Of a DNA stretch of 64,000 nt, positions 1 through 64,000 are shown piece after piece. This DNA is from Arthrobacter alpinus. GTDB lineage: Bacteria > Actinomycetota > Actinomycetes > Actinomycetales > Micrococcaceae. The notes under the pieces are model-generated. The model was not told the origin of the DNA, did no database searches, and worked only from the letters and a program-made list of their open reading frames with translations. The translations under genes were made by a program, and so were the position numbers. Location: positions 2,356,001 through 2,420,000 of the forward strand of contig NZ_FNTV01000001.1 of NCBI RefSeq assembly GCF_900105965.1. Reading direction: 5' to 3'. Every line of letters begins with the position of its first letter. Position 1 is the stretch's first letter.

Positions 1-754
1 CAAACAGGCCGGACGTGGCGCGGACGGCCGCAACACCAGCACGCAATTCAGCAAATCCTGCCCTGTCTTCCTCATGGACCACGGAGGGTTCGGGGATGGA
101 AATGGTCAGCAGATGCACCAGCACGGCTACGCTGGCGCCAAGTGCAATGACTATGGTCCCGCCCATGCCCAGCATGCCGATGGACAAACCACTCAAGACA
201 CTCGTTACAAGGAAGGCGAGGCCCTGCACGGCGCCCACCAATCCGTTGGCCTTGGCCCTGTCATCAGGTGGAACCAACAGCGTCACGGTGGTTGACAGTG
301 CGATGTTGCGCAGCTGCTCAATGACGGCGCCAACAAGCACCACCAAGGCAAAAATCCAGAACCACGGTCCGGTCAGGCTCAAAAGTTGTGACTCCGGGAT
401 CAGCAGGAACATGAGCCCGGCAAGGCCAAAGAAGGTGACTGAGCTCAGGGTGGAACCCAGCATGACGGCGCGTTTGCGATACCTGTCCACCAGGACACCA
501 AAGAAGAGGCCAAAGACGGCAACCAACAGCATGTAGGCGCCACCAATGAGGCCGGTGGCCAAGACGGACCGTGTTTCCAGGTAGACCCAAAAAGTCAGCG
601 CGAACCAGAGGTAGCTGGTGATGATATTCGCCAGCGCCGTGTTGACCAGGACATGCAGGAACGTGCGGTGCCCACGCTGAGCGGCCGCCAAGGTGTCGGC
701 AGCAATCGCCTGTGGCTCGGCGACTTCAACTGTTGGAATGTCCTCGGAAGACAT
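1..754 (-). CDS. MFS transporter, DHA3/macrolide-efflux-like (C-terminus outside window)
   Basis: The minus frame is open from an ATG at 754 to the window edge, giving about 251 residues that begin MSSEDIPTVE. An in-frame stop lies just upstream of this ATG, so the true start is here or later. After a soluble 30-residue N-terminus there are about six hydrophobic helices. The cytoplasmic loop after the second helix carries GVLVDRYRKR, which matches MFS motif A. The helix pattern resembles the DHA3 (macrolide-efflux-like) group, but the substrate cannot be read from the sequence. No clear Shine-Dalgarno site precedes the ATG. The C-terminal half lies outside the window. Confidence 0.8.
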   Translation of the reverse strand, partial: MSSEDIPTVEVAEPQAIAADTLAAAQRGHRTFLHVLVNTALANIITSYLWFALTFWVYLETRSVLATGLIGGAYMLLVAVFGLFFGVLVDRYRKRAVMLGSTLSSVTFFGLAGLMFLLIPESQLLSLTGPWFWIFALVVLVGAVIEQLRNIALSTTVTLLVPPDDRAKANGLVGAVQGLAFLVTSVLSGLSIGMLGMGGTIVIALGASVAVLVHLLTISIPEPSVVHEEDRAGFAELRAGVAAVRATSGLF

Positions 755-802
755 GACACCAGCCTAGAACCAGCGCCCGCCCAGCGGTAGGTCACGACAG
801 CA

Positions 803-836
803 AAAAGCCCGCCCCAAGTTAATGGGACGAGCTTTT
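803..836 (-). terminator. Probable intrinsic terminator of icd
   Basis: Two 14-nt arms (803-816 and 823-836) pair completely on the minus-strand RNA if two G-U wobbles are allowed, around a 6-nt loop. The 3' side runs into a short U tract. It lies about 75 nt past the icd stop. The wobbles pair better on the minus than on the plus strand, which supports the assignment to icd. Confidence 0.65.
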
Positions 837-911
837 GTCTATTGGGCCCACGCGCCCGAGGGCCCCGAACGTCAGACGCGCCAGCGGCTGAAGTTTGGGA
901 GGGCGTGGGGA

Positions 912-3158
<2,247 letters not shown>

Positions 3159-3184
3159 TCAGTGGATTGCAACGAATCTGGCAA

Positions 3185-3252
3185 TATGTCTTTCCCTCCT
3201 AACTTACCTGAGAGTGCCGGTTTGCCCGCTATCGGGGGCGGAAGGTGACGGT
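3185..3252 (-). promoter_or_regulatory. Structured icd leader resembling the 3' half of a glycine riboswitch
   Basis: On the minus strand the icd leader contains CCGATAGCGGGCAAACC followed by GGCACTCTCAGGTAA. This resembles the conserved 3' half of glycine aptamers (CCGAAGGGGCAA then CTCTCAGG). The matching 5' strand, which should contain GAGAG, is not evident upstream, so the full fold is not supported. It may be a diverged aptamer, another leader RNA, or chance similarity. Confidence 0.2.
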
Positions 3253-3271
3253 TTAGGTGACGCTTCCCTAA
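3253..3271 (+). promoter_or_regulatory. IdeR/DtxR-type iron box 1
   Basis: TTAGGTGACGCTTCCCTAA matches 15 of 19 positions of the DtxR/IdeR consensus TTAGGTTAGGCTAACCTAA, including both complete half-site ends. It lies 57 nt upstream of the ferritin ATG. Iron-loaded IdeR activates ferritin genes through tandem upstream boxes in mycobacteria, so iron-responsive control of the ferritin gene is inferred. Confidence 0.65.
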
Positions 3272-3272
3272 G

Positions 3273-3291
3273 TGAACTTAGCCTCACTTAG
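3273..3291 (+). promoter_or_regulatory. IdeR/DtxR-type iron box 2
   Basis: TGAACTTAGCCTCACTTAG matches 13 of 19 consensus positions with a well-conserved core (TTAGCCT). Its centre is 20 bp, about two helical turns, from the centre of box 1. That places two regulator dimers on the same DNA face, as at mycobacterial ferritin promoters. It is weaker than box 1 taken alone. Confidence 0.5.
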
Positions 3292-3327
3292 CGTGCGAAG
3301 AATCTCTTTTCGCCATAGCGTGGGGGC

Positions 3328-3831
3328 ATGGAACTCAAAGGAAAACTCGCAGAAGCCTTCAACGATCAAATCACGCTTGAGATTCAAGCCTCCGTGGTCT
3401 ACCGCCAGCTCGCCATTGAAATGGATGTCCAGGACCTTCCCGGAATTTCCGGCTGGTTCCTGGCCCAGTCAGGGGAGGAACTTGTGCACGCACAAAAGTT
3501 CACCGATCATATGACGGACCGCAACGCGGCTCCCAAGATTGGCACCATCACGGCCCCCAATGTCACCATCAACTCGGTGCTTGAAGCGTTCGAGGCCTCC
3601 TTGGCCCACGAGCAGAAGGTCTCCGAGTCCATCCGCAACCTTTACCGTTTGGCCCAGCAGGAAGGCGACATCGATTCGATTCCCCTGCTGAACTGGTTCA
3701 TTGAGGAGCAGTTGGAAGAGGAAGCCTCGGTTGGCGAGATCATTGGCCGTGTGCGCCTGATCGGTGCCGACGGCAACGGCTTGCTGCGTCTGGACGCCGA
3801 GCTGGGCTCGCGCAAGGAAGGCGGAGAGTAA
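3328..3831 (+). CDS. Ferritin (non-heme, FtnA-like)
   Basis: A 167-residue four-helix ferritin that stores iron by oxidising Fe2+ at a diiron centre inside a 24-subunit shell. Ferroxidase residues are visible: Glu18 in TLEIQAS, Glu51 and His54 in EELVHAQ, and a later Glu/Gln cluster in NWFIEEQLEEE. The length is normal for bacterial non-heme ferritin, and no conserved heme-binding Met is apparent, so bacterioferritin is less likely. A GGGGG site sits just before the ATG. Two iron boxes upstream suggest IdeR control. A strong hairpin terminator follows, so the gene is probably monocistronic. Confidence 0.93.
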   Translation: MELKGKLAEAFNDQITLEIQASVVYRQLAIEMDVQDLPGISGWFLAQSGEELVHAQKFTDHMTDRNAAPKIGTITAPNVTINSVLEAFEASLAHEQKVSESIRNLYRLAQQEGDIDSIPLLNWFIEEQLEEEASVGEIIGRVRLIGADGNGLLRLDAELGSRKEGGE

Positions 3832-3873
3832 CCTCCCCGCCTTTCACAACGCCGCATCACACAACGGCCATTT

Positions 3874-3916
3874 AAACGAATCGCTCCCTCACTTGGTGAG
3901 GGAGCGATTCGGGTTT
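3874..3916. terminator. Strong bidirectional hairpin terminator between ferritin and the small membrane gene
   Basis: A perfect 16-bp stem (3877-3892 with 3896-3911) surrounds a TTG loop, with AAA before it and TTT after it. It separates the convergent ferritin gene and the 58-residue membrane gene. On the minus strand it is followed directly by TTTAAA. Confidence 0.85.
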
Positions 3917-3946
3917 AACCCCGATATGTGATGGAGCGTTGGCTTG

Positions 3947-4123
3947 TCAGCGGGAGCCGGTTGGCGGGATCGCCTGGCCACCCGGATGGGGCACGCTTTC
4001 CGGGGGCAGCGTTTCGTGCTTTGCCGGGCTCACGCGAGCAACCAACAGCACAATCCCCAGCACCACAATGATCAAGACGAAAATCCCGACCACGATAGCC
4101 ACAATCAGTGAGCCTGACGTCAT
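3947..4123 (-). CDS. Small single-pass membrane protein (58 aa)
   Basis: Reading the minus strand from the ATG at 4123 gives a 58-residue protein. It starts MTSGSLIVAIVVGIF, continues as an uninterrupted hydrophobic helix to about residue 29 (LLVAR), and ends in a Pro/Gly-rich hydrophilic tail (PPTGSR). A GGGGGAG site lies about 7 nt before the ATG. The gene starts 60 nt after the purH stop on the same strand, so co-transcription with purH is likely. A strong terminator follows it. The other two frames here code for low-quality sequence. No function can be assigned; an N-out single-pass membrane protein is all that can be said. Confidence 0.7.
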   Translation of the reverse strand: MTSGSLIVAIVVGIFVLIIVVLGIVLLVARVSPAKHETLPPESVPHPGGQAIPPTGSR

Positions 4124-4183
4124 GCCCGCTCCCCCTCATACTTCGATTTACGAGTGTTGAGGCGAGCCTGCCACAACCCGGGC

Positions 4184-5851
4184 TTAGTGGAAGAAGTGGC
4201 GGGCACCCGTGAAGTACATGGTGATCCCTGCGGCATTGGCTGCCGCGATGACTTCTTCGTCGCGCACGGATCCGCCGGGCTGAACGACGGCGCGGACACC
4301 GGCGTCGAGCAGGATCTGCAGGCCGTCGGCAAACGGGAAGAAAGCATCGGAGGAGGCTACGGCACCGCTGGAGCGCTGTGCGGAAGTTCCTACGGCACCT
4401 GAGGCGCCGCCAGCTGCGTCAACATCGGATTCAACCACGACGCCGAGCGTGTTGGCGCGCTCCACAGCGAGCTTGCAGGAGTCAACGCGGTTGACCTGGC
4501 CCATGCCAATGCCCACTGCTGCACCGTTGTTGGCGAGCAGGATGGCGTTGGACTTGGCCGCGCGGACGGCCGTCCAGGCGAACGCCAGATCCGCCAGGGT
4601 GCCAGCATCGGCGGCTTCGCCGGCGGCGAGGGTCCAGTTGGCGGGGTTGTCGCCGTCGGCGTCCACCTTGTCCGACATCTGAACCAGCATGCCGCCGGAG
4701 ACCTGGCGGACTTCAGCCGGGTATCGGCCGTAGCCTTCCGGCAGGGCCAGCAGGCGGATGTTCTTCTTCTTGGAGAGGATCTCGATGGCTTCGGGCTCGA
4801 AGTCCGGCGCTATGACAACTTCGGTGAAGATGCCAGCCACGGTGCGGGCCATGCCTGCGGTGACGGTGCGGTTGGCGGCGATGACGCCACCAAAAGCGGA
4901 CAGCGGATCGCAGGCGTGGGCCTTGGCGTGGGCGTCGGCAATCGGGTCCAGGGCACCCGGGGACGCCACGGCAACACCACAGGGGTTGGCGTGCTTGATG
5001 ACGGCCACGGCGGGCTCATCGAAGTCGAAGGCTGCGCGAAGGGCGGCGTCGGCGTCAACAAAGTTGTTGTAGCTCATGGCCTTGCCATGGAGCTGATCGG
5101 CCTGGGCAATGCCAGCGGGTGCACCCTTGTCGACGTAGAGAGCTGCCTGCTGGTGCGGGTTTTCCCCGTAACGCAGAACCTCTGAACGCTCCAGGGAGAA
5201 GCCGGCGTAGGACGGCCAGTCGATGATGCCGTCGCCGTCCTCATCAAGGAACTGGGCGGAGGTCCAGGCGGCAACAGCGTTGTCGTAGGCGGCCGTGTGA
5301 GAGAAAGCAGCCGCGGCAAGGCGCTGGCGGGCAACAAGAGTGAAACCGCCTTCTGCTGCCGCGAGCACAACGTCGGCGTATTTGGCGGGGTCAACCACAA
5401 CGGCAACCGAGGGGTGGTTCTTCGCCGCGGCGCGGACCATGGACGGACCGCCAATGTCGATCTGTTCCACAACGGCATCCTGGCTGGCACCGGAGTTGAC
5501 GGTGTCGACGAACGGGTACAGGTTCACCACGACCAGGTCGAAAGGCTGAACGTGCATTTCTTCGAGCTGGTGCACATGGTCGGGCAGACGGCGATCAGCC
5601 AAAATGCCGGCGTGGATCAGCGGGTGCAGGGTCTTCACACGGCCGTCGAGGCACTCCTGAAAACCAGTCACCTCTGAAACTTCGGTTACGGGCACGCCCG
5701 CGGCGGCGATCTTGGAGGCCGTTGAACCAGTGGATACGATGGCCACACCGGCGGCGTGCAGGCCCTTGGCCAGCTCCTCCAAACCGGTCTTGTCGTAAAC
5801 CGAAATCAAAGCTCGGCGAATGGGAACACGGTTAAGGGGAACGCTGGTCAC
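4184..5851 (-). CDS. purH: Bifunctional AICAR formyltransferase/IMP cyclohydrolase
   Basis: PurH carries out the last two steps of purine synthesis: formylation of AICAR with 10-formyl-THF, then ring closure to IMP. The 555 residues show the N-terminal MGS-like cyclohydrolase domain ([12 protein letters not shown], then [13 protein letters not shown]) and the C-terminal transformylase domain with VIKHANPCG, which carries the catalytic Lys-His. The start is a GTG with GGAG about 8 nt upstream. It is divergent from nagZ with under 80 nt between the start codons. Its usual partner purN is 21 kb away in this window, on the same strand. Confidence 0.97.
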
Positions 5852-5915
5852 AGAAATACTCCAGAGGTGGATCGAAGGTGGCGACTCCGTTAAGTTTATG
5901 CCACGTCAGCGCCGG

Positions 5916-5929
5916 TATGATCTCCCTTA
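5916..5929 (+). promoter_or_regulatory. Candidate -10 box giving a leaderless nagZ transcript
   Basis: TATGAT at 5916-5921 matches the -10 consensus at 5 of 6 positions and ends 7 nt before the ATG at 5929. Transcription would begin at or next to the A of the start codon. TTAAGT (5890-5895) and TTTATG (5895-5900) are weak -35 candidates. No Shine-Dalgarno site exists for this ATG, which fits a leaderless mRNA. Confidence 0.4.
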
Positions 5930-7458
5930 TGACATCCAGTGATCTTCACCACGCGCCATCACCGGCTGAGGCCAACTCCCCCACTGCCCAATCAGAACTT
6001 CAAACGGAGCTGCCGCGCCTGATCAACTCAGTGATCCTGCCAGGCTTCGTTGGCACAACGGCACCACAATGGTTGGTGACGGCACTCAAGAACGGGCTAG
6101 CCGGCGTGGTCTATTTCAGCCACAATATTGACCCGGATGCGCCCGGTCAGGTGGCCGCGCTCTCGGCCGAGATCCGTGCGGCCAACCCGGATGTGGTGAT
6201 CGGTGTCGACGAAGAAGGCGGCAACGTCACGCGCCTGCAGGCACGCGATGGCTCCAGCATTCCCGGCGCAGCCGCATTGGGCGCCCTCAACCAACTCACG
6301 ACGACGGAAGCGGCCGGCCGCGCTATTGGCCGCTTGTGCCGCGATGCCGGGATCAACTTGACCATCGCACCAGTTGCAGATGTCAATACGAATCCGCTCA
6401 ACCCCGTGATCGGCGTCCGCGCATTCGGCTCCGACACGGCTCTGGTGAGCGCTCACACGGCCGCCGCCATCAGCGGCATCCAGGATCTGCGCGTCGCCGC
6501 TTGCGCCAAGCACTTCCCGGGGCACGGCGATACTGTGGCGGATTCGCACATGGATGTGGCCCGCGTTGAGCTGACCATGGACCAGATGCGCCAGCACCAC
6601 CTCCCGCCGTTCAAGGCTGCCGTGGATGCCGGAGTTGCCGCCATGATGAGCGCGCACATCATCATTCCCGAGCTCGGCGAAGCTCCGGCCACGCTGAACC
6701 CGGCTGCGAGCGCGTTGCTGCGTGAGATGGGTTTCGAGGGTGTTTTGATCACCGACGCCTTGGACATGGCCGCCGTGCGTGCCACGGTTGGCCCGGGCGA
6801 GGGCGCGGTGCTGGCTCTCCTGGCGGGCAACGACTTGCTCTGCGTGGGCAATCCACTCAACGCCTACACCACGGGCCGCGACGACAAGTCCTGCTACACC
6901 GAGGTGTATGACGCCCTGTTCGCTGCTGTGGTTTCCGGCCGTCTGCCGGTGGAGTTCCTGCGACGGGCTGCGGCCCGGGTTCAGGGGTTGGCCCGGTGGT
7001 CCGCCGAGGCGCCTTCGCAGTTGGTGGACGACGCCGTCGACTGGGTTTCCGTGGCCGCCCGCGCCTGCCGCACGGACTCGCTGGGTGCACGGCCCGTACT
7101 CGCGGGCGATGGCTCCGTCACCTTGATCGACGCCCGCACGGGGCACAACATGGCAGCCGGACCCACCGAGAACTTTCTGGCAACGGCCTTGGGCAACTAC
7201 GCGGTGCGAGTACTCCCGGGCGCGGGTTTCGAAGCAGACCTCACAGCTGGGCCCGCAGGTGCGGTTCTGGTGCTGGTCGATTCGCTCGCCTCACCTGAAC
7301 AACAGGAATCGTTAGGGAGGGTCCTCGCCGCTGCCCCGCAGGCCGTGTGCGTCAACGCCGGGTTGGCCACTGGCACACCGAGCGCCACGGCAACGATTCA
7401 CGCCCACGGTTTCAGCCGGGTCATGGCACAAGCCGTGGTCAGTTTGCTAGAGGTCTAA
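5929..7458 (+). CDS. nagZ: Beta-N-acetylhexosaminidase NagZ (GH3)
   Basis: A 509-residue GH3 enzyme expected to release GlcNAc from GlcNAc-MurNAc muropeptides. The NagZ signature KHFPGHGDT is at about 194-202, followed by DSH at 205-207 (the acid/base His-Asp dyad). The nucleophile Asp276 lies in LITDALDM. There is no signal peptide, so it should be cytoplasmic, which implies import of disaccharide-containing fragments. A further ~150 residues follow the TIM barrel, as in other actinobacterial GH3 proteins. The frame is open upstream to a GTG at 5878, but that region overlaps the promoter, so 5929 is preferred. It is the first gene of the salvage island. Confidence 0.92.
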   Translation: MTSSDLHHAPSPAEANSPTAQSELQTELPRLINSVILPGFVGTTAPQWLVTALKNGLAGVVYFSHNIDPDAPGQVAALSAEIRAANPDVVIGVDEEGGNVTRLQARDGSSIPGAAALGALNQLTTTEAAGRAIGRLCRDAGINLTIAPVADVNTNPLNPVIGVRAFGSDTALVSAHTAAAISGIQDLRVAACAKHFPGHGDTVADSHMDVARVELTMDQMRQHHLPPFKAAVDAGVAAMMSAHIIIPELGEAPATLNPAASALLREMGFEGVLITDALDMAAVRATVGPGEGAVLALLAGNDLLCVGNPLNAYTTGRDDKSCYTEVYDALFAAVVSGRLPVEFLRRAAARVQGLARWSAEAPSQLVDDAVDWVSVAARACRTDSLGARPVLAGDGSVTLIDARTGHNMAAGPTENFLATALGNYAVRVLPGAGFEADLTAGPAGAVLVLVDSLASPEQQESLGRVLAAAPQAVCVNAGLATGTPSATATIHAHGFSRVMAQAVVSLLEV

Positions 7459-7496
7459 AGCTCCCCCGCCTAGTGAGCTCCGGCAGTACGGCCCGC

Positions 7497-8372
7497 TTAT
7501 CCTCGGTCTGTGCTGCCAGGGCCTCGGACTGCCTGGTGCGTGACCTCGAGTGCATTCACCGCGCCGTCGAAACATTGCTGGGCAATGCCAACGAAGAGGC
7601 AATCCACCACGGCCAGCTGAGAGATTCTGGACGCCATGGCGCCGGCACGGAACGGCGTTTCGCGGACAACCGTAAGCAGGTGCAAGGCGGCAATCCTTGC
7701 GGCCGTCGAATCTGCCACGTTGGTGATGACAAGTGTTGTGGCGCCCCGGGCCTTTGCCATGCGCAGGAAGTCCACCACCGAGGCGGTCTCGCCTCCGTGC
7801 GAGAACGCAATGGCAACATCCTCGGGCCCCATGAGGGATGCACCCATGAGCGCGTTGTCAAAGTTAGGGAATGCGTTGACTGTCAGCCCAATGCGAAAGA
7901 GCTTGTAGCGCAGGTCTTCGGCCACCACGGTTCCGGAACCCACACCGTAGAGGTTGATGCGCCGGGCTGCCGAGACAGCCGCAACGGCTTGTTCCAATAC
8001 GGCCAGATCGAGGTTGCGCGTGGTCTCCTCAATGCCCATGGTTTCGGTAAATCTGATGCGGGCAACGGTTTCTGCAAGAGTTGAACCCGGATTAAGGTCG
8101 CCACCAAACTGTGGGGCCGGGTGTTCCCCTGCGGCGGCACCTTCCCGGCCAAGCTCGGTGGCGAGAGCCAGTCTGAGACCGGCATATCCGCTAAATCCAA
8201 TGGCCTGGCAAAAGCGCACCACGGAAGGGTCGGAAGTTTTGCACAGTTGGGCCAGTTCAGAAATGGTGTGGTTGAGCACCCTCGAGGGGTCGGCAATGAT
8301 CGCCATGCCAACTCTGGCCGAGGCCGGTGGTAGCGATGGCAACTTGGATTGGATCGTGGATTGAATACTCAC
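7497..8372 (-). CDS. RpiR-family repressor, MurR-like
   Basis: A 291-residue protein with an N-terminal RpiR helix-turn-helix (ISELAQLCKTSDPSVVRFCQ) and a C-terminal SIS sugar-phosphate domain (INLYGVGSG, then AIAFSHGGET). Family members sense sugar phosphates; MurR in E. coli responds to MurNAc-6-phosphate. The GTG at 8372 is chosen because a perfect AAGGAGG lies about 8 nt upstream; an ATG further upstream adds a basic, non-conserved tail. It is divergent from murQ, with a perfect 14-bp palindrome in the spacer, so control of murQ and probably of the whole island is inferred. Confidence 0.88.
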   Translation of the reverse strand: MSIQSTIQSKLPSLPPASARVGMAIIADPSRVLNHTISELAQLCKTSDPSVVRFCQAIGFSGYAGLRLALATELGREGAAAGEHPAPQFGGDLNPGSTLAETVARIRFTETMGIEETTRNLDLAVLEQAVAAVSAARRINLYGVGSGTVVAEDLRYKLFRIGLTVNAFPNFDNALMGASLMGPEDVAIAFSHGGETASVVDFLRMAKARGATTLVITNVADSTAARIAALHLLTVVRETPFRAGAMASRISQLAVVDCLFVGIAQQCFDGAVNALEVTHQAVRGPGSTDRG

Positions 8373-8496
8373 CGGACGCCTCCTTGCGTTGTGTTTACTC
8401 GTGTGGGTTCCCGTTTGAATTCCGCCACCGATCCGCACGTTGGTCAGGGTCAGGGCGCAACGTCTGGATCTTGGCGCTCTCGACGAATATACTCAA

Positions 8497-8510
8497 AACT
8501 ACATGTAGTT
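8497..8510. promoter_or_regulatory. Perfect palindrome in the murR-murQ spacer, candidate operator
   Basis: AACTACATGTAGTT is a perfect 14-bp dyad, 75 nt upstream of the murQ start and 125 nt upstream of the repressor start. TTACGTAA, an 8-bp dyad, follows at 8517-8524. The local sequence is unusually AT-rich. These are candidate binding sites for the adjacent RpiR-type regulator. Confidence 0.45.
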
Positions 8511-8584
8511 ATTGGCTTACGTAAATACACATTTAATTGTAGGTAAATTACATCCATTGCCTGAGCGCCCTACGAAAGAACGCC

Positions 8585-9517
8585 GTGAATACTTCAGACA
8601 CTACTGCTGCACTGCGAACAGAGCTCGCTTCCCTGACCACGGAGGCATCCAACGATCGCTATCCCGATCTTGCCGCGCTCAGCACGGCGGAACTAGCGGC
8701 TGGCATGAACAGCGAGGATGCGCTGGTTCCGGAGGCAATCGCGCACCATCTGAGCACCATTGCCGCCATCATCGATGAGATTTCGCAGCGAATGCGCGAC
8801 GGCGGCCGGCTCATCTATGTTGGCGCTGGCACCCCCGGGCGCATGGGCATTCTGGACGCCAGTGAATGTCCGCCCACCTTCGGAACGGATCCCTCGCTCG
8901 TGGTCGGCGTCATTGCCGGTGGCCGAAAGGCCGTCAACCAGGCCGTGGAGAACGCCGAGGACAGCCAGGAGGCAGCAGCGGCAGATATCGCCGAACTCAG
9001 GTTGACGGCCATGGACAGCGTCATAGGCCTCGCAGCATCCGGCCGCACACCGTATGTCATTGCAGCCGTCAAGGCCGCGAGGGAACTTGGGGCATTTACC
9101 GTAGGTTTTTCCTGCAACAACGGCTCCCCGTTGGGATCGGCAGCACAGACCGCCCTTGACATTGAAGTGGGGCCGGAATTCCTCAGCGGCTCGACCCGGC
9201 TTAAATCCGGCACCTGCCAAAAACTGGTTTTAAACATGATCAGCACCATCACCATGGTTCGCCTGGGCAAGACGTACAAGAACGTCATGGTGGATCTACG
9301 TGCAACCAACGCCAAATTGCACGCGCGCAGTGAGCGGACGCTCATGGCAGCAACGGGGTGCGACGCCCAGGCGGCCAGCTCAGCCCTCGCCGCAGCCGAC
9401 GGCCACGTGAAGGCAGCAATTCTGGCCATCCTGACGGGCTTGCCGGCCACCAGTGCCGCAGCCCTGCTGGCCGAGCACGGCGGTTACCTCCAGGAGTCCA
9501 TTACGTCCGCGGGCTGA
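8585..9517 (+). CDS. murQ: N-acetylmuramic acid 6-phosphate etherase
   Basis: MurQ cleaves the lactyl ether of MurNAc-6-phosphate to give GlcNAc-6-phosphate and D-lactate. The 310-residue SIS-fold protein carries VGAGTPGRMGILDASECPPTFG across residues 79-100, with Glu94 matching the catalytic acid, and AVENAED near 120-126 with Glu125 at the expected spacing for the second catalytic Glu. The usual GTSGR is GTPGR here, a Pro in place of the Ser. The start is GTG with a weak GAAAGA site. The last 17 bp overlap the convergent serine hydrolase gene. Confidence 0.95.
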   Translation: MNTSDTTAALRTELASLTTEASNDRYPDLAALSTAELAAGMNSEDALVPEAIAHHLSTIAAIIDEISQRMRDGGRLIYVGAGTPGRMGILDASECPPTFGTDPSLVVGVIAGGRKAVNQAVENAEDSQEAAAADIAELRLTAMDSVIGLAASGRTPYVIAAVKAARELGAFTVGFSCNNGSPLGSAAQTALDIEVGPEFLSGSTRLKSGTCQKLVLNMISTITMVRLGKTYKNVMVDLRATNAKLHARSERTLMAATGCDAQAASSALAAADGHVKAAILAILTGLPATSAAALLAEHGGYLQESITSAG

Positions 9518-11045
9518 TCTCCAACAGCTGGACCCGCGGTGGATCTACAGGTGTCATTTTGACGCGGATCCGCACGTCGCCACCGCGGGCTGGCAAGTCC
9601 CATTCCACGGATGCCGCAGTCTCCCACCGCGGCGGGGTGCGTTCCTCCGCCGAATCCGCAAGTGGTCCAACCACTGCGAGCGCGGCCTCCATGGCCGCCC
9701 GTCGCTCTTCCCATGGCATGTCTTGGACAATATTGGGACTGAAGACCTCGTTGCCGAGCGTTGATCCGGGGCTGCGAACAACTTCTTCCACAGCAGCCAT
9801 CGCCTGGATAGTCTCCGGCCACGGGACGATCGGCTCCGGAACCACCAGCGCCGAAGCGGAAAGCTCTGGCACTTCCTGCCTCTGCACGGCCCGCTGTGAC
9901 GCCGCACCGACGCCCACCTTCGTCCTAGCCAGCCGTTCTTCCAGCAGCGCCCTTGCTGCTACTCCGACTTTGGAGTAGGTGGCGTTCTCGAAACCAACAA
10001 CAATGTTTCCCGTGCCCGGATGCCAGCGCATATGCGCACTGAAGCCCGGGTACCCGCCAGAATGGCCGATCACCGTTCCGTACAGCCCATGATGCTGGAC
10101 CACCAGACCGTAACCGTAGCCATTGACGGTGCCATCGGCTTCCACAGGCTCGCCCACCTGGTGCATGGACTGCATCTCCCGGCGCGTTTCCCTGCAGAGT
10201 GGCCCCTCGCTGGCAACACTTGCGCCGGGTTTGCAGTCACCTTGGAACGCCTCTTGGAGCCAGGCTGACCAACGGCCCATGTCGTCCAAGGTGCTAAAGA
10301 GCCCGCCTATTGCCGAGAAGGCGCCAGGACCTGAGGTTGGCAATTCCTCCCAGCTGTACGGTTGCTGGTACGGGAAGGGCTCAGTGTTTCCGCGCTTGCT
10401 CTTGCGGTATCCGGTGGCAATATTGGTGGCAGATGAAGCACCGGCCGCGATCCGCGCCAGCATCGTTTCCTTGCTAAACGCTGTTCCGTTGAGGTCCAAG
10501 GACTCAAGAAATTCACGCTCAATGAAATGCCTGTAGCCAACCCCGGACACCCTCTCCACGACCTCCCCCAGCATGGCGTAGCCCAAGTTGGAGTACTCAT
10601 ATGCGGAGCCGGGATGGCGAACCAAACGCACGCCCCCGGACATCAAATCCTCAAAGTCCCCGCGGGACATGCTCTCTTGACGGTCAGCCCATGGGTCATC
10701 GGTGGGCAAGCCGGAGGACATGCTCAGGAGCATTCGCAGAGTCACCACAGGGCTCGCCGGACCTTTCGCGCACCCCATGATTTTCAGGGTGGGGAGGTAT
10801 TCCCTTGCGTCGTCATCTAGACTGAGCCGCCCCCTGTCGCGCAGCAATAAGATGGCTGCCGCGGTGAATGACTTGGTGCAGGAAGCAATCCGAAAGGCCG
10901 TGGTGGTTCTCGGGACCGAGCCGCGCCCATCCACCACTCCTGCCAAACTCTGACCGACCCGAGCACCTCCGGAGAATGCCGCCAAGGCCGTGGCCGGCGC
11001 CCACCCTTCGCTCAGACGGGTCTGTGCACTCATGTGAAAATCCAT
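9501..11045 (-). CDS. Beta-lactamase-fold serine hydrolase, class C type
   Basis: A 514-residue penicillin-recognising serine hydrolase. The active-site set is present: SCTK (Ser55/Lys58), YSN at 151-153, and a late GHSGGYPGF for the third motif. About 120 further residues form a C-terminal extension. Family members include D-aminopeptidases, esterases and MurNAc-peptide amidases; position inside a muropeptide island favours a muropeptide or D-amino-acid peptide substrate. No signal peptide is visible. The ATG at 11045 is preferred because AAGGAG lies 6 nt upstream; another ATG precedes it directly. It follows the M20 peptidase gene by 44 nt on the same strand, probably as one operon. Confidence 0.8.
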   Translation of the reverse strand: MDFHMSAQTRLSEGWAPATALAAFSGGARVGQSLAGVVDGRGSVPRTTTAFRIASCTKSFTAAAILLLRDRGRLSLDDDAREYLPTLKIMGCAKGPASPVVTLRMLLSMSSGLPTDDPWADRQESMSRGDFEDLMSGGVRLVRHPGSAYEYSNLGYAMLGEVVERVSGVGYRHFIEREFLESLDLNGTAFSKETMLARIAAGASSATNIATGYRKSKRGNTEPFPYQQPYSWEELPTSGPGAFSAIGGLFSTLDDMGRWSAWLQEAFQGDCKPGASVASEGPLCRETRREMQSMHQVGEPVEADGTVNGYGYGLVVQHHGLYGTVIGHSGGYPGFSAHMRWHPGTGNIVVGFENATYSKVGVAARALLEERLARTKVGVGAASQRAVQRQEVPELSASALVVPEPIVPWPETIQAMAAVEEVVRSPGSTLGNEVFSPNIVQDMPWEERRAAMEAALAVVGPLADSAEERTPPRWETAASVEWDLPARGGDVRIRVKMTPVDPPRVQLLEISPRT

Positions 11046-11089
11046 CATCAGCTCCTTTGCGTCTGCTGGCACTGGTTGCCGGACTGTTC

Positions 11090-12403
11090 CTAGACCGCGG
11101 CTAGAAAGTCTTCGAGAATGAGCTGGCCGGAGATCAGGCTTGCTACCGGAACCCGTTCATCGATGCCATGCACGCCCGCTGCGGATCGCTCTTCGGGATC
11201 CGCACCCATGGGCGAGAACCCGTAACACGATATTCCCAGGGGCGCGAAGGCCTTCGCGTCGGTCCCGCCGCCCATGCAGTACGGAACTACGACGGCGGCG
11301 GGATCGTGACGCGTCAAGGCCGCGGCCATCTCGGCGAACCAATGCGATTGCGTCGAGGAAGAGGTTGGTGGTTGGTAAGACAAGAACTCCCGGCTGATCC
11401 CCTCGCCCAGCAAGACATCGATGGTCGCCAGAGTCTCCTCCACCGTGCCGGGCAATGCCCTGATATCGATATCGGCCTCGGCAACACCAGGGATGACGTT
11501 GACCTTGTACCCGGCCCGCAAAACAGTGGGTGTGGACGAGCACCGCACCGTCACCCCGGCAACGGTGCCGGCCGTTCCCATGGCCTCGATAGCTGCCCGG
11601 ACTCCATCCTCCCCGGTGAGGTCGGCCGCAAAGCCAAGGGCCGCCGTCGTGCGTTCAATGTAGGCGCGAACAATAGGAGTCAAGGTCAATGGCCAGCGGT
11701 AATTGCCTACCCGGTCCAGGGCCGAGATCAGTAACTTGACGGCGTTGGGTTCAACCGGCCGCGAGCCATGCCCAGAGGTTCCTGTGGCCCGCACTCGGAT
11801 GTGCAAGGTACCGCGTTCGCCCACGGCCACCGGGTAGAGGTTTACTGGCGCGCCGTCTTGTCCGGTCAGGATGGTTGCCGCGCCACCGGACTCGCCAATG
11901 GCCGCCTCGACGCCGATGAAAAGTTCGGGGTGGTCCTTGACCAGCCAGAGTGCACCGTAGTCGCCCTTGTCTTCTTCGTCAGCCACGAAAGCCACCACAA
12001 TGTCGCGCCGCGGCTTGGTGCCTGAGGCGGCCCAGTCCAAGAGCGTGGCCAGCGTCATGGCCACCATATCCTTCATGTCCGAGGCGCCGCGACCGTACAC
12101 GTATCCGTCTTTGATGGTCCCGGCGAACGGGTCAAAGCTCCACTGTTCCGGCTCCGCCGGCACCACGTCCAGGTGGGCGTGCACCAAGAGCCCGGGGAGG
12201 TTGCGGTCGGCTCCTGGCACCCTGACAACCACGGAGGACCGCTTGTCATCCGGACCGAGCAAGAGGGGCTCATAGCCTGCACCGCGCAACAATCCGTGGA
12301 TGAATCTCGCCGCCTCGGCCTCACCCCGGCTGTTGCCTTCACCGAAGTTCGTGGTGTCAAAGCGGATGAGTTGGGCACACAGAGCGGCTACGTCCTGCTT
12401 CAC
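11090..12403 (-). CDS. M20-family metallopeptidase
   Basis: A 437-residue di-zinc M20 peptidase or amidohydrolase. Visible motifs are HAHLDVVPAEP (first zinc ligand and Asp), GRGASDMKD (bridging Asp), ADEEDKGDYG (catalytic Glu-Glu), the dimerisation-domain GTSGHGSRP, and the late GGGTDAKAF. M20 enzymes cleave dipeptides, carboxyl-terminal residues or N-acyl groups. In this context a peptide released from muropeptides, such as L-Ala-L-Glu after epimerisation, is a reasonable but unproven substrate. A GTG at 12403 is chosen because GAGGAG lies 6 nt upstream; longer starts add a non-conserved tail. It is divergent from the ABC importer operon. Confidence 0.88.
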   Translation of the reverse strand: MKQDVAALCAQLIRFDTTNFGEGNSRGEAEAARFIHGLLRGAGYEPLLLGPDDKRSSVVVRVPGADRNLPGLLVHAHLDVVPAEPEQWSFDPFAGTIKDGYVYGRGASDMKDMVAMTLATLLDWAASGTKPRRDIVVAFVADEEDKGDYGALWLVKDHPELFIGVEAAIGESGGAATILTGQDGAPVNLYPVAVGERGTLHIRVRATGTSGHGSRPVEPNAVKLLISALDRVGNYRWPLTLTPIVRAYIERTTAALGFAADLTGEDGVRAAIEAMGTAGTVAGVTVRCSSTPTVLRAGYKVNVIPGVAEADIDIRALPGTVEETLATIDVLLGEGISREFLSYQPPTSSSTQSHWFAEMAAALTRHDPAAVVVPYCMGGGTDAKAFAPLGISCYGFSPMGADPEERSAAGVHGIDERVPVASLISGQLILEDFLAAV

Positions 12404-12468
12404 GGGGGTCTCCTCATGATGGTTTTTCTGTAAAAAAAGAACTTTCCCTAGTAATCGTAAGTGGTTTG

Positions 12469-12501
12469 CATTACGTTTGTGGAGTTCGTAACTCATTTAC
12501 G
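12469..12501. promoter_or_regulatory. AT-rich CATTACG/CATTTACG repeats between M20 and the ABC operon
   Basis: The 171-bp divergent spacer holds CATTACG at 12469-12475 and CATTTACG at 12494-12501, two related direct repeats about 25 bp apart. Similar GTAAAT-type words occur in the murR-murQ and epimerase-MFS spacers. This is a weak candidate for a shared operator. Confidence 0.25.
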
Positions 12502-12574
12502 CAATGTGCTTGAATGTTCCGGGCTGGGGCCCTGTTAACCCGCCCGCGAGTTTCAAAGCTGAGGGGAAAAGAAA

Positions 12575-14434
12575 ATGGTCTTCCACACAACCGCCGACTC
12601 ACCGACTCGCAGTTCCAGACGGAAGGACGCCTCCCGGAGGCCTCGTTTGGCAGCTTGCACCCTAGCGTTTTCCCTGGCCCTGGCCCCATTGGCCGCGGCG
12701 CCGTCGGCCACGGCCGCAACGAGTGATGCAGGCAGCGGCACAACCCTAAAGCTTGCACTCACAGGTGATATCGATTCCCTGAACCCGTTCAAGGCCATCC
12801 TGGCCTCGAGCACCAGCATCCTTGCCCTGGAGTACCAGAGCCTGGTCTCTTACGGCCCCAAGGACAACGAGGAAATCCCGGGTATGGCCGATAAGTGGGA
12901 GACCTCCCCTGACGGCAAGGTGTGGACTTTCCACATGCCCAAGGACCGCAAGTGGAGCGATGGCGAGCCCATCACTGCCAATGACGCTGCGTGGACCTTC
13001 AAGGCCATCCAAGGCAACGATGCACTCAAGCAGGCCAATGGTTCGCTTCTGGAAAGCGTGGCCTCCGCTGAGGCTGCCGATGACGAAACGCTCGTCGTCA
13101 CGCTCAAGGAACCGCAGGCGCCCAACCCGGGAACGCAGCTGCCCATCATGCCGGCACATATTTGGTCCGCCGTGGATCCAGCCACCTTCGCAAACGAGAA
13201 GGACAGTGTTGGCTCCGGCCCGTTCATCGTCAGCAACTACGACAAGTCCTCCGGCGTCACCCTCAAGGCCAACCCAAACTATTGGCAGGGCCAGGCAAAG
13301 ATTGCCGGAATCACTTACATCCCCTACAAGAACACCGATGCCGCCGTCCAGGCCTTGAAAACCGGCGAACTCGATATTGTCAACGGGCTGACCCCGGCAC
13401 AGTACAACGCCTTGAAGGACGTTGACGGGATCACCACCAATGCCGGCACCGGACGTCGCTACCAGGCGATCGGCATCAACCCCGGAACACAGACCGCCGA
13501 CGGAACTCCGATGGGTGACGGCAACGTAGCGCTGCAGGACCTGAAGGTACGCCAGGCAATCGTCATGGCCATCGACAACAAGACCCTGCTGGAAAAGGTC
13601 CTGCAGGGTCTTGGCGAGCCCGCCACCGGTGAAGTCCCGGCCGCCTATCCGCAATACAACTGGAAGACGGACAAGCTGCCGCTGCAGTACAACGTCGAGG
13701 CCGCCAACAAGCTGCTCGACGAAGCCGGATACGCCAAGGGTGCCGATGGCCTCCGCGTTGGCAAAGACGGCAAGGCACTAAAACTTCGCCTGACCGGGCG
13801 CAATTCCGATGCCACCCATCAACAGATGGCCGATTACATCAAGCCGTGGCTGAAGGAGATCGGTATTGATGTCACCACCGCCATGAAGGCTTCAGCTCAA
13901 ATCAACGATGACTCCACCGTTGGCAACTACGATCTGTACTTCACGGGTTGGGGCATGGGACCGGAACCCGATTACCAGCTGTCCATCAACACCTGCGCAT
14001 CACGGCCCAACGCAGACGGAACCGGTGCCACGAGCGAGAACAACTACTGCGACCCCGCCTTCGATGCCCTGTACAAGGCACAGCATGTGGAATTGGACCA
14101 GACCAAGCGCAGCGCCCTTGTCACGCAGGCACAGGAAATGATTCACAAGGCTGCCGTCAACGATGTCATCTACTACGCAAACTCGCTAGAGGCCTACCGC
14201 TCCGACAGGTTTGAACCATTTACCACCCAGCCTGAAGTGGGCGGCGTCATCACCGGCCAGAATGGCCCGTGGAGCTACTACTACGCCACACCAATCTCCA
14301 CCACGGCCACGGACTCGGCCGACGGCGGATTCAATGCGGCCTACGTTGTTGCTCCGGTGGTCATCGTTTTGCTGGCCGGCGGTGGATTCTTCCTGTACCG
14401 CCGCCGTCGAGCCACCTCCGACGAGCGAGAGTAG
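12575..14434 (+). CDS. Oligopeptide/muropeptide ABC transporter substrate-binding protein with C-terminal membrane anchor
   Basis: A 619-residue family 5 extracellular solute-binding protein (DppA/OppA type). A signal peptide of about 48 residues has a basic start (RSSRRKDASRRPR), a hydrophobic core and an AXA-type end (ATAATSD). No lipobox Cys is present. The binding core runs from LKLALTGDIDSLNP to about residue 585. The last ~35 residues form a membrane helix (AAYVVAPVVIVLLAGGGF) followed by YRRRR, so the protein is anchored at its C-terminus instead of by a lipid. The two permeases and the ATPase follow directly. Island context suggests muropeptides or cell-wall peptides as ligand. Confidence 0.9.
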   Translation: MVFHTTADSPTRSSRRKDASRRPRLAACTLAFSLALAPLAAAPSATAATSDAGSGTTLKLALTGDIDSLNPFKAILASSTSILALEYQSLVSYGPKDNEEIPGMADKWETSPDGKVWTFHMPKDRKWSDGEPITANDAAWTFKAIQGNDALKQANGSLLESVASAEAADDETLVVTLKEPQAPNPGTQLPIMPAHIWSAVDPATFANEKDSVGSGPFIVSNYDKSSGVTLKANPNYWQGQAKIAGITYIPYKNTDAAVQALKTGELDIVNGLTPAQYNALKDVDGITTNAGTGRRYQAIGINPGTQTADGTPMGDGNVALQDLKVRQAIVMAIDNKTLLEKVLQGLGEPATGEVPAAYPQYNWKTDKLPLQYNVEAANKLLDEAGYAKGADGLRVGKDGKALKLRLTGRNSDATHQQMADYIKPWLKEIGIDVTTAMKASAQINDDSTVGNYDLYFTGWGMGPEPDYQLSINTCASRPNADGTGATSENNYCDPAFDALYKAQHVELDQTKRSALVTQAQEMIHKAAVNDVIYYANSLEAYRSDRFEPFTTQPEVGGVITGQNGPWSYYYATPISTTATDSADGGFNAAYVVAPVVIVLLAGGGFFLYRRRRATSDERE

Positions 14435-14437
14435 CCC

Positions 14438-15472
14438 ATGTCCGCGTCACAATTGGTGGGGGCCGAGCCGGCCAAGGACCTTGACGAACCGGTCCGCGGA
14501 ACATCATGGCTGCGCTATGCGGGCATGAAGGCCGGTGGCGCCCTTTTCTCGATGATCATGGTGGTTCTGCTGGGCTTTTTCGCCTTCCGGATTCTGCCCG
14601 GCGATCCCGTACGTTCCCTGGCTGACGGACGCCAGGTCACGGCATCGCAGATGGATATCCTGCGGAAACAGTACGGCTTGGATCAGCCGGTCATCGTTCA
14701 GTTCTGGCGCTATCTGACGGACCTGATGCAGGGAAAGCTCGGCGATTCATACACATACAACCGGCCCGTTATGGAACTGATCCTTGACCGTTTGGGCCCC
14801 ACCCTGTTGCTGACCGGAACTGCTGCGGCGCTGTCCGTTGTGCTTGGACTCTGGCTGGGCCAACGGGCGGCGTGGCGCCGTGGCAGCATGTTTGACAAGG
14901 CACACACCGGACTTGCGCTGACTCTGTGGTCGGTGCCCACCTTTTGGTTGGGGCTGCTCCTGCTGCTCGTCTTTGGTGGCATGCTGCATTGGTTCCCCAC
15001 AGGCGGCATGGAGACTGCTGGCAGCTCTGCTACGGGATTGGCCCACATCTGGGACGTGAGCAGGCACCTGGCGTTACCCATGGTGACCATGGTGGCGGTT
15101 GTATACGCCCAGTACCTCATGGTCATGCGCGCCTCACTTCTGGAGGAAATGAGTTCCGACTACCTCGTCACGGCCCGCGCCAAGGGTTTGCGTGAGGATG
15201 ACGTACGGCGCAAACATGCCGTTCCCAATGCCCTGCTTCCCACGGTGACGCTCATTTTTCTAACCTTGGGCGGCCTCATTGGGGGCGCAGTGACGGTTGA
15301 GACGGTGTTTTCCTGGCCAGGCCTTGGCTACCTAACGTTCCAAGCGTTGTCAGCCCCTGATTTCCCTCTGTTGCAGGGAACCTTTGTAGTCTTCTCCTCG
15401 ATTGTGATCATTATGAACTTCTTCGCAGACATCTTGTACCGCGTTCTAGACCCCCGGCTGCGTACAGCATGA
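14438..15472 (+). CDS. Peptide ABC transporter permease, DppB type
   Basis: A 344-residue inner-membrane permease with six predicted helices. The first helix is followed by FRILPGDPVRSL and then a periplasmic-type loop (LRKQYGLDQPVIVQFWRYL), both typical of DppB/OppB. The cytoplasmic EAA-like loop (YLVTARAKGLREDDVRRKHA) contacts the ATPase. It starts 3 nt after the binding protein and overlaps the next permease by 4 nt (ATGA), so the genes are translationally coupled. Confidence 0.93.
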   Translation: MSASQLVGAEPAKDLDEPVRGTSWLRYAGMKAGGALFSMIMVVLLGFFAFRILPGDPVRSLADGRQVTASQMDILRKQYGLDQPVIVQFWRYLTDLMQGKLGDSYTYNRPVMELILDRLGPTLLLTGTAAALSVVLGLWLGQRAAWRRGSMFDKAHTGLALTLWSVPTFWLGLLLLLVFGGMLHWFPTGGMETAGSSATGLAHIWDVSRHLALPMVTMVAVVYAQYLMVMRASLLEEMSSDYLVTARAKGLREDDVRRKHAVPNALLPTVTLIFLTLGGLIGGAVTVETVFSWPGLGYLTFQALSAPDFPLLQGTFVVFSSIVIIMNFFADILYRVLDPRLRTA

Positions 15473-16392
15473 GCGCACCGTCAGAACAGGGAATCCAGCC
15501 CCCTGCAGCAAAGATTAACGTTGCAGCAGCCCGACGTCGCCAGCGCGCCGGAGAGGTATGGCGCGAATTTTGCGCCAACCGATCCGGGCTGATTGGCCTA
15601 ATCATTCTGGTGGTCGTTTTTGGGCTGGCCCTTCTGGCCCCCGTCCTGGCCCCGCAAGACACCCTCGATGTCACGAAAATTACGGCAGGTCAGAACGAGC
15701 CACCCTCGTGGGCAAACCCCCTGGGCACCGATCCTGCAGGCCGGTCCGTGTTGGCCATGCTGATCTGGGGAGCCAGGGTTTCATTGCTGGTGGGCTTTAG
15801 CGCAACTGCAGTTTCCATGGTGATTGGCACCGTTGTTGGCATGGCAGCTGGCCACTTCACCGGATGGACCCAGGCGTCGCTGATGCGAATCATCGACTTT
15901 TTCCTGGTTGTGCCCGGACTGGTACTGGCCATTGTGCTCTCATCCATCATTGGCCCCGGCGTTGCCACCATCATCATCGCCATCGGCATCACGTCGTGGG
16001 CAGGAACTGCCCGTGTTGTCAGGTCCCAGACCCTGACAGTTGAATCACGGGCTTACATTGAACGCAGTTGGGCCCTGGGTGCCACCAACGCCCACATCAT
16101 CAAGAAGCATGTCCTCCCGGCGGTAATGCCGCTGGTGCTGGCCAATACAACCCTGACGGTTGGTTCGGCGGTCATCGCCGAATCGACGCTGTCCTTCCTT
16201 GGCTTGGGTGATCCAAGCAGCATTTCGTGGGGCTCCATGCTCAAGATGGCACTGGACACCGGAGCCGCCACGGGCGGTTTCTGGTGGTACGTCCTCTCCC
16301 CCGGACTTGCCATCGTCGGGGTGGTGTTGTGCTTTACCTTGGTGGGCCGCGCCCTTGAATCAGTCATCAACCCAACGTTGAGAGGCCGCTAA
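15469..16392 (+). CDS. Peptide ABC transporter permease, DppC type
   Basis: A 307-residue second permease of the importer. It has the DppC/OppC N-terminal helix (LIGLIILVVVFGLALLAPVL), the segment NPLGTDPAGRSVLAMLIWGARVSL, and the EAA loop SRAYIERSWALGATNAHIIKKHVLP. It overlaps the upstream permease by 4 nt and shares one base with the ATPase start (TAATG). It pairs with the DppB-type protein to form the transmembrane channel. Confidence 0.93.
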   Translation: MSAPSEQGIQPPAAKINVAAARRRQRAGEVWREFCANRSGLIGLIILVVVFGLALLAPVLAPQDTLDVTKITAGQNEPPSWANPLGTDPAGRSVLAMLIWGARVSLLVGFSATAVSMVIGTVVGMAAGHFTGWTQASLMRIIDFFLVVPGLVLAIVLSSIIGPGVATIIIAIGITSWAGTARVVRSQTLTVESRAYIERSWALGATNAHIIKKHVLPAVMPLVLANTTLTVGSAVIAESTLSFLGLGDPSSISWGSMLKMALDTGAATGGFWWYVLSPGLAIVGVVLCFTLVGRALESVINPTLRGR

Positions 16393-18110
16393 TGCCGCGC
16401 TTGGAATTTGTGGATTTGTCAGTCATTTACCGCACCCAAACCACCGTGGGCCCCGGCGAATTACGGGCCGTTGATGGAGTGAGCCTGGTGGTGGAACCGG
16501 GCTCCACACTTGGCTTGGCCGGCGAATCCGGTTGCGGCAAATCAACGCTCGCCATGTCCGTACTACGCTTGTTGCCTGCCAACACCACCACTTCAGGGAA
16601 GATTCTGCTGGGCGAGGACAATATTCCCGATCTAGGTTGGGGCCGCCTCCGCGCGGTCCGGTGGACGGAAGCCGCCATTGTTTTTCAAGGTGCCATGCAC
16701 TCCCTGAATCCCGTACGCAAGGTGCGGGAGCAGATCGGTGAGGCACTGCTGGTGCATGCCACCGGCGAACGGGCCAAATACAAGGAAGAAAAAGTCCGCG
16801 ACGCCCGGGTCGCTGAACTCCTAAATCTCGTGGATCTTTCCCCCGCGAAGGGCGCCAGCTACCCTCATGAACTTTCCGGCGGCCAAAAGCAGCGCATCAT
16901 GATCGCCATGGCGCTGGCCTGCGAGCCTGAATTGATCATTGCGGACGAACCAACCACGGCATTGGATGTTGTGGTCCAGGCCCAGGTGCTGAACGTGCTG
17001 AGCGAGCTCGTCGCCTCTCGCGGCTTGTCCCTGATTATGATCAGCCACGACCTTTCGGTTCTCGCGTCAACCTGTGAGCGGATTGTGGTGATGCAGCGCG
17101 GAAAGATCGTCGAAGACGGACCTTCGGAACAGATCATCCGAAATCCCCAGCACCCGCACACCCAGGCCCTGGCGTCGGCCTTCCCACTAATCGGGGATGC
17201 CTCCTCACGGCTGCGCCTGCCCACCTATTCCGCTCCCCCGCGGCCGGCGCCCGGGGAGGCGCCATCCTCCGATATCAACGACGTTGTACTTCAAGCCCGG
17301 GACCTCACCGTCACCTTTGGTGGGCGAGGCGGCGGCACCACCGCGGTCGACGGTGTGAATCTCACCTGCCGTCGTGGTGAAATCACTGCCCTGGTGGGCC
17401 AGTCCGGTTCGGGCAAGACCACTCTGGCCCGCACCATGTTGGGCTTGCAGGCACCTACCTCCGGTGCCGTGCACTACAACGGAACGCCGCTCAAGCACCG
17501 CCGCAAGGACCTCAAGGCGTACCGCAAGTCCGTGCAATTTGTCCTGCAGGACCCTTCGGCCGCGCTAAATCCCAAGCACACCGTCTATGAGGCTGTTGCG
17601 GAAGGGCCACGGTTGCACAAGATGCCCGGAGATGAGCGTGAAATTGTCTCCAATGCCCTGCGCAGGGCTGAGCTCAATCCACCCGAACGGTATCTAGCCA
17701 CCATTCCACAGGAGCTTTCCGGGGGGCAGCGGCAGCGGGTGGTCATCGCCGGGGCTTTGGCCCTTGACCCGGAGTTCCTGGTTGCCGATGAACCCGTGGC
17801 CAGTCTTGACGCGTCAGTGCGAGCCGACATCTTGGCCCTCTTGTTGAAGCTACGCTGCGAATCCGGGCTCGGTGCACTGGTCATCACGCATGATCTGGGG
17901 CTGGCGTGGAATATTGCCGACCGGGTGGTAGTCATGTACCAGGGACAGATTGTCGAAGAAGGACCCGTGGAACAAGTCTTGTTGAATCCGAAGCATGAAT
18001 ACACCAAGAAGCTGCTCAGCGTTGTGCCCACGGCGGTTGTGCCTCCGGATGGTGAGACCGCCCCGCGGATGCCGGGTTTGGCGGCAGCCGACATCAGCGG
18101 GGCCAAGTGA
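16392..18110 (+). CDS. Peptide ABC transporter ATPase, DppD-DppF fusion
   Basis: A 572-residue protein with two complete nucleotide-binding domains in one chain, replacing separate DppD and DppF. Domain 1 has Walker A GESGCGKST, signature LSGGQKQR and Walker B LIIADEPTTALD. Domain 2 has GQSGSGKTT, LSGGQRQR and FLVADEPVASLD. Both have the switch His (ISHD, ITHD). It energises the importer encoded just upstream. Its stop overlaps the GTG start of the LD-carboxypeptidase gene by 4 nt, which ties cell-wall enzymes and transporter into one operon. Confidence 0.95.
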   Translation: MPRLEFVDLSVIYRTQTTVGPGELRAVDGVSLVVEPGSTLGLAGESGCGKSTLAMSVLRLLPANTTTSGKILLGEDNIPDLGWGRLRAVRWTEAAIVFQGAMHSLNPVRKVREQIGEALLVHATGERAKYKEEKVRDARVAELLNLVDLSPAKGASYPHELSGGQKQRIMIAMALACEPELIIADEPTTALDVVVQAQVLNVLSELVASRGLSLIMISHDLSVLASTCERIVVMQRGKIVEDGPSEQIIRNPQHPHTQALASAFPLIGDASSRLRLPTYSAPPRPAPGEAPSSDINDVVLQARDLTVTFGGRGGGTTAVDGVNLTCRRGEITALVGQSGSGKTTLARTMLGLQAPTSGAVHYNGTPLKHRRKDLKAYRKSVQFVLQDPSAALNPKHTVYEAVAEGPRLHKMPGDEREIVSNALRRAELNPPERYLATIPQELSGGQRQRVVIAGALALDPEFLVADEPVASLDASVRADILALLLKLRCESGLGALVITHDLGLAWNIADRVVVMYQGQIVEEGPVEQVLLNPKHEYTKKLLSVVPTAVVPPDGETAPRMPGLAAADISGAK

Positions 18111-19024
18111 GTGCGTCGCGGCTCCCCGGACCGCTGCGGCCCGGGGACCGCGTGGGGCTGGTATCCACCTCGGGCGCGCCAACGCCGGAGAATGTGGACC
18201 GGGCCGTGGATCTGCTGGAATCGTGGGATCTGGTGCCGGTCCCGGGCGAACATATTCTAGGAACACATCCCCGGGCGAAGTATCTGGCGGGTACGGATCA
18301 GCAGCGTGCCGCGGACCTGCAAACGGCCTGGTGCGACGACTCGCTGGCCGGAGTTTTTGTGGTGCGCGGGGGCTACGGTACGGTCCGGCTCCTCGATCAC
18401 CTTGACGTTGATGCCTTGCGGTTGGCCCGGCCCAAACCGCTGTATGGCTCCTCTGATGTCACCGGGATCCATGAATTTTGGGCCGATGAACTCCAGGTGC
18501 CCACGTGGTTCACGCCCATGATTGCCACAGGGTCGTTGCTCGATGACGCAAACGCCACAGAGAGCCTGCGGAGGGCCGTGTTTGAACCAACGGCCGGGCG
18601 CTCGTTTACCGCCGAAACGGCTGTCACCTTGGTGCCTGGACGCGCCAGCGGGGTGACCGTAGGCGGCAATTTGAGCCTGTTGGCCATGACCATGGGCGCC
18701 AAGGGCCGAAACAAGACCTCCAACGCCGGCAAGATCGGCCTCCTGGAAGATGTTACCGAGGACATCTACAAGCTCGATGGCTTGTTGCATACGCTGCTCC
18801 GTGCCGGCTGGTTTGACGGCATGGCCGGGCTGGCCCTGGGGTCATGGAAGGACTGCGGAGAATCCGCCGACGTACGCGCTTTATGCGAGGAGCTTCTGGT
18901 CCCCCTGGATATCCCACTGGTGTGGGAGCTGGGGTTTGGCCATGACGCCAATGCTCATAGCATCCCCTTGGGCGTCCAGTCCACGCTCTTCGCTGATGAC
19001 TCGCCCCGGCTCGTGCTGCAATGA
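18107..19024 (+). CDS. LD-carboxypeptidase, S66 family (LdcA/MccF-like)
   Basis: A 305-residue S66 peptidase. These enzymes remove the terminal D-Ala from muropeptide tetrapeptides (LdcA) or cleave related amide bonds (MccF). The nucleophile-elbow motif GSSD is at 114-117 (Ser115), the catalytic Glu is near 214 in LLEDVTED, and the His lies in GHDANAHSIPLG at 279-284. The GTG start overlaps the ATPase stop, and the end overlaps the next hydrolase by 4 nt. No signal peptide is present, so it acts in the cytoplasm on imported peptides. Context favours the LdcA role over microcin immunity. Confidence 0.9.
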   Translation: MSASRLPGPLRPGDRVGLVSTSGAPTPENVDRAVDLLESWDLVPVPGEHILGTHPRAKYLAGTDQQRAADLQTAWCDDSLAGVFVVRGGYGTVRLLDHLDVDALRLARPKPLYGSSDVTGIHEFWADELQVPTWFTPMIATGSLLDDANATESLRRAVFEPTAGRSFTAETAVTLVPGRASGVTVGGNLSLLAMTMGAKGRNKTSNAGKIGLLEDVTEDIYKLDGLLHTLLRAGWFDGMAGLALGSWKDCGESADVRALCEELLVPLDIPLVWELGFGHDANAHSIPLGVQSTLFADDSPRLVLQ

Positions 19025-20124
19025 CTGCGCCTGACCCGCGGTCTGCGGCTCTCGAGACTGAGGTGCAGCAATTATTGGGCGACGCCGTGGCCAACGGCAT
19101 CACGCCGTCGGCCGTGTGTTCGGTGGTCTTGCACGGGCAGCCGCTGCGTACCATCTCGGCCGGCCCGGCTACGGCGGGCACCTACTTCGATTTGGCCTCG
19201 GTCACCAAGGTGTTCACGGCCGTGACGGCGCTGTCCCTTGTGGATGGCGGCGCCTTGGCCCTGGACGAACCCATTTGCACTTGGCTTCCTGGTTTTCGGA
19301 GCGGTCATGGAAACAGCGGCAAATCCGCTGTCACCCTGCGCCATCTGCTCACCCACACCTCCGGGCTGCCCGCGGTGTGGCCGGGCTGGCGGTCAGCGTT
19401 GGCGACGGGCACCGCCTATAACCGCCAAGACCTGCTTGCCGACCTGTTGAGCATGGAACTAACAGCGGTCCCCGGTACGCACTTTGACTATTCCTGCGTT
19501 GGCTTCAACACTGTCATGGCGCTGGCCGAACACGTCACCGGCCGGCCGTGGGCCGGGCTGGTAAGCGAACGGGTGCTGGAGAAACTCAGCAACGGCGGCT
19601 GTCCCTCAGGCCTGGTGGAGCTGACAGGGCGCCCAGATCCGGCACTCTGCGCCCCCACGGAATTTCAGCCGGAATACGGCCGCGGATTGATTCAGGGCAT
19701 TGTCCACGACGAATCCGCGTGGTCACTGGGCGGACTCAGCGGCAATGCCGGACTGTTTGGCACTGCACCGTCCTTGGCCGCCTTCGGCGAGGATCTTTTG
19801 GCGGGCTTGCCGGGAATCTTGAGCCCAACAATGGCCGCTGAAATGTGGCAGGACCAGCTGCCTCTTGTCCTGGGCGACAATGCAGATAGCGGCGGCCCCG
19901 GCTACGGCCATGGCCTGGGTCTGCGGATCGGCCAAGAATCTTGGATGGGTGCTCACCCAGGCGCCCGTGGACACAACGGGTTTACCGGCACCTCGCTACT
20001 GGTGGACCGTGAAGCTGGCATTGCCGCAGCCCTGTTGACCAACCGAGTCCATCCCAGCCGCACACTCTCGGACGTCACAGCCATGCGCCACGCCGTTGCC
20101 GATGTTGTGTACGCCGCGGCCTAA
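19021..20124 (+). CDS. Serine hydrolase, class C beta-lactamase fold, AmiE/YbbE-like
   Basis: A 367-residue penicillin-recognising hydrolase with SVTK (Ser60/Lys63), YSC at 157-159 in place of the usual YSN, and the third motif in GHNGFTGTSLLVD. The GFTGTS segment followed by LLTNRVHPS resembles B. subtilis YbbE (AmiE), the N-acetylmuramoyl-L-alanine amidase encoded beside nagZ and murQ there. That resemblance is from memory of the family, not an alignment. It has no signal peptide and is translationally coupled to the LD-carboxypeptidase. The proposed role is to strip the peptide from MurNAc-peptides. Confidence 0.82.
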   Translation: MTAPDPRSAALETEVQQLLGDAVANGITPSAVCSVVLHGQPLRTISAGPATAGTYFDLASVTKVFTAVTALSLVDGGALALDEPICTWLPGFRSGHGNSGKSAVTLRHLLTHTSGLPAVWPGWRSALATGTAYNRQDLLADLLSMELTAVPGTHFDYSCVGFNTVMALAEHVTGRPWAGLVSERVLEKLSNGGCPSGLVELTGRPDPALCAPTEFQPEYGRGLIQGIVHDESAWSLGGLSGNAGLFGTAPSLAAFGEDLLAGLPGILSPTMAAEMWQDQLPLVLGDNADSGGPGYGHGLGLRIGQESWMGAHPGARGHNGFTGTSLLVDREAGIAAALLTNRVHPSRTLSDVTAMRHAVADVVYAAA

Positions 20125-20165
20125 GTACCGATTTTCCAGCTCCTCTCACTGCCAGGAAGGCCCCC

Positions 20166-21005
20166 ATGTCTCTTACCTCCGATTACAGCGACGGCGTCCC
20201 CACAGTTTCCTTCCACCTGACGGATATGTCCGGGGTTGTCCTTGCTGAACGCAACGCCGATGTGACGTTCTATTCAGCCAGCACCATTAAGCTCGGAGTT
20301 CTGGTCGCGGCCATGCAAGCCGTGGAGCGCGGAGAGCTGTCCCTGGACCAGCCCGTGATTTCCACGCACACGTTCCCCAGCGGTGTCGGGACTGGCACGC
20401 CGTTTAGTTTTGCCCCCGACGATTACGACGAGGGTCTCCCTCCGGAGGGGAGCCCAACCACGCTGCACACAGTTCTGGAACGCATGATCATTGTTTCCTC
20501 CAACGAGGCAACCAACCTGGCCATCGAGCTGGTGGGCTTCGCTGCGATCAACGCATCTTTGGCTGCCTGTGGTGCCACCAACTCGTTCATGGACCGGTTG
20601 TACGGCGACATGGATGCCCTTGCCGCGGGGCTGACGCACCAGGTCACAGCACGTGACCTGGTCAAGATCATGCACACAGTCCTGAGTGGACGCGCGGCTG
20701 GGCCGGAATTGACGGCCGTCATGATGGGCTGGCTGCGGGCCCAGGAATATCCGGTGATCGGTCTCGAGGCCCAGGCCTTGGTGCCGGAGTGCGATTGGGG
20801 AAGCAAGTCAGGCTGGGTCACCGGGATTCGTCACGATGTGGCGTTTGTTGCTCCGGCCAGCGACGCTCCCGCAGCGGGGGTGGCCCCGTCCGAGGGCTAC
20901 ATCTTGGCAGTGTGCACGCGTGGCTACGCGGAAGACGACGCAACTGAGGTGGTCCGTTCGCTTGCCGCCATGGCCCACACAATCGTTACTGCCCAATTGA
21001 ACTAG
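20166..21005 (+). CDS. Serine hydrolase, class A beta-lactamase fold, no signal peptide
   Basis: A 279-residue protein with the class A active-site order: STIK (Ser39/Lys42), SNE at 112-114 replacing SDN, and KSG at 214-216. The region between the second and third motifs lacks the classic class A ExxLN omega-loop motif, so a true beta-lactamase is unlikely. It starts MSLTSDYSDG with no signal peptide. Relatives include cytoplasmic or secreted D,D-peptidase-like hydrolases. It ends the ABC operon, 41 nt after the AmiE-like gene, and overlaps the convergent epimerase gene by 20 bp. A peptide substrate derived from the cell wall is inferred. Confidence 0.75.
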   Translation: MSLTSDYSDGVPTVSFHLTDMSGVVLAERNADVTFYSASTIKLGVLVAAMQAVERGELSLDQPVISTHTFPSGVGTGTPFSFAPDDYDEGLPPEGSPTTLHTVLERMIIVSSNEATNLAIELVGFAAINASLAACGATNSFMDRLYGDMDALAAGLTHQVTARDLVKIMHTVLSGRAAGPELTAVMMGWLRAQEYPVIGLEAQALVPECDWGSKSGWVTGIRHDVAFVAPASDAPAAGVAPSEGYILAVCTRGYAEDDATEVVRSLAAMAHTIVTAQLN

Positions 21006-22092
21006 CTGTCCCGCTGCTCCGGGGCCAGGAAAGTCCTGTGATCCCCAGCCCTGGGGCCGGAGAGAGCCAAATTTCGGATCTCCGGTATTGCGCACCACCG
21101 GAGACCGGCGACGCCGCCAGCCACAGTCCGCCGTCCAGGTCCTGAGCCATGACGGGCAGCGTCGAGGCAAAAGCCGCCGCCGCGGCGATGCCCACGCTGC
21201 TCTCCAGCATGCAACCCACCACAACTCCCAGACCGGCATCTGCTGCTCGGTCAGCCAGCCTTCTGGCATGCCGAATCCCGCCGGTTTTTGCCAGCTTGAT
21301 ATTGATCATCGAGGCCGCGTTGCGCTCCAGCAAGAGGTCCAGATCCGCACAGGTCCAGACGCTTTCATCCGCCATGATGGGAAGGCCGACGGCGCCGCTC
21401 ACCTTGGCCAGACCGGCCCAGTCAGCGGCGGCGACGGGTTGCTCAACAAACTCAACGCCAACGTTGGCCTTTTCCAGTCCGCGGATAAACGTGATGGCCT
21501 GCTCGGGCGTAAAAGCCTGGTTGGCATCGACCCTCAGGATGGTCTCCTTGCCCACGGCAGCACGCACGGCCACCATGGCCGCCAAGGGATCACCTTCGGC
21601 ATTGAGTTTGACCTTCAAGCAGTCAAATCCTTCGCTGACGTGGTGGCGAGCCGTCGCCGCGAGTTCCTCAGGGGCGGCAACGGAAAGCGTCATATCAGTT
21701 GTGACATGAATGGGTGTACCTGCCGGTTGTCCGCCAAGGAACTCAGACATGGAAATCCCGGCTTGTTGGGCGGCCAGGTCATGGAGGGCACAATCAACGG
21801 CCGCTCGAGCAACACTCGGCTCGCGAGATTGTTCGAGCCGTTCCAAGGCGTGTTCCACGCTGTCGGCCGAGGCGAACAGGGACCACAGCGGCCCTTCAAC
21901 GGAGGCAATCACGGCGTTGGTGGTTGTTTTGGTAACAACACTGATGGGTGCCTCACCCCAACCGCTCAGTCCGGCGTCATCCCGTAGTTCAACAATCACC
22001 GTTTCCAGTTCCACTGCGCTGCGCACCGCAGTGGTAAAGGCTCGGAGCAACGGCACGCTTATGCGGTGGGCGGTGATGGACGCAAGTTTCAT
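20986..22092 (-). CDS. Dipeptide epimerase (L-Ala-D/L-Glu type), enolase superfamily
   Basis: A 368-residue enolase-superfamily enzyme of the muconate-lactonising subgroup. It has the KxK base motif in CLKVKLN, metal ligands in RVDANQ, EFVEQP and MADES, and the second catalytic Lys in INIKLAKTGG. Family members epimerise L-Ala-D-Glu from murein to L-Ala-L-Glu so that ordinary peptidases can use it. The ATG at 22092 is preferred to the GTG at 22101 because AAAGGTGG is correctly spaced. It is the only member of this half of the island on the minus strand. Other dipeptide specificities exist in the family. Confidence 0.88.
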   Translation of the reverse strand: MKLASITAHRISVPLLRAFTTAVRSAVELETVIVELRDDAGLSGWGEAPISVVTKTTTNAVIASVEGPLWSLFASADSVEHALERLEQSREPSVARAAVDCALHDLAAQQAGISMSEFLGGQPAGTPIHVTTDMTLSVAAPEELAATARHHVSEGFDCLKVKLNAEGDPLAAMVAVRAAVGKETILRVDANQAFTPEQAITFIRGLEKANVGVEFVEQPVAAADWAGLAKVSGAVGLPIMADESVWTCADLDLLLERNAASMINIKLAKTGGIRHARRLADRAADAGLGVVVGCMLESSVGIAAAAAFASTLPVMAQDLDGGLWLAASPVSGGAQYRRSEIWLSPAPGLGITGLSWPRSSGTASSIGQ

Positions 22093-22103
22093 GGAAACCA
22101 CCT

Positions 22104-22145
22104 TTTAGTAAGTTAAATACCAAATTGAACCTAGTTTAGTAAATG
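22104..22145. promoter_or_regulatory. Direct repeat TTTAGTAA in the epimerase-MFS spacer
   Basis: TTTAGTAA occurs at 22104-22111 and again at 22135-22142, 31 bp apart (about three helical turns), in an AT-rich block just upstream of the epimerase start. It is a candidate operator or promoter element for the divergent pair. Confidence 0.3.
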
Positions 22146-22228
22146 ATCTTCGTCACGGGGTGCGGCGCGGGTCACTTTGCCGGATAATCTTGAGGCAGGT
22201 GCAAGACCGGACGTGAGCAAAGGAAACC

Positions 22229-23581
22229 ATGAGCATCCCCACAGCCATCTTGACCGGCGATCGCGTTGTGCAAGATCTGCCTTGGCGCTGGCGGGTGCAG
22301 GGCAGTATTTTCCTCATTGGCGGACTCGGCTTCATGTTCGATGCCTGGGATGTGACGCTCAACGGCTTCCTCATTCCGCTGTTGTCCAAGGAATGGGGGC
22401 TTAGCCCGGGGCAGGCAGCGTGGATCGGCACGGCGAACCTGATTGGCATGGCGGTTGGTGCGTTTGCGTGGGGCTCCATCGCCGACATCATCGGGCGCAA
22501 GAAGGCGTTCACGCTCACCCTGCTGATCTTCTCCGTGTTCACGGTACTGGGTGCCTTTTCCAATGAAATCGTGCTCTTTTGCGTGTTCCGCTTCATGGCC
22601 GGTTTTGGCCTGGGCGGCTGTATTCCGGTGGACTACGCTCTGGTTGGTGAGTTCACACCACGTAAACATCGCGGCCGGGTGCTCACAGCCATGGATGCTT
22701 GGTGGCCCATTGGGGCGTCTCTCTGTGGCGTGGTTTCCGCCGTGCTCATGGCATCGTTGGGCAACTGGCGCTACCTGATGCTTGTCATGGTGCTTCCGGC
22801 GCTGCTCGTGTTTTGGGTCCGTGTTGGCGTACCTGAATCACCGCTGTATTTGGTGCGAGCGGGCCGCCCGGCTGAAGCGAAGGCCGTCATTGAAAAGCTG
22901 ATCGAGCGGACCGGAGCCACGGTTGGGCCTTGGAAACTACCCGATCCGGCTGACGCGCCCAAGTTGTCGCTGGGCAAGGTGACGGATCAGCTGGCCGGCC
23001 TCTGGCGCTTCAACTGGCGGATTACCGGCGTTGCCTGGTCCCTGTTTCTGACCATCCTTTTGGTCTACTATGGCGCGCTGACGTGGATGCCTTCCATCCT
23101 CGTTGCCACCGGCTATGCGCAGAACAAGGCCTTCATGGCCACGGCCTCGATGACAGGAATTGGGCTGCTCGGCGTGGTCGCCGCGGCACTTCTCGTGGAG
23201 CGTCTGGGGCGGAAGTGGATTCTGGCTGTGACCGGCCCGCTGGCCGCACTTTCCCTGGTCATTTTCGCTTTGGTCCTGGATGCCCCGGTTGCTGCACAGA
23301 TCTGGTTGCTGGTGTTTGGCTTTGTCATTCAGGTAGCCATCCCGGTGCTGTACACCTATGTCTCGGAGCTGTACCCCACACACCTGCGGGCCACCGGTTT
23401 TGGCTGGGCGTCAACCATGTCACGTGTGGGAGCGGGGCTGGTGCCGCTGATTTTCGGATCCCTGCTGTGGCCGGTTCTTGGCCTGCCGCTCACATTCGCC
23501 CTGACCGGTGGACTGGTGCTGTTGGCGGTCATTTGGATGGCATTCTCGGCGCCGGAAACCAAGGGCGCGGCGCTGGAATAG
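22229..23581 (+). CDS. MFS transporter, sugar-porter/NiaP-like
   Basis: A 450-residue, 12-helix transporter. Helix 1 contains GFMFDAWDVTLNGF, the loop after helix 2 has GSIADIIGRKKAF (motif A), and the segment after helix 4 has GEFTPRKHRGR. The mid-loop sequence PESPLYLVRAGR and the repeated motif ERLGRK in the second half are typical of the sugar-porter/SV2/niacin (NiaP) subgroup. AAAGGAAA precedes the ATG. It is divergent from the epimerase, so a role in exporting or importing a salvage product is possible, but nothing in the sequence fixes the substrate. Confidence 0.85.
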   Translation: MSIPTAILTGDRVVQDLPWRWRVQGSIFLIGGLGFMFDAWDVTLNGFLIPLLSKEWGLSPGQAAWIGTANLIGMAVGAFAWGSIADIIGRKKAFTLTLLIFSVFTVLGAFSNEIVLFCVFRFMAGFGLGGCIPVDYALVGEFTPRKHRGRVLTAMDAWWPIGASLCGVVSAVLMASLGNWRYLMLVMVLPALLVFWVRVGVPESPLYLVRAGRPAEAKAVIEKLIERTGATVGPWKLPDPADAPKLSLGKVTDQLAGLWRFNWRITGVAWSLFLTILLVYYGALTWMPSILVATGYAQNKAFMATASMTGIGLLGVVAAALLVERLGRKWILAVTGPLAALSLVIFALVLDAPVAAQIWLLVFGFVIQVAIPVLYTYVSELYPTHLRATGFGWASTMSRVGAGLVPLIFGSLLWPVLGLPLTFALTGGLVLLAVIWMAFSAPETKGAALE

Positions 23582-23672
23582 GCGCCACCGGCGTCCCCCG
23601 GAGGGGACTTCTCCCCATTGAAGCCATCGGTGACACGGCCCTAAGCTGGGGAACCTAGTCAAGAGGAGTGCC

Positions 23673-25214
23673 ATGACCGATTTTCTCGGTGCCGACACTG
23701 CACAACTGCGAGATCTGGCCAAGACGTTTTCCACCTCGGCGCAACGCATCGATGCGCAGGCCAAAATGCTCAGGTCATTGGTGTCACCCCTGACCAGCTG
23801 GCGGGGACCTGACGCCGCTCGATTCACGCAAATGGTCAACTCCAAGCACCTGCCCTTGTTGCATAGAACGGCAACCACGCTGACGGAAGTTGCGGCGCAA
23901 CTGAAGGTGCAGGCGGACGAGCAGGACAAGACGAGCTCTGCCGCCAGCCTCGGTGCACCAAGCGGGAGCCCGGCCAATCCGACGTCGAGCGCTGCAGCGG
24001 CGGAGCTCCAGCAGCGCTTGGAGAGCATGACGGCCACCGAGCGGGAGGCGTATCTCAACTCCCAAGAGTTCAAGGATTGGGCCGCACAACACCCCGATGA
24101 GGCCAAGTCCGTTTTGGACGCCATGGCCGATTCCGGTCAGATCCAGTTTGCCGATGGGGGCTACGCCAATTTCCTGGAGGATTATTGGCTTCTGGCTGCC
24201 ATGCAAGAGGCCGGGATCGACCCCGACAAGTGGGATCCCGCCCAAGGATATGCCTACAACCGGGACACCATCGCGGCTGTGTACAAGTACTACGGCGAAC
24301 TGTATCTGAAGGATCCGCGGATGCAATGGGCCGGATTTGCCCACATGGTGGGTCCCGGGCTCGACGCCGGATTCGCCGATGTGCGGATGATGCGCGATGT
24401 TGCACGCACGCTGCTTTCCTCCGGTGCCGTTGGCGATGCCCTCGTACCCGGATTGACTCCCCTTTCTCCCGAGCAGTTGTTGGCCCTGGCCAACATGTCG
24501 GACCGCGAGATTGCCTACTTCGAGACGAGCCTGCTGGAGATGCAGCAGCAGATCTTCAACGACATCGGCTACCAGCATCAGGCTTTTGCCGAAGGTGGCA
24601 TTGATGAGATCAATCGGATGGTCAAGGCCGGTGTCATCGAGGACCCCCGCGTGATCGAAGCCTGGCAGAAGTTCAATTCCGGCACGCCGGAGGACCTGGC
24701 CCAGGGCACCTTGAACATGGCAGATTACGAACAGAACGTGGTCATCGCTGAGAGCTACGATGACATGAACGGGCACGGGCTCACGGGCCCAGCCTTCACA
24801 CTGGCCATGTCCATTGTGGGCACCCCATCAATCCCCGATGCCCAGTCCTACTCACAGGCCAACCCGCTGATATTGCATCCGACACCCGAGTCGGTTCCGG
24901 TGGGCCCGCTAGGACCGTTTGGCCCCCATTTTGACGTGCCGAACCCCCTGCATGACAACATTGTGGTGGAAACACCGCTTCCCGACGGCAACATCGCCAA
25001 TAGGGAACAGCGTTGGGAATTCATCACCGAGGACACATATCCGGCCTATATGGACTTGGCCAATGACCCGGGCCGTTTGGAGTCCATCATTGAACAACAG
25101 GTGAGCGATACGGGGTATCAGGATGCCGTGAATTCTAACCGGCTCACCAACCGTTGGGATGAGGTCTTGCGCCAAATAGTTTTAGGAGACGGGAACCCGC
25201 TCGATGGAAAATAG
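23673..25214 (+). CDS. WXG100-like domain protein with long C-terminal region
   Basis: A 513-residue protein. The first ~95 residues form a predicted two-helix hairpin with SWRGPDAARF at its turn, matching the WxG of ESX/type VII substrates. A Ser/Ala-rich linker follows, then a ~380-residue region (from about AELQQRLESM) that I do not recognise. It is mostly helical to residue ~370 and then Pro-rich and less ordered. It has no signal peptide, as expected for type VII export. An AAGAGG site precedes the ATG. Its last 11 bp overlap the start of a lipoprotein gene. A secreted effector or envelope-associated protein is inferred; no toxin motif is evident. Confidence 0.75.
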   Translation: MTDFLGADTAQLRDLAKTFSTSAQRIDAQAKMLRSLVSPLTSWRGPDAARFTQMVNSKHLPLLHRTATTLTEVAAQLKVQADEQDKTSSAASLGAPSGSPANPTSSAAAAELQQRLESMTATEREAYLNSQEFKDWAAQHPDEAKSVLDAMADSGQIQFADGGYANFLEDYWLLAAMQEAGIDPDKWDPAQGYAYNRDTIAAVYKYYGELYLKDPRMQWAGFAHMVGPGLDAGFADVRMMRDVARTLLSSGAVGDALVPGLTPLSPEQLLALANMSDREIAYFETSLLEMQQQIFNDIGYQHQAFAEGGIDEINRMVKAGVIEDPRVIEAWQKFNSGTPEDLAQGTLNMADYEQNVVIAESYDDMNGHGLTGPAFTLAMSIVGTPSIPDAQSYSQANPLILHPTPESVPVGPLGPFGPHFDVPNPLHDNIVVETPLPDGNIANREQRWEFITEDTYPAYMDLANDPGRLESIIEQQVSDTGYQDAVNSNRLTNRWDEVLRQIVLGDGNPLDGK

Positions 25215-25902
25215 CCGCCGCTGGCCACTGATGGTTCTGGCGTTGATCGCAGCACTGACACTGGCCTCATGCTCGTTACCGATGACACCCAATTCCCCAG
25301 AGGAGACTTCCATGGGCACCAGCACTTCCATGATGGACGAGGCAGGCATCAAGAAGATCAAGGACGACGGCGTGGGCCGCTTCGACTTGACAGCCGCCTC
25401 CGTGCCGAAAGAGTCTGTAGGGCTGCCGCCAAATGTGAACGAAGTGGCTTACTTTGCAACGGATACCGACAAACCGGTAGAGATCACCCTGGAACTTCCG
25501 CAAGATACACTCACGGTCTCAACCAGCGACTTCAAGATGGCCACAGCCTCAAGAAACAGTTACGTTGACACTGTCACCTGGTTTGAGCAGGTGGATGGAT
25601 TGGACGCTCTCGATGGCGCCGTCTCTGCGGCGCATGAGCGGTTTGGCTTCGCTCCAACAAAATTGGCTGCGTGGGAGGCCAAGAACTTCATGGCTGACGA
25701 GTCCAAGGGCCAGCAAAGCCTTGGCATGGGCGTCAAGAACGGTACGGCCATGTACCTGACGGTTTATTGGAAGAAGGACTCCCCCGTTCAGGTCTTGCAG
25801 TTTTCGGCTTTGATAGCCCCGGGCTACTACGAGCCAGAGGTTCAGGCTGAGATTGCCGAGTCTGGGCGCGCGCCGATCGGTTTCGAACTGGATGAGCAAT
25901 AA
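25204..25902 (+). CDS. Lipoprotein paired with the WXG-domain protein
   Basis: A 232-residue lipoprotein. The signal peptide RRWPLMVLALIAALTLASC ends in a good lipobox (LASC). The mature part is soluble, with no recognised motif, and contains YVDTVTWFEQVDGLDAL and VYWKKDSPVQVLQFSALI. The ATG lies inside the WXG gene's last codons (11-bp overlap), so the two products are translationally coupled. Proposed roles are an immunity or accessory partner for the WXG protein on the outer face of the membrane. No database family can be named from sequence alone. Confidence 0.78.
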   Translation: MENSRRWPLMVLALIAALTLASCSLPMTPNSPEETSMGTSTSMMDEAGIKKIKDDGVGRFDLTAASVPKESVGLPPNVNEVAYFATDTDKPVEITLELPQDTLTVSTSDFKMATASRNSYVDTVTWFEQVDGLDALDGAVSAAHERFGFAPTKLAAWEAKNFMADESKGQQSLGMGVKNGTAMYLTVYWKKDSPVQVLQFSALIAPGYYEPEVQAEIAESGRAPIGFELDEQ

Positions 25903-26002
25903 CGCCCCTCTTGGTGTGTGGCGTCGCGACAACCCTCAGGGTTTGTCCAACTTCAAGCGATACGCTGGGACTTTCGTTGTGTCGCCGATTCTAAGGACTC
26001 CC

Positions 26003-26305
26003 ATGAGCGCGTTGCTTCCCACCGCCATTGCCACCACCGGCCTGCTGGGCGGTTACCAGACTGCCCGGGCCACCAAGAACCGCCAGCTGGGCGGCGCCGT
26101 TTTGGCGGCCGCCGGTGCCGCCGCCTTCATGGGTTGGAAGAAGAATGCGGGCACGGGCGCGGCCGTGGCACTGACAGCCACTTACGTTGTGGCGTTTGGG
26201 GCATCGCACCCCTTGGCCAAGAAGATGGGCGCCTGGCCGGCCGTCTACACCGTGACCGCCGCAACCGCCGTGGCCTCGCTAGTCTTTGGCCGCGCCAAGA
26301 AGTAG
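26003..26305 (+). CDS. Small membrane protein (100 aa)
   Basis: A 100-residue protein beginning MSALLPTAIATTG. It has about three hydrophobic segments: LGGAVLAAAGAAAFMGW, GAAVALTATYVVAFGAS, and VYTVTAATAVASLVFG, and ends GRAKK. AAGGACT before the ATG supports this start over a longer frame beginning inside the lipoprotein gene. No function is recognised. It stands alone between the lipoprotein gene and the DedA gene. Confidence 0.7.
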   Translation: MSALLPTAIATTGLLGGYQTARATKNRQLGGAVLAAAGAAAFMGWKKNAGTGAAVALTATYVVAFGASHPLAKKMGAWPAVYTVTAATAVASLVFGRAKK

Positions 26306-26439
26306 CGTCAAGATGTAGCGCCGCTACGTGGGGCTAGGAGTTGGGGCGGGTGTACCGCGGTTGTGCATGCCCGTAAACTGGGTTGACCGGCACCTCGCCG
26401 CAACTCCCGCATTGACTCTTCTCCCACCGCAAGGACACC

Positions 26440-27063
26440 ATGGAACTCGCAGCCTACGACCCTAGCTTGTTGCAGGGGCTCTGGGTGTACGTGGCCGGCG
26501 GTGGCTTCGTCATGGTTTCGGCTTTTATCCCGCCCGTACCCAGCACCACGGTGTTCGTTGCCTTGGGTGCGCTTGCAGGGCTCGACGGCGGGCCCCAAGC
26601 CTTGCCGCTGGTGATCGCGATGATGGCGGGAGCCCTGGCTGGGGACCTGCTGACGTTCTGGTTCACCAAGATGTTCGGACACACGCGCTGGGGCTCAAGC
26701 CGGGGCCCCAGGCGCCAACGCGCCGTGGATTCGGCAACCCGCCGCTTACGGCAACGCCCTTACATGTTTATGCTGACGTCGCGGTTCATCCCACTCGGCA
26801 GGCTCTCTTCCAACATTGCCGCCACGGTGGCGGGCTACCCGTTGCGGGCCTTCAGCGTGTTTTCGCTGGTTTCCGCCACGGTGTGGGCGCTGTACTCGGT
26901 GGGCATTGGGATGCTGACCCGGCAATGGCCGAACGTGTCAACCCAGCTGGCCGTTGTGCTGGCCATTGTTTTCTCGATTGTGCTCGGCTGGCTCGTAGGC
27001 AAGGTCTCCACGTGGTTCCTGGACCGGAAAAACTCGAAGCCGGACCCCGCCGTCGTACCTTAG
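26440..27063 (+). CDS. DedA/VTT-domain membrane protein
   Basis: A 207-residue membrane protein of the DedA (SNARE-associated/VTT) family, members of which act in lipid-carrier flipping and membrane homeostasis. It has the early re-entrant segment FIPPVPSTTVFVALGALAG, the loop AGDLLTFWFTKMFG, and the family signature SRFIPLGRLSSNIAATVAGYP. AAGGAC precedes the ATG. Its final 4 bp overlap the end of the convergent purN gene. Some family members flip C55-isoprenyl phosphate in cell-wall recycling; that role here is inference only. Confidence 0.88.
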   Translation: MELAAYDPSLLQGLWVYVAGGGFVMVSAFIPPVPSTTVFVALGALAGLDGGPQALPLVIAMMAGALAGDLLTFWFTKMFGHTRWGSSRGPRRQRAVDSATRRLRQRPYMFMLTSRFIPLGRLSSNIAATVAGYPLRAFSVFSLVSATVWALYSVGIGMLTRQWPNVSTQLAVVLAIVFSIVLGWLVGKVSTWFLDRKNSKPDPAVVP

Positions 27064-27623
27064 GCCTTGGCCAGGTCTGCCAAAACCTTGATGAGCAGTT
27101 CCCGCTCGGCAACCTTGATGCGCTCGTGGAGCGTCTCCTCGGTGTCTTCAGGGAGGATCGCCACGGGCGTCTGGGCGATGATGGGGCCGGTGTCCACGCC
27201 GGCGTCGGCGTAATGCACCGTGCAGCCGGTGACCTTGACGCCGTAAGCCATGGCGTCACGGACGCCGTGCGCGCCGGGGAATGCGGGCAACAGCGCCGGG
27301 TGGGTGTTGACGTATCGGCCGGCGAAGGCGTCGATGAAGCTCGGTGCCACGATGCGCATGAAGCCGCTGGAAATCACATAGTCGGGCTTGTACGCTGCGA
27401 CGGCGTCCAGGAGGGCTGCGTCCCAATCGGCACGGGTGGCGAAGTCCTTAAAGTTCACAACGAACGTCTCCACGCCTGCTGCACCGGCACGCTCAATGCC
27501 GAAAGTATCCGGCCGGTCGGCACCTACGGCGGCAATCTCCACCGGCAGGCTGCCTGCCGCCACGGCGTCAAGGACGGCCTGAAGATTTGAACCGGAACCG
27601 GAGACTAAGACAACTATGCGCAT
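27060..27623 (-). CDS. purN: Phosphoribosylglycinamide formyltransferase
   Basis: PurN formylates GAR with 10-formyl-THF in purine synthesis. The 187-residue product begins MRIVVLVSGSGSNLQAV. It has the substrate site GFMRIVAPSF, the catalytic motif NTHPALLPAFPGAHG with the His, and the Asp in HYADAGVDTGPIIAQ. The ATG at 27623 is chosen since family members start at this motif; TAAAAT ends 7 nt upstream, so the mRNA may be leaderless. The DUF6350 gene lies 33 nt upstream on the same strand, the usual actinobacterial arrangement, but purH, normally the next gene, is at 4184-5851. Confidence 0.95.
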   Translation of the reverse strand: MRIVVLVSGSGSNLQAVLDAVAAGSLPVEIAAVGADRPDTFGIERAGAAGVETFVVNFKDFATRADWDAALLDAVAAYKPDYVISSGFMRIVAPSFIDAFAGRYVNTHPALLPAFPGAHGVRDAMAYGVKVTGCTVHYADAGVDTGPIIAQTPVAILPEDTEETLHERIKVAERELLIKVLADLAKA

Positions 27624-27656
27624 GAAACCAATTTTAGGGGCAAGGCGCTGCATGCC

Positions 27657-28997
27657 CTATTCGGCGACGTCTTCACGACGGCGCAGCATCGACAAGCCTT
27701 GGCGCTCACCTTCGAGCCAGGGGCCCAATAGTGAACCGAGCATGACGCCAACCCCAATTTCGGCGCCAACCCAGAGGGCTGCCGTGAACGGGTCGGGGCC
27801 AATCTCGGTGAGGCGGCCAACCCCGGCAGATCCTTGTGAGAGCCAGAACAAAACCCAGGCTAGCCCGGCGGCTGCCACGGCCGTCACGGCGCCAAGGCCG
27901 ATCGTTGATCCGGTCAGGGAGAGCCAGCGGAAGCGGACTTTAAGTGAGAGCCATTCATCGAAGTGGTTTTCCCCGGCACGGATGAACCACCAACCAGCAA
28001 GCAGCCCGGCAATAACAGGGACCGCCAGGGCAGCAAATCCCCAGGTCAGGGTCCCGGTGGGCAGCGCTGCAAGGATCGGGATGGGAGGCACGGGCGCAAC
28101 CGAGGTTCCCAGCGGGGACACCGTGGAGCCAACCCCCAAGTGGAAACCGTCCCCTCCGGCCCATGCGAGTGTCCATATGGCCAAATTCGGCATGTAAGCC
28201 AATTGGGAAACCGTCAGGGCCGCGCCGCCCATACCTCCGGGGCGCAACGCCTGATAGACGGCGATGATGTCCGCCCATCGTGCCATCAGATTGATGGCAA
28301 GCATGAGGGCTGACAGGGCCAGCGCTGACATGAGTGCTACAAACCCGGAGCGCAGCACGGTCCAAACATAGGAACCGGCCCAGCGCTGATCTTGACTTGT
28401 TTTTTCAATCCAGTCCGCGGCGCTCATGCCGATCAACCGGCTCCACGAACCCGCCTCAAGGCGTGCACCCACAATAAGCCCGGCTCCTGCCGGTATAACG
28501 GGGATGAAGGTTGAGGCCAGCAACGGAGCGCTAATCCCTGTGCCGCTGCAGACGAAGGCGGTTGCCATGCCGGCTGCGGCGTAGACAAGGGCGGCGCTCA
28601 GAAGTGGTTGCCACAGCTGATCCGTGTAGGACGCCCTGGCCAGACGCCTGCCCGCACGCCATGACAAGAAGAATGGCACCAATAACAGGCCAAGAGGCAA
28701 CAGGCTGAAGATGCCCGTTTCAACGGATGCCGAGCTGGGGCCGCCACCCACTGTGAGGTGAAGCGGAACGCCGTGGCCCAAGAGCCAGATTTGCCCCGCC
28801 AACCGAGCGACAACCGAGCCGTCCTTCTGTGCGAAACCTCCGGTAAACCAGGTAGCTGCAATGGGAATAGCAACAATCAGTGCGGAGATAACAAACATTT
28901 GGGCAGATTCAAAGGCCCCTTGCAGCCAAAGCGGCATGGGAATCCCGTCGCGTTGGCGCTTTGCCGCTTTGCTGTTCATCGTCTTCAATGGTGCCAC
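27657..28997 (-). CDS. DUF6350 polytopic membrane protein
   Basis: A 446-residue protein with about ten membrane helices, matching the DUF6350 proteins found beside purN in actinobacteria (Rv0955/PerM-like). PerM in mycobacteria is linked to cell division. Features include GHGVPLHLTVGG, GGDGFHLGVGSTVSPLG and the final LEGERQGLSMLRRRE. The GTG at 28997 or the ATG at 28979 could be the start; neither has a strong ribosome-binding site. It is encoded immediately upstream of purN on the same strand. Confidence 0.85.
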   Translation of the reverse strand: MAPLKTMNSKAAKRQRDGIPMPLWLQGAFESAQMFVISALIVAIPIAATWFTGGFAQKDGSVVARLAGQIWLLGHGVPLHLTVGGGPSSASVETGIFSLLPLGLLLVPFFLSWRAGRRLARASYTDQLWQPLLSAALVYAAAGMATAFVCSGTGISAPLLASTFIPVIPAGAGLIVGARLEAGSWSRLIGMSAADWIEKTSQDQRWAGSYVWTVLRSGFVALMSALALSALMLAINLMARWADIIAVYQALRPGGMGGAALTVSQLAYMPNLAIWTLAWAGGDGFHLGVGSTVSPLGTSVAPVPPIPILAALPTGTLTWGFAALAVPVIAGLLAGWWFIRAGENHFDEWLSLKVRFRWLSLTGSTIGLGAVTAVAAAGLAWVLFWLSQGSAGVGRLTEIGPDPFTAALWVGAEIGVGVMLGSLLGPWLEGERQGLSMLRRREDVAE

Positions 28998-29058
28998 ATG
29001 GTGAGCGTTTGTCTTGCGAACGGGGCCGGTGAGCTACCCAACAAAACACAACTTAAAC

Positions 29059-29093
29059 ACAAATAAGGCCCGGGAAACCCGGACCTTATTTGT
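29059..29093 (-). terminator. Intrinsic terminator of the cold-shock gene
   Basis: A 10-bp outer stem (29059-29068 with 29084-29093) and a 5-bp inner stem are separated by one mismatch around an AAA loop. On the minus strand it is followed by a U-rich stretch. It lies 56 nt after the csp stop. Confidence 0.8.
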
Positions 29094-29148
29094 TCAAGCC
29101 CTAAGGACTAAAGAAGCTGCACGGTTACCCGTACGGTTTTCTTCAGAA

Positions 29149-29352
29149 TTAGATAGCTTGGATGTTTACTGCCTGAGGACCCTTGGGACCCTGCTCAACA
29201 TCAAAGGAAACCTTCTGGTTTTCTTCGAGGGAGCGGTAGCCCGAGGAGTTGATCGCGGAGTAGTGCGCGAAAACATCCTGTGACTGGTCATCGGGAGAGA
29301 TGAAGCCGAAGCCCTTTTCAGCGTTGAACCACTTGACGGTACCTGTTGCCAT
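29149..29352 (-). CDS. Cold-shock domain protein (CspA family)
   Basis: A 67-residue single cold-shock domain beginning [18 protein letters not shown], with the RNP-1 (KGFGFI) and RNP-2 (VFAHYS) motifs that bind single-stranded RNA or DNA. It acts as an RNA chaperone. The ATG at 29352 is the family start, preceded by AAGGAAA; the longer frame is untranslated leader. A promoter about 150 nt upstream and a long leader fit cold-induced cspA-type regulation at the mRNA level. A terminator follows. Confidence 0.96.
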
Positions 29353-29501
29353 TATTTCTATTTCCTTCTGAAGTTGGAGATTCCGCCCGACCTTCGGGCC
29401 TCCGTGTACGGTGTAAGTCCGCTTCTCCAGAAAAGCGACGTCTTCCTCGAAAGGATGGCGTCGCTTCAACTACAAAAAACGCAACACTACAACTACGAAC
29501 A

Positions 29502-29530
29502 AGTATACATGTCTGAGGGGGTTGTGCCAC
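29502..29530 (-). promoter_or_regulatory. Candidate csp promoter with long 5' leader
   Basis: On the minus strand GTGGCA (29530-29525) and TATACT (29507-29502) are separated by exactly 17 bp. Transcription from here would give a leader of about 140 nt before the ATG at 29352. Long structured leaders are standard for cspA-type genes. Confidence 0.5.
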
Positions 29531-29586
29531 TTAAAACTGAGAGGTGCGTCACTAATTCTTCGTGAGGGATCCACAGACTCGAAAAG

Positions 29587-29610
29587 ATCCCCTAGATTCA
29601 GGGGATTTTT
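29587..29610. terminator. Intrinsic terminator with no clear upstream gene
   Basis: A 7-bp stem (ATCCCCT, loop AGATTC, AGGGGAT) is followed by TTTT on the plus strand; on the minus strand CTTTT follows. It lies between the csp promoter and the secreted-protein gene. No gene on either strand ends here. The rest of 29531-29848 holds no convincing CDS. Confidence 0.6.
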
Positions 29611-29848
29611 CTATGGTGTTTGCGACGTGTCACTCATTGTTTGTTGATTGTTCACCGGGCATGTCGGATAAAAGTTGTCTCTTTGAAGAAAGTTCGACGC
29701 CGGAACCGACTTCCAGCACCCCTCCCCTCACTCTTCCCCAGAGAAAGACCTCCCCAACAGTGCCGGAGAGCGGCCAGAACCCTGACGTATAGTTGGGGCC
29801 ACTATGCGGGAAACGACCCGGATCGAAATGGATATGAAAGGACAGCGG

Positions 29849-30232
29849 ATGCGCAGCATGGCATTCTCCCTTCGTTTCCTGCTCCTGACGATCACGGCAT
29901 TCGCAATGATTGTCACCGGCGGCATTTCTGCACAGGCTGCGGCCCTCGATCCGGTCACGGTTCAGCAATCCATGTTTGGGCAATCCACAGGCCAGGCATC
30001 TACTGCTTTGGAGTCCGTCAGCACCGCATTGACCGGGTGTGTACCCGGCCGGGACAAAACACGTGTGGAGTGCAACGCTGTTACTCCATCGCCGGCCCAC
30101 CTGCGGCACACACCTGCGAATGCCAACACGGGATTTGCTGGCAGGACCCAGACTGACATTTTCGGGGCACTCCTGTTTGGCAGGATCCCGTCAGCATTGA
30201 CACATCTGGACTTAGGGATCGTCCGGACGTAG
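29849..30232 (+). CDS. Small secreted protein, unknown function
   Basis: A 127-residue product starting MRSMAFSLRFLLLTITAF, a signal peptide with a basic start, hydrophobic core and SAQAAA cleavage site. The mature part is about 100 residues with two Cys (TGCVPGR, RVECNAV) that could form a disulfide. AAAGGAC lies 6 nt before this ATG, which decides against the upstream in-frame ATGs. A DsbA-like/CcdA pair follows. No family is recognised, and the C-terminal half has weak coding character, so it may be degenerate. Confidence 0.5.
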   Translation: MRSMAFSLRFLLLTITAFAMIVTGGISAQAAALDPVTVQQSMFGQSTGQASTALESVSTALTGCVPGRDKTRVECNAVTPSPAHLRHTPANANTGFAGRTQTDIFGALLFGRIPSALTHLDLGIVRT

Positions 30233-30386
30233 ACCACGGTGCGCCCGCACCCACCCCAGCTGCTGGAGCCAAGCGTGGGTGACCGGCGTCGAACGTGTCC
30301 TTATATATGCATGGCGCACTGCCACCGGTCCGTGATCTTTCGCGCCCGTGGATGTGCTGCGCCTGCGCGATCCCGAAAGTTTGCCC

Positions 30387-31100
30387 GTGACTGTGAAGAA
30401 AACCCGAAATATCATCCTTGCCCTTGCGCTTGGCGCAATCCTTGTCCTGACCATTGTTTTGGTTGGCGCTGCGGCCCAGGAGAACCGTTTGAAATCTGCC
30501 GCCCAGCCACCTTTGGCCGGATCGAACGCTGACACCAAGCCACAGGGATTGACCCTTGAACGGCGCATTCCCTCCGATCCCATGGCTGTGGGGGCCGTGG
30601 ACGCCCCTGTAGTCATGATCGAATATTCGGACTTCCACTGCCCGTACTGCGGCGTTTATGCGCGCAAGACACAGCCGGAAATCATCAAGAAGTACGTTGA
30701 CTCCGGCCAGCTGCGTATTGAGTGGCGCGACCTGCCGGTCCTGGGTGAGGCCTCGGTGAATGCAGCCGTCGCTGCCCGGGCCGCCGGCGAGCAGGGGTTG
30801 TTCTGGCAATTCAATGAGGCTGTTTACGCGGCTGCTCCTGAAAAGGGCAAGGGCGATTTGTCCGATCCGACGCTGTTGGCACTGGCTGAGAAGGCGGGCG
30901 TTCCCGACATGGCGAAATTCGCGTCAGATCTAAAGAAGCCTGAGCTGCTGGCCTTGGTCAAGGCCGATCTTGCCGAGGGCACCCAGCTGGGCTTGAACAG
31001 CACACCCACCTTTGTCATTAACAACCAGTCCATCCCTGGCGCCCAGCCAATGGAGGTCTTCACCCAGGTCATTGACGAAGCCCTGGCCAAGGTCAAGTAG
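30387..31100 (+). CDS. Membrane-anchored DsbA-like thiol oxidoreductase
   Basis: A 237-residue thioredoxin-fold protein. An N-terminal anchor (ILALALGAILVLTIVLVGAAA) places the domain outside the membrane. The active site CPYC is at Cys85/Cys88 in EYSDFHCPYCGVY, and the cis-Pro loop is STPTFVINN. Helical insertion and domain length fit the DsbA/BdbD group that forms or shuffles disulfides in exported proteins. A GTG at 30387 is chosen, with an alternative GTG at 30348. The gene is 2 nt upstream of a CcdA-type gene, forming a thiol-redox pair. Confidence 0.87.
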   Translation: MTVKKTRNIILALALGAILVLTIVLVGAAAQENRLKSAAQPPLAGSNADTKPQGLTLERRIPSDPMAVGAVDAPVVMIEYSDFHCPYCGVYARKTQPEIIKKYVDSGQLRIEWRDLPVLGEASVNAAVAARAAGEQGLFWQFNEAVYAAAPEKGKGDLSDPTLLALAEKAGVPDMAKFASDLKKPELLALVKADLAEGTQLGLNSTPTFVINNQSIPGAQPMEVFTQVIDEALAKVK

Positions 31101-31102
31101 CC

Positions 31103-31963
31103 ATGGACATTGGATACACAGGTGCGTTGCTGGGCGGAATTCTGACGCTTTTGAGCCCTTGCTCTGTCATGCTGCTTCCGGCGTTCTTTGCCTACGCCTT
31201 CGCCAGCCCCACCAAACTCATGGCACGCACGGCTCTCTTTTACGCCGGCTTGCTGACCACGCTGGTGCCCTTGGGCCTGTTGGCCGGGCTGCTTGGCTCC
31301 CTCGTCATGCAAAACCGGACGGCGTTGATCACCGTGGCGGCCGTCCTGGTGATGCTCATAGGAATGTTGCAGGTCATCGGGGTGGAGTTGCCCGGCCTGA
31401 GTCGGCGGGCCGGCACGGACGGGACGTCGGCGGTGTCTGTCTATGTGCTCGGGACCGTCTATGGCGTGGCCGGGGTGTGCGCCGGACCGATCCTGGGTTC
31501 AGTATTGGCAGTGGCCGCGGCCGGTGGGAACCCGCTCTATGGCGGCATCATGCTCGCAATCTTTGCGCTCGGAATGACGCTCCCCCTGGGCATTCTGTCC
31601 TTGCTCTGGACCCGCTTTCAGCTAAGCGGGCGCCGCTGGCTCAAACCCCGCCGGTTCAGACTTGGTCTATGGGAAAACACCATCTGGATGGTAATTTCCG
31701 GCCTCCTGTCGATCGGCATCGGTGTGTTGCTGCTGGTCACGCAGGGCACCTCGTCACTGGGCGGGGTGTTGAGCATCGACACCCAATACGCCACGGAATC
31801 ATGGGTAGCCACCACCGCTTCGCAGATCTCCAACGTAGGATTTGGCATTGCCGCCCTGGCTTTGCTGCTCGTGGCGGGTGCCCTGTATGTGTGGCGATCC
31901 CGGCGCGCCGACCGGCTGGCTGACAAGGAGCAGGCTGACCGTGAACCCGCCGTGAAGGGCTGA
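31103..31963 (+). CDS. CcdA/DsbD-type transmembrane thiol-disulfide transporter
   Basis: A 286-residue membrane protein with about six to seven helices. The family pair of Cys is visible: LLSPCSVMLLPAFFAYAF in helix 1 and GVAGVCAGPILGSV in helix 4. CcdA proteins carry reducing electrons from cytoplasmic thioredoxin to extracytoplasmic partners such as the DsbA-like protein encoded just upstream. The C-terminus is charged and cytoplasmic (RSRRADRLADKEQ). A branched hairpin follows the stop. Confidence 0.88.
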   Translation: MDIGYTGALLGGILTLLSPCSVMLLPAFFAYAFASPTKLMARTALFYAGLLTTLVPLGLLAGLLGSLVMQNRTALITVAAVLVMLIGMLQVIGVELPGLSRRAGTDGTSAVSVYVLGTVYGVAGVCAGPILGSVLAVAAAGGNPLYGGIMLAIFALGMTLPLGILSLLWTRFQLSGRRWLKPRRFRLGLWENTIWMVISGLLSIGIGVLLLVTQGTSSLGGVLSIDTQYATESWVATTASQISNVGFGIAALALLLVAGALYVWRSRRADRLADKEQADREPAVKG

Positions 31964-32002
31964 GCTGCTGCCGATTCAAGCCTTCTGATCGACAGCACGA
32001 TC

Positions 32003-32051
32003 CCCTCCTCCCTGCGCAGCCGCAATTCTTGCGGCGTCACGGGGAGGAGGG
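32003..32051. terminator. Branched hairpin between convergent genes
   Basis: A 10-bp outer stem (CCCTCCTCCC, 32003-32012, with GGGAGGAGGG, 32042-32051) encloses a 7-bp inner stem (GCCGCAA, TTGCGGC). It sits between the convergent CcdA and hydrolase genes and probably terminates both, though no U tract follows on either strand. Confidence 0.55.
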
Positions 32052-32084
32052 AACAGCCAAGTTGAGCGGATTCCGGACCTCGGC

Positions 32085-32987
32085 TCAGCGTTCGGATTGC
32101 CGATCCCGGAGCCAGGCAACAACTTCGGGCCAGAGTCCTTCGCGCTGACCGCGCCGGAAGAATCCCATATGCCCAATGGAGGCAACACCAAAGTCCACTG
32201 GCGAGTACGTGCGGCGTTCAACGTCAGCGGACGTCAAGCGATCAGTGATCGCCTCGATCTGCTGGGGCGTTGCCCAGGGATCGTCGCTGAATCCAATGGA
32301 CAAGACCGGACCTGTCACCTGCGATGCCCTACATGCGGCATTCATGGTGGGATCGTCAAAGAAGTATCCGGGTTTTCGGGACCAGCCGCCCCATTCGAGC
32401 ATGGCCGCGGCAGGAATATCTTCTCCCAGCCCCAACTTACGGCCAGGAATGTACCCCAGCACCCTCGCCGCCACGGGTCCTGCAACGCGAAGGATCAGCC
32501 AGACCTTGGCCCGCTCAGTGACAGAAGGAATGCTTTCCGTAACCCCCGCATGCGATGCAACGGAAACCATCCCACGAAGCCCCTCAACGCCGGATCCCAA
32601 CATCAAGGCGTGCCCGCCCACGCTATGCCCTATGGCGAACCGCGACAGGTCCGGAAACGCAGTGGCTGCCCATTCCGCGGTATCCGGAACATCTTGGTCC
32701 ATCCAATCGCGCATGCGAAGGGAGCGGTGGTCCTTCGGCAACCCGGAGCGCCCCGTACCGCGGTAGTCATAACTCAGCGTCGCGAAGCCTTCCTGCGCCA
32801 AGTACTCGGCGAATCCCGCATAGAGCCGTTCCGGAACCGCAGTGGCCGGGTGAATCACCACAACTGCACCAGGATCACCATGGGCAGGTATCCGCAGGGT
32901 TCCCCGAATCTCACCACCATGACTCGAAGTGATAGTCACGTCGCTGGAACGGGCTGCAGAATTCGCATTGTTACTCATGGGTAACAT
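32085..32987 (-). CDS. Alpha/beta hydrolase
   Basis: A 300-residue hydrolase. The strand-loop VIHPATAVPERLYAGFAEYLA precedes the segment SYDYRGTGRSG. The nucleophile elbow is GHSVGG, and late acid and His residues are in FSDDPWATPQQ and SIGHMGF. The HPATAVP segment replaces the usual HGxG oxyanion loop. The product has no signal peptide. The ATG at 32987 or the one at 32978 could be used; no ribosome-binding site is clear. The substrate is unknown. Confidence 0.82.
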   Translation of the reverse strand: MLPMSNNANSAARSSDVTITSSHGGEIRGTLRIPAHGDPGAVVVIHPATAVPERLYAGFAEYLAQEGFATLSYDYRGTGRSGLPKDHRSLRMRDWMDQDVPDTAEWAATAFPDLSRFAIGHSVGGHALMLGSGVEGLRGMVSVASHAGVTESIPSVTERAKVWLILRVAGPVAARVLGYIPGRKLGLGEDIPAAAMLEWGGWSRKPGYFFDDPTMNAACRASQVTGPVLSIGFSDDPWATPQQIEAITDRLTSADVERRTYSPVDFGVASIGHMGFFRRGQREGLWPEVVAWLRDRQSER

Positions 32988-33026
32988 GCTAGCGCTAGGA
33001 ACGTAGAGCGCAATGTCCTGGCGAGA

Positions 33027-34673
33027 CTAAGCCCGTTCCAGAATTCCAGTCAGATCCGAATGAGCCGGCAGGTTTCCATAGTTGAAGGAACGCTCGACTC
33101 CCAGCCGGGAAGCCACAAACGCACCGGAGACGGCATCCGGGGCAAAACGAAGCAGCAATGACGCCTGCAACGCCAGCGCCATTTTCTCCACAACGTTCCG
33201 CGCTTCGCCGGCGAACTCCATGGGCTCGGCTCGCATGGGCGCCAGCTGTTCCTTGAGCCGGGCGGTGAAATCATCGAACAACGGGTGCTCGCCGGAGGCA
33301 ATCCGCAATTCGGCAAAGAAGGCATCAACGCATTCAGGCTCGGTGCCCATTGCCCGCAGCACGTCCAAGGCGATCACGTTTCCGGTGCCTTCCCAGATAG
33401 CCATGACCGGCTGTTCCCGATAACGCATCGCCAACGGGAAGTCCTCTGTATAACCGTTGCCGCCCAAACACTCCATGGCTTCGTAGGCATGTTGCGGACC
33501 ACGCTTGCACACCCAGTATTTGGTGACCGCAGTGGCAAGGCGAGCGAATGAGCGTTCGCCGGGTCCGGCGTCGTTGTCAAAGGCGCGGGCCAAGCGCATG
33601 CTGACGGCGGTGGCGGCCTCCGATTCCAGTGCCAGATCCGCCAGCACATTGGTCATGGCCGGTTGATCGATCAATCGTGCACCAAAGGCCCGCCGGTGCC
33701 GGGCATGCCACACCGCCTCGGCTACAGATTGGCGCATGCCGGCCGCCGTGCCCAATACGCAATCCAGGCGCGTCCGGCCCACCATCCCCATAATGGCGCG
33801 CACGCCGCGGCCGGGCTCACCCACGCGCATGCCCAACGTATTGGCGAACTCAACTTCGGAGGAAGCGTTGGAACGGTTGCCTAGCTTGTCCTTGAGCCGC
33901 TGAATCAAAAATGGGTTCCGCTCCCCATCCGGTAAAACACGCGGCACCAAGAAGCAGCCGAGTCCGGCGTCGTCTTGCGCCAGAACCAGGAATCCGTCCG
34001 ACATCGGTGCCGAGCAAAACCACTTGTGCCCCGTCAGCAGGAAGTGATCACCGTGCGATTCGGCGCGCGTGGTGTTGGCCCGGACATCGGAGCCGCCCTG
34101 CTTCTCGGTCATCGCCATGCCGAACAGCGCACCCGGCTTCCCGGCGCCCAACTCGGGTGAGTACTTCCGCGAGTACAACCGCGGCAGCCACTCCCCCGCG
34201 ACATCCGGCGCCAGCTGGAGAGATTCGACGGCGGCGTGGCTCATCGAAATGGGGCACGCATGGCCGGGCTCAACCTGCGCGAACAGCATGAACTGCGCTG
34301 CCCGCAGAGCATTTGCACCCCGTCCCGGCTGCTCCCACGCGGAAGTGTGCGCCCCGGCCGCCACCGCCTGCCCAATGATCCGGTGGTAGGCGGGGTGGTA
34401 TTCCACCTCGTCGATTCGCTGCCCGTATTTGTTGTGCGTGCGGAGAATGGGCGTGTTCTTGTTGGCCAGCCGCGCGTCGTCCTGGAACTGCGCTGAACCC
34501 ACGACGGCGCCCGTCGCCTCAAGAGGCAAGCTAGCCTCAGCTTCGCCCACGGTCAGCAGATAGTCCTGAAGAGGGATATTGGCCGTGAATTCGTTGATGT
34601 CCACTCGTGGCGGCGGCTGGTTCGGCACGCCGTGCGTTGAGTGATTGAGAGGTCCGGCATCGATGGCGGTCAT
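33027..34673 (-). CDS. Acyl-CoA dehydrogenase family protein, AidB-like
   Basis: A 548-residue flavoprotein of the AidB branch of acyl-CoA dehydrogenases. AidB is linked to protection against alkylating agents, and its true substrate is uncertain. Diagnostic parts are NQPPPRVDINEFTANIP near the N-terminus, GMAMTEKQGGSDVRANTT (FAD/substrate loop), GHKWFCSAPMSD, and ECLGGNGYTEDFPLAMRYRE near the C-terminus. The extra C-terminal helices give the AidB-like length of about 540-550. A purine-rich site is 13 nt from the ATG. The DUF1810 gene lies 9 nt upstream on the same strand. Confidence 0.9.
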   Translation of the reverse strand: MTAIDAGPLNHSTHGVPNQPPPRVDINEFTANIPLQDYLLTVGEAEASLPLEATGAVVGSAQFQDDARLANKNTPILRTHNKYGQRIDEVEYHPAYHRIIGQAVAAGAHTSAWEQPGRGANALRAAQFMLFAQVEPGHACPISMSHAAVESLQLAPDVAGEWLPRLYSRKYSPELGAGKPGALFGMAMTEKQGGSDVRANTTRAESHGDHFLLTGHKWFCSAPMSDGFLVLAQDDAGLGCFLVPRVLPDGERNPFLIQRLKDKLGNRSNASSEVEFANTLGMRVGEPGRGVRAIMGMVGRTRLDCVLGTAAGMRQSVAEAVWHARHRRAFGARLIDQPAMTNVLADLALESEAATAVSMRLARAFDNDAGPGERSFARLATAVTKYWVCKRGPQHAYEAMECLGGNGYTEDFPLAMRYREQPVMAIWEGTGNVIALDVLRAMGTEPECVDAFFAELRIASGEHPLFDDFTARLKEQLAPMRAEPMEFAGEARNVVEKMALALQASLLLRFAPDAVSGAFVASRLGVERSFNYGNLPAHSDLTGILERA

Positions 34674-34682
34674 GGCAACAGG

Positions 34683-35126
34683 CTACGCCTCCCCCGGATC
34701 CCCCGCCGAGTTTGCCAAGATTTCTTCCGTGGCAGGATCGGCAACGCCTGCGTAGAACCGCTCCAGCACTTCCCGGAACAGTCCCTCCTCTGGAACAGCC
34801 CGGCTGAAAAGTGTCATGGACGATTGAAGTTTCCTGGCATCAACCTTCCCGAAGATCTCCTCAGCGCTAAGGCCGCGCGTGGCCAGTACCAGTGAAACGC
34901 ATTCGCGAAGCCGAGTCCCAAGAACTGGGTGGGCTGCGTAGTCGACAGCCTCCTGCAGGGAAGCGATGGCATATAACTTGGCCCAGGGACTGGATCCAAG
35001 CCCACTAATCTGCGGGAAGACAAACCACATCCAGTGGGTGGTTTTAAGACCGGCGGCCAGTTCGGCAGTGACGTCACTGTATATGGGGTCTTGTGCCTCA
35101 AGAAAGTGATCCAGATTGTGACTCAT
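34683..35126 (-). CDS. DUF1810 family protein
   Basis: A 147-residue protein with the DUF1810 pattern: FLEAQDPIYSDVTAELAAG, the HWMWFVFPQISGLGSSPWAKLYAI block, HPVLGTRLREC and DARKLQSSMTLF. The biochemical role is unknown. AAGGAG lies 5 nt before the ATG. The start overlaps the upstream hydrolase stop by 4 nt, so the two are translationally coupled. The length is normal for the family. Confidence 0.88.
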   Translation of the reverse strand: MSHNLDHFLEAQDPIYSDVTAELAAGLKTTHWMWFVFPQISGLGSSPWAKLYAIASLQEAVDYAAHPVLGTRLRECVSLVLATRGLSAEEIFGKVDARKLQSSMTLFSRAVPEEGLFREVLERFYAGVADPATEEILANSAGDPGEA

Positions 35127-35830
35127 TGGGCTCCTTCATTTGTAATTCCCTGCAGCATTTCCGCGCACGCACTGTCCAGGAATTCTGCCACCTCACGGGG
35201 GTGGGACAGCATCGGGGCGTGGCTTGAATCAAGCTCCGTGATCGCGGCACCGATTCGCTCAGCCATCTCGCGTTGCAGCATCGCCGGGACAGCGTGATCC
35301 TGGGTTGCCACCAAGTAATAACTCGGCAAGGACAGCCACGCGGGTGGGCCTACCTTGACCCGGTCCAGGCCAATCCGCACCATTCGCTGTGTGGCCGAGG
35401 CGATGGCGACGGTTTCCGCGAGCGCATCACCGGCGATGACGTCTCCGAAATGCGCCCTCGCTATATAGCTGTAGTCACCAGCGACCACCACATGCTCCGG
35501 AATCAGGCTGCCGGGGTATTTGCGCGACAGCCCACTCACCGATTCGCCCTCGGCCGGGGCGAAGGCTGCAATGTACGCCAATGCCTTGACGGACTCGACG
35601 CCGAGTGCGGCCTCCCCTACTACCGCGCCGCCGTAAGACCAGCCCACCAACAACACCGGACCCGGCACGGTGGCGAGCATGCGGCGCACGGAGGCAACGT
35701 CGTCGTCCATGGTTTCCAAGGAAAGCTGGGCGGCGACGGGTTCATGGCCCATGGCGCGCAGCTCAGTGATGACCTTGGCCCAGCTGGATCCGTCCGACCA
35801 CAAACCATGAACCAAAACTATTGTTGCCAC
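35123..35830 (-). CDS. Alpha/beta hydrolase (esterase-like)
   Basis: A 235-residue hydrolase starting MATIVLVHGLWSDGSSW (oxyanion HG loop), with nucleophile GWSYGG near residue 80 and late His in SSHAPMLSHPREVAEF. It resembles the small salicylate-esterase/hydroxynitrile-lyase-like hydrolases common in actinobacteria. The start is GTG with AAGGGTGG just upstream. It is coupled by a 4-bp overlap to the DUF1810 gene. The substrate is unknown. Confidence 0.85.
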   Translation of the reverse strand: MATIVLVHGLWSDGSSWAKVITELRAMGHEPVAAQLSLETMDDDVASVRRMLATVPGPVLLVGWSYGGAVVGEAALGVESVKALAYIAAFAPAEGESVSGLSRKYPGSLIPEHVVVAGDYSYIARAHFGDVIAGDALAETVAIASATQRMVRIGLDRVKVGPPAWLSLPSYYLVATQDHAVPAMLQREMAERIGAAITELDSSHAPMLSHPREVAEFLDSACAEMLQGITNEGAQ

Positions 35831-35887
35831 CGTGCCACCCTTCGTCGATGTTTGGCCCCAATGTATCAGCGCCGAATTCCTAGCTGC

Positions 35888-36469
35888 CTACTTCGCCGGG
35901 GCCGCGCGGACGTGCATGCGTTCGCCCTGCGGCCCAAAAAGCGTCAGGAACTCCACGCTCTCCGTGGTGGCCCGGCCAAACCAGTGAGGTGTACGGGTGT
36001 CGAACTCCGCGGCCTCGCCTTGCTTGAGCTCAAAGTCCCGCTCCCCAAGCACAACTCGCAGCCGACCGCGCAAGACGTACATCCACTCGTATCCCTCATG
36101 GACCTGCGGATCGGGTTGAGGCAGGTTCGTGCCGGCCGGCAAGATGAGCTTGAAGGCTTGGACCCCGCCGGTGCCGCTGCCCAATGGCAGGTACGTCTGT
36201 CCGTTGCGTTTGAAAGGACGGAGGTGGATCCGCGGATCTCCCGTTGCCGGGGCCCCGACTAGTTCATCCAGCGGAACTGCATGGGCGCGCGCCAGCGGGA
36301 GCAGCAATTCGAGATTGGGCCGCCGCTGCCCGGATTCAAGACGTGAGAGTGTGCTGACGGAAATGCCCGTGGCCTCTGCCAACTCCGCCAGGGTCCGGCC
36401 CCTCTGCAGCCTCAGTGCCTTCAACCTGGGGCCCACACCGGATAGAACAGACTCCGTCTCATTCGTCAT
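35888..36469 (-). CDS. XRE-family regulator with C-terminal cupin domain
   Basis: A 193-residue regulator. Residues ~15-70 form the XRE helix-turn-helix (LKALRLQRGRTLAELAEATG, VSTLSRLESGQRRP). Residues ~115-190 form a cupin (VHEGYEWMYVLRGRLRVVLG, FDTRTPHWFGR) that likely binds a small ligand or metal. It is divergent from the thioredoxin-reductase-like gene, with an 8-bp inverted repeat in the spacer, so control of that gene and itself is inferred. The ATG at 36469 has no Shine-Dalgarno site, so the mRNA could be leaderless. Confidence 0.88.
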   Translation of the reverse strand: MTNETESVLSGVGPRLKALRLQRGRTLAELAEATGISVSTLSRLESGQRRPNLELLLPLARAHAVPLDELVGAPATGDPRIHLRPFKRNGQTYLPLGSGTGGVQAFKLILPAGTNLPQPDPQVHEGYEWMYVLRGRLRVVLGERDFELKQGEAAEFDTRTPHWFGRATTESVEFLTLFGPQGERMHVRAAPAK

Positions 36470-36483
36470 GACCCTAGTTTGCC

Positions 36484-36534
36484 ATTCCAGCAACATTTAT
36501 TGCCACTTTCGCCGGCCGTGGCGCACGCTGGAAT
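36484..36534. promoter_or_regulatory. Inverted repeat in the XRE-cupin/reductase spacer
   Basis: ATTCCAGC (36484-36491) and its exact complement GCTGGAAT (36527-36534) are separated by 35 bp in the 96-bp divergent spacer. It may be two half-sites for the adjacent regulator or part of a looped operator. Confidence 0.4.
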
Positions 36535-36565
36535 AACCAAGTCATTTCAGCAGAAGGCGGACATC

Positions 36566-37486
36566 ATGCAGGACGTAATCATTATTGGCGGCGGCGCTGC
36601 CGGTCTCAGTGCAGCGCTTCAACTAGGCCGCTCGCGCCGGTCCGTGACGGTGGTCGACGCCGGTGAGCCTCGCAATGCGCCATCGCCGGCGGCCCACGGA
36701 TTTCTCACGCGCGACGGCGTTGCTCCCCTGGAGCTGACCCGGCTTGGCCGCGCTGATCTTGAGCCCTATGACGTACGCGTCGTGGAAGGAACGGTCACTA
36801 ATGCGGTCAAGGAACACGACAGTTTCCGGGTCACGCTGGCCAGCGGCGAGGTCCTAACAGCCAAGCGGCTCCTCATCACCACGGGCGGGGTTGATGTACT
36901 CCCCGAGATTCCCGGACTGGCCGAGCGATGGGGCAAGGATTTGGTGCATTGCCCGTATTGCCACGGGTGGGAAATTCGCGACCAAGCCATCGGCGTCATT
37001 GGCAGTAGCTCCATGGCCGTCCACCAAGCCCTGTTGTTCCGCCAGTGGTCGCCCAACATCACGCTATTCCTCAACAGCGCACCCCAGCCATCCGCCGTCG
37101 AACTTCAACAATTGGCAGCCCGCGGCATACGTCTTGTTGAAGGAGAGGTAGTGAAGATTCACAGCACTGATAACGCTGTGAGTGGCGTGGAGCTGGCCGA
37201 CGGATCCGCCCATCCGGTCCAGGCTCTGACCACGCAATCGAGGTTGGTGGCTCGGGGCGCGTTCTTTGAATCCCTGGGGCTGGTTCCGTTGCCCTCGGAG
37301 TTCGCTGAGATGATCGAAACCGATGAGACCGGACTGACAGGGATTCCTGGGGTCTGGGCGGCTGGGAATGTCACGGACATGAGAGCCACGGTTGTGGCGT
37401 CAGCCTTCGGCGGGGCCATGGCCGGCGTTGCCATCAATATGGACATGATGGCGCAGGAGTTGGCAGAGGCAGTGGCCGCCGCCTAG
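36566..37486 (+). CDS. FAD-dependent thioredoxin-reductase-like oxidoreductase
   Basis: A 306-residue low-molecular-weight thioredoxin-reductase-like flavoprotein. It starts MQDVIIIGGGAAGLSAAL (FAD-binding GxGxxG), has the redox motif CPYC at Cys129/Cys132 in HCPYCHGWE, a second nucleotide segment GVIGSSSMAVHQ, and the FAD-closing AAGNVTDMRATV. CPYC replaces the CATC of standard TrxB, and the NADPH-binding GxGxxA is poor (GSSSMA), so a different partner from thioredoxin is possible. AAGGCGG precedes the ATG. The divergent XRE-cupin gene probably regulates it. Confidence 0.88.
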   Translation: MQDVIIIGGGAAGLSAALQLGRSRRSVTVVDAGEPRNAPSPAAHGFLTRDGVAPLELTRLGRADLEPYDVRVVEGTVTNAVKEHDSFRVTLASGEVLTAKRLLITTGGVDVLPEIPGLAERWGKDLVHCPYCHGWEIRDQAIGVIGSSSMAVHQALLFRQWSPNITLFLNSAPQPSAVELQQLAARGIRLVEGEVVKIHSTDNAVSGVELADGSAHPVQALTTQSRLVARGAFFESLGLVPLPSEFAEMIETDETGLTGIPGVWAAGNVTDMRATVVASAFGGAMAGVAINMDMMAQELAEAVAAA

Positions 37487-37890
37487 TGAGGTAGCGCACA
37501 AGGCGAAGCGGTCCCGGTGGCCTAACCTTACCGACCAGGCGATGCCGCTCCGTTGAAATTGAAGGAAAAAACAAAGCGAACGGCACAGCAATCGAGCACA
37601 GCAAACGCTCAGCCCGCCCCTATCAGACGCCCAATTAGCGACACATCACTTATTCTCCGGAGGAGTGCCGCCCAGCCGAAAACCGTCACCACCCAAACCC
37701 CTCCCCACGGCTACCGTAGACCGACAGCCACCCACCTCAACAGGGGGTACTTAAGAGATACAAGCCAAATTGGTTGACCATGAATACTTTGACGCGGCAC
37801 GACAAAGCCCCCGTTAGCTCACGGGGGCTTTGTCGTTTCCTAAATGGGTTGTGGTTTCGTATCCGCGCTAGTAAGCGTTTCCAGTGAGTT
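37487..37890. other. 404-bp stretch without a convincing gene
   Basis: Open frames here are short and have no coding character or ribosome-binding site. The only clear element is a strong hairpin at 37799-37838. The middle part is rich in CA/CC dinucleotides and unlike the flanking genes. A small RNA ending at the hairpin is possible. Confidence 0.5.
37799..37838. terminator. Strong 16-bp hairpin terminator
   Basis: Arms 37799-37814 and 37821-37836 pair perfectly around a TAGCTC loop; TTT ends the element on the plus strand. It may terminate the convergent DUF4352 gene, whose stop is 55 nt away, or an unseen plus-strand transcript. Confidence 0.8.
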
Positions 37891-38793
37891 TTACTTGACT
37901 GCTACGAATATCTTGTCGCCCAACATCCCTGGCCTGACAGCAAGAACCCCTTGACCAGCCGTGGCAGTCGGTACTTCAATGGCCTTGTTGCCTGTCGCGG
38001 TGCCGCCCGCGTAAAGCGCGCTCGTGCTATCCATGGCATCTGCTGCGATGACCATCTTATCGAGGCCATTTACAGTCTTTCCGTCCGCGGTGACGTACTC
38101 AACTGAAACAAAAGCCGGCATTTGTCCATTAGGGTCATCGCCAATGTAGGTAGCCGAATAGTTGACGACAATATACTCAGAGCCCACCGCGGGAGGCTCG
38201 TTAAAGGAGTTGGCAGCGATGACAGCATCTGTGGCAGCCAGGGTGACAGAATTAATCACTACGCGCCAATCATCAGACTCGATAACCGATCCGATTGGGT
38301 GGGGGTTCTCGCGAGTTCCTGCATCAGATGCCGACTTTTCCTGCGCTACTTCACCCTTGACGCCTGCATCAGCAGACGGCTGGACAACAGTGGTGTCTCC
38401 GCTGCCGATGGCGTTGTCGACCGAGGTCGCAATAACGGAGAAGAACACCGCGACCCCTACGATTGTTCCCACGATCGAAAGGAGCAGAGCGGTGACGCCC
38501 ATCCACTTTGCCTTGTCTTTAAGGAACAAAGAGACCAGAGACAGGACGAAAGCGATCGGTAGCAGTATCCAGCCAATGATGAGAGCACCGGGGATACAAG
38601 CGAAAATGAACCCAAGCACCGCCACAATGAGGGCGACTAGTCCGACGACGTTGCGCTGTTTTTTCACCTTCGTCGGCTGGGGTGGAAATGCCTGCATTGG
38701 CGTCCCAGGGCCCGGCTGTGCGAAGGCTGACTGATTTGGATGATGGGGGGCGGTCTGCTGCGAGCCCACCCCAGGGAGCTCTGGTGTTGTCAT
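37891..38793 (-). CDS. DUF4352-type membrane-anchored protein
   Basis: A 300-residue protein. The first ~55 residues are Pro/Gln/Ala-rich. They are followed by three hydrophobic segments (VVGLVALIVAVLGFIFACI, GALIIGWILLPIAFVLSLV, VTALLLSIVGTIVGVAVF). An extracellular domain follows from about residue 150, with DDWRVVINSVTLAATDA and YIVVNYSATYIGDD, the pattern of DUF4352 (telokin-like) domains. The ATG at 38793 gives a normal N-terminus; AAGG lies very close to it. The function is unknown. It stands alone between two gene-poor stretches. Confidence 0.78.
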   Translation of the reverse strand: MTTPELPGVGSQQTAPHHPNQSAFAQPGPGTPMQAFPPQPTKVKKQRNVVGLVALIVAVLGFIFACIPGALIIGWILLPIAFVLSLVSLFLKDKAKWMGVTALLLSIVGTIVGVAVFFSVIATSVDNAIGSGDTTVVQPSADAGVKGEVAQEKSASDAGTRENPHPIGSVIESDDWRVVINSVTLAATDAVIAANSFNEPPAVGSEYIVVNYSATYIGDDPNGQMPAFVSVEYVTADGKTVNGLDKMVIAADAMDSTSALYAGGTATGNKAIEVPTATAGQGVLAVRPGMLGDKIFVAVK

Positions 38794-39204
38794 AGCCTTA
38801 CTATGACATTTCATTGACGCTTCACATATTCCGAGACAAGACGTTACGGGCATTCCTCGGCGTCGATTGAATCCCGCGCCTACATTATTGGCCCAGTGCC
38901 GATGTCCGCCGCCCGCCTCGGATCAAAACCACCAACCATGCCCAATTATGACGAGCCCACAAACCGCATCGAGTCGTTCAGGTATTGCACTCGAATAGGT
39001 GATTCGCCGGAAAAAACCTGCCCCGTGAAATTGCAAGAGCCTAGGAAGCTCAACGGATTGGGCATATTTCGCGGAACGGACCCACAACAGGGCACAGAGA
39101 AGCTCCACTCTCGATGCTAAGAGACGGTCAAACCGAGCCGAACCCACGCCTAGTCAGAGCAAGCCGCAGAAACAGAAAATTCCGCAGGCCCACTCAAGAA
39201 GAAC
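38794..39204. other. 411-bp stretch without a convincing gene
   Basis: Overlapping short frames on both strands between about 38896 and 39147 lack ribosome-binding sites and recognisable sequence. The segment has lower GC than the neighbours. I see no tRNA, repeat or terminator in it; it must hold the promoter of the DUF4352 gene on its left side. Confidence 0.5.
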
Positions 39205-40716
39205 CTAGAGCCGCATATCCCCGGTCTCGATGTAGCGCTGGTGCCAGGAAAGCGCCTCGCCCATCAGATGCGGGGTGTGCTTGCCGTAGGAATCACGCAG
39301 GGCCCGGTCGAAGTAGTCTTCCAGCATGGGCTTGTAGTCCGGGTGGGCCAGCTTCTCCGTGATCAATCGGGCGCGCTGCTTGGGCGACAGTCCACGGAGA
39401 TCGGCGTAGCCCTGCTCGGTGATCAGCAGCATGGTGTCATGCTCGGTGTGATCAACGTGGCTGGCCATGGGCACAATGCCGGAGATACGGCCACCCTTGG
39501 CCACAGATGGCGACATGAAAACGGACAGGAACCCGTTGCGGGCAAAGTCGCCGGAACCGCCAATGCCATTCATAACGTGCGATCCCACAACATGTGTGGA
39601 GTTCACATTGCCGTAGATGTCTGCCTCGATCATGCCGTTCAGGGCAACACAGCCTAGGCGGCGGATCAGCTCAGGGTGGTTGGAGATTTCCTGGGTACGC
39701 AGCACAATGCGCTCCCGGAAGAAGTCCACGTGCTTGTTGAATTCGGCAATGCCGGCCTCGGACAGCGAGAAGGAGGTAGCTGACGCGAACGCAATGGTGC
39801 CGTCCTTGATGAGCTCCAGCATGCCGTCCTGGATGACCTCGGTGTATGCCTTGAGGCCACGGTATCCACCCCGAGAAAGCCCGGCGAGCACAGCGTTGGC
39901 AATGTTGCCCACGCCGGACTGCAGCGGCAGCAACTTGTTGGTCATGCGCCCGGTCTTGATTTCCCCGTCGAGGAAATCGAGGAGGTGATCCGCGATTTGG
40001 TTGGAGGTGGCATCTGGCTCAGCGAAGGGGGAAAGGCGGTCTGGCGCGTTCGTTTCAACCACGGCTATGATTTTCGAGATGTCGACGTCAAGGTACGGCT
40101 GGCCGATCCGGTCTTCCGGCTGTGTCAACATGATCGGCTTGCGGAACGGCGGCAGGGCGGTGCCGTAGTACACGTCATGCATACCCTCCAGCCCTGCAGA
40201 CTGCTGCTGGTTGACCTCGATGATCACGGCATCGGCCATGTCCAGCCAAGTCTTGTTGTTGCCTACCGAGGAGGACGGAATCAGGCTTCCGTCCTCGCGG
40301 ATGCCTACAACTTCAATGATGGCGATGTTGATGTCGCCGTAGAACCCGAACCAGGTGTGCTGGGCAACGTGGCTTAGGTGAATATCCATGTATTCAATTT
40401 CGCCGTCATTGATCCGCTTGCGCAGCAACGGATCAGACATGTACGGGAGGCGCAATTCCATGCCGCCAGCTTTCGCGAGCACGCCGTCGAGCTCGGGAGC
40501 GGTGGACGCACCGGTGAGGATCTTGATCTTGAATTCGGAGCCGGCAGCGTGCGCCGTTTCCATCTGTGCCGCCAGGGCCTGCGGGACCGATTTTGGATAG
40601 CCGGCACCGGTGAAGCCGCTCATGGCCACCGTCATCCCGGGCTTGATGAGCGCCGCCGCGGCCTCGGCTGACATACGCTTTTCCAACAGTCCGGCGTGGC
40701 GGATACGGTCATGCAC
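39205..40716 (-). CDS. Acetyl-CoA hydrolase/succinyl-CoA:acetate CoA-transferase
   Basis: A 503-residue class I CoA transferase. It has MTVAMSGFTGAGYPKSVP near the N-terminus, SSSVGNNKTWLDMADAVIIEVN, and the catalytic Glu block MIEADIYGNVNSTHVVGS, followed by GIGGSGDFARNGFLSVFM. Family members move CoA between acetate, succinate or propionate, or hydrolyse acetyl-CoA. The length and the EADIYGNVNST segment favour the succinyl-CoA:acetate group. The start is GTG with AGAGG 6 nt upstream. It appears monocistronic. Confidence 0.9.
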   Translation of the reverse strand: MHDRIRHAGLLEKRMSAEAAAALIKPGMTVAMSGFTGAGYPKSVPQALAAQMETAHAAGSEFKIKILTGASTAPELDGVLAKAGGMELRLPYMSDPLLRKRINDGEIEYMDIHLSHVAQHTWFGFYGDINIAIIEVVGIREDGSLIPSSSVGNNKTWLDMADAVIIEVNQQQSAGLEGMHDVYYGTALPPFRKPIMLTQPEDRIGQPYLDVDISKIIAVVETNAPDRLSPFAEPDATSNQIADHLLDFLDGEIKTGRMTNKLLPLQSGVGNIANAVLAGLSRGGYRGLKAYTEVIQDGMLELIKDGTIAFASATSFSLSEAGIAEFNKHVDFFRERIVLRTQEISNHPELIRRLGCVALNGMIEADIYGNVNSTHVVGSHVMNGIGGSGDFARNGFLSVFMSPSVAKGGRISGIVPMASHVDHTEHDTMLLITEQGYADLRGLSPKQRARLITEKLAHPDYKPMLEDYFDRALRDSYGKHTPHLMGEALSWHQRYIETGDMRL

Positions 40717-40897
40717 AGTGGGCCTCTTTCACAACGTTGTCGAGACATCCTGCAATGCCATCCCAACCACTATAGACCGTGACGCAGGATACACCAGAAC
40801 CGCGGTCCGGTCTAGAGTTTTTCCCGTTCAAGGCACCTCGCAGGCTCCTCCGCATCGAGGCACCGGCGCCTGCCTCCGTTGCTGGTAGAAATAAGGG

Positions 40898-41263
40898 ATG
40901 ACCGAGACTCCCAGCCACCCTTCAGTTCACGGCGAAGTGCGCCACAACCAGCGTTCGCAGCTCAGCGGCACGGTAACTTCCTTGATCGGCTGGGTAGTGG
41001 TGATTCTGCCACTCATCATGCTGGCCATCCTTATTTTCGCCGCCGTCATGGACCCGAGCGCCAGCATGACCGCGCCGGGCAGAATTGCGATCGCCATCGG
41101 GGGCGCAGCGTTGTTGTTCTGCATGATCGCTGCACCCCACCTTCTGGGCCAGGCCGTGATCCACCGCGAACGCGCCATGTGGCGAGCCGCCCTCATCACC
41201 GGAATCCCCGCAGCCTGCGCTGTCATCTACTTCGCGTTCCGTTTCTTAGGTAACCTGGGCTGA
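40898..41263 (+). CDS. Small membrane protein, tandem paralogue A
   Basis: A 121-residue protein with a soluble 25-residue N-terminus and three helices: SLIGWVVVILPLIMLAILIF, IAIAIGGAALLFCMIAAPHL and ALITGIPAACAVIYFAFRF. The same layout and matching positions (GW, P near the middle of helix 1, LLG before an Arg-rich loop, ALITG) occur in the next gene, so the two are duplicates. No function is recognised. Confidence 0.72.
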   Translation: MTETPSHPSVHGEVRHNQRSQLSGTVTSLIGWVVVILPLIMLAILIFAAVMDPSASMTAPGRIAIAIGGAALLFCMIAAPHLLGQAVIHRERAMWRAALITGIPAACAVIYFAFRFLGNLG

Positions 41264-41301
41264 CATAGAAACCGTTCAGTTTCGCGTGCCAGACTGGAAC
41301 C

Positions 41302-41694
41302 ATGCCCCGTCCCCACAGTGAGATCCCGTCCCAACGCCTTGCCGTCGCACAGGCCCAGAACATTGCCACGTCGAAGTCACAACGTTCGATCTGGTGGACT
41401 GTTGGCATCACGATTGTGGGCTGGGCGGTGCTGGCCTACCCCATGATCTTGTTGGCCCTGCTCTCGCTGGTGGTCATGACCGGATCGATGGATGGCACGG
41501 TGACGGCGTCGGGCGTGGCATTAGGCATCGTCGGGATGCTTGGCTCCCTGGCCATGCTGGCATTCCCGGTTTTGCTGGGCCTCGCCGTGAAGGTTCGACG
41601 CCGGAGGCTCTGGGTCCCAGCGTTGCTCACCGGAGCGCTGACCACCGCCGCGTGCATCTACGTCACGGTGGAGTGGCTCATACCGCTGGGCTAA
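41302..41694 (+). CDS. Small membrane protein, tandem paralogue B
   Basis: A 130-residue protein with the same three-helix plan as the upstream gene: TIVGWAVLAYPMILLALLSL, LGIVGMLGSLAMLAFPVLL, and ALLTGALTTAACIYVTVEW, with a basic loop VKVRRRRLWVP. It starts 38 nt after paralogue A. No function is recognised; possible roles are envelope stress or simple helix packing, but nothing in the sequence decides. Confidence 0.72.
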   Translation: MPRPHSEIPSQRLAVAQAQNIATSKSQRSIWWTVGITIVGWAVLAYPMILLALLSLVVMTGSMDGTVTASGVALGIVGMLGSLAMLAFPVLLGLAVKVRRRRLWVPALLTGALTTAACIYVTVEWLIPLG

Positions 41695-41736
41695 GCCCGG
41701 CGGTCAAGCCTGTTGAGGCCCCTCACTAGACCAAAG

Positions 41737-42645
41737 CTATTTAGCGCTCTCGTGCTGAATAAATTCAACCTGCTCCGGATCCAAGCGATTCTTCATGACC
41801 GCTATGGCTTCCGGGTTTTGGTCCACCATGACAAAGCGGCGGTCTAGTTCCAACGCCGCAGCACCGGTTGTCCCGCTGCCGCCGAAGAAGTCCAGCACCC
41901 AGTCGCCCTTTTCGGTGCTTGCCTGAATGATGCGCCGCAGAACGCCGAGAGGTTTCTGCGTGGGATAGCCAGTCTTTTCGTGGCCGTTGGGTGAGACGAT
42001 CGTGTGCCACCAAGTATCGGTTGGCAGCTTGCCCAGCGCCACCTTTTCGGGTGTGACGAGCCCCGGAGCCATGTACGGCTCGCGGTCCACTTCGGTGCTG
42101 TTGAAGTAGTAGGTTTTGGGGTTCTTCACGTATACAAGAATGTTGTCGTGCTTGGCGGGCCACTTCTTTTTGGAACGTGCGCCATAGTCGTAGGCCCAGA
42201 TGATCTCGTTGAGAAAGCATTCGCGGCCAAAGAGGGCGTCGAGGAGGACCTTGGCGTAGTGGACTTCGCGGTAGTCAAGGTGAAGGTACAGCGTGCCGTC
42301 GTCAGCAAGGAGACGCCAGGCTTCTTCCAACCTGGGTTCGAGAAATTCCCAATAATCCCCAAACGAATCGTTGTAGCTGAGAGTCAGGCCCTTGATCGTG
42401 TCGTAGCTGCGGCCCTTGAAGCCAACGCGCGACCCCGTTTCACTGCGCACATTAGTCATGTTCTGACGGGCCTGGACCTTGCCGGTATTGAACGGCGGGT
42501 CAATGTAAATCAGGCGGAAGCTCTCATCCGGCAGCGTTCCCAGGAAGCTGAGATTGTCCCCCTCGGCCACGAGGTTTTTCCCGTTGGCCTGCCAGGTGGT
42601 TGCCGAGGCTGGGCTCAGGGGGGAATCGCTCGCGTCCGTTGTCAT
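41737..42645 (-). CDS. Site-specific DNA methyltransferase, N4/N6 class (beta order)
   Basis: A 302-residue amino-methyltransferase. Motif IV DPPFNTGK comes first, near residue 50, and the AdoMet-binding motif I DFFGGSGTTGAAA comes near residue 255, the beta-class order. YPTQKPLGVLRRI before motif I is motif X-like. It could make N6-methyladenine or N4-methylcytosine. No cognate restriction gene is adjacent. It may be solitary with a regulatory role, or work with the HNH_2 enzyme 1 kb away. No ribosome-binding site is clear. Confidence 0.9.
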   Translation of the reverse strand: MTTDASDSPLSPASATTWQANGKNLVAEGDNLSFLGTLPDESFRLIYIDPPFNTGKVQARQNMTNVRSETGSRVGFKGRSYDTIKGLTLSYNDSFGDYWEFLEPRLEEAWRLLADDGTLYLHLDYREVHYAKVLLDALFGRECFLNEIIWAYDYGARSKKKWPAKHDNILVYVKNPKTYYFNSTEVDREPYMAPGLVTPEKVALGKLPTDTWWHTIVSPNGHEKTGYPTQKPLGVLRRIIQASTEKGDWVLDFFGGSGTTGAAALELDRRFVMVDQNPEAIAVMKNRLDPEQVEFIQHESAK

Positions 42646-42659
42646 GCATCAAGGCTATC

Positions 42660-42703
42660 GGGGCGGCCGGTGAGCCAGAAACCAGACACTGCCCGGCCGC
42701 CCC
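42660..42703 (-). terminator. GC-rich hairpin after the X25 fusion gene
   Basis: An 11-bp perfect GC-rich stem (42660-42670 with 42693-42703) lies between the X25 fusion gene and the methyltransferase start. No U tract follows, so termination would be partial or the stem has another role. Confidence 0.4.
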
Positions 42704-42710
42704 ATTACGC

Positions 42711-43505
42711 CTAGCTCTGGACGCGCAGAACATCCTTTGTTGCGTGGTTGTAGTGGAACGTGATGGGTCCACCGGCATGTGCGAATTCGTGGTTGGCGCC
42801 GTCAAGGATGCCAAAGGCCCCGTAGTTTTCGTCCCACGATCCGTTCAGCACAGCTTTGTAGCTGTACTGGCCTTCCGGCAGGTTAGCTGAAAGGTGCCAC
42901 GTGCCGGATTCTTCCAGCGTCATTTGCAGGCTCGGGTGGTTGGGATCCCAGTTCTCAGCACCGATGGCCTGGCCGAAGTCTCCTGCCAGGGCAACTGATG
43001 CAGGCTGGTTTTCAAAAAAGACGCCGGCTGCTTCCGGTTTCTTGGCAGCGGCTTTCGCCGTGGTTGCCTTGGCAGCCGGTTTCTTTGCTGCAGTCTTCTT
43101 GGCGGCTGGCTTCTTTGCTGTGGCTGTCGCCGCAGTGTCGGCGGGCTTTTCAGGCAGCGGAGTGCCAGCCGGGATTAGGGTGCCGTTGCTGAGTGCATCA
43201 GCCAACTTGTCGGCGGTATCAAACACAACGGTTGCCCGCAGACCATTCTCTGTGATTTCCCAGCCGCTGCGCCCCTTGGTGATCCAGCCGGCCTTGACTA
43301 GGTCAGCCGTAGCCTTCGTGAGGTTCTTATGTCCGCGGGGAATACCGCCGCTGAGAAGTTCTGATTCTTCTTTGGAGAACGGGATACGGGCAGTAGCCTC
43401 AGCTAAGACAACTCCACCGTTGGGCTTCTCATCTAGCCACGTTCCGGCGGCCATGATGTCAAGAACTTCTTTGAGTCGGCGGTTGGTATTTTCACGAATG
43501 CTCAC
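42711..43505 (-). CDS. Winged-helix, Ala/Lys-rich linker, X25 (pullulanase-type) fusion protein
   Basis: A 264-residue fusion of three parts. Residues ~1-105 form a winged-helix-like domain (ENTNRRLKEVLDIMAAGTW, LVKAGWITKGRSGWEITENG). Residues ~120-160 form a histone-H1-like Ala/Lys linker made of AAKK repeats. Residues ~162-264 form an E-set domain like the X25 module of pullulanases (VALAGDFGQAIG, WDPNHPSLQMTL, YSYKAVLNGSWDENYG). A GTG start has AGAGGAGA 7 nt upstream. A protein that binds DNA through the first two parts and a glycan or protein through the third is inferred. No catalytic domain is present. Confidence 0.75.
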   Translation of the reverse strand: MSIRENTNRRLKEVLDIMAAGTWLDEKPNGGVVLAEATARIPFSKEESELLSGGIPRGHKNLTKATADLVKAGWITKGRSGWEITENGLRATVVFDTADKLADALSNGTLIPAGTPLPEKPADTAATATAKKPAAKKTAAKKPAAKATTAKAAAKKPEAAGVFFENQPASVALAGDFGQAIGAENWDPNHPSLQMTLEESGTWHLSANLPEGQYSYKAVLNGSWDENYGAFGILDGANHEFAHAGGPITFHYNHATKDVLRVQS

Positions 43506-43634
43506 AGCTAGTCTCCTCTTGACGCGGGGTATACGTGTCTACTTTGACATGCAGCATGGTTACTGCGCAGTAGATGACGCGAACACACAACGCATTGATT
43601 CGGATTCATCAGATTCCACAAGAGGAACGGCAAT

Positions 43635-44738
43635 CTATTTCTTCAGAAATTCGTCATAGCTCCGGGCCAAAAAATCCTTGTTTGGCATCTCTGCCCGTTT
43701 CTTTGGGATGCTCATCAGTCCCTGCCGGTGGCGCTCCTGAAGCCCGTGCTTAAGCATCGGACCATCCACTTCTTCCAAGATGTCCTCCCGGATATGCACT
43801 TGCAGATCAGGGCTAATTCCCAGAATGTTCGCGTCAAAAGCAGCGTGATGGATCTTGCACAATGCCAGTCCGTTTTCAACTGACGCTATTCCTTCTTCAT
43901 CCCGATCGGGAATAATATGCGCGGCATCCAAGAGAACAGCATGTTTGAGATTGCAAACGGCACAGCGTGATTCGTAAGCACGAAGCACCGATGATCTAAA
44001 GACTCGCTGATGCAGTCGTACCCGAGCCACACGATTGGAGTATCCCTTAGGAATGCTTATCGACTCCATGCCTACGCCGGGGGCATTAAAAACCGCCGGA
44101 TTATTCGCGGCGTCAATGTCCACGACGAACTGGCGCTTCTCTGGCTCTTCGGCTACCAGATAGACCGGGAATATCGCCTGAAACTGTGATTGACCGACGC
44201 CGAAGAACCAAATAATCGGAAGTCGCAATTCCATGGCCCTTCTCAGTCCACGATTTGTGTAGAGATCCGGGTCTTCGCCCTCCCATTTGTATCGCAAGAG
44301 CCCATCTGGGCCGACTTCGTCACGATAGGGTCGCTCTTTACCTGGTTCTCTATAAACGGTTGTGATTGAGAGCGCAGCATCCAGATTCTTGGGCTTTCGG
44401 ATCCCTTTCGTGATGTCTTTCAGCCGGAAGGGTTTTCCTTCGAATTGAAAGTCGTCCAAATCGGAAGTGTGAAGTGCCTCGGCGCCATCGCTCGTTCTCT
44501 GTTCCAGCCACGTTATGGCCGCTTCACGCACTCTTTCGTCAAGGCTTTTTGACCCACTTTGCTTCAGGTTTTTCAGGTCACTGAAGGGAATCCTATGACG
44601 GCGACCGGAGGTGGAGTCCACGTATGCGTTAGGCAAGCGTCCGTCCAAAATGTAATCCGAGATTGTTCTTTCACTGACGTGGAGGAATAATGCCGCATTC
44701 CCCACTGAATAGTCATCTTCCAATTCAGGACGTGCCAT
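43635..44738 (-). CDS. HNH_2 endonuclease with N-terminal DNA-binding and central recognition domain
   Basis: A 367-residue protein. Residues ~8-60 resemble an excisionase/MerR-like helix-turn-helix (VGNAALFLHVSERTISDYI, GRRHRIPFSDLKNL). The middle ~130-240 contains YKWEGEDPDLYTNRGLRRAM and IIWFFGVGQSQFQAIFPVYL, like the recognition part of McrA/ScoMcrA-type proteins. The C-terminus is an HNH_2 nuclease with CAVCNLKHAVLLDAAHII and NGLALCKIHHAAFDAN (Cys, His and Asn ligands intact). Modification-dependent (type IV) restriction is inferred. AGGGGGG precedes the ATG. Codon use is less GC-rich than the flanks, consistent with transfer. Confidence 0.82.
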   Translation of the reverse strand: MARPELEDDYSVGNAALFLHVSERTISDYILDGRLPNAYVDSTSGRRHRIPFSDLKNLKQSGSKSLDERVREAAITWLEQRTSDGAEALHTSDLDDFQFEGKPFRLKDITKGIRKPKNLDAALSITTVYREPGKERPYRDEVGPDGLLRYKWEGEDPDLYTNRGLRRAMELRLPIIWFFGVGQSQFQAIFPVYLVAEEPEKRQFVVDIDAANNPAVFNAPGVGMESISIPKGYSNRVARVRLHQRVFRSSVLRAYESRCAVCNLKHAVLLDAAHIIPDRDEEGIASVENGLALCKIHHAAFDANILGISPDLQVHIREDILEEVDGPMLKHGLQERHRQGLMSIPKKRAEMPNKDFLARSYDEFLKK

Positions 44739-45698
44739 ACGTCAGCCCCCTAGCTGCTTCGCTCACGAAACGGAAGTTGTGTTTTCCATTCGTAAGTCAT
44801 TTCCTCCAGGAAACCACATGGCGTGGTTTCTCGCGAACGAGAGGTCCCCATGGCCAGAGGATTGGGCTGTGTCCTGCAACATTGGGATTGTTTTCATGCC
44901 ACTGGTCGGCAGATTACCCGGTGAGGTTACAGTGCGACAGGAAACGTGTTCTTGTCGAGACCATTGGCATTGACTCACGGGGGATTCCACATGATAGCCA
45001 TCGGGTTGCTCCCCCGTGCGCGGGGCAGATGCGATCCGCGCCCGACAAGGAAGAGGGGCAAGCCATGACAGTTTCACCGTCGGTCGTCTATTAGGTGACA
45101 CGCAGGACGTCCAAACCATGACGCTTGCATTCCAAGAACAAGAAGCACTCCCGTGCGATTAGATGGCGACTCCGCATTCAAAGCTGCCAGCGGCTGTGGC
45201 GTTTTGCCGGGTCATTTTGGATTTAGAAGTTCATGACTATGGAGCGGTCTACGGAAAGGCTCAAAGCCGAGGCCACTTGGCCAAGGAGCCGACTACCTTG
45301 TGTTGTTCCGCATACATGCTCGAGGTCGATGGCAACCAGCTGGAAATGTTCTCGCCGGAGAAGAAGTGGAAGCGGTGCTCATGACACGTTGGATACATCA
45401 CTGACGGCGCGCCATCCACGCTTGCGCCGGACTACCCATAGCTTTGAGCGCGACCCAGCGTTGCTCCCCCGAAGGTGAGAGTTAACCGGTTCGCTGCTGA
45501 GTTTCAAGAGACTCTATCGCTGGAGCTAGAGACATAAGTGAACATTTCTCACCACTCCCGATCCACATGGTCAACTCCGCGTCAGCACCTAGACATCCGA
45601 TGTTATGCGTGCCAAAATTGCTCATTGTCACGCAAATCACAGCTATTTCCCGGAAATGCGTTGATAAACACCAGACCAATGTAGTTCAGGAGTTGTCA
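44739..45698. other. 960-bp gene-poor stretch, possibly decayed
   Basis: No frame here shows convincing coding character. The best, at 45163-45384 (+, 73 codons, with VHDYGAVYGKAQSRGHLAKE), lacks a ribosome-binding site and could be a remnant of a longer gene. GC is lower than the surroundings. No insertion sequence ends, tRNA or integrase were seen. The right end must hold the GH95 promoter. Confidence 0.45.
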
Positions 45699-48600
45699 AT
45701 GACCTTCGCACAGCCCACCCGCCGCCAAGCTCTCAAATTGGGCGGGGCACTCGCCCTCACACCCCTTGTCACCCAGCTTTTCCTCCAATCAGCATCCGCC
45801 AAGACGGCAACGCTCCCCGCCACAGTTCTGGCGCCCCACCCGGCTCTTTCCAGCCACGCGCTTTGGTACCAGCTTCCCGCCACAGATTGGCAGTCCGGCG
45901 CCCTTCCCATCGGCAACGGCCGCTTGGGCGCCATGCTCTTCGGCGATCCCTCGCAAGACAGAATCCAGTTCAACGAGCAGAGCCTTTGGGGCGGCGTCAA
46001 CAACTACGACAACGCGTTGGCCGGCCAACCCGACGGAGCCTACGACACCAGCGTCACCGGATTCGGCTCCTACAGGAACTTCGGCGACGTCATTGTCAGC
46101 TTCGCCGAACGGCCCGTTGTCACCTCACCCGGTGGACCCTACAAGATCTGGGGCGCCGAAGGCGTGGACGCTTCCGTTGACAACAACACCGGCACCAAAT
46201 GGTGCATCGATGGCCCTCCCTCAACCGTCACCTGGCAAATCAAACTGCCGTCCGGCGCAGTTGTCTCCAGATACACCTTCACCAGCGCCAACGATGTCCC
46301 TGCACGCGACCCGCAGAACTGGACCTTCTCAGGTTCCCAGAACGGCGAAAACTGGACCGTCTTGGATTCACGATCACTACCTGCGCCATTCGAAACCCGA
46401 CTCCAAGCCAAGGAATTCACCGCAGCAAACCAGACTGCCTACTCCTTCTACAAGTTTGATTTCATGCCCAAGCCGGGAGTGAGTCACTTCCAGGTCTCGG
46501 AAATCTCCTTGGCCGGCGTCAGCATGGGCGGGCAGTCCGCCCTCTACCTCTCCTCCCCCACAGTCCAGTCCGACGGCGACGGTCAAGGCGCCGACATCAT
46601 GCGCACCCTCGACGGGTCCCCAACAACGGCTTGGTCGGCACCCAACCCGGGATCCGGCGTCGTATGGCAGGCAGACCTTGGCAAGGCCGTAGCCCTGACC
46701 TCGTATTCCCTCACCTCCGCGCCGGAAAGCCCTAGCGACGATCCAACTCAGTGGGTCCTGGAAGGATCAAGCAACCGCCGCGACTGGGTTGTCCTGGATT
46801 CGCGCTCACCCGGGGCACCTTTCGCCTCACGTGGCCAAACCGCCTCCTTCCCCCTGCCCGGCGCTGCGACCTTCAGCTCCTACCGATTGACGCTGCGCGG
46901 AGCTGCCGGCGCCGCGAACCTGCGCATCGCCGAGGTGAGGTTGCAGGGCAACGACTTCGATTCCCGCGCAACATCTGCCGTGGCCGAGTACAAGCGCGCC
47001 TTGGACCCCACCATTGGCGTCCATCTCACTCAATTTGGCACCGCTGGCAACCGCGTCCTGCGAGAAGCATTCGCCAGCCGGACCGCAGATGTGATCGTGA
47101 TGCGCTACGAAACAGACCGCCCCGGCGGACTCACGGCGTCGTTGGCGCTGTCATCAGGACAGGGCGTCACCACCACGGCCAGCGCCCCCTCGCGCTCCCT
47201 CACCTTCTCCGGGACCATGGCCAATCAGCTCAAACACGCGGCCACCCTGCGAATCGTCGACACCGACGGCACAGTAACAGGCGAAGGCGCGAGTCTGCGC
47301 GTTCAGGGTGCGTCCACCATGACCCTGATTCTCGATGCCCGCACCAATTACAAGCTCGACGCCGCAGCCGGTTGGCGCGGAGCCGATCCCGAACCCGGCA
47401 TCACCGCGGCCATCAACGCCGCCTCGCTCAAGAGCTACGACGCCTTGCGCGCCGAGCACCAGAGCGAACTCTCGCCGCTCATGTCCCGCGTCTCAGTTGA
47501 TTGGGGTACGACGCCGGAGAACGTCGCCAAGGTGCCCACCGACGTCCGGCTCGCGACTTACGGGGCCGGGCAGGATGATCCCAGCTTGGAGCAAACCATG
47601 TTTGCCTACGGCCGTTACCTGCTGCTTGGTTCCTCCCGGCCCGGTGGCCTGCCGGCCAACTTGCAGGGCCTGTGGAATGACAGCAACCAGCCGGCTTGGG
47701 CCTCGGATTACCACACCAACATCAACGTCCAGATGAACTACTGGGGCGCCGAAACCACCAACCTGGCTGAAAGCCACGAACCACCAACCTGGCTGAAAGC
47801 CACGAACCACTCATCGAGTTCATCAAACAAGTTGCGGTGCCCAGCCGGGTCGCCACCCGCAACGCATTTGGAGCGGACACTCGCGGCTGGACGGCCAGGA
47901 CCAGCCAGAGCATCTTCGGTGGCAACTCGTGGGAGTGGAACACCGTTGCCAGCGCTTGGTATGGCCAACACATTTACGAGCACTGGGCCTTTACACAGGA
48001 CAAGGCCTACCTGCGCGAGACGGCTGTTCCGCTCCTGAAGGAGATCTGCCAGTTCTGGGAGGACCGGCTGGTGTTGGATGCCAACGGCAAGCTGGTGGCC
48101 CCGGATGGATGGTCGCCCGAACATGGGCCCCGCGAAAACGGTGTCATGTATGACCAGCAGATCATCTGGGACCTCTTCCAGAACTACGTTGACTGCGAGG
48201 CCGCAGCGGGATTGGACCCGGACTATCAGGCTCGCGTCCAAGAGCTGCAGAACAAGTTGGCCCCCAACAAGATTGGGAAGTGGGGTCAATTGCAGGAATG
48301 GCAAGCAGACAGGGATGACCCCGCCGATATCCACCGCCATACTTCCCACTTGTTCGCGGTGTACCCGGGGCGTCAAATCAATCTGGCAGAATCACCGGAA
48401 CTGGCCGCGGCCGCGTTGGTCTCATTGAAAGCACGCTGCGGCGAGAAGGACGGAACGCCCTTCACGGAAGGCAGCGTCTCCGGCGACAGCCGCCGGTCCT
48501 GGACCTGGCCATGGCGTGCTGCACTGTTTGCCCGCTTGGGTGAAGCCGAACGCGCCCGGTTCATGGTGCGCGGATTGCTGAGCTTCAACACCTTGCCCAA

Positions 48601-48931
48601 CCTGTTCTGCAACCACCCGCCGTTCCAGATGGACGGCAACTTCGGCATCACAGGTGCCGTGGCGGAGATGCTGATCCAGAGCCACACCGGCACCATCCAC
48701 CTACTCCCTGCACTGCCCGCGTCTTGGGCTGACGGAGCCTTCACCGGACTCCGGGCACGCGGAGGCTACCAAATCGATTGCACCTGGAAGTCCGGAAAGG
48801 TCACCGAGGTTGTTGTCATTGGCGACAAGTCACCGAACCAGGGCAACATCACCATCCGAATGAACGGGAAGGATTACAAGGTCAAGCCCACGAAGCCGGG
48901 CCACAAGACCAAGCCGTTCTCGCCTAGCTAG
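45699..48931 (+). pseudogene. GH95 alpha-L-fucosidase family gene, frameshifted by a 26-bp tandem duplication
   Basis: The first frame runs from an ATG at 45699 (CAGGAG site, 7-nt spacing) and stops at 48038 in nonsense sequence. Coding continues in another frame from about 47811 to 48931. The switch falls exactly at a 26-bp tandem duplication; removing one copy gives one frame of 1068 residues. A Tat-like signal (TRRQALKLGG) opens the protein. The GH95 N-domain (LPIGNGRLGAMLFG, NEQSLWGG) is interrupted by two discoidin-like (F5/8 type C) modules. The catalytic part lies after the break: WSPEHGPRENG and MDGNFGITGAVAEM. As it stands the product lacks its active site. Substrates would be fucosylated or galactosylated plant or host glycans. 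Confidence 0.88.
47754..47805 (+). repeat. Exact 26-bp tandem duplication inside GH95
   Basis: Copies at 47754-47779 and 47780-47805 are identical, and 5 bases of a third copy (ACCAC) follow. The unit encodes TTNLAESHE in the correct frame. Because 26 is not a multiple of 3 it shifts the frame. Such direct repeats can be lost by slippage, so the change may be reversible. Confidence 0.93.
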
Positions 48932-48937
48932 GCGCAT

Positions 48938-48986
48938 GGTGGGTTGGGCTTGTTGAAAGCAAGGGTTTCGGCAGGCTCAACCCACC
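48938..48986. terminator. Hairpin after GH95, REP-like right arm
   Basis: GGTGGGTTG (48938-48946) pairs with CAACCCACC (48978-48986). The right arm sits in GGTTTCGGCAGGCTCAACCC, a motif close to the GGTCTCGACAAGCTCGACCA copy at 51219. It may serve as the GH95 terminator and belong to a dispersed palindromic repeat family. Confidence 0.5.
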
Positions 48987-49133
48987 GTGCACGCATCCGA
49001 CGCACTGTGTCGGTACGTTGGTCCGTGACAGAAGAGGCGGTCCACGTGCCGATGAAACCATCCACGAACAATTTATAGAATAAAACTTCTAGCAACTATA
49101 GTCCTTCAAGAAAATATAGACTAAAATTGTGGT

Positions 49134-51206
49134 ATGGGTAGTTCAACGGATTTCCCGGAGTCTCGGGGTGATTCATCCACCACAGCCAGTGTGGCGGAAC
49201 TGATTGCCGCGCTCCCCTTGCCCAGGGTCGAGCCACTCGAGCACTGCCTCCACGCCCTCCGCGAACTGCCGCCACGTCCGGCCCCCCGAGCAACCGGGCC
49301 AGCCTCGTATTCGCAGTTGGATGGGGTCCGGTCCCTGATGGATCAGTGCTTGCACGCCGTCGCGGCCCTGCACCGGCATCAAAACCAGTGCGCCGCGTTA
49401 CTGATCACGCTCGTGGAACAACTCGAATCAACCACCCTGATCGAGGGCCGCCTCCTGAGCCTGGATCCCTGGCAACGCACCCACTCCCTGGATCAAGTCC
49501 GCGCCGAACTCGCCATCACCCTCCACATCCCGGAAGGTGCGGCCGGCAGGCTCATGGCACACGCCACGACTCTCGTTCGTGAGTTGCCCGAGTCCCTGGC
49601 CGCCATGGAATCCGGGGAGCTGGGCTGGGACTACGCAGTCGTCATCGCCGAGGAATCAGACCTGCTTCGCACCACCGGCATCCCAACAGAAACCGTGGCC
49701 GGGTTTGAGCAACAACTCCTGAGCAAGGCTGAGGGCAGTACCTTGCGGAGCTTTCGGGAGAAAGCACGTCGCCTGCGGGAACGCTCCCACCCGGAAACCA
49801 TCCCCGCCCGGACTCGCCGCGCGTATACGGATCGCCGGATCAATATCAGCCGGAGCCTGGATGGGATGTCCTGGCTCAGCCTCTACGCACCCTCCCCCGC
49901 GATCGAGGCGATCTGGGACCAATGCACCCTCACCGCCACCGCAGCCCAAGGCCCCCACGAAACCCGCACCCTGACCCAACTCCGCGCCGACGTGGCCGCA
50001 GCCCTGCTCCTGAACCAAACCATGAGCGAGAACCACATCTACCGCCCCGCCCCCGAGACAAATATCGACGACGTCGCTGATCCAGGTGCCAGCGCTCATG
50101 CTGGGGATCCGTGGTTTGCACCGACGGAGCCCGATCCTTGCACTGTCGGAGAATTCCCCGACCCGCATCACGGCGCCTTCACCCTAGAACAAGGGGTGAC
50201 TCCGGTCTTTGACGACCCCGATTATTCCTCTCCCGGGTTCAGGGACCCGGACATCAGGAACAATCCGCAGTGGCATCCAGGACTAGACGTCATCCGCCTC
50301 GAACCCCTCCCCACGGCTCTCCCCACCCAGTCTCAAGGACCACTCGGTGAGGAACCCGAAACAGACCCCGGTGCGGAACCCAACAACGGCCAAGACACCC
50401 CGTACCCGCCCCTGCCACAGGCACTACCGGTCGTGATGATTCCCGTCTTCTCACTACTGGGGCTTACGAATGAGCCAGCCTGGATGGAAGGCGCCGGACC
50501 CATCAGCATGGACATCGCCCGGCGGATGAGTGAATCCGCGCCAAGCATCTACCGGCTCCTGGTCGATCCCATCAGCAACAAACCCCTCGAGGCGGGCATG
50601 GATTGCTACCGGATCACCAAAACGATGCGGACCATGCTGCGCATCAGAGATGAATACTGCCAATTCCCCGGCTGCAACGCGAAAGCCTCCACCTCCGAGA
50701 TCGACCATATCCAAGCCTTCAACGCAGGCGGGAAAACCACCCCAGCAAACCTCGAACATCTCTGCAAACGCCACCACCACATGAAGCACTTCAAAGACGA
50801 CAAAAACCATGACGGCCAGTATCGATCCATCAACGAACCCGAACGGAACAATCTCCACCTGCGCGGCTGGACACCCCGACGCGAAGAAGGCGGCCGTGTT
50901 TCCTGGACCACACCCACGGGCCAATACTGCCCACCAGAGCCCGGCCTCGAGCAACCACCCGCCTACCCCGAATGGATCAAAACGGCCATGGACGCCAAGC
51001 TCGCACAAAAGCTCGCAGAGCAATCTGAACACGACTGGGAAAAGGAACTACTCGACACGCCAGAAGACGACGGCAGCTGGGGACCGGCAGGCATGCCCGA
51101 ACCCCCACCCGGCCTCTTCCCAGCCAACGCCGAGGAAGAAGAAATCCTCAACCTCAACGCCATCCACCGGGCACTCGAAGACCCCGCCTTGGGCCTCGCC
51201 CTTTGA
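49134..51206 (+). CDS. DUF222/HNH endonuclease family protein (13E12-type)
   Basis: A 690-residue protein of the actinobacterial DUF222-HNH (13E12 repeat) family. The DUF222 region spans ~55-300 (LRADVAAALLLNQ near its end). A Pro/Asp/Glu-rich linker of about 130 residues (DPGASAHAGDPWFAPTEPD) follows, then the HNH nuclease at ~510-560 with EYCQFPGCNAKASTSEIDHI and NLEHLCKRHHHMKHF. AT-rich DNA precedes the start, and TAAAAT ends 7 nt before the ATG, so a leaderless mRNA is likely. The function is unproven; mobility has been suggested for such multicopy genes. Confidence 0.9.
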   Translation: MGSSTDFPESRGDSSTTASVAELIAALPLPRVEPLEHCLHALRELPPRPAPRATGPASYSQLDGVRSLMDQCLHAVAALHRHQNQCAALLITLVEQLESTTLIEGRLLSLDPWQRTHSLDQVRAELAITLHIPEGAAGRLMAHATTLVRELPESLAAMESGELGWDYAVVIAEESDLLRTTGIPTETVAGFEQQLLSKAEGSTLRSFREKARRLRERSHPETIPARTRRAYTDRRINISRSLDGMSWLSLYAPSPAIEAIWDQCTLTATAAQGPHETRTLTQLRADVAAALLLNQTMSENHIYRPAPETNIDDVADPGASAHAGDPWFAPTEPDPCTVGEFPDPHHGAFTLEQGVTPVFDDPDYSSPGFRDPDIRNNPQWHPGLDVIRLEPLPTALPTQSQGPLGEEPETDPGAEPNNGQDTPYPPLPQALPVVMIPVFSLLGLTNEPAWMEGAGPISMDIARRMSESAPSIYRLLVDPISNKPLEAGMDCYRITKTMRTMLRIRDEYCQFPGCNAKASTSEIDHIQAFNAGGKTTPANLEHLCKRHHHMKHFKDDKNHDGQYRSINEPERNNLHLRGWTPRREEGGRVSWTTPTGQYCPPEPGLEQPPAYPEWIKTAMDAKLAQKLAEQSEHDWEKELLDTPEDDGSWGPAGMPEPPPGLFPANAEEEEILNLNAIHRALEDPALGLAL

Positions 51207-51218
51207 TCTAGCCGAAAT

Positions 51219-51245
51219 CTAGGTCTCGACAAGCTCGACCAACGG
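51219..51245. repeat. REP-like intergenic motif
   Basis: AGGTCTCGACAAGCTCGACC follows the DUF222 gene and resembles the motif after GH95 at about 48963-48986. Short TCGACAAGCTCGA-type palindromes are common between genes in Arthrobacter relatives. Two copies flank the DUF222/HNH gene. Confidence 0.4.
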
Positions 51246-51333
51246 CGGCAGGATCCACCGCAGGGGCGCACTCGACCCGCAGCACAGCCTATGGTTAAGG
51301 CAACAGCCCTCTGACAGCCACGGAGACGTCCCC

Positions 51334-51810
51334 ATGACAGATCTATCGAGCGCAAGCGCCACCATTCTGATCGCGGATTTCGTCAACATTGACGCTGCCG
51401 GGAAGGTCAATGTGATTGGTGGCGGCATCCAGTTTCTGGGATCGGACTCCGAGGGCGGTCAGACGGCGCCGTTCTCAGTTTTTGTGAGCGTCACGGTCAG
51501 CATTCCCACCTTTGACGAGACGCAGGCCGCGGTGGAAATAGTCCTCGTGGATTCGGACGGCCAACCCGTCACGGTGGCCGGCACGGATGGGCCCAACGTG
51601 CTCAGGTTCAACCAGTCGGTCGATTTCCGACACTCGGTGACACCAGATGTCCAGTCGCCACCAATGGGATTCCCGGGAAGCTCCAACGTCGTACTGAACT
51701 TCCCCGGCGGACTGCCACTGCCCACGGGGGCGACCTACGAATGGATGGTTCTGCTGGATGGGACACGACTGTCGGCAACATCATTCTTTGTGCCGGGGTC
51801 GGCAGAATAG
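51334..51810 (+). CDS. Conserved hypothetical protein, beta-rich (DUF6941-like)
   Basis: A 158-residue soluble protein with MTDLSSASATILIADFVNID, the GKVNVIGGGIQFLG segment and a mostly beta-strand pattern ending SATSFFVPG. The ADxVNxDxxGKxNVxGGG opening resembles a family of small actinobacterial proteins I recall as DUF6941; this is from memory. CGGAGA precedes the ATG. The role is unknown. Confidence 0.7.
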   Translation: MTDLSSASATILIADFVNIDAAGKVNVIGGGIQFLGSDSEGGQTAPFSVFVSVTVSIPTFDETQAAVEIVLVDSDGQPVTVAGTDGPNVLRFNQSVDFRHSVTPDVQSPPMGFPGSSNVVLNFPGGLPLPTGATYEWMVLLDGTRLSATSFFVPGSAE

Positions 51811-51868
51811 CTGGCCCACCCACCCACACAAAGCTAGGCTGGGCGCCGTCGAACCTTAGCCACACAAC

Positions 51869-52573
51869 TTACTGTGAGTGGAGCACGTAGCTCTTGAGAT
51901 CATTCAGGGTCTGGGTCATGTGATTGTCCATGGCAACCCTGGCCAGCTCGGGCGTGCGGACTGTAAGTGCCTTCAGGATGGCCGCATGCATGACGATTGC
52001 ATTGGCCTGAATCTCAGGCACCCGAGACGTCTCCGCTCGGCGATTTTCCAGGATGCGATGCAAGGGCTCAAAGAGAACGGCCACAAAGATGTTGCCCGAG
52101 GCCTGCAGAATGATGTCGTGAAACGCAAGGTCAGATTCAACGAACGCGGGTACGTCCCCAGCCTCATGGGCTGCCTTCATCCGGCTCACCTGATCCGCCA
52201 TGCGCGCCAAGTCCTCGTCAGAAATGCGCGTTGCCGCCAACTCGCAGGCGCCCGTCTCCAACATGCGACGCAGCTCGATCAGCTGGACGGCCACGACGGC
52301 GTCGTCCTCCCCCTCGGAAACAGCGCGAAGCACGGCATTGAGCGAGCCCCAGCTACCAAGCGGATTGACGAACGTTCCCCGCCCCCGTTCAACACGGAGA
52401 ATGCGCTGGGCCACCAGAGTCTTCATGGCTTCCCGGACCGTCATACGGCTCACATCATGCTGGGAACTCAGCTCCAACTCACCAGGAACCAGCGAATCGG
52501 GTGCGAATTCTCCCGCGACGATTCGGTCCAGCAAATCATCAGCCACCACGTCGGTCAACGACTTGCGCGCCAT
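51869..52573 (-). CDS. GntR-family regulator, FadR/FCD subgroup
   Basis: A 234-residue repressor. The winged helix spans ~10-75 (LVPGELELSSQHDVSRMTVREAM, VERGRGTFVNP). The C-terminal FCD domain has the metal-ligand pattern Asp/His (ESDLAFHDIILQASGN, then MHAAILKAL and AMDNHM). GGGAGA precedes the ATG. It is divergent from the acid-sugar kinase gene, with a 15-bp perfect palindrome in the spacer, so local repression released by an acid sugar or its phosphate is inferred. Confidence 0.9.
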   Translation of the reverse strand: MARKSLTDVVADDLLDRIVAGEFAPDSLVPGELELSSQHDVSRMTVREAMKTLVAQRILRVERGRGTFVNPLGSWGSLNAVLRAVSEGEDDAVVAVQLIELRRMLETGACELAATRISDEDLARMADQVSRMKAAHEAGDVPAFVESDLAFHDIILQASGNIFVAVLFEPLHRILENRRAETSRVPEIQANAIVMHAAILKALTVRTPELARVAMDNHMTQTLNDLKSYVLHSQ

Positions 52574-52683
52574 GTCTCCCTTTCCTCACATCCTCGGATC
52601 ATCAGTTTAGGGCCTTCCCGCCGGGCCCTGGGCATCCACTTGCGAAGACCCTGTGTCTCGTGCCACAATAACATTCAAATGTT

Positions 52684-52698
52684 AGATGTCAGACATCT
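52684..52698. promoter_or_regulatory. 15-bp palindrome, candidate GntR operator
   Basis: AGATGTCAGACATCT is a perfect dyad around a central A. GntR/FadR-type operators contain the core GTnnnAC, and here the core is GTCAGAC, one form of it. It lies 36 nt upstream of the kinase ATG. Confidence 0.6.
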
Positions 52699-52733
52699 TA
52701 CAAAAGAGTTTCCCCACAAAGAGGTGTGAAGTA

Positions 52734-54203
52734 ATGATTGTTGAATCCGAGCTGTTGGCAGGCTTCCCGGCCGAGGTCCACGTACCGGCCAGCATGGTGG
52801 CGAGCACAGTTGCCGCCTCCAACCGCGTACTCATTGTTCTCGACGACGATCCCACCGGAACCCAGTCCGTCTCCGGCCTGCCCGTCCTCACCCGTTGGGA
52901 CGTTGCGGACTTCGATTGGGTTTTCGCTCACAGGATCGACGGCGCCGCAGCCAAGGCTGTGTACGTCCTGACCAACACCCGCAGCCTGGACCCCGCCGAA
53001 GCCCAGGCCCGCAACCAGGAGATCGTGGTCAACGCCTTGGCTTCGGCCCGTGCGGCTGGCATTTCTGTGGGCTTCGTAAGCCGCAGCGATTCAACTCTCC
53101 GCGGACACTTCCCCCTTGAGCCGGACACCATTGCCGCGACGATGGGCACCGAAGGCGCTGGCTCGGTCGACGGCGTGGTCATCGTTCCGGCCTTCCCCGA
53201 CGCTGGCCGCATCACGATCGGCGGCATTCACTACACCCGCGGTGACCAGGGTGCTCTCATCCCCGTTGCCGAAACTGAATTCGCCAAGGACGCCAGCTTC
53301 GGCTTCACTCACTCCTCCCTTGCCGACTACGTCGAAGAAAAGTCCGGCGGCCGCATTCCCGCCACCCGCGTCATCACGATTGACCTTCACCTCATTCGCC
53401 GCGATACCCCCGAGACTGGCGCCACAGCGATCGCTGATGCCCTCGACGCTGCCACGGATTCCACCCCGATCGTGGTCGACGCCGTGACGGAAAACGATCT
53501 GCGCGTCCTGGCATTGGGGTTGGAAGAATCCGAGCGTCGCGGAAAGTCATTCATCTACCGGGTTGGGCCGCCGTTTGTGCGCGCCCGCATTGGCCAGGAA
53601 ATCCACGAGCCGCTGGTCGCCGCTGAAATCTTCCACGCTGGCCGGACGGTTCCAGCAGGCTCAGCCCGCGGCGGCTTGATCGTGGTTGGTTCCCACGTGG
53701 GCGTGACCACCCGCCAGCTCAAGGCGCTCACCGATGCCCACAGCTCGGCTCGAATCGTCGAGATTGATGTGGAACAACTCCTGTCGGACGACGGCGGCGC
53801 TCACGTGTCCGCCGTCGTCGCCGACATTGTGGCCGCGTTGGCAGCGGGTGACGTCATTGTCCACACCAGCCGCCTGCTAATCAAAACCGATGACGCCGCA
53901 GCGAGCCTGAAGATCGCCCGAACAGTCTCGGCCGCCGTCGTCGATGTAGTCAACCGGACGCTCAAGACCACTCCACCGCGATTCGTCATTGCCAAGGGCG
54001 GCATCACGTCCTCCGATGTGGCCGCGCACGGGCTGGAAATCCGCCACGCCATTGTCCGCGGTCCCATGCTTCCGGGCATCGTTTCGCTGTGGGAACCGGT
54101 TGACGGCCCAGCCGCAGGGATTCCCTACATCGTCTTCGCCGGCAACGTGGGCGACGATCAATCCCTCGCCGACGTCACCCGCAAGCTCAGCGACACGTTC
54201 TAA
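52734..54203 (+). CDS. Four-carbon acid sugar kinase (DUF1537 family, OtnK/DtnK/LtnK type)
   Basis: A 489-residue ATP-dependent kinase of the family that phosphorylates D-threonate, D-erythronate or their 2-/3-oxo acids. The N-domain has VLIVLDDDPTGTQSVSG and VSRSDSTLRGHFPLEPD; the C-domain has AKGGITSSDVAAHGLEI and VFAGNVGDDQSL. The ATG at 52734 has GAGGTG 8 nt upstream and is preferred over an earlier in-frame ATG inside the operator. It is the first gene of a four-gene operon. E. coli YgbK is a related enzyme in the ygbJKLMN cluster. Confidence 0.92.
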   Translation: MIVESELLAGFPAEVHVPASMVASTVAASNRVLIVLDDDPTGTQSVSGLPVLTRWDVADFDWVFAHRIDGAAAKAVYVLTNTRSLDPAEAQARNQEIVVNALASARAAGISVGFVSRSDSTLRGHFPLEPDTIAATMGTEGAGSVDGVVIVPAFPDAGRITIGGIHYTRGDQGALIPVAETEFAKDASFGFTHSSLADYVEEKSGGRIPATRVITIDLHLIRRDTPETGATAIADALDAATDSTPIVVDAVTENDLRVLALGLEESERRGKSFIYRVGPPFVRARIGQEIHEPLVAAEIFHAGRTVPAGSARGGLIVVGSHVGVTTRQLKALTDAHSSARIVEIDVEQLLSDDGGAHVSAVVADIVAALAAGDVIVHTSRLLIKTDDAAASLKIARTVSAAVVDVVNRTLKTTPPRFVIAKGGITSSDVAAHGLEIRHAIVRGPMLPGIVSLWEPVDGPAAGIPYIVFAGNVGDDQSLADVTRKLSDTF

Positions 54204-54228
54204 ACCACAAACTTTCAAGGAGACCATC

Positions 54229-55131
54229 ATGAGCATCAACTACACCGTTACCGTACTGGGCCTGGGCGCCATGGGACTTCCCATGGCCACCCGTTTAGCT
54301 TCAGAATTGACCGTGAACGGCTTCGACATCGCCGAGCCGCGCCTGAAGCTGGCCGAAGAAGCCGGCATCCACACCTTTGACTCGGCGCAGGCTGCAGCCC
54401 GCGGTGCGGACGCCCTCCTGCTGGCCGTCCGCAACGGCGAACAGCTCAACGAGGTGCTTTTTGGTGCGAACGGCGTAGCCGCCGTACTGGCCAAGGGCTC
54501 TGTTGTCATCCTCACCAGCACTGTGGGCACCGAAGCCATCCCTTCCACGGTGGCGCGGTTGGCAGACTTCGGCGTTGAACTCGTGGACGCACCCTTGTCC
54601 GGCGGACCCGTCCGCGCCGGCCAGGGCGACCTGCTGATCGTTGTTGGCGCCTCCCCCGAAGCTCAACGCCAGGCTGCCCCGGTCCTTGAATTGCTGGCTT
54701 CAACTCTCTCGATCGTTGGTGACAAGCCAGGCGACGGACAGGCCCTCAAAACCGTCAATCAGCTGTTGTGCGGTGTCCACATTGCTGCCGCAGCCGAGGC
54801 ACTTGCGCTGGCCGATGCACTGGGACTTGACCAGGCGAAGACCTTGGCCGCTCTCGAAGCCGGTGCCGCCGGATCATTCATGCTCTCCAACCGCGGCCCC
54901 CGCATCCTCGAGGCGTACACCGAAGACGGCGCCGAGGTCCTTAGCCGTTTGGATATCTTCGTCAAGGACATGGGCATTGTTGGCAAGGCCGCACGTGCCG
55001 CCGGTCTGGCAGCTCCCGTTGCCGCAGCCGCCGAGCAGCTTTTCCTGCTGGGTCAGGCCCAGGGTCTGGCCGCAGAGGACGACTCCGCCGTCATCAAGGT
55101 TGTTGCCCCCACCCAGCGTCACGCCGGCTAG
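54229..55131 (+). CDS. NAD-dependent beta-hydroxyacid dehydrogenase (LtnD/GarR type)
   Basis: A 300-residue dehydrogenase of the 3-hydroxyisobutyrate/L-threonate family. It has the Rossmann start VTVLGLGAMGLPMATRL, substrate motif DAPLSGGPVRAGQGDL, catalytic Lys in GDGQALKTVNQLL, and C-terminal FVKDMGIVGKAA. AAGGAGA precedes the ATG at 54229; longer starts run into the kinase gene. In acid-sugar clusters it oxidises the sugar acid to an oxo acid, which the kinase then phosphorylates. Whether the substrate is threonate, erythronate or another C4 acid is not visible. Confidence 0.9.
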   Translation: MSINYTVTVLGLGAMGLPMATRLASELTVNGFDIAEPRLKLAEEAGIHTFDSAQAAARGADALLLAVRNGEQLNEVLFGANGVAAVLAKGSVVILTSTVGTEAIPSTVARLADFGVELVDAPLSGGPVRAGQGDLLIVVGASPEAQRQAAPVLELLASTLSIVGDKPGDGQALKTVNQLLCGVHIAAAAEALALADALGLDQAKTLAALEAGAAGSFMLSNRGPRILEAYTEDGAEVLSRLDIFVKDMGIVGKAARAAGLAAPVAAAAEQLFLLGQAQGLAAEDDSAVIKVVAPTQRHAG

Positions 55132-55182
55132 GCACCCAGCACCTAACCCCTGATACTTCGTGTCAAAGGAGACATCTGAACC

Positions 55183-56637
55183 ATGAACACCCTCATCACC
55201 CCCTTGATGCTTGCTGCGGCTGACGCTCCGGTCATCAAGCCTGAAGTAGAGCTTGGAACGCCACTATTGTTGGCGATCGCCGCCGCTGGCGTGGCCCTGC
55301 TTCTTGTCATGATCATCCGCTTCAAGATCCACGCCTTCGTGGCGCTGCTGACCGTCAGTATTCTGGTGGCCGTGGCGGCCCGGATTCCGCTGGGCAGCAT
55401 TTTCACAGTTGTCTCCACGGGAGTGGGCGGAACCATGGGCAAAGTGGCGTTGCTTATTGCTCTTGGCGCCATTCTGGGACGCATGATTGAAGTTTCCGGC
55501 GGCGTGCAATCGTTGGCCGACCACTTCACGGCCAAGCTGGGGCCCAAGCGTGTGGCCGTTGCCTTGACCATTGTTGGCTTCCTGGTTGCCATCCCGGTGT
55601 TCTTTGAAGTTGGCGTGATTGTCCTTGTGCCGATCGTCTATGCGTTCGCCAAAATCGCCAAGGTCCACCCCATCAAGTTTGGTTTGCCCATGGCCGGCAT
55701 CATGCTTGCCATCCACGTGGCCGTTCCGCCGCACCCGGGCATTGTGGCCGGTGCAGGCGTTCTGGGAGCCGATGTTGGACTCATCATGATCATTTCACTG
55801 ATCATCTGTGTGCCACTGGGCTTCCTGTCCTACTGGGTTGCCAGCATCATGAACCGCAAGGAATTTGCCCTGTTGCCCAGCGTGCGTGCGCAGATTGAGG
55901 AGTTCGGTAACCCGGAAACCCTCGTGGCATCACACAAGGGCACCACGGCGCCGCCTCGCCCCCGCTTGATCATTGGGCTTATTGCCGCTCCGATTGTCTT
56001 GATCCTTGCCGGCACCATCGGCACCATGACGCTCCCCAAAGACTCGTTCTGGTACAGCTTCAGCTCGTTTGTGGGCAACCCCTTCTTCGCCTTGCTCGTG
56101 GCCGTGGGGCTTTCCTTCTTCACGTTGGCGGTCCGCCGCGGCTGGTCCCTCCAGGAAACCAGCGACATCTTTGAGGGTGCGCTGCCGCCCATCGCCTCCA
56201 TCTTGATGATCGTGGCTGGTGGTGGCATCTTTGGCACCGTCCTGCAGGTCAGCGGAATTGGCGGGGCACTGTCCCACACGCTCGACGGCTGGGGCGTTCC
56301 CGTTCTGCTGCTCGGCTTCATCATTTCCCTGGCCTTGCGTGCGGCCCAGGGTTCGGCAACTGTGGCCATCGTGACCACCACGGGACTGCTTTCCAGCGCG
56401 ATCTTGGCTGGCGGTTACTCGCCGCTCCAGATCGCCGTCATTACAGTCGCGATCGGTTTTGGAGCGCTGGGCCTCTCCCACGTCACCGACGCCGGATTCT
56501 GGGTGGTGGTCCGCTACTACGGCTTGACTGTCGCCGACGGCTTGCGGACCTGGACGGTGCTCACCACCATCCTTGGACTGGCCGGATTTGCACTGACCTT
56601 TGTAGTTTGGATCTTTGTAGGAGGCTTGAACACCTGA
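55183..56637 (+). CDS. GntP-family sugar-acid:H+ symporter
   Basis: A 484-residue transporter with about 12-13 helices. Family landmarks are GALLIALGAILG-like KVALLIALGAILGRMIEVSGG, the segment VAIPVFFEVGVIVLVPIVYA, AVPPHPGIVAGA and GLSHVTDAGFWVVVRYYGL. It is the GntP/YgbN type that imports gluconate or similar acids. It is the uptake system of the acid-sugar operon, with AAGGAG upstream. Its stop shares one base with the aldolase start (TGATG). Confidence 0.93.
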   Translation: MNTLITPLMLAAADAPVIKPEVELGTPLLLAIAAAGVALLLVMIIRFKIHAFVALLTVSILVAVAARIPLGSIFTVVSTGVGGTMGKVALLIALGAILGRMIEVSGGVQSLADHFTAKLGPKRVAVALTIVGFLVAIPVFFEVGVIVLVPIVYAFAKIAKVHPIKFGLPMAGIMLAIHVAVPPHPGIVAGAGVLGADVGLIMIISLIICVPLGFLSYWVASIMNRKEFALLPSVRAQIEEFGNPETLVASHKGTTAPPRPRLIIGLIAAPIVLILAGTIGTMTLPKDSFWYSFSSFVGNPFFALLVAVGLSFFTLAVRRGWSLQETSDIFEGALPPIASILMIVAGGGIFGTVLQVSGIGGALSHTLDGWGVPVLLLGFIISLALRAAQGSATVAIVTTTGLLSSAILAGGYSPLQIAVITVAIGFGALGLSHVTDAGFWVVVRYYGLTVADGLRTWTVLTTILGLAGFALTFVVWIFVGGLNT

Positions 56638-57479
56638 TGCGTACATCATTGAACACCTTGGTTTCTGAATCCCTGGCCCGCGGCAACGCCGTCCCAGCAT
56701 TCACCTGCTACGACTTCACCACAGCCCTTGCCGTGGTGGCCGAAGCCGAATCGGCCGGCCGCGGAGTGATTCTCTTGGTTGCCCCGAAGACCGCCGCATC
56801 AACGCAGGGTCTGCGGCTTGTGACGGCCCTGCGAGCGTTGGCGGATGCCGCTTCTGTTCCAGTGTCTGTACAACTGGATCATGCAAGCGACATCCCCACG
56901 ATTTTGGCTGGCATCGAGGCCGGAGCTGACTCCGTCCTGGCCGACGGATCTTCCCTGGATATCAACGCCAACATCGCTTTGGTTCGCGCGGTGCGGGAAG
57001 CCATTGCCGATCCTTCCGTGGTCATCGAGGCCGAGCTGGGCGGGCTGGCTGGCGACGAGGACCGCGCTTTCGCAGCTGTGGCTACAGGGTTGACAGCGGC
57101 AGATCAGGTTGCTGGATTTGTCCGCGACAGCGGAGCGCAGCTGCTTGCCGTCGCCGTCGGAAATGTCCACGGCAAGTACGCCGGCGAGCCCAACCTTCGG
57201 TGGGATCTGCTGGAGCAAATCTCAGCTTTCTCCGGTGTTCCGCTGGTACTCCACGGAGCGTCCGGTATTCCCGCCGACGATCTCGCCCGAACTCCGGCGT
57301 TTGGCGTGGGCAAGGTCAACTTCAACACTGAGCTGCGCACCAGCGTGTTGCACATGCTCGAAAATGAAACCGGCGCGCACCGGGCCGACGGCGAAAACCT
57401 CTTGGGGCTTGTCAACGTTTGGCAGAACACTGTACGAGGATTCACGGGCAGCACATTGCGGACCCTTGGCGCCGGATAG
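56637..57479 (+). CDS. Class II fructose-bisphosphate aldolase-family enzyme
   Basis: A 280-residue zinc-dependent aldolase family protein. Metal-binding His are in QLDHASD, GNVHGKY and VLHGASGIP; VNFNTELRTSV is the phosphate-site region. It starts RTSLNTLVSESLARGNAVPAF. Length and spacing resemble GatY/KbaY-type ketose-bisphosphate aldolases. In the acid-sugar operon it takes the place normally held by a class II aldolase/decarboxylase of the OtnC type, so its substrate is probably a phosphorylated oxo acid instead of fructose bisphosphate. The start overlaps the transporter stop. Confidence 0.85.
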   Translation: MRTSLNTLVSESLARGNAVPAFTCYDFTTALAVVAEAESAGRGVILLVAPKTAASTQGLRLVTALRALADAASVPVSVQLDHASDIPTILAGIEAGADSVLADGSSLDINANIALVRAVREAIADPSVVIEAELGGLAGDEDRAFAAVATGLTAADQVAGFVRDSGAQLLAVAVGNVHGKYAGEPNLRWDLLEQISAFSGVPLVLHGASGIPADDLARTPAFGVGKVNFNTELRTSVLHMLENETGAHRADGENLLGLVNVWQNTVRGFTGSTLRTLGAG

Positions 57480-57605
57480 CTTAATGGTGCACCTAACGTT
57501 GCGCTTATGTAGGCGTCGAGAACTGTTGGCTTCACGGTCGGGACGTTGACTGGATCGGGCTGAACCCACCCACGCAGTGCCATCACACGACTGTATTAAC
57601 ATTGG

Positions 57606-58205
57606 ATGGGGCCCTCCAATCTGGCAGCCCCTCACTTCAGATGGTTGGTGTCCATGATCGTCCACGAAACTGCGAAGCGCAGCCGGGATGCTCGGTCGTC
57701 GTTTCTTGCCATGATTTCTGGCCAACCGGACAGGCTTAGACGGCGAAGCATCTCCCTGGGTGTCGCTCCAGACGACGCCCAAGATGTGGCCCAAACGGCT
57801 TTGCTGCGGGCTTGGCGCTCCATCGAAACATTGCAGTCCCTGGAACCCGGACAGATGTGCTCGTGGCTGGACAGAATTGCACGAAACACTGCGATCGACC
57901 TCGCCCGCAAGCAAGCGCGGGCCTCGCTGGTACCGCTCGAGGAAAGCATCGAAGATCCCAAGAGCTTCCCTCGAGAAAGTGAAGTCCGGGAGATCCTTAA
58001 CAGCGCATTGCACGCCATCGCGAATCTCCCGCTAACGCTCCGAGAACCGCTGATCCTCAGCGTGGCAGAAGAGCTGACCGCACCCGAGATCGCCGATCGA
58101 CTGCAGATATCCGCTGCCGCCGTGCGGCAGCGGATATCCCGGGCCCGCAAGCGGCTCATCGAGAGCCGGGACGGTGCTACTCCCGGCTCAGCGAAGCATT
58201 CGTGA
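57606..58205 (+). CDS. ECF-type RNA polymerase sigma factor
   Basis: A 199-residue sigma-70 family protein with region 2 (GVAPDDAQDVAQTALLRAWRSI, then CSWLDRIARNTAIDLARKQ) and region 4 (LPLTLREPLILSVAEELTAPEIADRL, AAAVRQRISRARKRLIES). TATTAA ends 6 nt before the ATG at 57606; the ATG at 57654 is an alternative start. No anti-sigma gene is adjacent. Its end overlaps the convergent YdhR-like gene by 29 bp. Confidence 0.85.
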   Translation: MGPSNLAAPHFRWLVSMIVHETAKRSRDARSSFLAMISGQPDRLRRRSISLGVAPDDAQDVAQTALLRAWRSIETLQSLEPGQMCSWLDRIARNTAIDLARKQARASLVPLEESIEDPKSFPRESEVREILNSALHAIANLPLTLREPLILSVAEELTAPEIADRLQISAAAVRQRISRARKRLIESRDGATPGSAKHS

Positions 58206-58488
58206 TCGCGGACAGCGGCTCGTTGACTTCATGACGGTTGATGATCACTCCTGTGACGCCCAAGGATTCCAACCGGCCTGAGTGCAGCTCTATGAAATCA
58301 TCGGCGGCCGCAGCGTCGGCGAAGAGGTAAACCCCACCCGCGGATTTCTCGCCCGGCTTCTCCGTCCAAACTTTCCAGACAAGGCCGGGTTGCTTGTCGA
58401 TTTCGGCAGCCAGCGGCGCGAAGGCAGTTGCCATGTCAGCGCCGAAGGGGCCCTCAAAGGGGAAGTCAAAGATGACGAGGTTCAACAT
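58177..58488 (-). CDS. YdhR-like putative monooxygenase (dimeric alpha-beta barrel)
   Basis: A 103-residue protein: MLNLVIFDFPFEGPFG, then LAAEIDKQPGLVWKVWTEKPGEKSAGGVYLFADAA and VTGVIINRHEVNEPL. This matches the YdhR group of small dimeric alpha-beta barrel proteins, whose activity on aromatic compounds is only predicted. GAAGGAAA precedes the ATG. It overlaps the ECF sigma gene tail to tail. Confidence 0.85.
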   Translation of the reverse strand: MLNLVIFDFPFEGPFGADMATAFAPLAAEIDKQPGLVWKVWTEKPGEKSAGGVYLFADAAAADDFIELHSGRLESLGVTGVIINRHEVNEPLSAITNASLSRE

Positions 58489-58731
58489 GAGGAATTTCCT
58501 TCTTTCCGGAGCCCCACGTTGGGGTTCCCACTTGGAAAGACGCTGGTATCAGCAAAGTGTGACATCGGTTCGGAGATTATCTTGCCGGGACAGCTCGGCG
58601 GCAGTGGGATCATGCGTCGCGAGCTTGGCTCGTTGTGAATGCGAAAGGACATATCCGGTGCCTTGAACGCCGCAAGTTCCTGGGTGCGCAAAGATCTACC
58701 CGCGCCGCCTCGCCGGGGCTATTGTGTGAAC

Positions 58732-58899
58732 ATGAGCAAGAACTCCGATTATGACGACAAAGACTTGATCAACGAGCCCTCCTCCGCCGATCCCCTGGCT
58801 GAGGTCTACTCCGAGATGGTTTCCCCGGACATCGAGGAAATCAACGAGCACGCAGCTGCGCTGGAAGAAGAAGCCGAGATCGAGCCGGACTCACTGTAA
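58732..58899 (+). CDS. Small acidic protein (55 aa)
   Basis: A 55-residue, very acidic protein starting MSKNSDYDDKDLINEPSS and ending EAEIEPDSL, with about 19 Asp/Glu. The longer upstream frame has no ribosome-binding site and a different composition. TATTGT ends 6 nt before the ATG, so a leaderless mRNA is possible. It sits between two minus-strand genes. No function is recognised. Confidence 0.55.
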   Translation: MSKNSDYDDKDLINEPSSADPLAEVYSEMVSPDIEEINEHAAALEEEAEIEPDSL

Positions 58900-58926
58900 G
58901 AGTCAGGACCCGACCACCGCCGCTTG

Positions 58927-60159
58927 TTAGCTGGCCTTGAGCCGTGACTTTGTGATGCTCGCCGGGTCGGCCAGGAGCGGGGCGAATGCCAGCTGTGCCG
59001 CGCCAATCATGAGCAGGTCCAGGCCTAGCTCGGCGCGAGCAAACCTGACGTCTTCGCGCGGCCCCATGAGCACGCGGCCGCGAACACCCGATTCCAATAG
59101 CTTCGGCGCCACCGCATACAAAAGTCCGAGGAAGCCACCCAAAATAACCAGTTCCGGGTTGAAAATGTTGACGGTTCCCCGCAGGGCCTCAGCCAGGAAC
59201 CCCACCTGCCGGGTGACAAGTTCCAAGACGGCAGGCTCTGCACCTTCCTGTCGAGCAAATTCGGCCAGCAAAACGCTCTCCAGCTGCTCGCTTTCGGCAG
59301 CGTCCAAGCCAACTGCGGCAAGCAGTGCCGACTGCCGAACCTCGGTTTCCAGGCAGCCGTGCGCCCCACAATGACACAACATCCCGGCTGAATTCACCAG
59401 AGTATGTCCAAACTCGCCTGCGAATCCACTCAGTCCCCGGTAGAGCTCGTTGTTGATGACAATGCCGCCACCAATACCGCTGGCACCGCCGTTGAGATAA
59501 ATATGCTGGCGTGCCCCGCGGCCGGAGCCAAAGGTACTTTCCGCCGAAATTGCGGCGGATGCATCGTTGGCGGAGACAACGGGAAGACCCAACGCGTCAC
59601 CGAGCATCGCCGAGAAAGGCACGTTGTGCCAGTCGAGGTGAGGCGCCACAACAACCTCGCCGTCGGTTCCGCGAACCAGTCCCGGCACGGCAACTCCCAC
59701 ACCCACTGTGCGGTAGGAACTATCCAGTTCTCCCCGCATTCCGGCCACCACGGCGCCAACAATATTGACCACTTCATCAGGGGTGGGGACGCGGGCGGTG
59801 TCATAGCGGATACGTTTGAGCACCTGGCCGGAGAGTGAAACCAGCCCAATGGTCACGGCATCGACCTCAGGGTTAACTGCGATGGCCACGATGTCTTCTC
59901 GGGGCACGATGATGGCGCTGGGCCGGCCGGCATGGCTGCTAGCGCCGGGTTCGCGTTCATCGACCAGGCCAAGCTCCACCAGCTCAGCAACCAGCCCGCC
60001 AACGGTTGAGCGGTTCAGTCCGGTCATCTTGGTGACCTCCGCACGGGAAACCCTCCCCCGGACATGGGCCAGCCCCAGCACGATCGCGAGATTGTTGCGC
60101 CTCACATCATCGAGGTTGTTGCCTCTTTGCCCCGGACGCGTCTGTTCCATGGTTGCCAC
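58927..60159 (-). CDS. xylR: ROK-family repressor, XylR type
   Basis: A 410-residue ROK regulator. The N-terminal winged helix is at ~25-80 (GRVSRAEVTKMTGLNRSTVGGLVAEL). The ROK domain has IYLNGGASGIGGGIV, GFAGEFGHTLV and the zinc motif CHCGAHGCLE. The GTG at 60159 is chosen since AGAGGTG lies 7 nt upstream. It is divergent from xylA, and an inverted repeat overlaps the xylA -10 region, so xylose-responsive repression of xylAB is inferred. Confidence 0.9.
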   Translation of the reverse strand: MATMEQTRPGQRGNNLDDVRRNNLAIVLGLAHVRGRVSRAEVTKMTGLNRSTVGGLVAELVELGLVDEREPGASSHAGRPSAIIVPREDIVAIAVNPEVDAVTIGLVSLSGQVLKRIRYDTARVPTPDEVVNIVGAVVAGMRGELDSSYRTVGVGVAVPGLVRGTDGEVVVAPHLDWHNVPFSAMLGDALGLPVVSANDASAAISAESTFGSGRGARQHIYLNGGASGIGGGIVINNELYRGLSGFAGEFGHTLVNSAGMLCHCGAHGCLETEVRQSALLAAVGLDAAESEQLESVLLAEFARQEGAEPAVLELVTRQVGFLAEALRGTVNIFNPELVILGGFLGLLYAVAPKLLESGVRGRVLMGPREDVRFARAELGLDLLMIGAAQLAFAPLLADPASITKSRLKAS

Positions 60160-60405
60160 TGAACTCACCTCTTTCACTGCCAATAAGCGTACTGTGCTGC
60201 ACTCGATCAGGCCCTTCGCCGCCTGCGCAAGGTGCTGGGCAGCCGCCGGTCGCCACCTGAGCCGTGGTCCGGCGTCGTTCTTGAAGGACGTTGGCGTGAC
60301 ACATTTGATTACATTAGCAACTTAATGCCCGCTTTACACCGAGTATGGCACTTTGTTCAAGAATTTACCGGAACTCAGCTCACGGCAATTCCCATGGCAA
60401 TTCGC

Positions 60406-60434
60406 TTGACGTAGGCCACTTCCTGCAATATGTT
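60406..60434 (+). promoter_or_regulatory. xylAB promoter
   Basis: TTGACG (60406-60411) and TATGTT (60429-60434) are exactly 17 bp apart, a good sigma-70-type promoter about 50 nt upstream of the xylA ATG. The rest of the 325-bp xylR-xylA spacer (60160-60484) holds no gene. Confidence 0.65.
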
Positions 60435-60446
60435 CTTACTCAGAAC
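60432..60446. promoter_or_regulatory. Candidate XylR operator
   Basis: GTTCTTACTCAGAAC is an inverted repeat of two 5-bp arms around 5 bp. It overlaps the xylA -10 box, so a bound repressor would block RNA polymerase. Confidence 0.5.
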
Positions 60447-60484
60447 TTATTTATTTGAGACTCACATCACCCCGGAGGTAACCC

Positions 60485-61675
60485 ATGGCATTGCAGCCAA
60501 CCCGCGAAGACAAATTCTCATTCGGTCTCTGGACCGTCGGATGGGAAGCACAGGACCAGTTCGGATCGGCAACACGCCCCAAGCTGGACACCGTTGAGGC
60601 CGTCAACCGTCTCAGCGATCTGGGCGCCTATGGCCTGACGTTCCACGACAACGATCTGTTCCCGTTCGATGCCACGGCAGCAGAGCGCCAGCACGAGATC
60701 GACCGCCTCAAGGGCGCCCTGGACTCCACCGGCATGATCGTGCCGATGGTGACTACCAACCTCTTCAGCCACCCTGTCTTCAAGGACGGCGGATTCACCT
60801 CCAACGACCGCGGCGTGCGTCGCTATGCCATCCGCAAGGTCATCGAGAACATTGACCTGGCCGCCGAGCTGGGCGCGGAAACGTTCGTCATGTGGGGCGG
60901 TCGCGAAGGCAGCGAATACGATTCCGCCAAGGACATCCGAGGCGCCCTGGAGCGTTACCGCGAGGCCGTGAACCTGTTGGGCGATTACGTCACCGACAAG
61001 GGCTACAACATCCGCTTCGCGATTGAGCCCAAGCCGAACGAACCCCGCGGCGACATCCTCCTGCCCACCCTTGGCCACGCCATGGCGTTCATCGAAACGC
61101 TCGAACGCCCCGAAATGGTGGGCATCAACCCGGAAACCGGCCACGAGCAAATGGCAGGACTGAACTTCACCCACGGCATCGCCCAGGCGCTTTATCAGGG
61201 CAAGCTGTTCCACATTGACCTCAACGGCCAGCGCTCCATCAAGTTTGATCAGGACCTGGTATTCGGCCATGGCGATCTGCAAAACGCGTTCTCCCTGGTT
61301 GACCTGCTTGAAAACGGCGGCCCCAACGGTGGCCCGTCCTACACCGGCCCGCGCCACTTTGACTACAAGCCCTCACGCACCGAAGACATCAACGGCGTTT
61401 GGGATTCGGCCGCCGCCAACATGCAGACCTACCTGCTGCTCAAGGAACGCGCCACAGCATTTCGCGCCGATCCCGAGGTTCAGGCCGCGCTGCTCGCCTC
61501 CCGCGTGGATGAAATCAACGAGCCCACCCTGAACCCGGGTGAGACCTGGGAAGCCCTCCGCGCCGACAAGGCCTCCTACGAGGAATTCGACACAGAATCG
61601 TACTTCGGCGGCAAGGGCTTCGGCTTCGTCAAGCTGCAGCAGCTCTTCATTGAGCACCTGCTGGGCGCCCGGTAA
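60485..61675 (+). CDS. xylA: Xylose isomerase (class I, actinobacterial type)
   Basis: A 396-residue TIM-barrel enzyme that converts D-xylose to D-xylulose. The catalytic His54/Asp57 lie in FHDNDLFPF, metal ligands in [13 protein letters not shown] (Glu, Lys), [11 protein letters not shown] (Glu, His), FHIDLNGQ (Asp), FGHGDL and HFDYKPSRT. The length matches the Streptomyces/Arthrobacter class. A strong GGAGGT precedes the ATG. xylB follows after 4 nt. Confidence 0.97.
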
Positions 61676-61679
61676 CCCC

Positions 61680-63137
61680 ATGGCACTGGTTGCCGGGATC
61701 GATTCCTCGACCCAAAGCTGCAAGGTTGTCATTCTCGATTCCGACACCGGAGCCACCATCCGCACCGGCCGGGCACCCCACCCGGACGGCACGGAAGTCA
61801 GCCCCACCTTCTGGTGGACTGCGTTGTTAGAAGCCATGCACGACGCCGGAGGGCTGGCTGATGTTTCCTCCCTCGCCATCGCTGGACAACAGCATGGAAT
61901 GGTCCTGCTGGACGCAGAGGGTCGTGTGATTCGCGACGCCCTGCTGTGGAACGATACCCGTTCTGCGGTGTCCGCCGAGGCCCTCATTGCCGAGTTTGGT
62001 GCCGCAACATTGGTTGAGCGTGCCGGCTCGGTACCTGTTGCCTCGCTGACCATCACCAAGGTTCGCTGGGTGCGTGACAACGAAGCGGCCAACGCAGCAC
62101 ACGTGGCCGCCGTTGCGCTCCCCCACGATTGGCTGTCCTGGCGTTTGCGTGGCTATGGCCCCGCAGATGAAAGTCCGCTGGGTCCGGACCTTGAGCAATT
62201 GGCAACCGACCGTTCCGATGCCAGCGGCACAGGCTATTGGTCTCCAGCGCGGGGGGCCTATGACCTTGAGCTGTTCGAGGCTGCCTTTGGGCGGCCCGGC
62301 CGCGAAGCCGGCTCCCCCAGCCAGGCTGGAACGCACGTTGTGCTGCCCAAGGTGGTGGCACCGTCGGACGTTATGGGCACGGTGCACGCCGACCATTCAG
62401 GCGGCAATGAGATTGTGATCGGCGCCGGGGCAGGCGACAACGCAGCGGGCGCCCTGGGACTGGGGATCACCGCCGGGGACGTTGTCATTTCCCTGGGTAC
62501 CAGCGGCACGGTGTTCGCTGCGGCAACGGCCGCCGTGAACGACCCCTCGGGGACGGTTGCAGGATTTGCCGACGCAGCCGGTGCGTACCTGCCGATCGCC
62601 GTCACCTTGAATGCGGCGCGAATCCTCAGCTCCGTGGCCGATCTACTGGATGTGTCCTTTGACGACTTCGCGGAGTTGGCCCTGGCTGCGAATCCCGGCA
62701 GTGACGGGGTGGTGCTGGTTCCCTACTTTGAGGGCGAACGCACCCCCAACCTGCCAAACGCCAAGGCAAGTTTCCATGGTCTTTCAATCGCCTCAACAAC
62801 TCGGGCCAACACGGCCCGGGCCGCAATCGAAGGAATGCTCTGCGGCCTGGCTGATGGGCTCGACGCTGTGACGGCCTCCGGAGTCAACGCCCAGCGATTG
62901 CTGTTGATTGGCGGCGCAGCGCAAAACCCTGCCGTGCAGGCAGTGGCGGCACAGGTGTTTAGCGTGCCGGTGATCGTCCCGGCGCCCGGCGAATACGTGG
63001 CTCGGGGCGCGGCTGTCCAGGCAGAGTGGGCGCTGAATGGCGTACGTCCAGATTGGGAACTGGAACTCGATGCCGCTCCGTCAGCGGACCATCATCCGAT
63101 TATTAGAGAACAGTACGGCAGCTATTCAGGTTCCTGA
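61680..63137 (+). CDS. xylB: Xylulokinase
   Basis: A 485-residue FGGY-family kinase that phosphorylates D-xylulose with ATP. It starts MALVAGIDSSTQSCKVVILD (phosphate-1 loop), has AGQQHGMVLLD and ALLWNDTRS for substrate binding, and GAGAGDNAAGALGLG plus SLGTSGTVFAA in the second domain with the catalytic Asp in GDN. The ATG at 61680 is the family start; the longer frame overlaps xylA. It is coupled to xylA and ends at a strong terminator. Confidence 0.96.
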   Translation: MALVAGIDSSTQSCKVVILDSDTGATIRTGRAPHPDGTEVSPTFWWTALLEAMHDAGGLADVSSLAIAGQQHGMVLLDAEGRVIRDALLWNDTRSAVSAEALIAEFGAATLVERAGSVPVASLTITKVRWVRDNEAANAAHVAAVALPHDWLSWRLRGYGPADESPLGPDLEQLATDRSDASGTGYWSPARGAYDLELFEAAFGRPGREAGSPSQAGTHVVLPKVVAPSDVMGTVHADHSGGNEIVIGAGAGDNAAGALGLGITAGDVVISLGTSGTVFAAATAAVNDPSGTVAGFADAAGAYLPIAVTLNAARILSSVADLLDVSFDDFAELALAANPGSDGVVLVPYFEGERTPNLPNAKASFHGLSIASTTRANTARAAIEGMLCGLADGLDAVTASGVNAQRLLLIGGAAQNPAVQAVAAQVFSVPVIVPAPGEYVARGAAVQAEWALNGVRPDWELELDAAPSADHHPIIREQYGSYSGS

Positions 63138-63159
63138 TTTTGATTGGGCACCACTCAGC

Positions 63160-63218
63160 GATCCCGGCGGGCCTCACCACCTTTTATAGGTGACGGGGCC
63201 CGCCGGGATCTATTTTTT
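63160..63218 (+). terminator. Strong terminator of xylAB
   Basis: A 14-bp perfect stem (63160-63173 with 63197-63210), with a small inner CACC/GGTG stem, is followed by TATTTTTTG. This is a textbook plus-strand intrinsic terminator. Confidence 0.92.
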
Positions 63219-63304
63219 GCCTACGTGAGCGCACACAATGTTTCGCACCAGAAACGCCCTGCCGAGGTGCCCCAAACGCCGTTGGGTCAGTTTCAATCTA
63301 GTAG

Positions 63305-63335
63305 TTGACAGCTTTCATGTGTCGTGAGTTACACT
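63305..63335 (+). promoter_or_regulatory. Candidate promoter of the sugar-binding gene
   Basis: A perfect TTGACA (63305-63310) is followed by TACACT (63330-63335) at a wide 19-bp spacing. It lies directly upstream of the LacI-type operator. The stretch 63138-63460 holds no gene. Confidence 0.5.
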
Positions 63336-63344
63336 TGTCACGAA

Positions 63345-63358
63345 TGTTAGCGCTAACA
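63345..63358. promoter_or_regulatory. LacI/GalR-type operator
   Basis: TGTTAGCGCTAACA is a perfect 14-bp palindrome with the central CG typical of LacI/GalR-family operators. It lies just downstream of the candidate -10 box, in the position for repression. No LacI-family gene is in the window. Confidence 0.75.
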
Positions 63359-63460
63359 ATGTTGATCGGCGCAACTTCCCTTGTTGGGACTCTTCGTCAA
63401 CAACTCGCTGAACCTACTATCCCGTGGCAATGACGCTCACAGGGCGTAAAGGAATTCACC

Positions 63461-64000
63461 ATGAAATTCAAGACACTAATCGTTGGTGCCCTGGCACTCG
63501 GGCTGGCACTCGGTGCCACAGGTTGTGGAACCCGCGGCGGCGGAGCAGCAGATGCCAACGCGGCAGGCGATAACAGCGGAGCACTCATTGGCATTGCGAT
63601 GCCCACGAAGACCTCAGAACGCTGGATCAAGGACGGCACCGCCATCCAGGAATCACTGGAGAAGTTGGGCTACAAGACCACTCTTGAGTACGCCGATGAC
63701 AAGATCCCGCAGCAGGTCCAGCAGGTCAGCAACATGATCACCAAGGGTGCCAAGGTTCTGATCATTGCCTCGATCGACGGAACCGCTTTGAGCGATCAGC
63801 TGGACGACGCAGCGAAAGCCGGAATCAAGGTCATTGCTTATGACCGTCTGATCAACGGCAACGCCAACGTGGATTTCTACACCACCTTCGACAACGAAAA
63901 GGTGGGTGTTGATCAGGCCACGTCACTGTTGACCGGTTTGGGCATCCTTGACGATGCCGGCAAGGAAACCGGCAAGACCGGCCCCTTTAACGTTGAACTG
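63461..64000 (+). CDS. Sugar ABC transporter substrate-binding lipoprotein, ChvE/XylF-like (C-terminus outside window)
   Basis: The first 180 residues of a periplasmic-binding-like protein are visible. The signal peptide [15 protein letters not shown] ends in lipobox ATGC. The fold starts [19 protein letters not shown], then [28 protein letters not shown] and [20 protein letters not shown], as in ChvE and XylF sugar-binding proteins. AAGGA precedes the ATG. Location next to xylAB suggests xylose or another aldose as ligand. A LacI-type operator lies upstream. The permease and ATPase genes should follow outside the window. Confidence 0.92.

Follow-up and report, generated by a model that had tools for sequence, protein, structure and literature searches.

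A predicted MurR regulon for salvage of the sugars and peptides of cell-wall fragments in Arthrobacter

Introduction

In Bacillus subtilis the sugar half of cell-wall fragments is handled by the murQ-murR-murP-amiE-nagZ(-ybbC) cluster (PMC5061867), the peptide half by a second locus, dpp-ykfABCD (PMC2954226). In Escherichia coli murR is divergent from murQ-murP-yfeW (PMC5061867). Actinobacterial MurQ unaccompanied by MurP is known from Streptomyces coelicolor (SCO4308-SCO4307) and Mycobacterium smegmatis (PMC5061867, PMC13041923). S. coelicolor has no MurP (PMC5061867), the mycobacterial MurNAc transporter has been termed unknown (PMC13041923), and M. smegmatis has been credited with an 'apparently complete' classical system (PMC6572805). 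Statements on known systems, here and below, refer to the consulted sections of the cited papers.

The island described here lies in the window, a stretch of 64,000 nucleotides of the Arthrobacter alpinus genome. As in the B. subtilis mur cluster (PMC5061867), nagZ, murR and murQ reside together. They are accompanied by a gene for an S12 hydrolase, the family to which AmiE belongs, but MurP is lacking, and genes for peptide import and peptide processing are joined on. NagZ and the S12 proteins seem to be cytoplasmic, in contrast to the extracellular action described for the B. subtilis pair (PMC5061867). A peptide ABC importer, an LD-carboxypeptidase and a YkfB-type epimerase are shared with dpp-ykfABCD (PMC2954226). 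In contrast to that locus, the island genes do not include the NlpC/P60 protein YkfC, feature in addition an M20 peptidase, two S12 hydrolases and a class-A-like hydrolase, and have the peptide genes joined to murR-murQ. The divergent murR and murQ genes and a PBP4B-like hydrolase recall E. coli (PMC5061867), from which the island differs by the lack of MurP and by MurR-type sites fronting peptide genes too. MurQ without MurP is shared with S. coelicolor and M. smegmatis, for which neither such a peptide cassette nor a shared operator is mentioned in the sections consulted (PMC5061867, PMC13041923). The original prediction rightly says that known Gram-positive clusters hold only part of this gene set, though in B. 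subtilis both halves do exist, at two loci (PMC5061867, PMC2954226). Among the matches listed from titles and abstract openings of open-licence papers, none describes a MurR operator or this cluster.

Results

Gene content of the island

The island genes span positions 5929-22101 of the window (Table 1). All the members of the gene list originally predicted at 5929-22092 are present, and each matches a family model. The overlapping starts said to link transporter, carboxypeptidase and hydrolase are confirmed, and measure 4 nt in dppB/dppC, dppDF/ldcA and ldcA/S12b, 1 nt in dppC/dppDF. Several gene names are given from Pfam matches and context only, because NCBIfam equivalog cut-offs were missed. 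The host is a soil bacterium with a 4.62-Mb genome (G000).

Table 1. Genes and putative operators of the island (positions in the window)
Feature	Position	Strand	Evidence
nagZ, GH3 beta-N-acetylglucosaminidase	5929..7458	+	PF00933 E=1.4e-61
murR, RpiR/SIS regulator	7497..8438	-	RpiR HTH + SIS
putative MurR tandem operator, murR/murQ	8508..8551	.	second box 8539-8551 strong, first box weak
murQ, MurNAc-6-phosphate etherase	8585..9517	+	NF003915 388 bits, cut-off 168
S12a, S12-family serine hydrolase	9501..11072	-	PF00144 E=1.3e-51
M20 metallopeptidase	11090..12403	-	NF005913 523 bits, cut-off 382
putative MurR tandem operator, M20/dppA	12457..12500	.	boxes 12457-12469, 12488-12500
dppA, SBP family 5	12575..14434	+	SBP_bac_5 E=4.2e-88
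dppB permease	14438..15472	+	family match
dppC permease	15469..16392	+	family match
dppDF, fused double ATPase	16392..18110	+	family match
ldcA, S66 LD-carboxypeptidase	18107..19024	+	S66 N and C domains
S12b, second S12 hydrolase	19021..20124	+	E=2.9e-54
class-A-beta-lactamase-like hydrolase	20166..21005	+	Beta-lactamase2 match
L-Ala-D/L-Glu-type dipeptide epimerase	20986..22101	-	MR_MLE match
putative MurR tandem operator, epimerase/MFS	22108..22151	.	boxes 22108-22120, 22139-22151
MFS transporter	22229..23581	+	conserved neighbour of nagZ-murQ-S12b in relatives

Sugar genes

The nagZ reading frame opens at GTG 5878, yet ATG 5929 agrees with relatives such as L042. NagZ scores 171 bits, below the NCBIfam equivalog cut-off of 207, and has no strong hydrophobic N-terminus. 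The murR gene adjoins murQ, and its product scores 105.7 bits, below the curated cut-off (408) of the E. coli MurR model. MurQ passes TIGR00274 too (347 bits, cut-off 302), and murQ is found in 23/23 genomes of the genus. MurP and AnmK were rejected as sources of MurNAc-6-phosphate, since neither was found in the genome: AnmK has 0 matches, and none of 3 PTS EIIC matches exceeds the MurP cut-off (best 121 versus 516 bits). A candidate NagA, which would process GlcNAc-6-phosphate further, is one near full-length match in the genome that falls short of the cut-off (209.5 versus 225.65 bits). A BadF protein, unlinked to the island (G000:C1:4150555-4151478) and present in 23/23 genus genomes, has the MurNAc/GlcNAc kinase 8zo3 as best solved match (4.6e-26), and is the candidate MurNAc kinase; in G280 a gene for a BadF kinase, next to the cassette, overlaps with murR. 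A kinase gene suspected between nagZ and murR or murQ in some relatives was discarded on the basis of L040, L042, L044 and L045, whose inserted genes show no kinase domain (L043 left out).

Peptide genes

DppA has a C-terminal membrane anchor and a hydrophobic N-terminus, the most hydrophobic among non-membrane proteins of the island (2.01 versus 1.56 or less). Among NCBIfam models DppA comes closest to NikA, though below cut-off; the DppDF ATPase scores above the NikD and NikE cut-offs, as above a dipeptide-ATPase model. By family the importer is of the oligopeptide type, and could be specific for peptides or for other substrates. LdcA scores 95 bits against an NCBIfam equivalog cut-off of 378; in structure matches the murein tetrapeptide carboxypeptidase 5z01 ranks above MccF entries, which are among the weaker ones. 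The epimerase finds its best solved match in 1jpm, the L-Ala-D/L-Glu epimerase of B. subtilis (E=6.9e-65). The aligned sequences share a Lys pair, Asp/Glu/Asp residues and a DxD motif, which we take to be catalytic residues, metal ligands and substrate motif, respectively; the second Asp of DxD varies among 11 orthologues. The epimerase is below two NCBIfam equivalog cut-offs (154.9 versus 500 and 150.6 versus 343 bits), and among NCBIfam models it scores highest with the N-acetyl-D-Glu racemase DgcA (197.8, cut-off 400). The M20 reading frame opens at 12496, but the start in relatives agrees with GTG 12403, which is preceded by a GAGGAGA stretch. M20 and S12a, separated by a 17-bp gap, are probably co-transcribed. 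No NlpC/P60 gamma-D-Glu endopeptidase (YkfC) was found among the island genes.

Penicillin-fold hydrolases and the MFS neighbour

Three penicillin-fold hydrolases, S12a, S12b and the class-A-like protein, reside together in the island. S12a features SxxK, YSN and HSGG motifs, kept in 9 orthologues. The best NCBIfam match of S12b is PBP4B (77.5 bits, below the cut-off of 385). AmiE of B. subtilis belongs to family S12. The 'AmiE/YbbE-like' hydrolase of the original prediction is an S12 member according to Pfam, and its AmiE-type identity holds at the family level only; for S12a and S12b, both S12 members, a MurNAc-L-Ala amidase role is putative. The class-A-like hydrolase has SxxK, SSN and KSG motifs, kept in 13 orthologues, no strong hydrophobic N-terminus, and a class A beta-lactamase NCBIfam score of 44.6 bits, below the cut-off of 200. 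Class A beta-lactamases are marked by SDN and Glu166 motifs; SSN replaces SDN here, and no Glu166 motif is apparent by eye. The best NCBIfam model of the MFS protein is an aromatic-acid symporter, below cut-off. Its gene occurs in 20/21 non-island loci, closely 3' of S12b in most compact relatives, and is a candidate for the import of MurNAc or another product.

Putative tandem operators

A palindrome near GTAAATnATTTAC is repeated in tandem, with 31 bp between the members of a pair, at murR/murQ, M20/dppA and epimerase/MFS. A pair pattern, written after these places had been seen, is found with at most one mismatch at 3 distinct places in the genome, all in the island. The putative M20/dppA operator is inside the longest M20 reading frame, upstream of the likely M20 start. 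No sites were found in purH/nagZ and ferritin/purH, and nagZ has no operator in front here; icd/ferritin features one single box and no pair.

An operator matrix made from 6 murR/murQ sites of relatives, none from the window, was used to scan 741,627 positions in 37 loci. The top held-out matches are mostly M20/dppA regions, i.e. peptide-operon promoters, of several genera. Pairs in which both boxes exceed 5 bits number 12 at 31 bp, versus one or none at any of 46 other spacings, and 12/12 are inside the island gene set. In shuffle tests the pair was reached in 0/1000 for each of 9 murR-linked M20/dppA regions and for the epimerase/MFS region of the window, in 3/1000 for its murR/murQ region. 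The murR contig end of G012, held out of the matrix, carries a 20.9-bit box. Exact matches to the pair pattern in 17 genomes all fall (11/11) within the island gene set; with one mismatch, 11/30 distinct places are outside any gene set of this analysis, and strand matches are 40 versus 22 in a reversed control.

Presence of the sites is associated with murR. The site upstream of murQ is absent in 17/17 same-genus loci without murR (L026, cut by a contig end, is excluded), and 3/4 cassettes without murR have no pair of comparable score; L053 has a weak pair though its slice has no murR. Same-genus loci with murR and site are 6, but 4 of them supplied the matrix, and their site is therefore by construction. 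With states entered by hand, a test for joint change of murR and operator comprises just 3 independent pairs, too few for significance. No site was found in the 300 bp before murQ in the second murR-murQ loci of G009 and G012 (L048, L049), whose MurR belongs to another clade, no pattern match in the gene set of the g32 cassette genomes (0/4), and no pair in any of 16 loci analysed outside the family. In G214 and G247 a pair lies before genes, located upstream of nagZ, that encode the binding protein and permease of a sugar-type ABC system. Matching sites suggest that one sugar-sensing regulator may act on both halves; as far as sequence can tell, the shared putative operators speak against a lack of co-regulation, an outcome that the original prediction had listed as contrary to it.

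Distribution and history

Comparison among family genomes, which had been proposed as a check, revealed M20/dppABCDF-ldcA as an ordered cassette in 13/14 LdcA-bearing ones. The genes have the same order and orientation in other genera too, and the block is therefore not due to chance. The peptide block is absent from 21/23 genus members. Outside the family 16 loci (of 36 matching genomes) were analysed, and most contain importer and ldcA alone; here LdcA occurs with Dpp genes and without sugar genes. A second, paralogous cluster features MFS with AnmK, MurR and MurQ. In the MurR tree the G280 regulator sits on a long branch, apart from the main clade.

Simple horizontal gain of the block was rejected, as gene-by-gene likeness to G012 is mixed. 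The window is closer to G012 than to the nearest other genus members in murR (77% versus 62-66%), murQ (82% versus 80% or less) and S12b (67% versus 62% or less), less close in purH, nagZ and MFS. Window and G012 group with strong support in the MurR tree, without strong support for S12b, and are not sisters in a flank-gene tree. Lineage exchange, or old presence and repeated loss, may account for the history of the block.

Discussion

The sequence evidence (gene families, an ordered cassette, operator pairs common to several promoters, and the association of these pairs with murR) points to a MurR-controlled regulon of two joined modules, devoted to salvage of both sugars and peptides of cell-wall fragments; we assign to this reading a probability of roughly 70%. 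Substrates, order of steps, enzyme location, effector and kinase role are those predicted in the following scheme. The importer would carry wall fragments into the cell, NagZ would cut off GlcNAc in the cytoplasm, and the S12 hydrolases would free the peptide, from which LdcA would remove the terminal D-Ala; epimerase and M20 peptidase would complete breakdown of the Ala-Glu peptide. MurNAc-6-phosphate, presumably made by the unlinked BadF (MurK-type) kinase, would be converted by MurQ into GlcNAc-6-phosphate and D-lactate, and would free MurR from the tandem operators before murQ, the divergent M20 and dpp-ldcA operons, and the epimerase gene. The use of both wall halves, as originally proposed, is well supported at the sequence level by gene families and shared putative MurR operators. 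The label 'near-complete' proved too generous, given the absence of AnmK and of any PTS EIIC above the MurP cut-off in the genome, of a gamma-D-Glu endopeptidase in the island, and of an operator before nagZ.

What the importer carries is where readings part. At slightly under even odds, two pathways share locus and regulator, stem peptides entering via the ABC importer, MurNAc or disaccharide via another carrier, perhaps the MFS protein, and the S12 amidases acting on whatever comes in; this differs from the main reading in importer cargo alone. Such a division would agree with the position of the MFS gene in non-island loci and close behind S12b in most compact relatives, its association with AnmK, MurR and MurQ in the paralogous cluster, the LdcA and Dpp genes found without sugar genes outside the family, and the sugar-type ABC genes behind the G214 and G247 pairs; against it, the best MFS model is a symporter of aromatic acids, below cut-off. 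NagZ and S12 proteins also look cytoplasmic, and import of sugar-bearing fragments would therefore fit. In the fullest version of such import, which is possible though rather doubtful, the Dpp-type importer would bring whole sugar-bearing muropeptides into the cytoplasm, the BadF MurK-type kinase would phosphorylate MurNAc freed there, and MurR tetramers on the 31-bp tandem operators at sugar and peptide promoters would form one regulon.

It is unlikely that the tandem pair is something other than a MurR operator, be it a conserved promoter or a site for a different regulator. The dppA boxes do overlap plausible -35 and -10 elements, and part of their conservation could therefore be promoter conservation; the L053 pair, too, has no murR in its slice. 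The pair is however found also at murR/murQ and epimerase/MFS, was retrieved by a matrix made from murR/murQ sites only, and is missing from the murR-less murQ loci of the genus and, at comparable score, from most murR-less cassettes. A cassette serving mainly D-amino-acid peptides, peptide antibiotics or metal-chelate import is quite improbable. The S66 family includes the microcin-immunity protein MccF, and penicillin-fold enzymes could detoxify; MccF structures among LdcA matches, three such hydrolases side by side and an ATPase above NikD/NikE cut-offs would suit this purpose. Yet 5z01 outranks MccF, the class-A-like protein has neither a strong hydrophobic N-terminus nor, by eye, a Glu166 motif, and the linked epimerase and MurR-type sites indicate wall catabolism.

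Entry and phosphorylation of MurNAc in MurP-less, MurQ-bearing actinobacteria appear to be an open question, for which the analysis provides a candidate importer, a candidate kinase and a compact predicted regulon, all open to test. Import of whole muropeptides, if true, would supply the entry route that these bacteria have been missing. If MurR reads a wall sugar and yet controls uptake and breakdown of peptides, wall recycling would be wired in a new way.

Gene content and layout

All the genes named in the original prediction were found, each with a Pfam family match, in the order purH(-), nagZ(+), murR(-), murQ(+), S12a(-), M20(-), dppA-B-C-DF-ldcA-S12b-bla2(+), epimerase(-), MFS(+). The overlapping starts described there run from dppC through S12b, each gene beginning 1–4 nt inside the preceding one. 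The window corresponds to G000:C1:2356001-2420000 in a genome of 4.62 Mb; among eight MurQ loci at 76–82% identity, 7 are named Arthrobacter and 1 Sporosarcina. MurQ, M20 and the ATPase score above their NCBIfam cut-offs, NagZ, MurR, LdcA and the epimerase below.

Among solved structures the epimerase matches 1jpm best (E=6.9e-65), which is the L-Ala-D/L-Glu epimerase of B. subtilis; in the alignment of the two, the KxK, DAN, EQP, ADES, KLAK and DxD positions agree. Counting against this identity are the top NCBIfam model, DgcA (N-acetyl-D-Glu racemase), scored under its cut-off, and the second Asp of the substrate motif DxD, which varies among 11 orthologues. Cassette orthologues (9–13 per gene) share invariant catalytic Lys residues in the epimerase, SxxK, YSN/YSC and HSGG/HNG motifs in S12a and S12b, and SxxK, SSN and KSG in Bla2. 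S12a and S12b are assigned by S12 family match, which does not discriminate AmiE-type activity. LdcA matches S66 proteins (top 1zl0, 2.9e-23), and the murein tetrapeptide carboxypeptidase 5z01 outranks the MccF entries. The importer ATPase passes the NikD, NikE and dipeptide-ATPase cut-offs equally, so that the substrate is not singled out. N-terminal hydrophobicity (first 60 residues) is 2.01 in DppA and at most 1.56 in the other non-membrane island proteins; since DppA alone stands out, NagZ, both S12 proteins, Bla2, LdcA and the epimerase look cytoplasmic by this simple scan, which is not a signal-peptide predictor.

Coordinates of features in the window and in loci (L-numbers) taken from genomes (G-numbers)
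Feature	Coordinates	Remarks
Operator-like box in icd	window 3117	single; recurs there in relatives
Island, nagZ through epimerase	window 5929-22101	
Box pair, murR–murQ	window 8508-8551	
Box pair, M20–dppA	window 12457-12500	
Box pair, epimerase–MFS	window 22108-22151	
MFS gene	window 22229-23581	
513-aa protein	window 23673-25214	weak WXG100 N-terminus and DUF2515; downstream of MFS gene; kept in several relatives
GH95 glycosidase with F5/8 domains	window 45567-48931	two overlapping frames (823 + 364 aa), as if frameshifted
BadF protein, G000	L009:9556-10482	
BadF kinase gene, G280	L055:424-1455	
Region with a MurR-like 31-bp pair, G214 and G247	L063:5244-9925, L064:5239-9926	pair is the best of each 19.9-kb slice
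Second cluster MFS-AnmK-MurR-MurQ2 (G009, G012, G205)	L048:5976-10293, L049:5989-10360, L065:9923-14244	paralogous
HAD-family hydrolases, two relatives	L055:12507-13454, L059:12348-13181	after bla2

Distribution of the locus

The comparison across Micrococcaceae proposed in the original prediction covered 23 genomes of the genus and 295 of the family. The M20–dppABCDF-ldcA order is kept in 13 of 14 LdcA-bearing family loci (L061 starts at a contig end), and the peptide block is missing from 21 of 23 genus genomes, residing only in the window and in the congener G012. The other 21 feature a nagZ-(murR)-murQ arrangement. S12b comes next in 20 of them (L027 has it split, L046 lacks it), and the MFS gene is present in 20 (in pieces in L030 and L044, absent from the L047 slice). 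LdcA occurs in 2/23 genus genomes, the island epimerase in the window only; G012 has a 36% relative at another place. Family-wide, LdcA was identified in 14/295 genomes (6/32 genera) and MurQ in 67/295, including 12 of the 14 bearing LdcA. These 14 loci hold bla2 (13), S12b (12), epimerase (11) and S12a (9), with murR within the slice in 9, counting G012, whose murR contig end is taken to abut, and murQ in 5.

In the order, LdcA marks 40/396 genomes, 36 of them outside the family. Importer genes lie near ldcA in 15 of 16 loci sampled from these 36 (weak in L078, none in L083). No murR, murQ, nagZ, S12a, S12b or bla2 was seen near ldcA in the 16, and M20 with a 32% epimerase relative was found in L068 only.

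Putative operator pairs

Inspection of the intergenic regions revealed a palindrome common to murR–murQ and M20–dppA. A symmetrised matrix was built from six murR–murQ sites picked by eye (L030, L040, L042, L045, L052, L056), excluding window sites and all dppA promoters, and scanned over 741,627 positions in 37 loci. Held-out matches of at least 12.9 bits fall in M20–dppA of L056, L052, the window, L050, L026, L058, L057 and L053, and in the window also in murR–murQ and epimerase–MFS; the remainder are four within dppA genes and, in L056, one downstream of the second murR. In the window and L058 the longest M20 ORF covers the M20–dppA site. The window gene has a GTG at 12403, preceded by GAGGAGA, that agrees with the start in relatives; with this start the site lies upstream of M20.

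At a spacing of 31 bp, 12 pairs have both boxes above 5 bits, versus 0–1 at each of 46 other spacings (14 to 60). The 12 reside in M20–dppA (8), window epimerase–MFS, L055 murQ–nagZ, L058 epimerase–murR and L052 murR–murQ, the last including a training site. In nine murR-linked M20–dppA regions the observed pair was reached by 0/1000 shuffles. Three of four M20–dppA regions lacking murR score low (reached by 24, 28 and 391 of 1000); L053 is the exception (0/1000), though its score is weak. For the window, shuffles reached the epimerase–MFS pair 0 and the murR–murQ pair 3 times in 1000.

Upstream of murQ, scores are at most 1.9 in 17/17 same-genus loci without murR, versus 14.3 in the window. 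The G012 murR contig end, held out from training, scores 20.9; the other four same-genus murR loci are sources of training sites. The presence of murR changes at least 4 times on the flank-gene tree, and the site follows it in 3/3 independent pairs (states entered by hand), too few for significance. The site is absent upstream of murQ in L048 and L049, second murR-murQ loci with a MurR of another clade. The icd box is probably a coding constraint, as it has no 31-bp partner.

A degenerate pair pattern (up to 1 mismatch) was searched in 17 genomes, with the reversed pattern as control. In G000, the window genome, it occurs at three distinct places, all within the island, and the control matches once per strand; the pattern was written after the three sites were known, so only absence elsewhere in G000 counts as independent. 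All genomes together give 40 strand matches versus 22 for the control. Distinct places number 30 (17 in this gene set, 2 in G214/G247, 11 elsewhere), and exact matches reside in this gene set in 11/11 cases. The four g32 genomes have no match within the gene set at this threshold. In G214 and G247 the pair fronts genes for a permease and a family-1 binding protein; these genes, located upstream of nagZ, are candidates for a muro-sugar importer.

Supply of MurNAc-6-phosphate

AnmK was not found in G000 (0 matches), and none of three PTS EIIC matches exceeds the MurP cut-off. MurQ without MurP is described for S. coelicolor (PMC5061867) and M. smegmatis (PMC13041923). Two BadF proteins of G000, both away from the island, exceed the Pfam cut-off, and two further matches fall below. 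One has as top solved match the MurNAc/GlcNAc kinase 8zo3 (4.6e-26) and is present in 23/23 genus genomes (one TAG within the match in three), as is murQ; the second is closer to a hexokinase. In the family member G280 a BadF kinase gene, with 8zo3 again on top (2.9e-17), overlaps murR next to the cassette, and in G214 another BadF gene is divergent to murQ-AnmK (L066). These neighbourhoods support a candidate MurK-type kinase as the missing step.

The MFS-AnmK-MurR-MurQ2 cluster is a candidate anhydro-MurNAc salvage unit, its MFS a candidate importer. The MurNAc-6-phosphate phosphatase MupP belongs to the HAD superfamily, as do the hydrolases after bla2.

Importer substrate and the proposed regulon

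The ABC importer may carry sugar-bearing muropeptides, as favoured by the apparently cytoplasmic location of NagZ and the S12 enzymes and by putative MurR sites at the importer genes. Alternatively, it may carry stem peptides only, a reading favoured by the occurrence of Dpp-LdcA without sugar genes, by the conserved MFS, and by G214 and G247, which carry sugar-type ABC genes.

The sugar and peptide halves lie at separate loci in B. subtilis (PMC5061867, PMC2954226), in contrast to the single island of the window, and E. coli has the arrangement murR–murQ-murP-yfeW (PMC5061867). The parts are already known; new is their union in one ordered island with shared putative operators, of which no description was found in titles and abstract openings of the open-licence literature.

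The window MurR groups in the tree with cassette-linked MurRs of other genera, apart from AnmK-cluster MurRs; the long-branched G280 regulator falls among those of AnmK clusters. PMC12713135 reports a tetramer for E. coli MurR. As 31 bp make about three helical turns, two dimers would sit on one DNA face. The best reading of the sequence data is one MurR regulon for the salvage of wall fragments, in which MurNAc-6-phosphate would release the repressor MurR from its putative sites.
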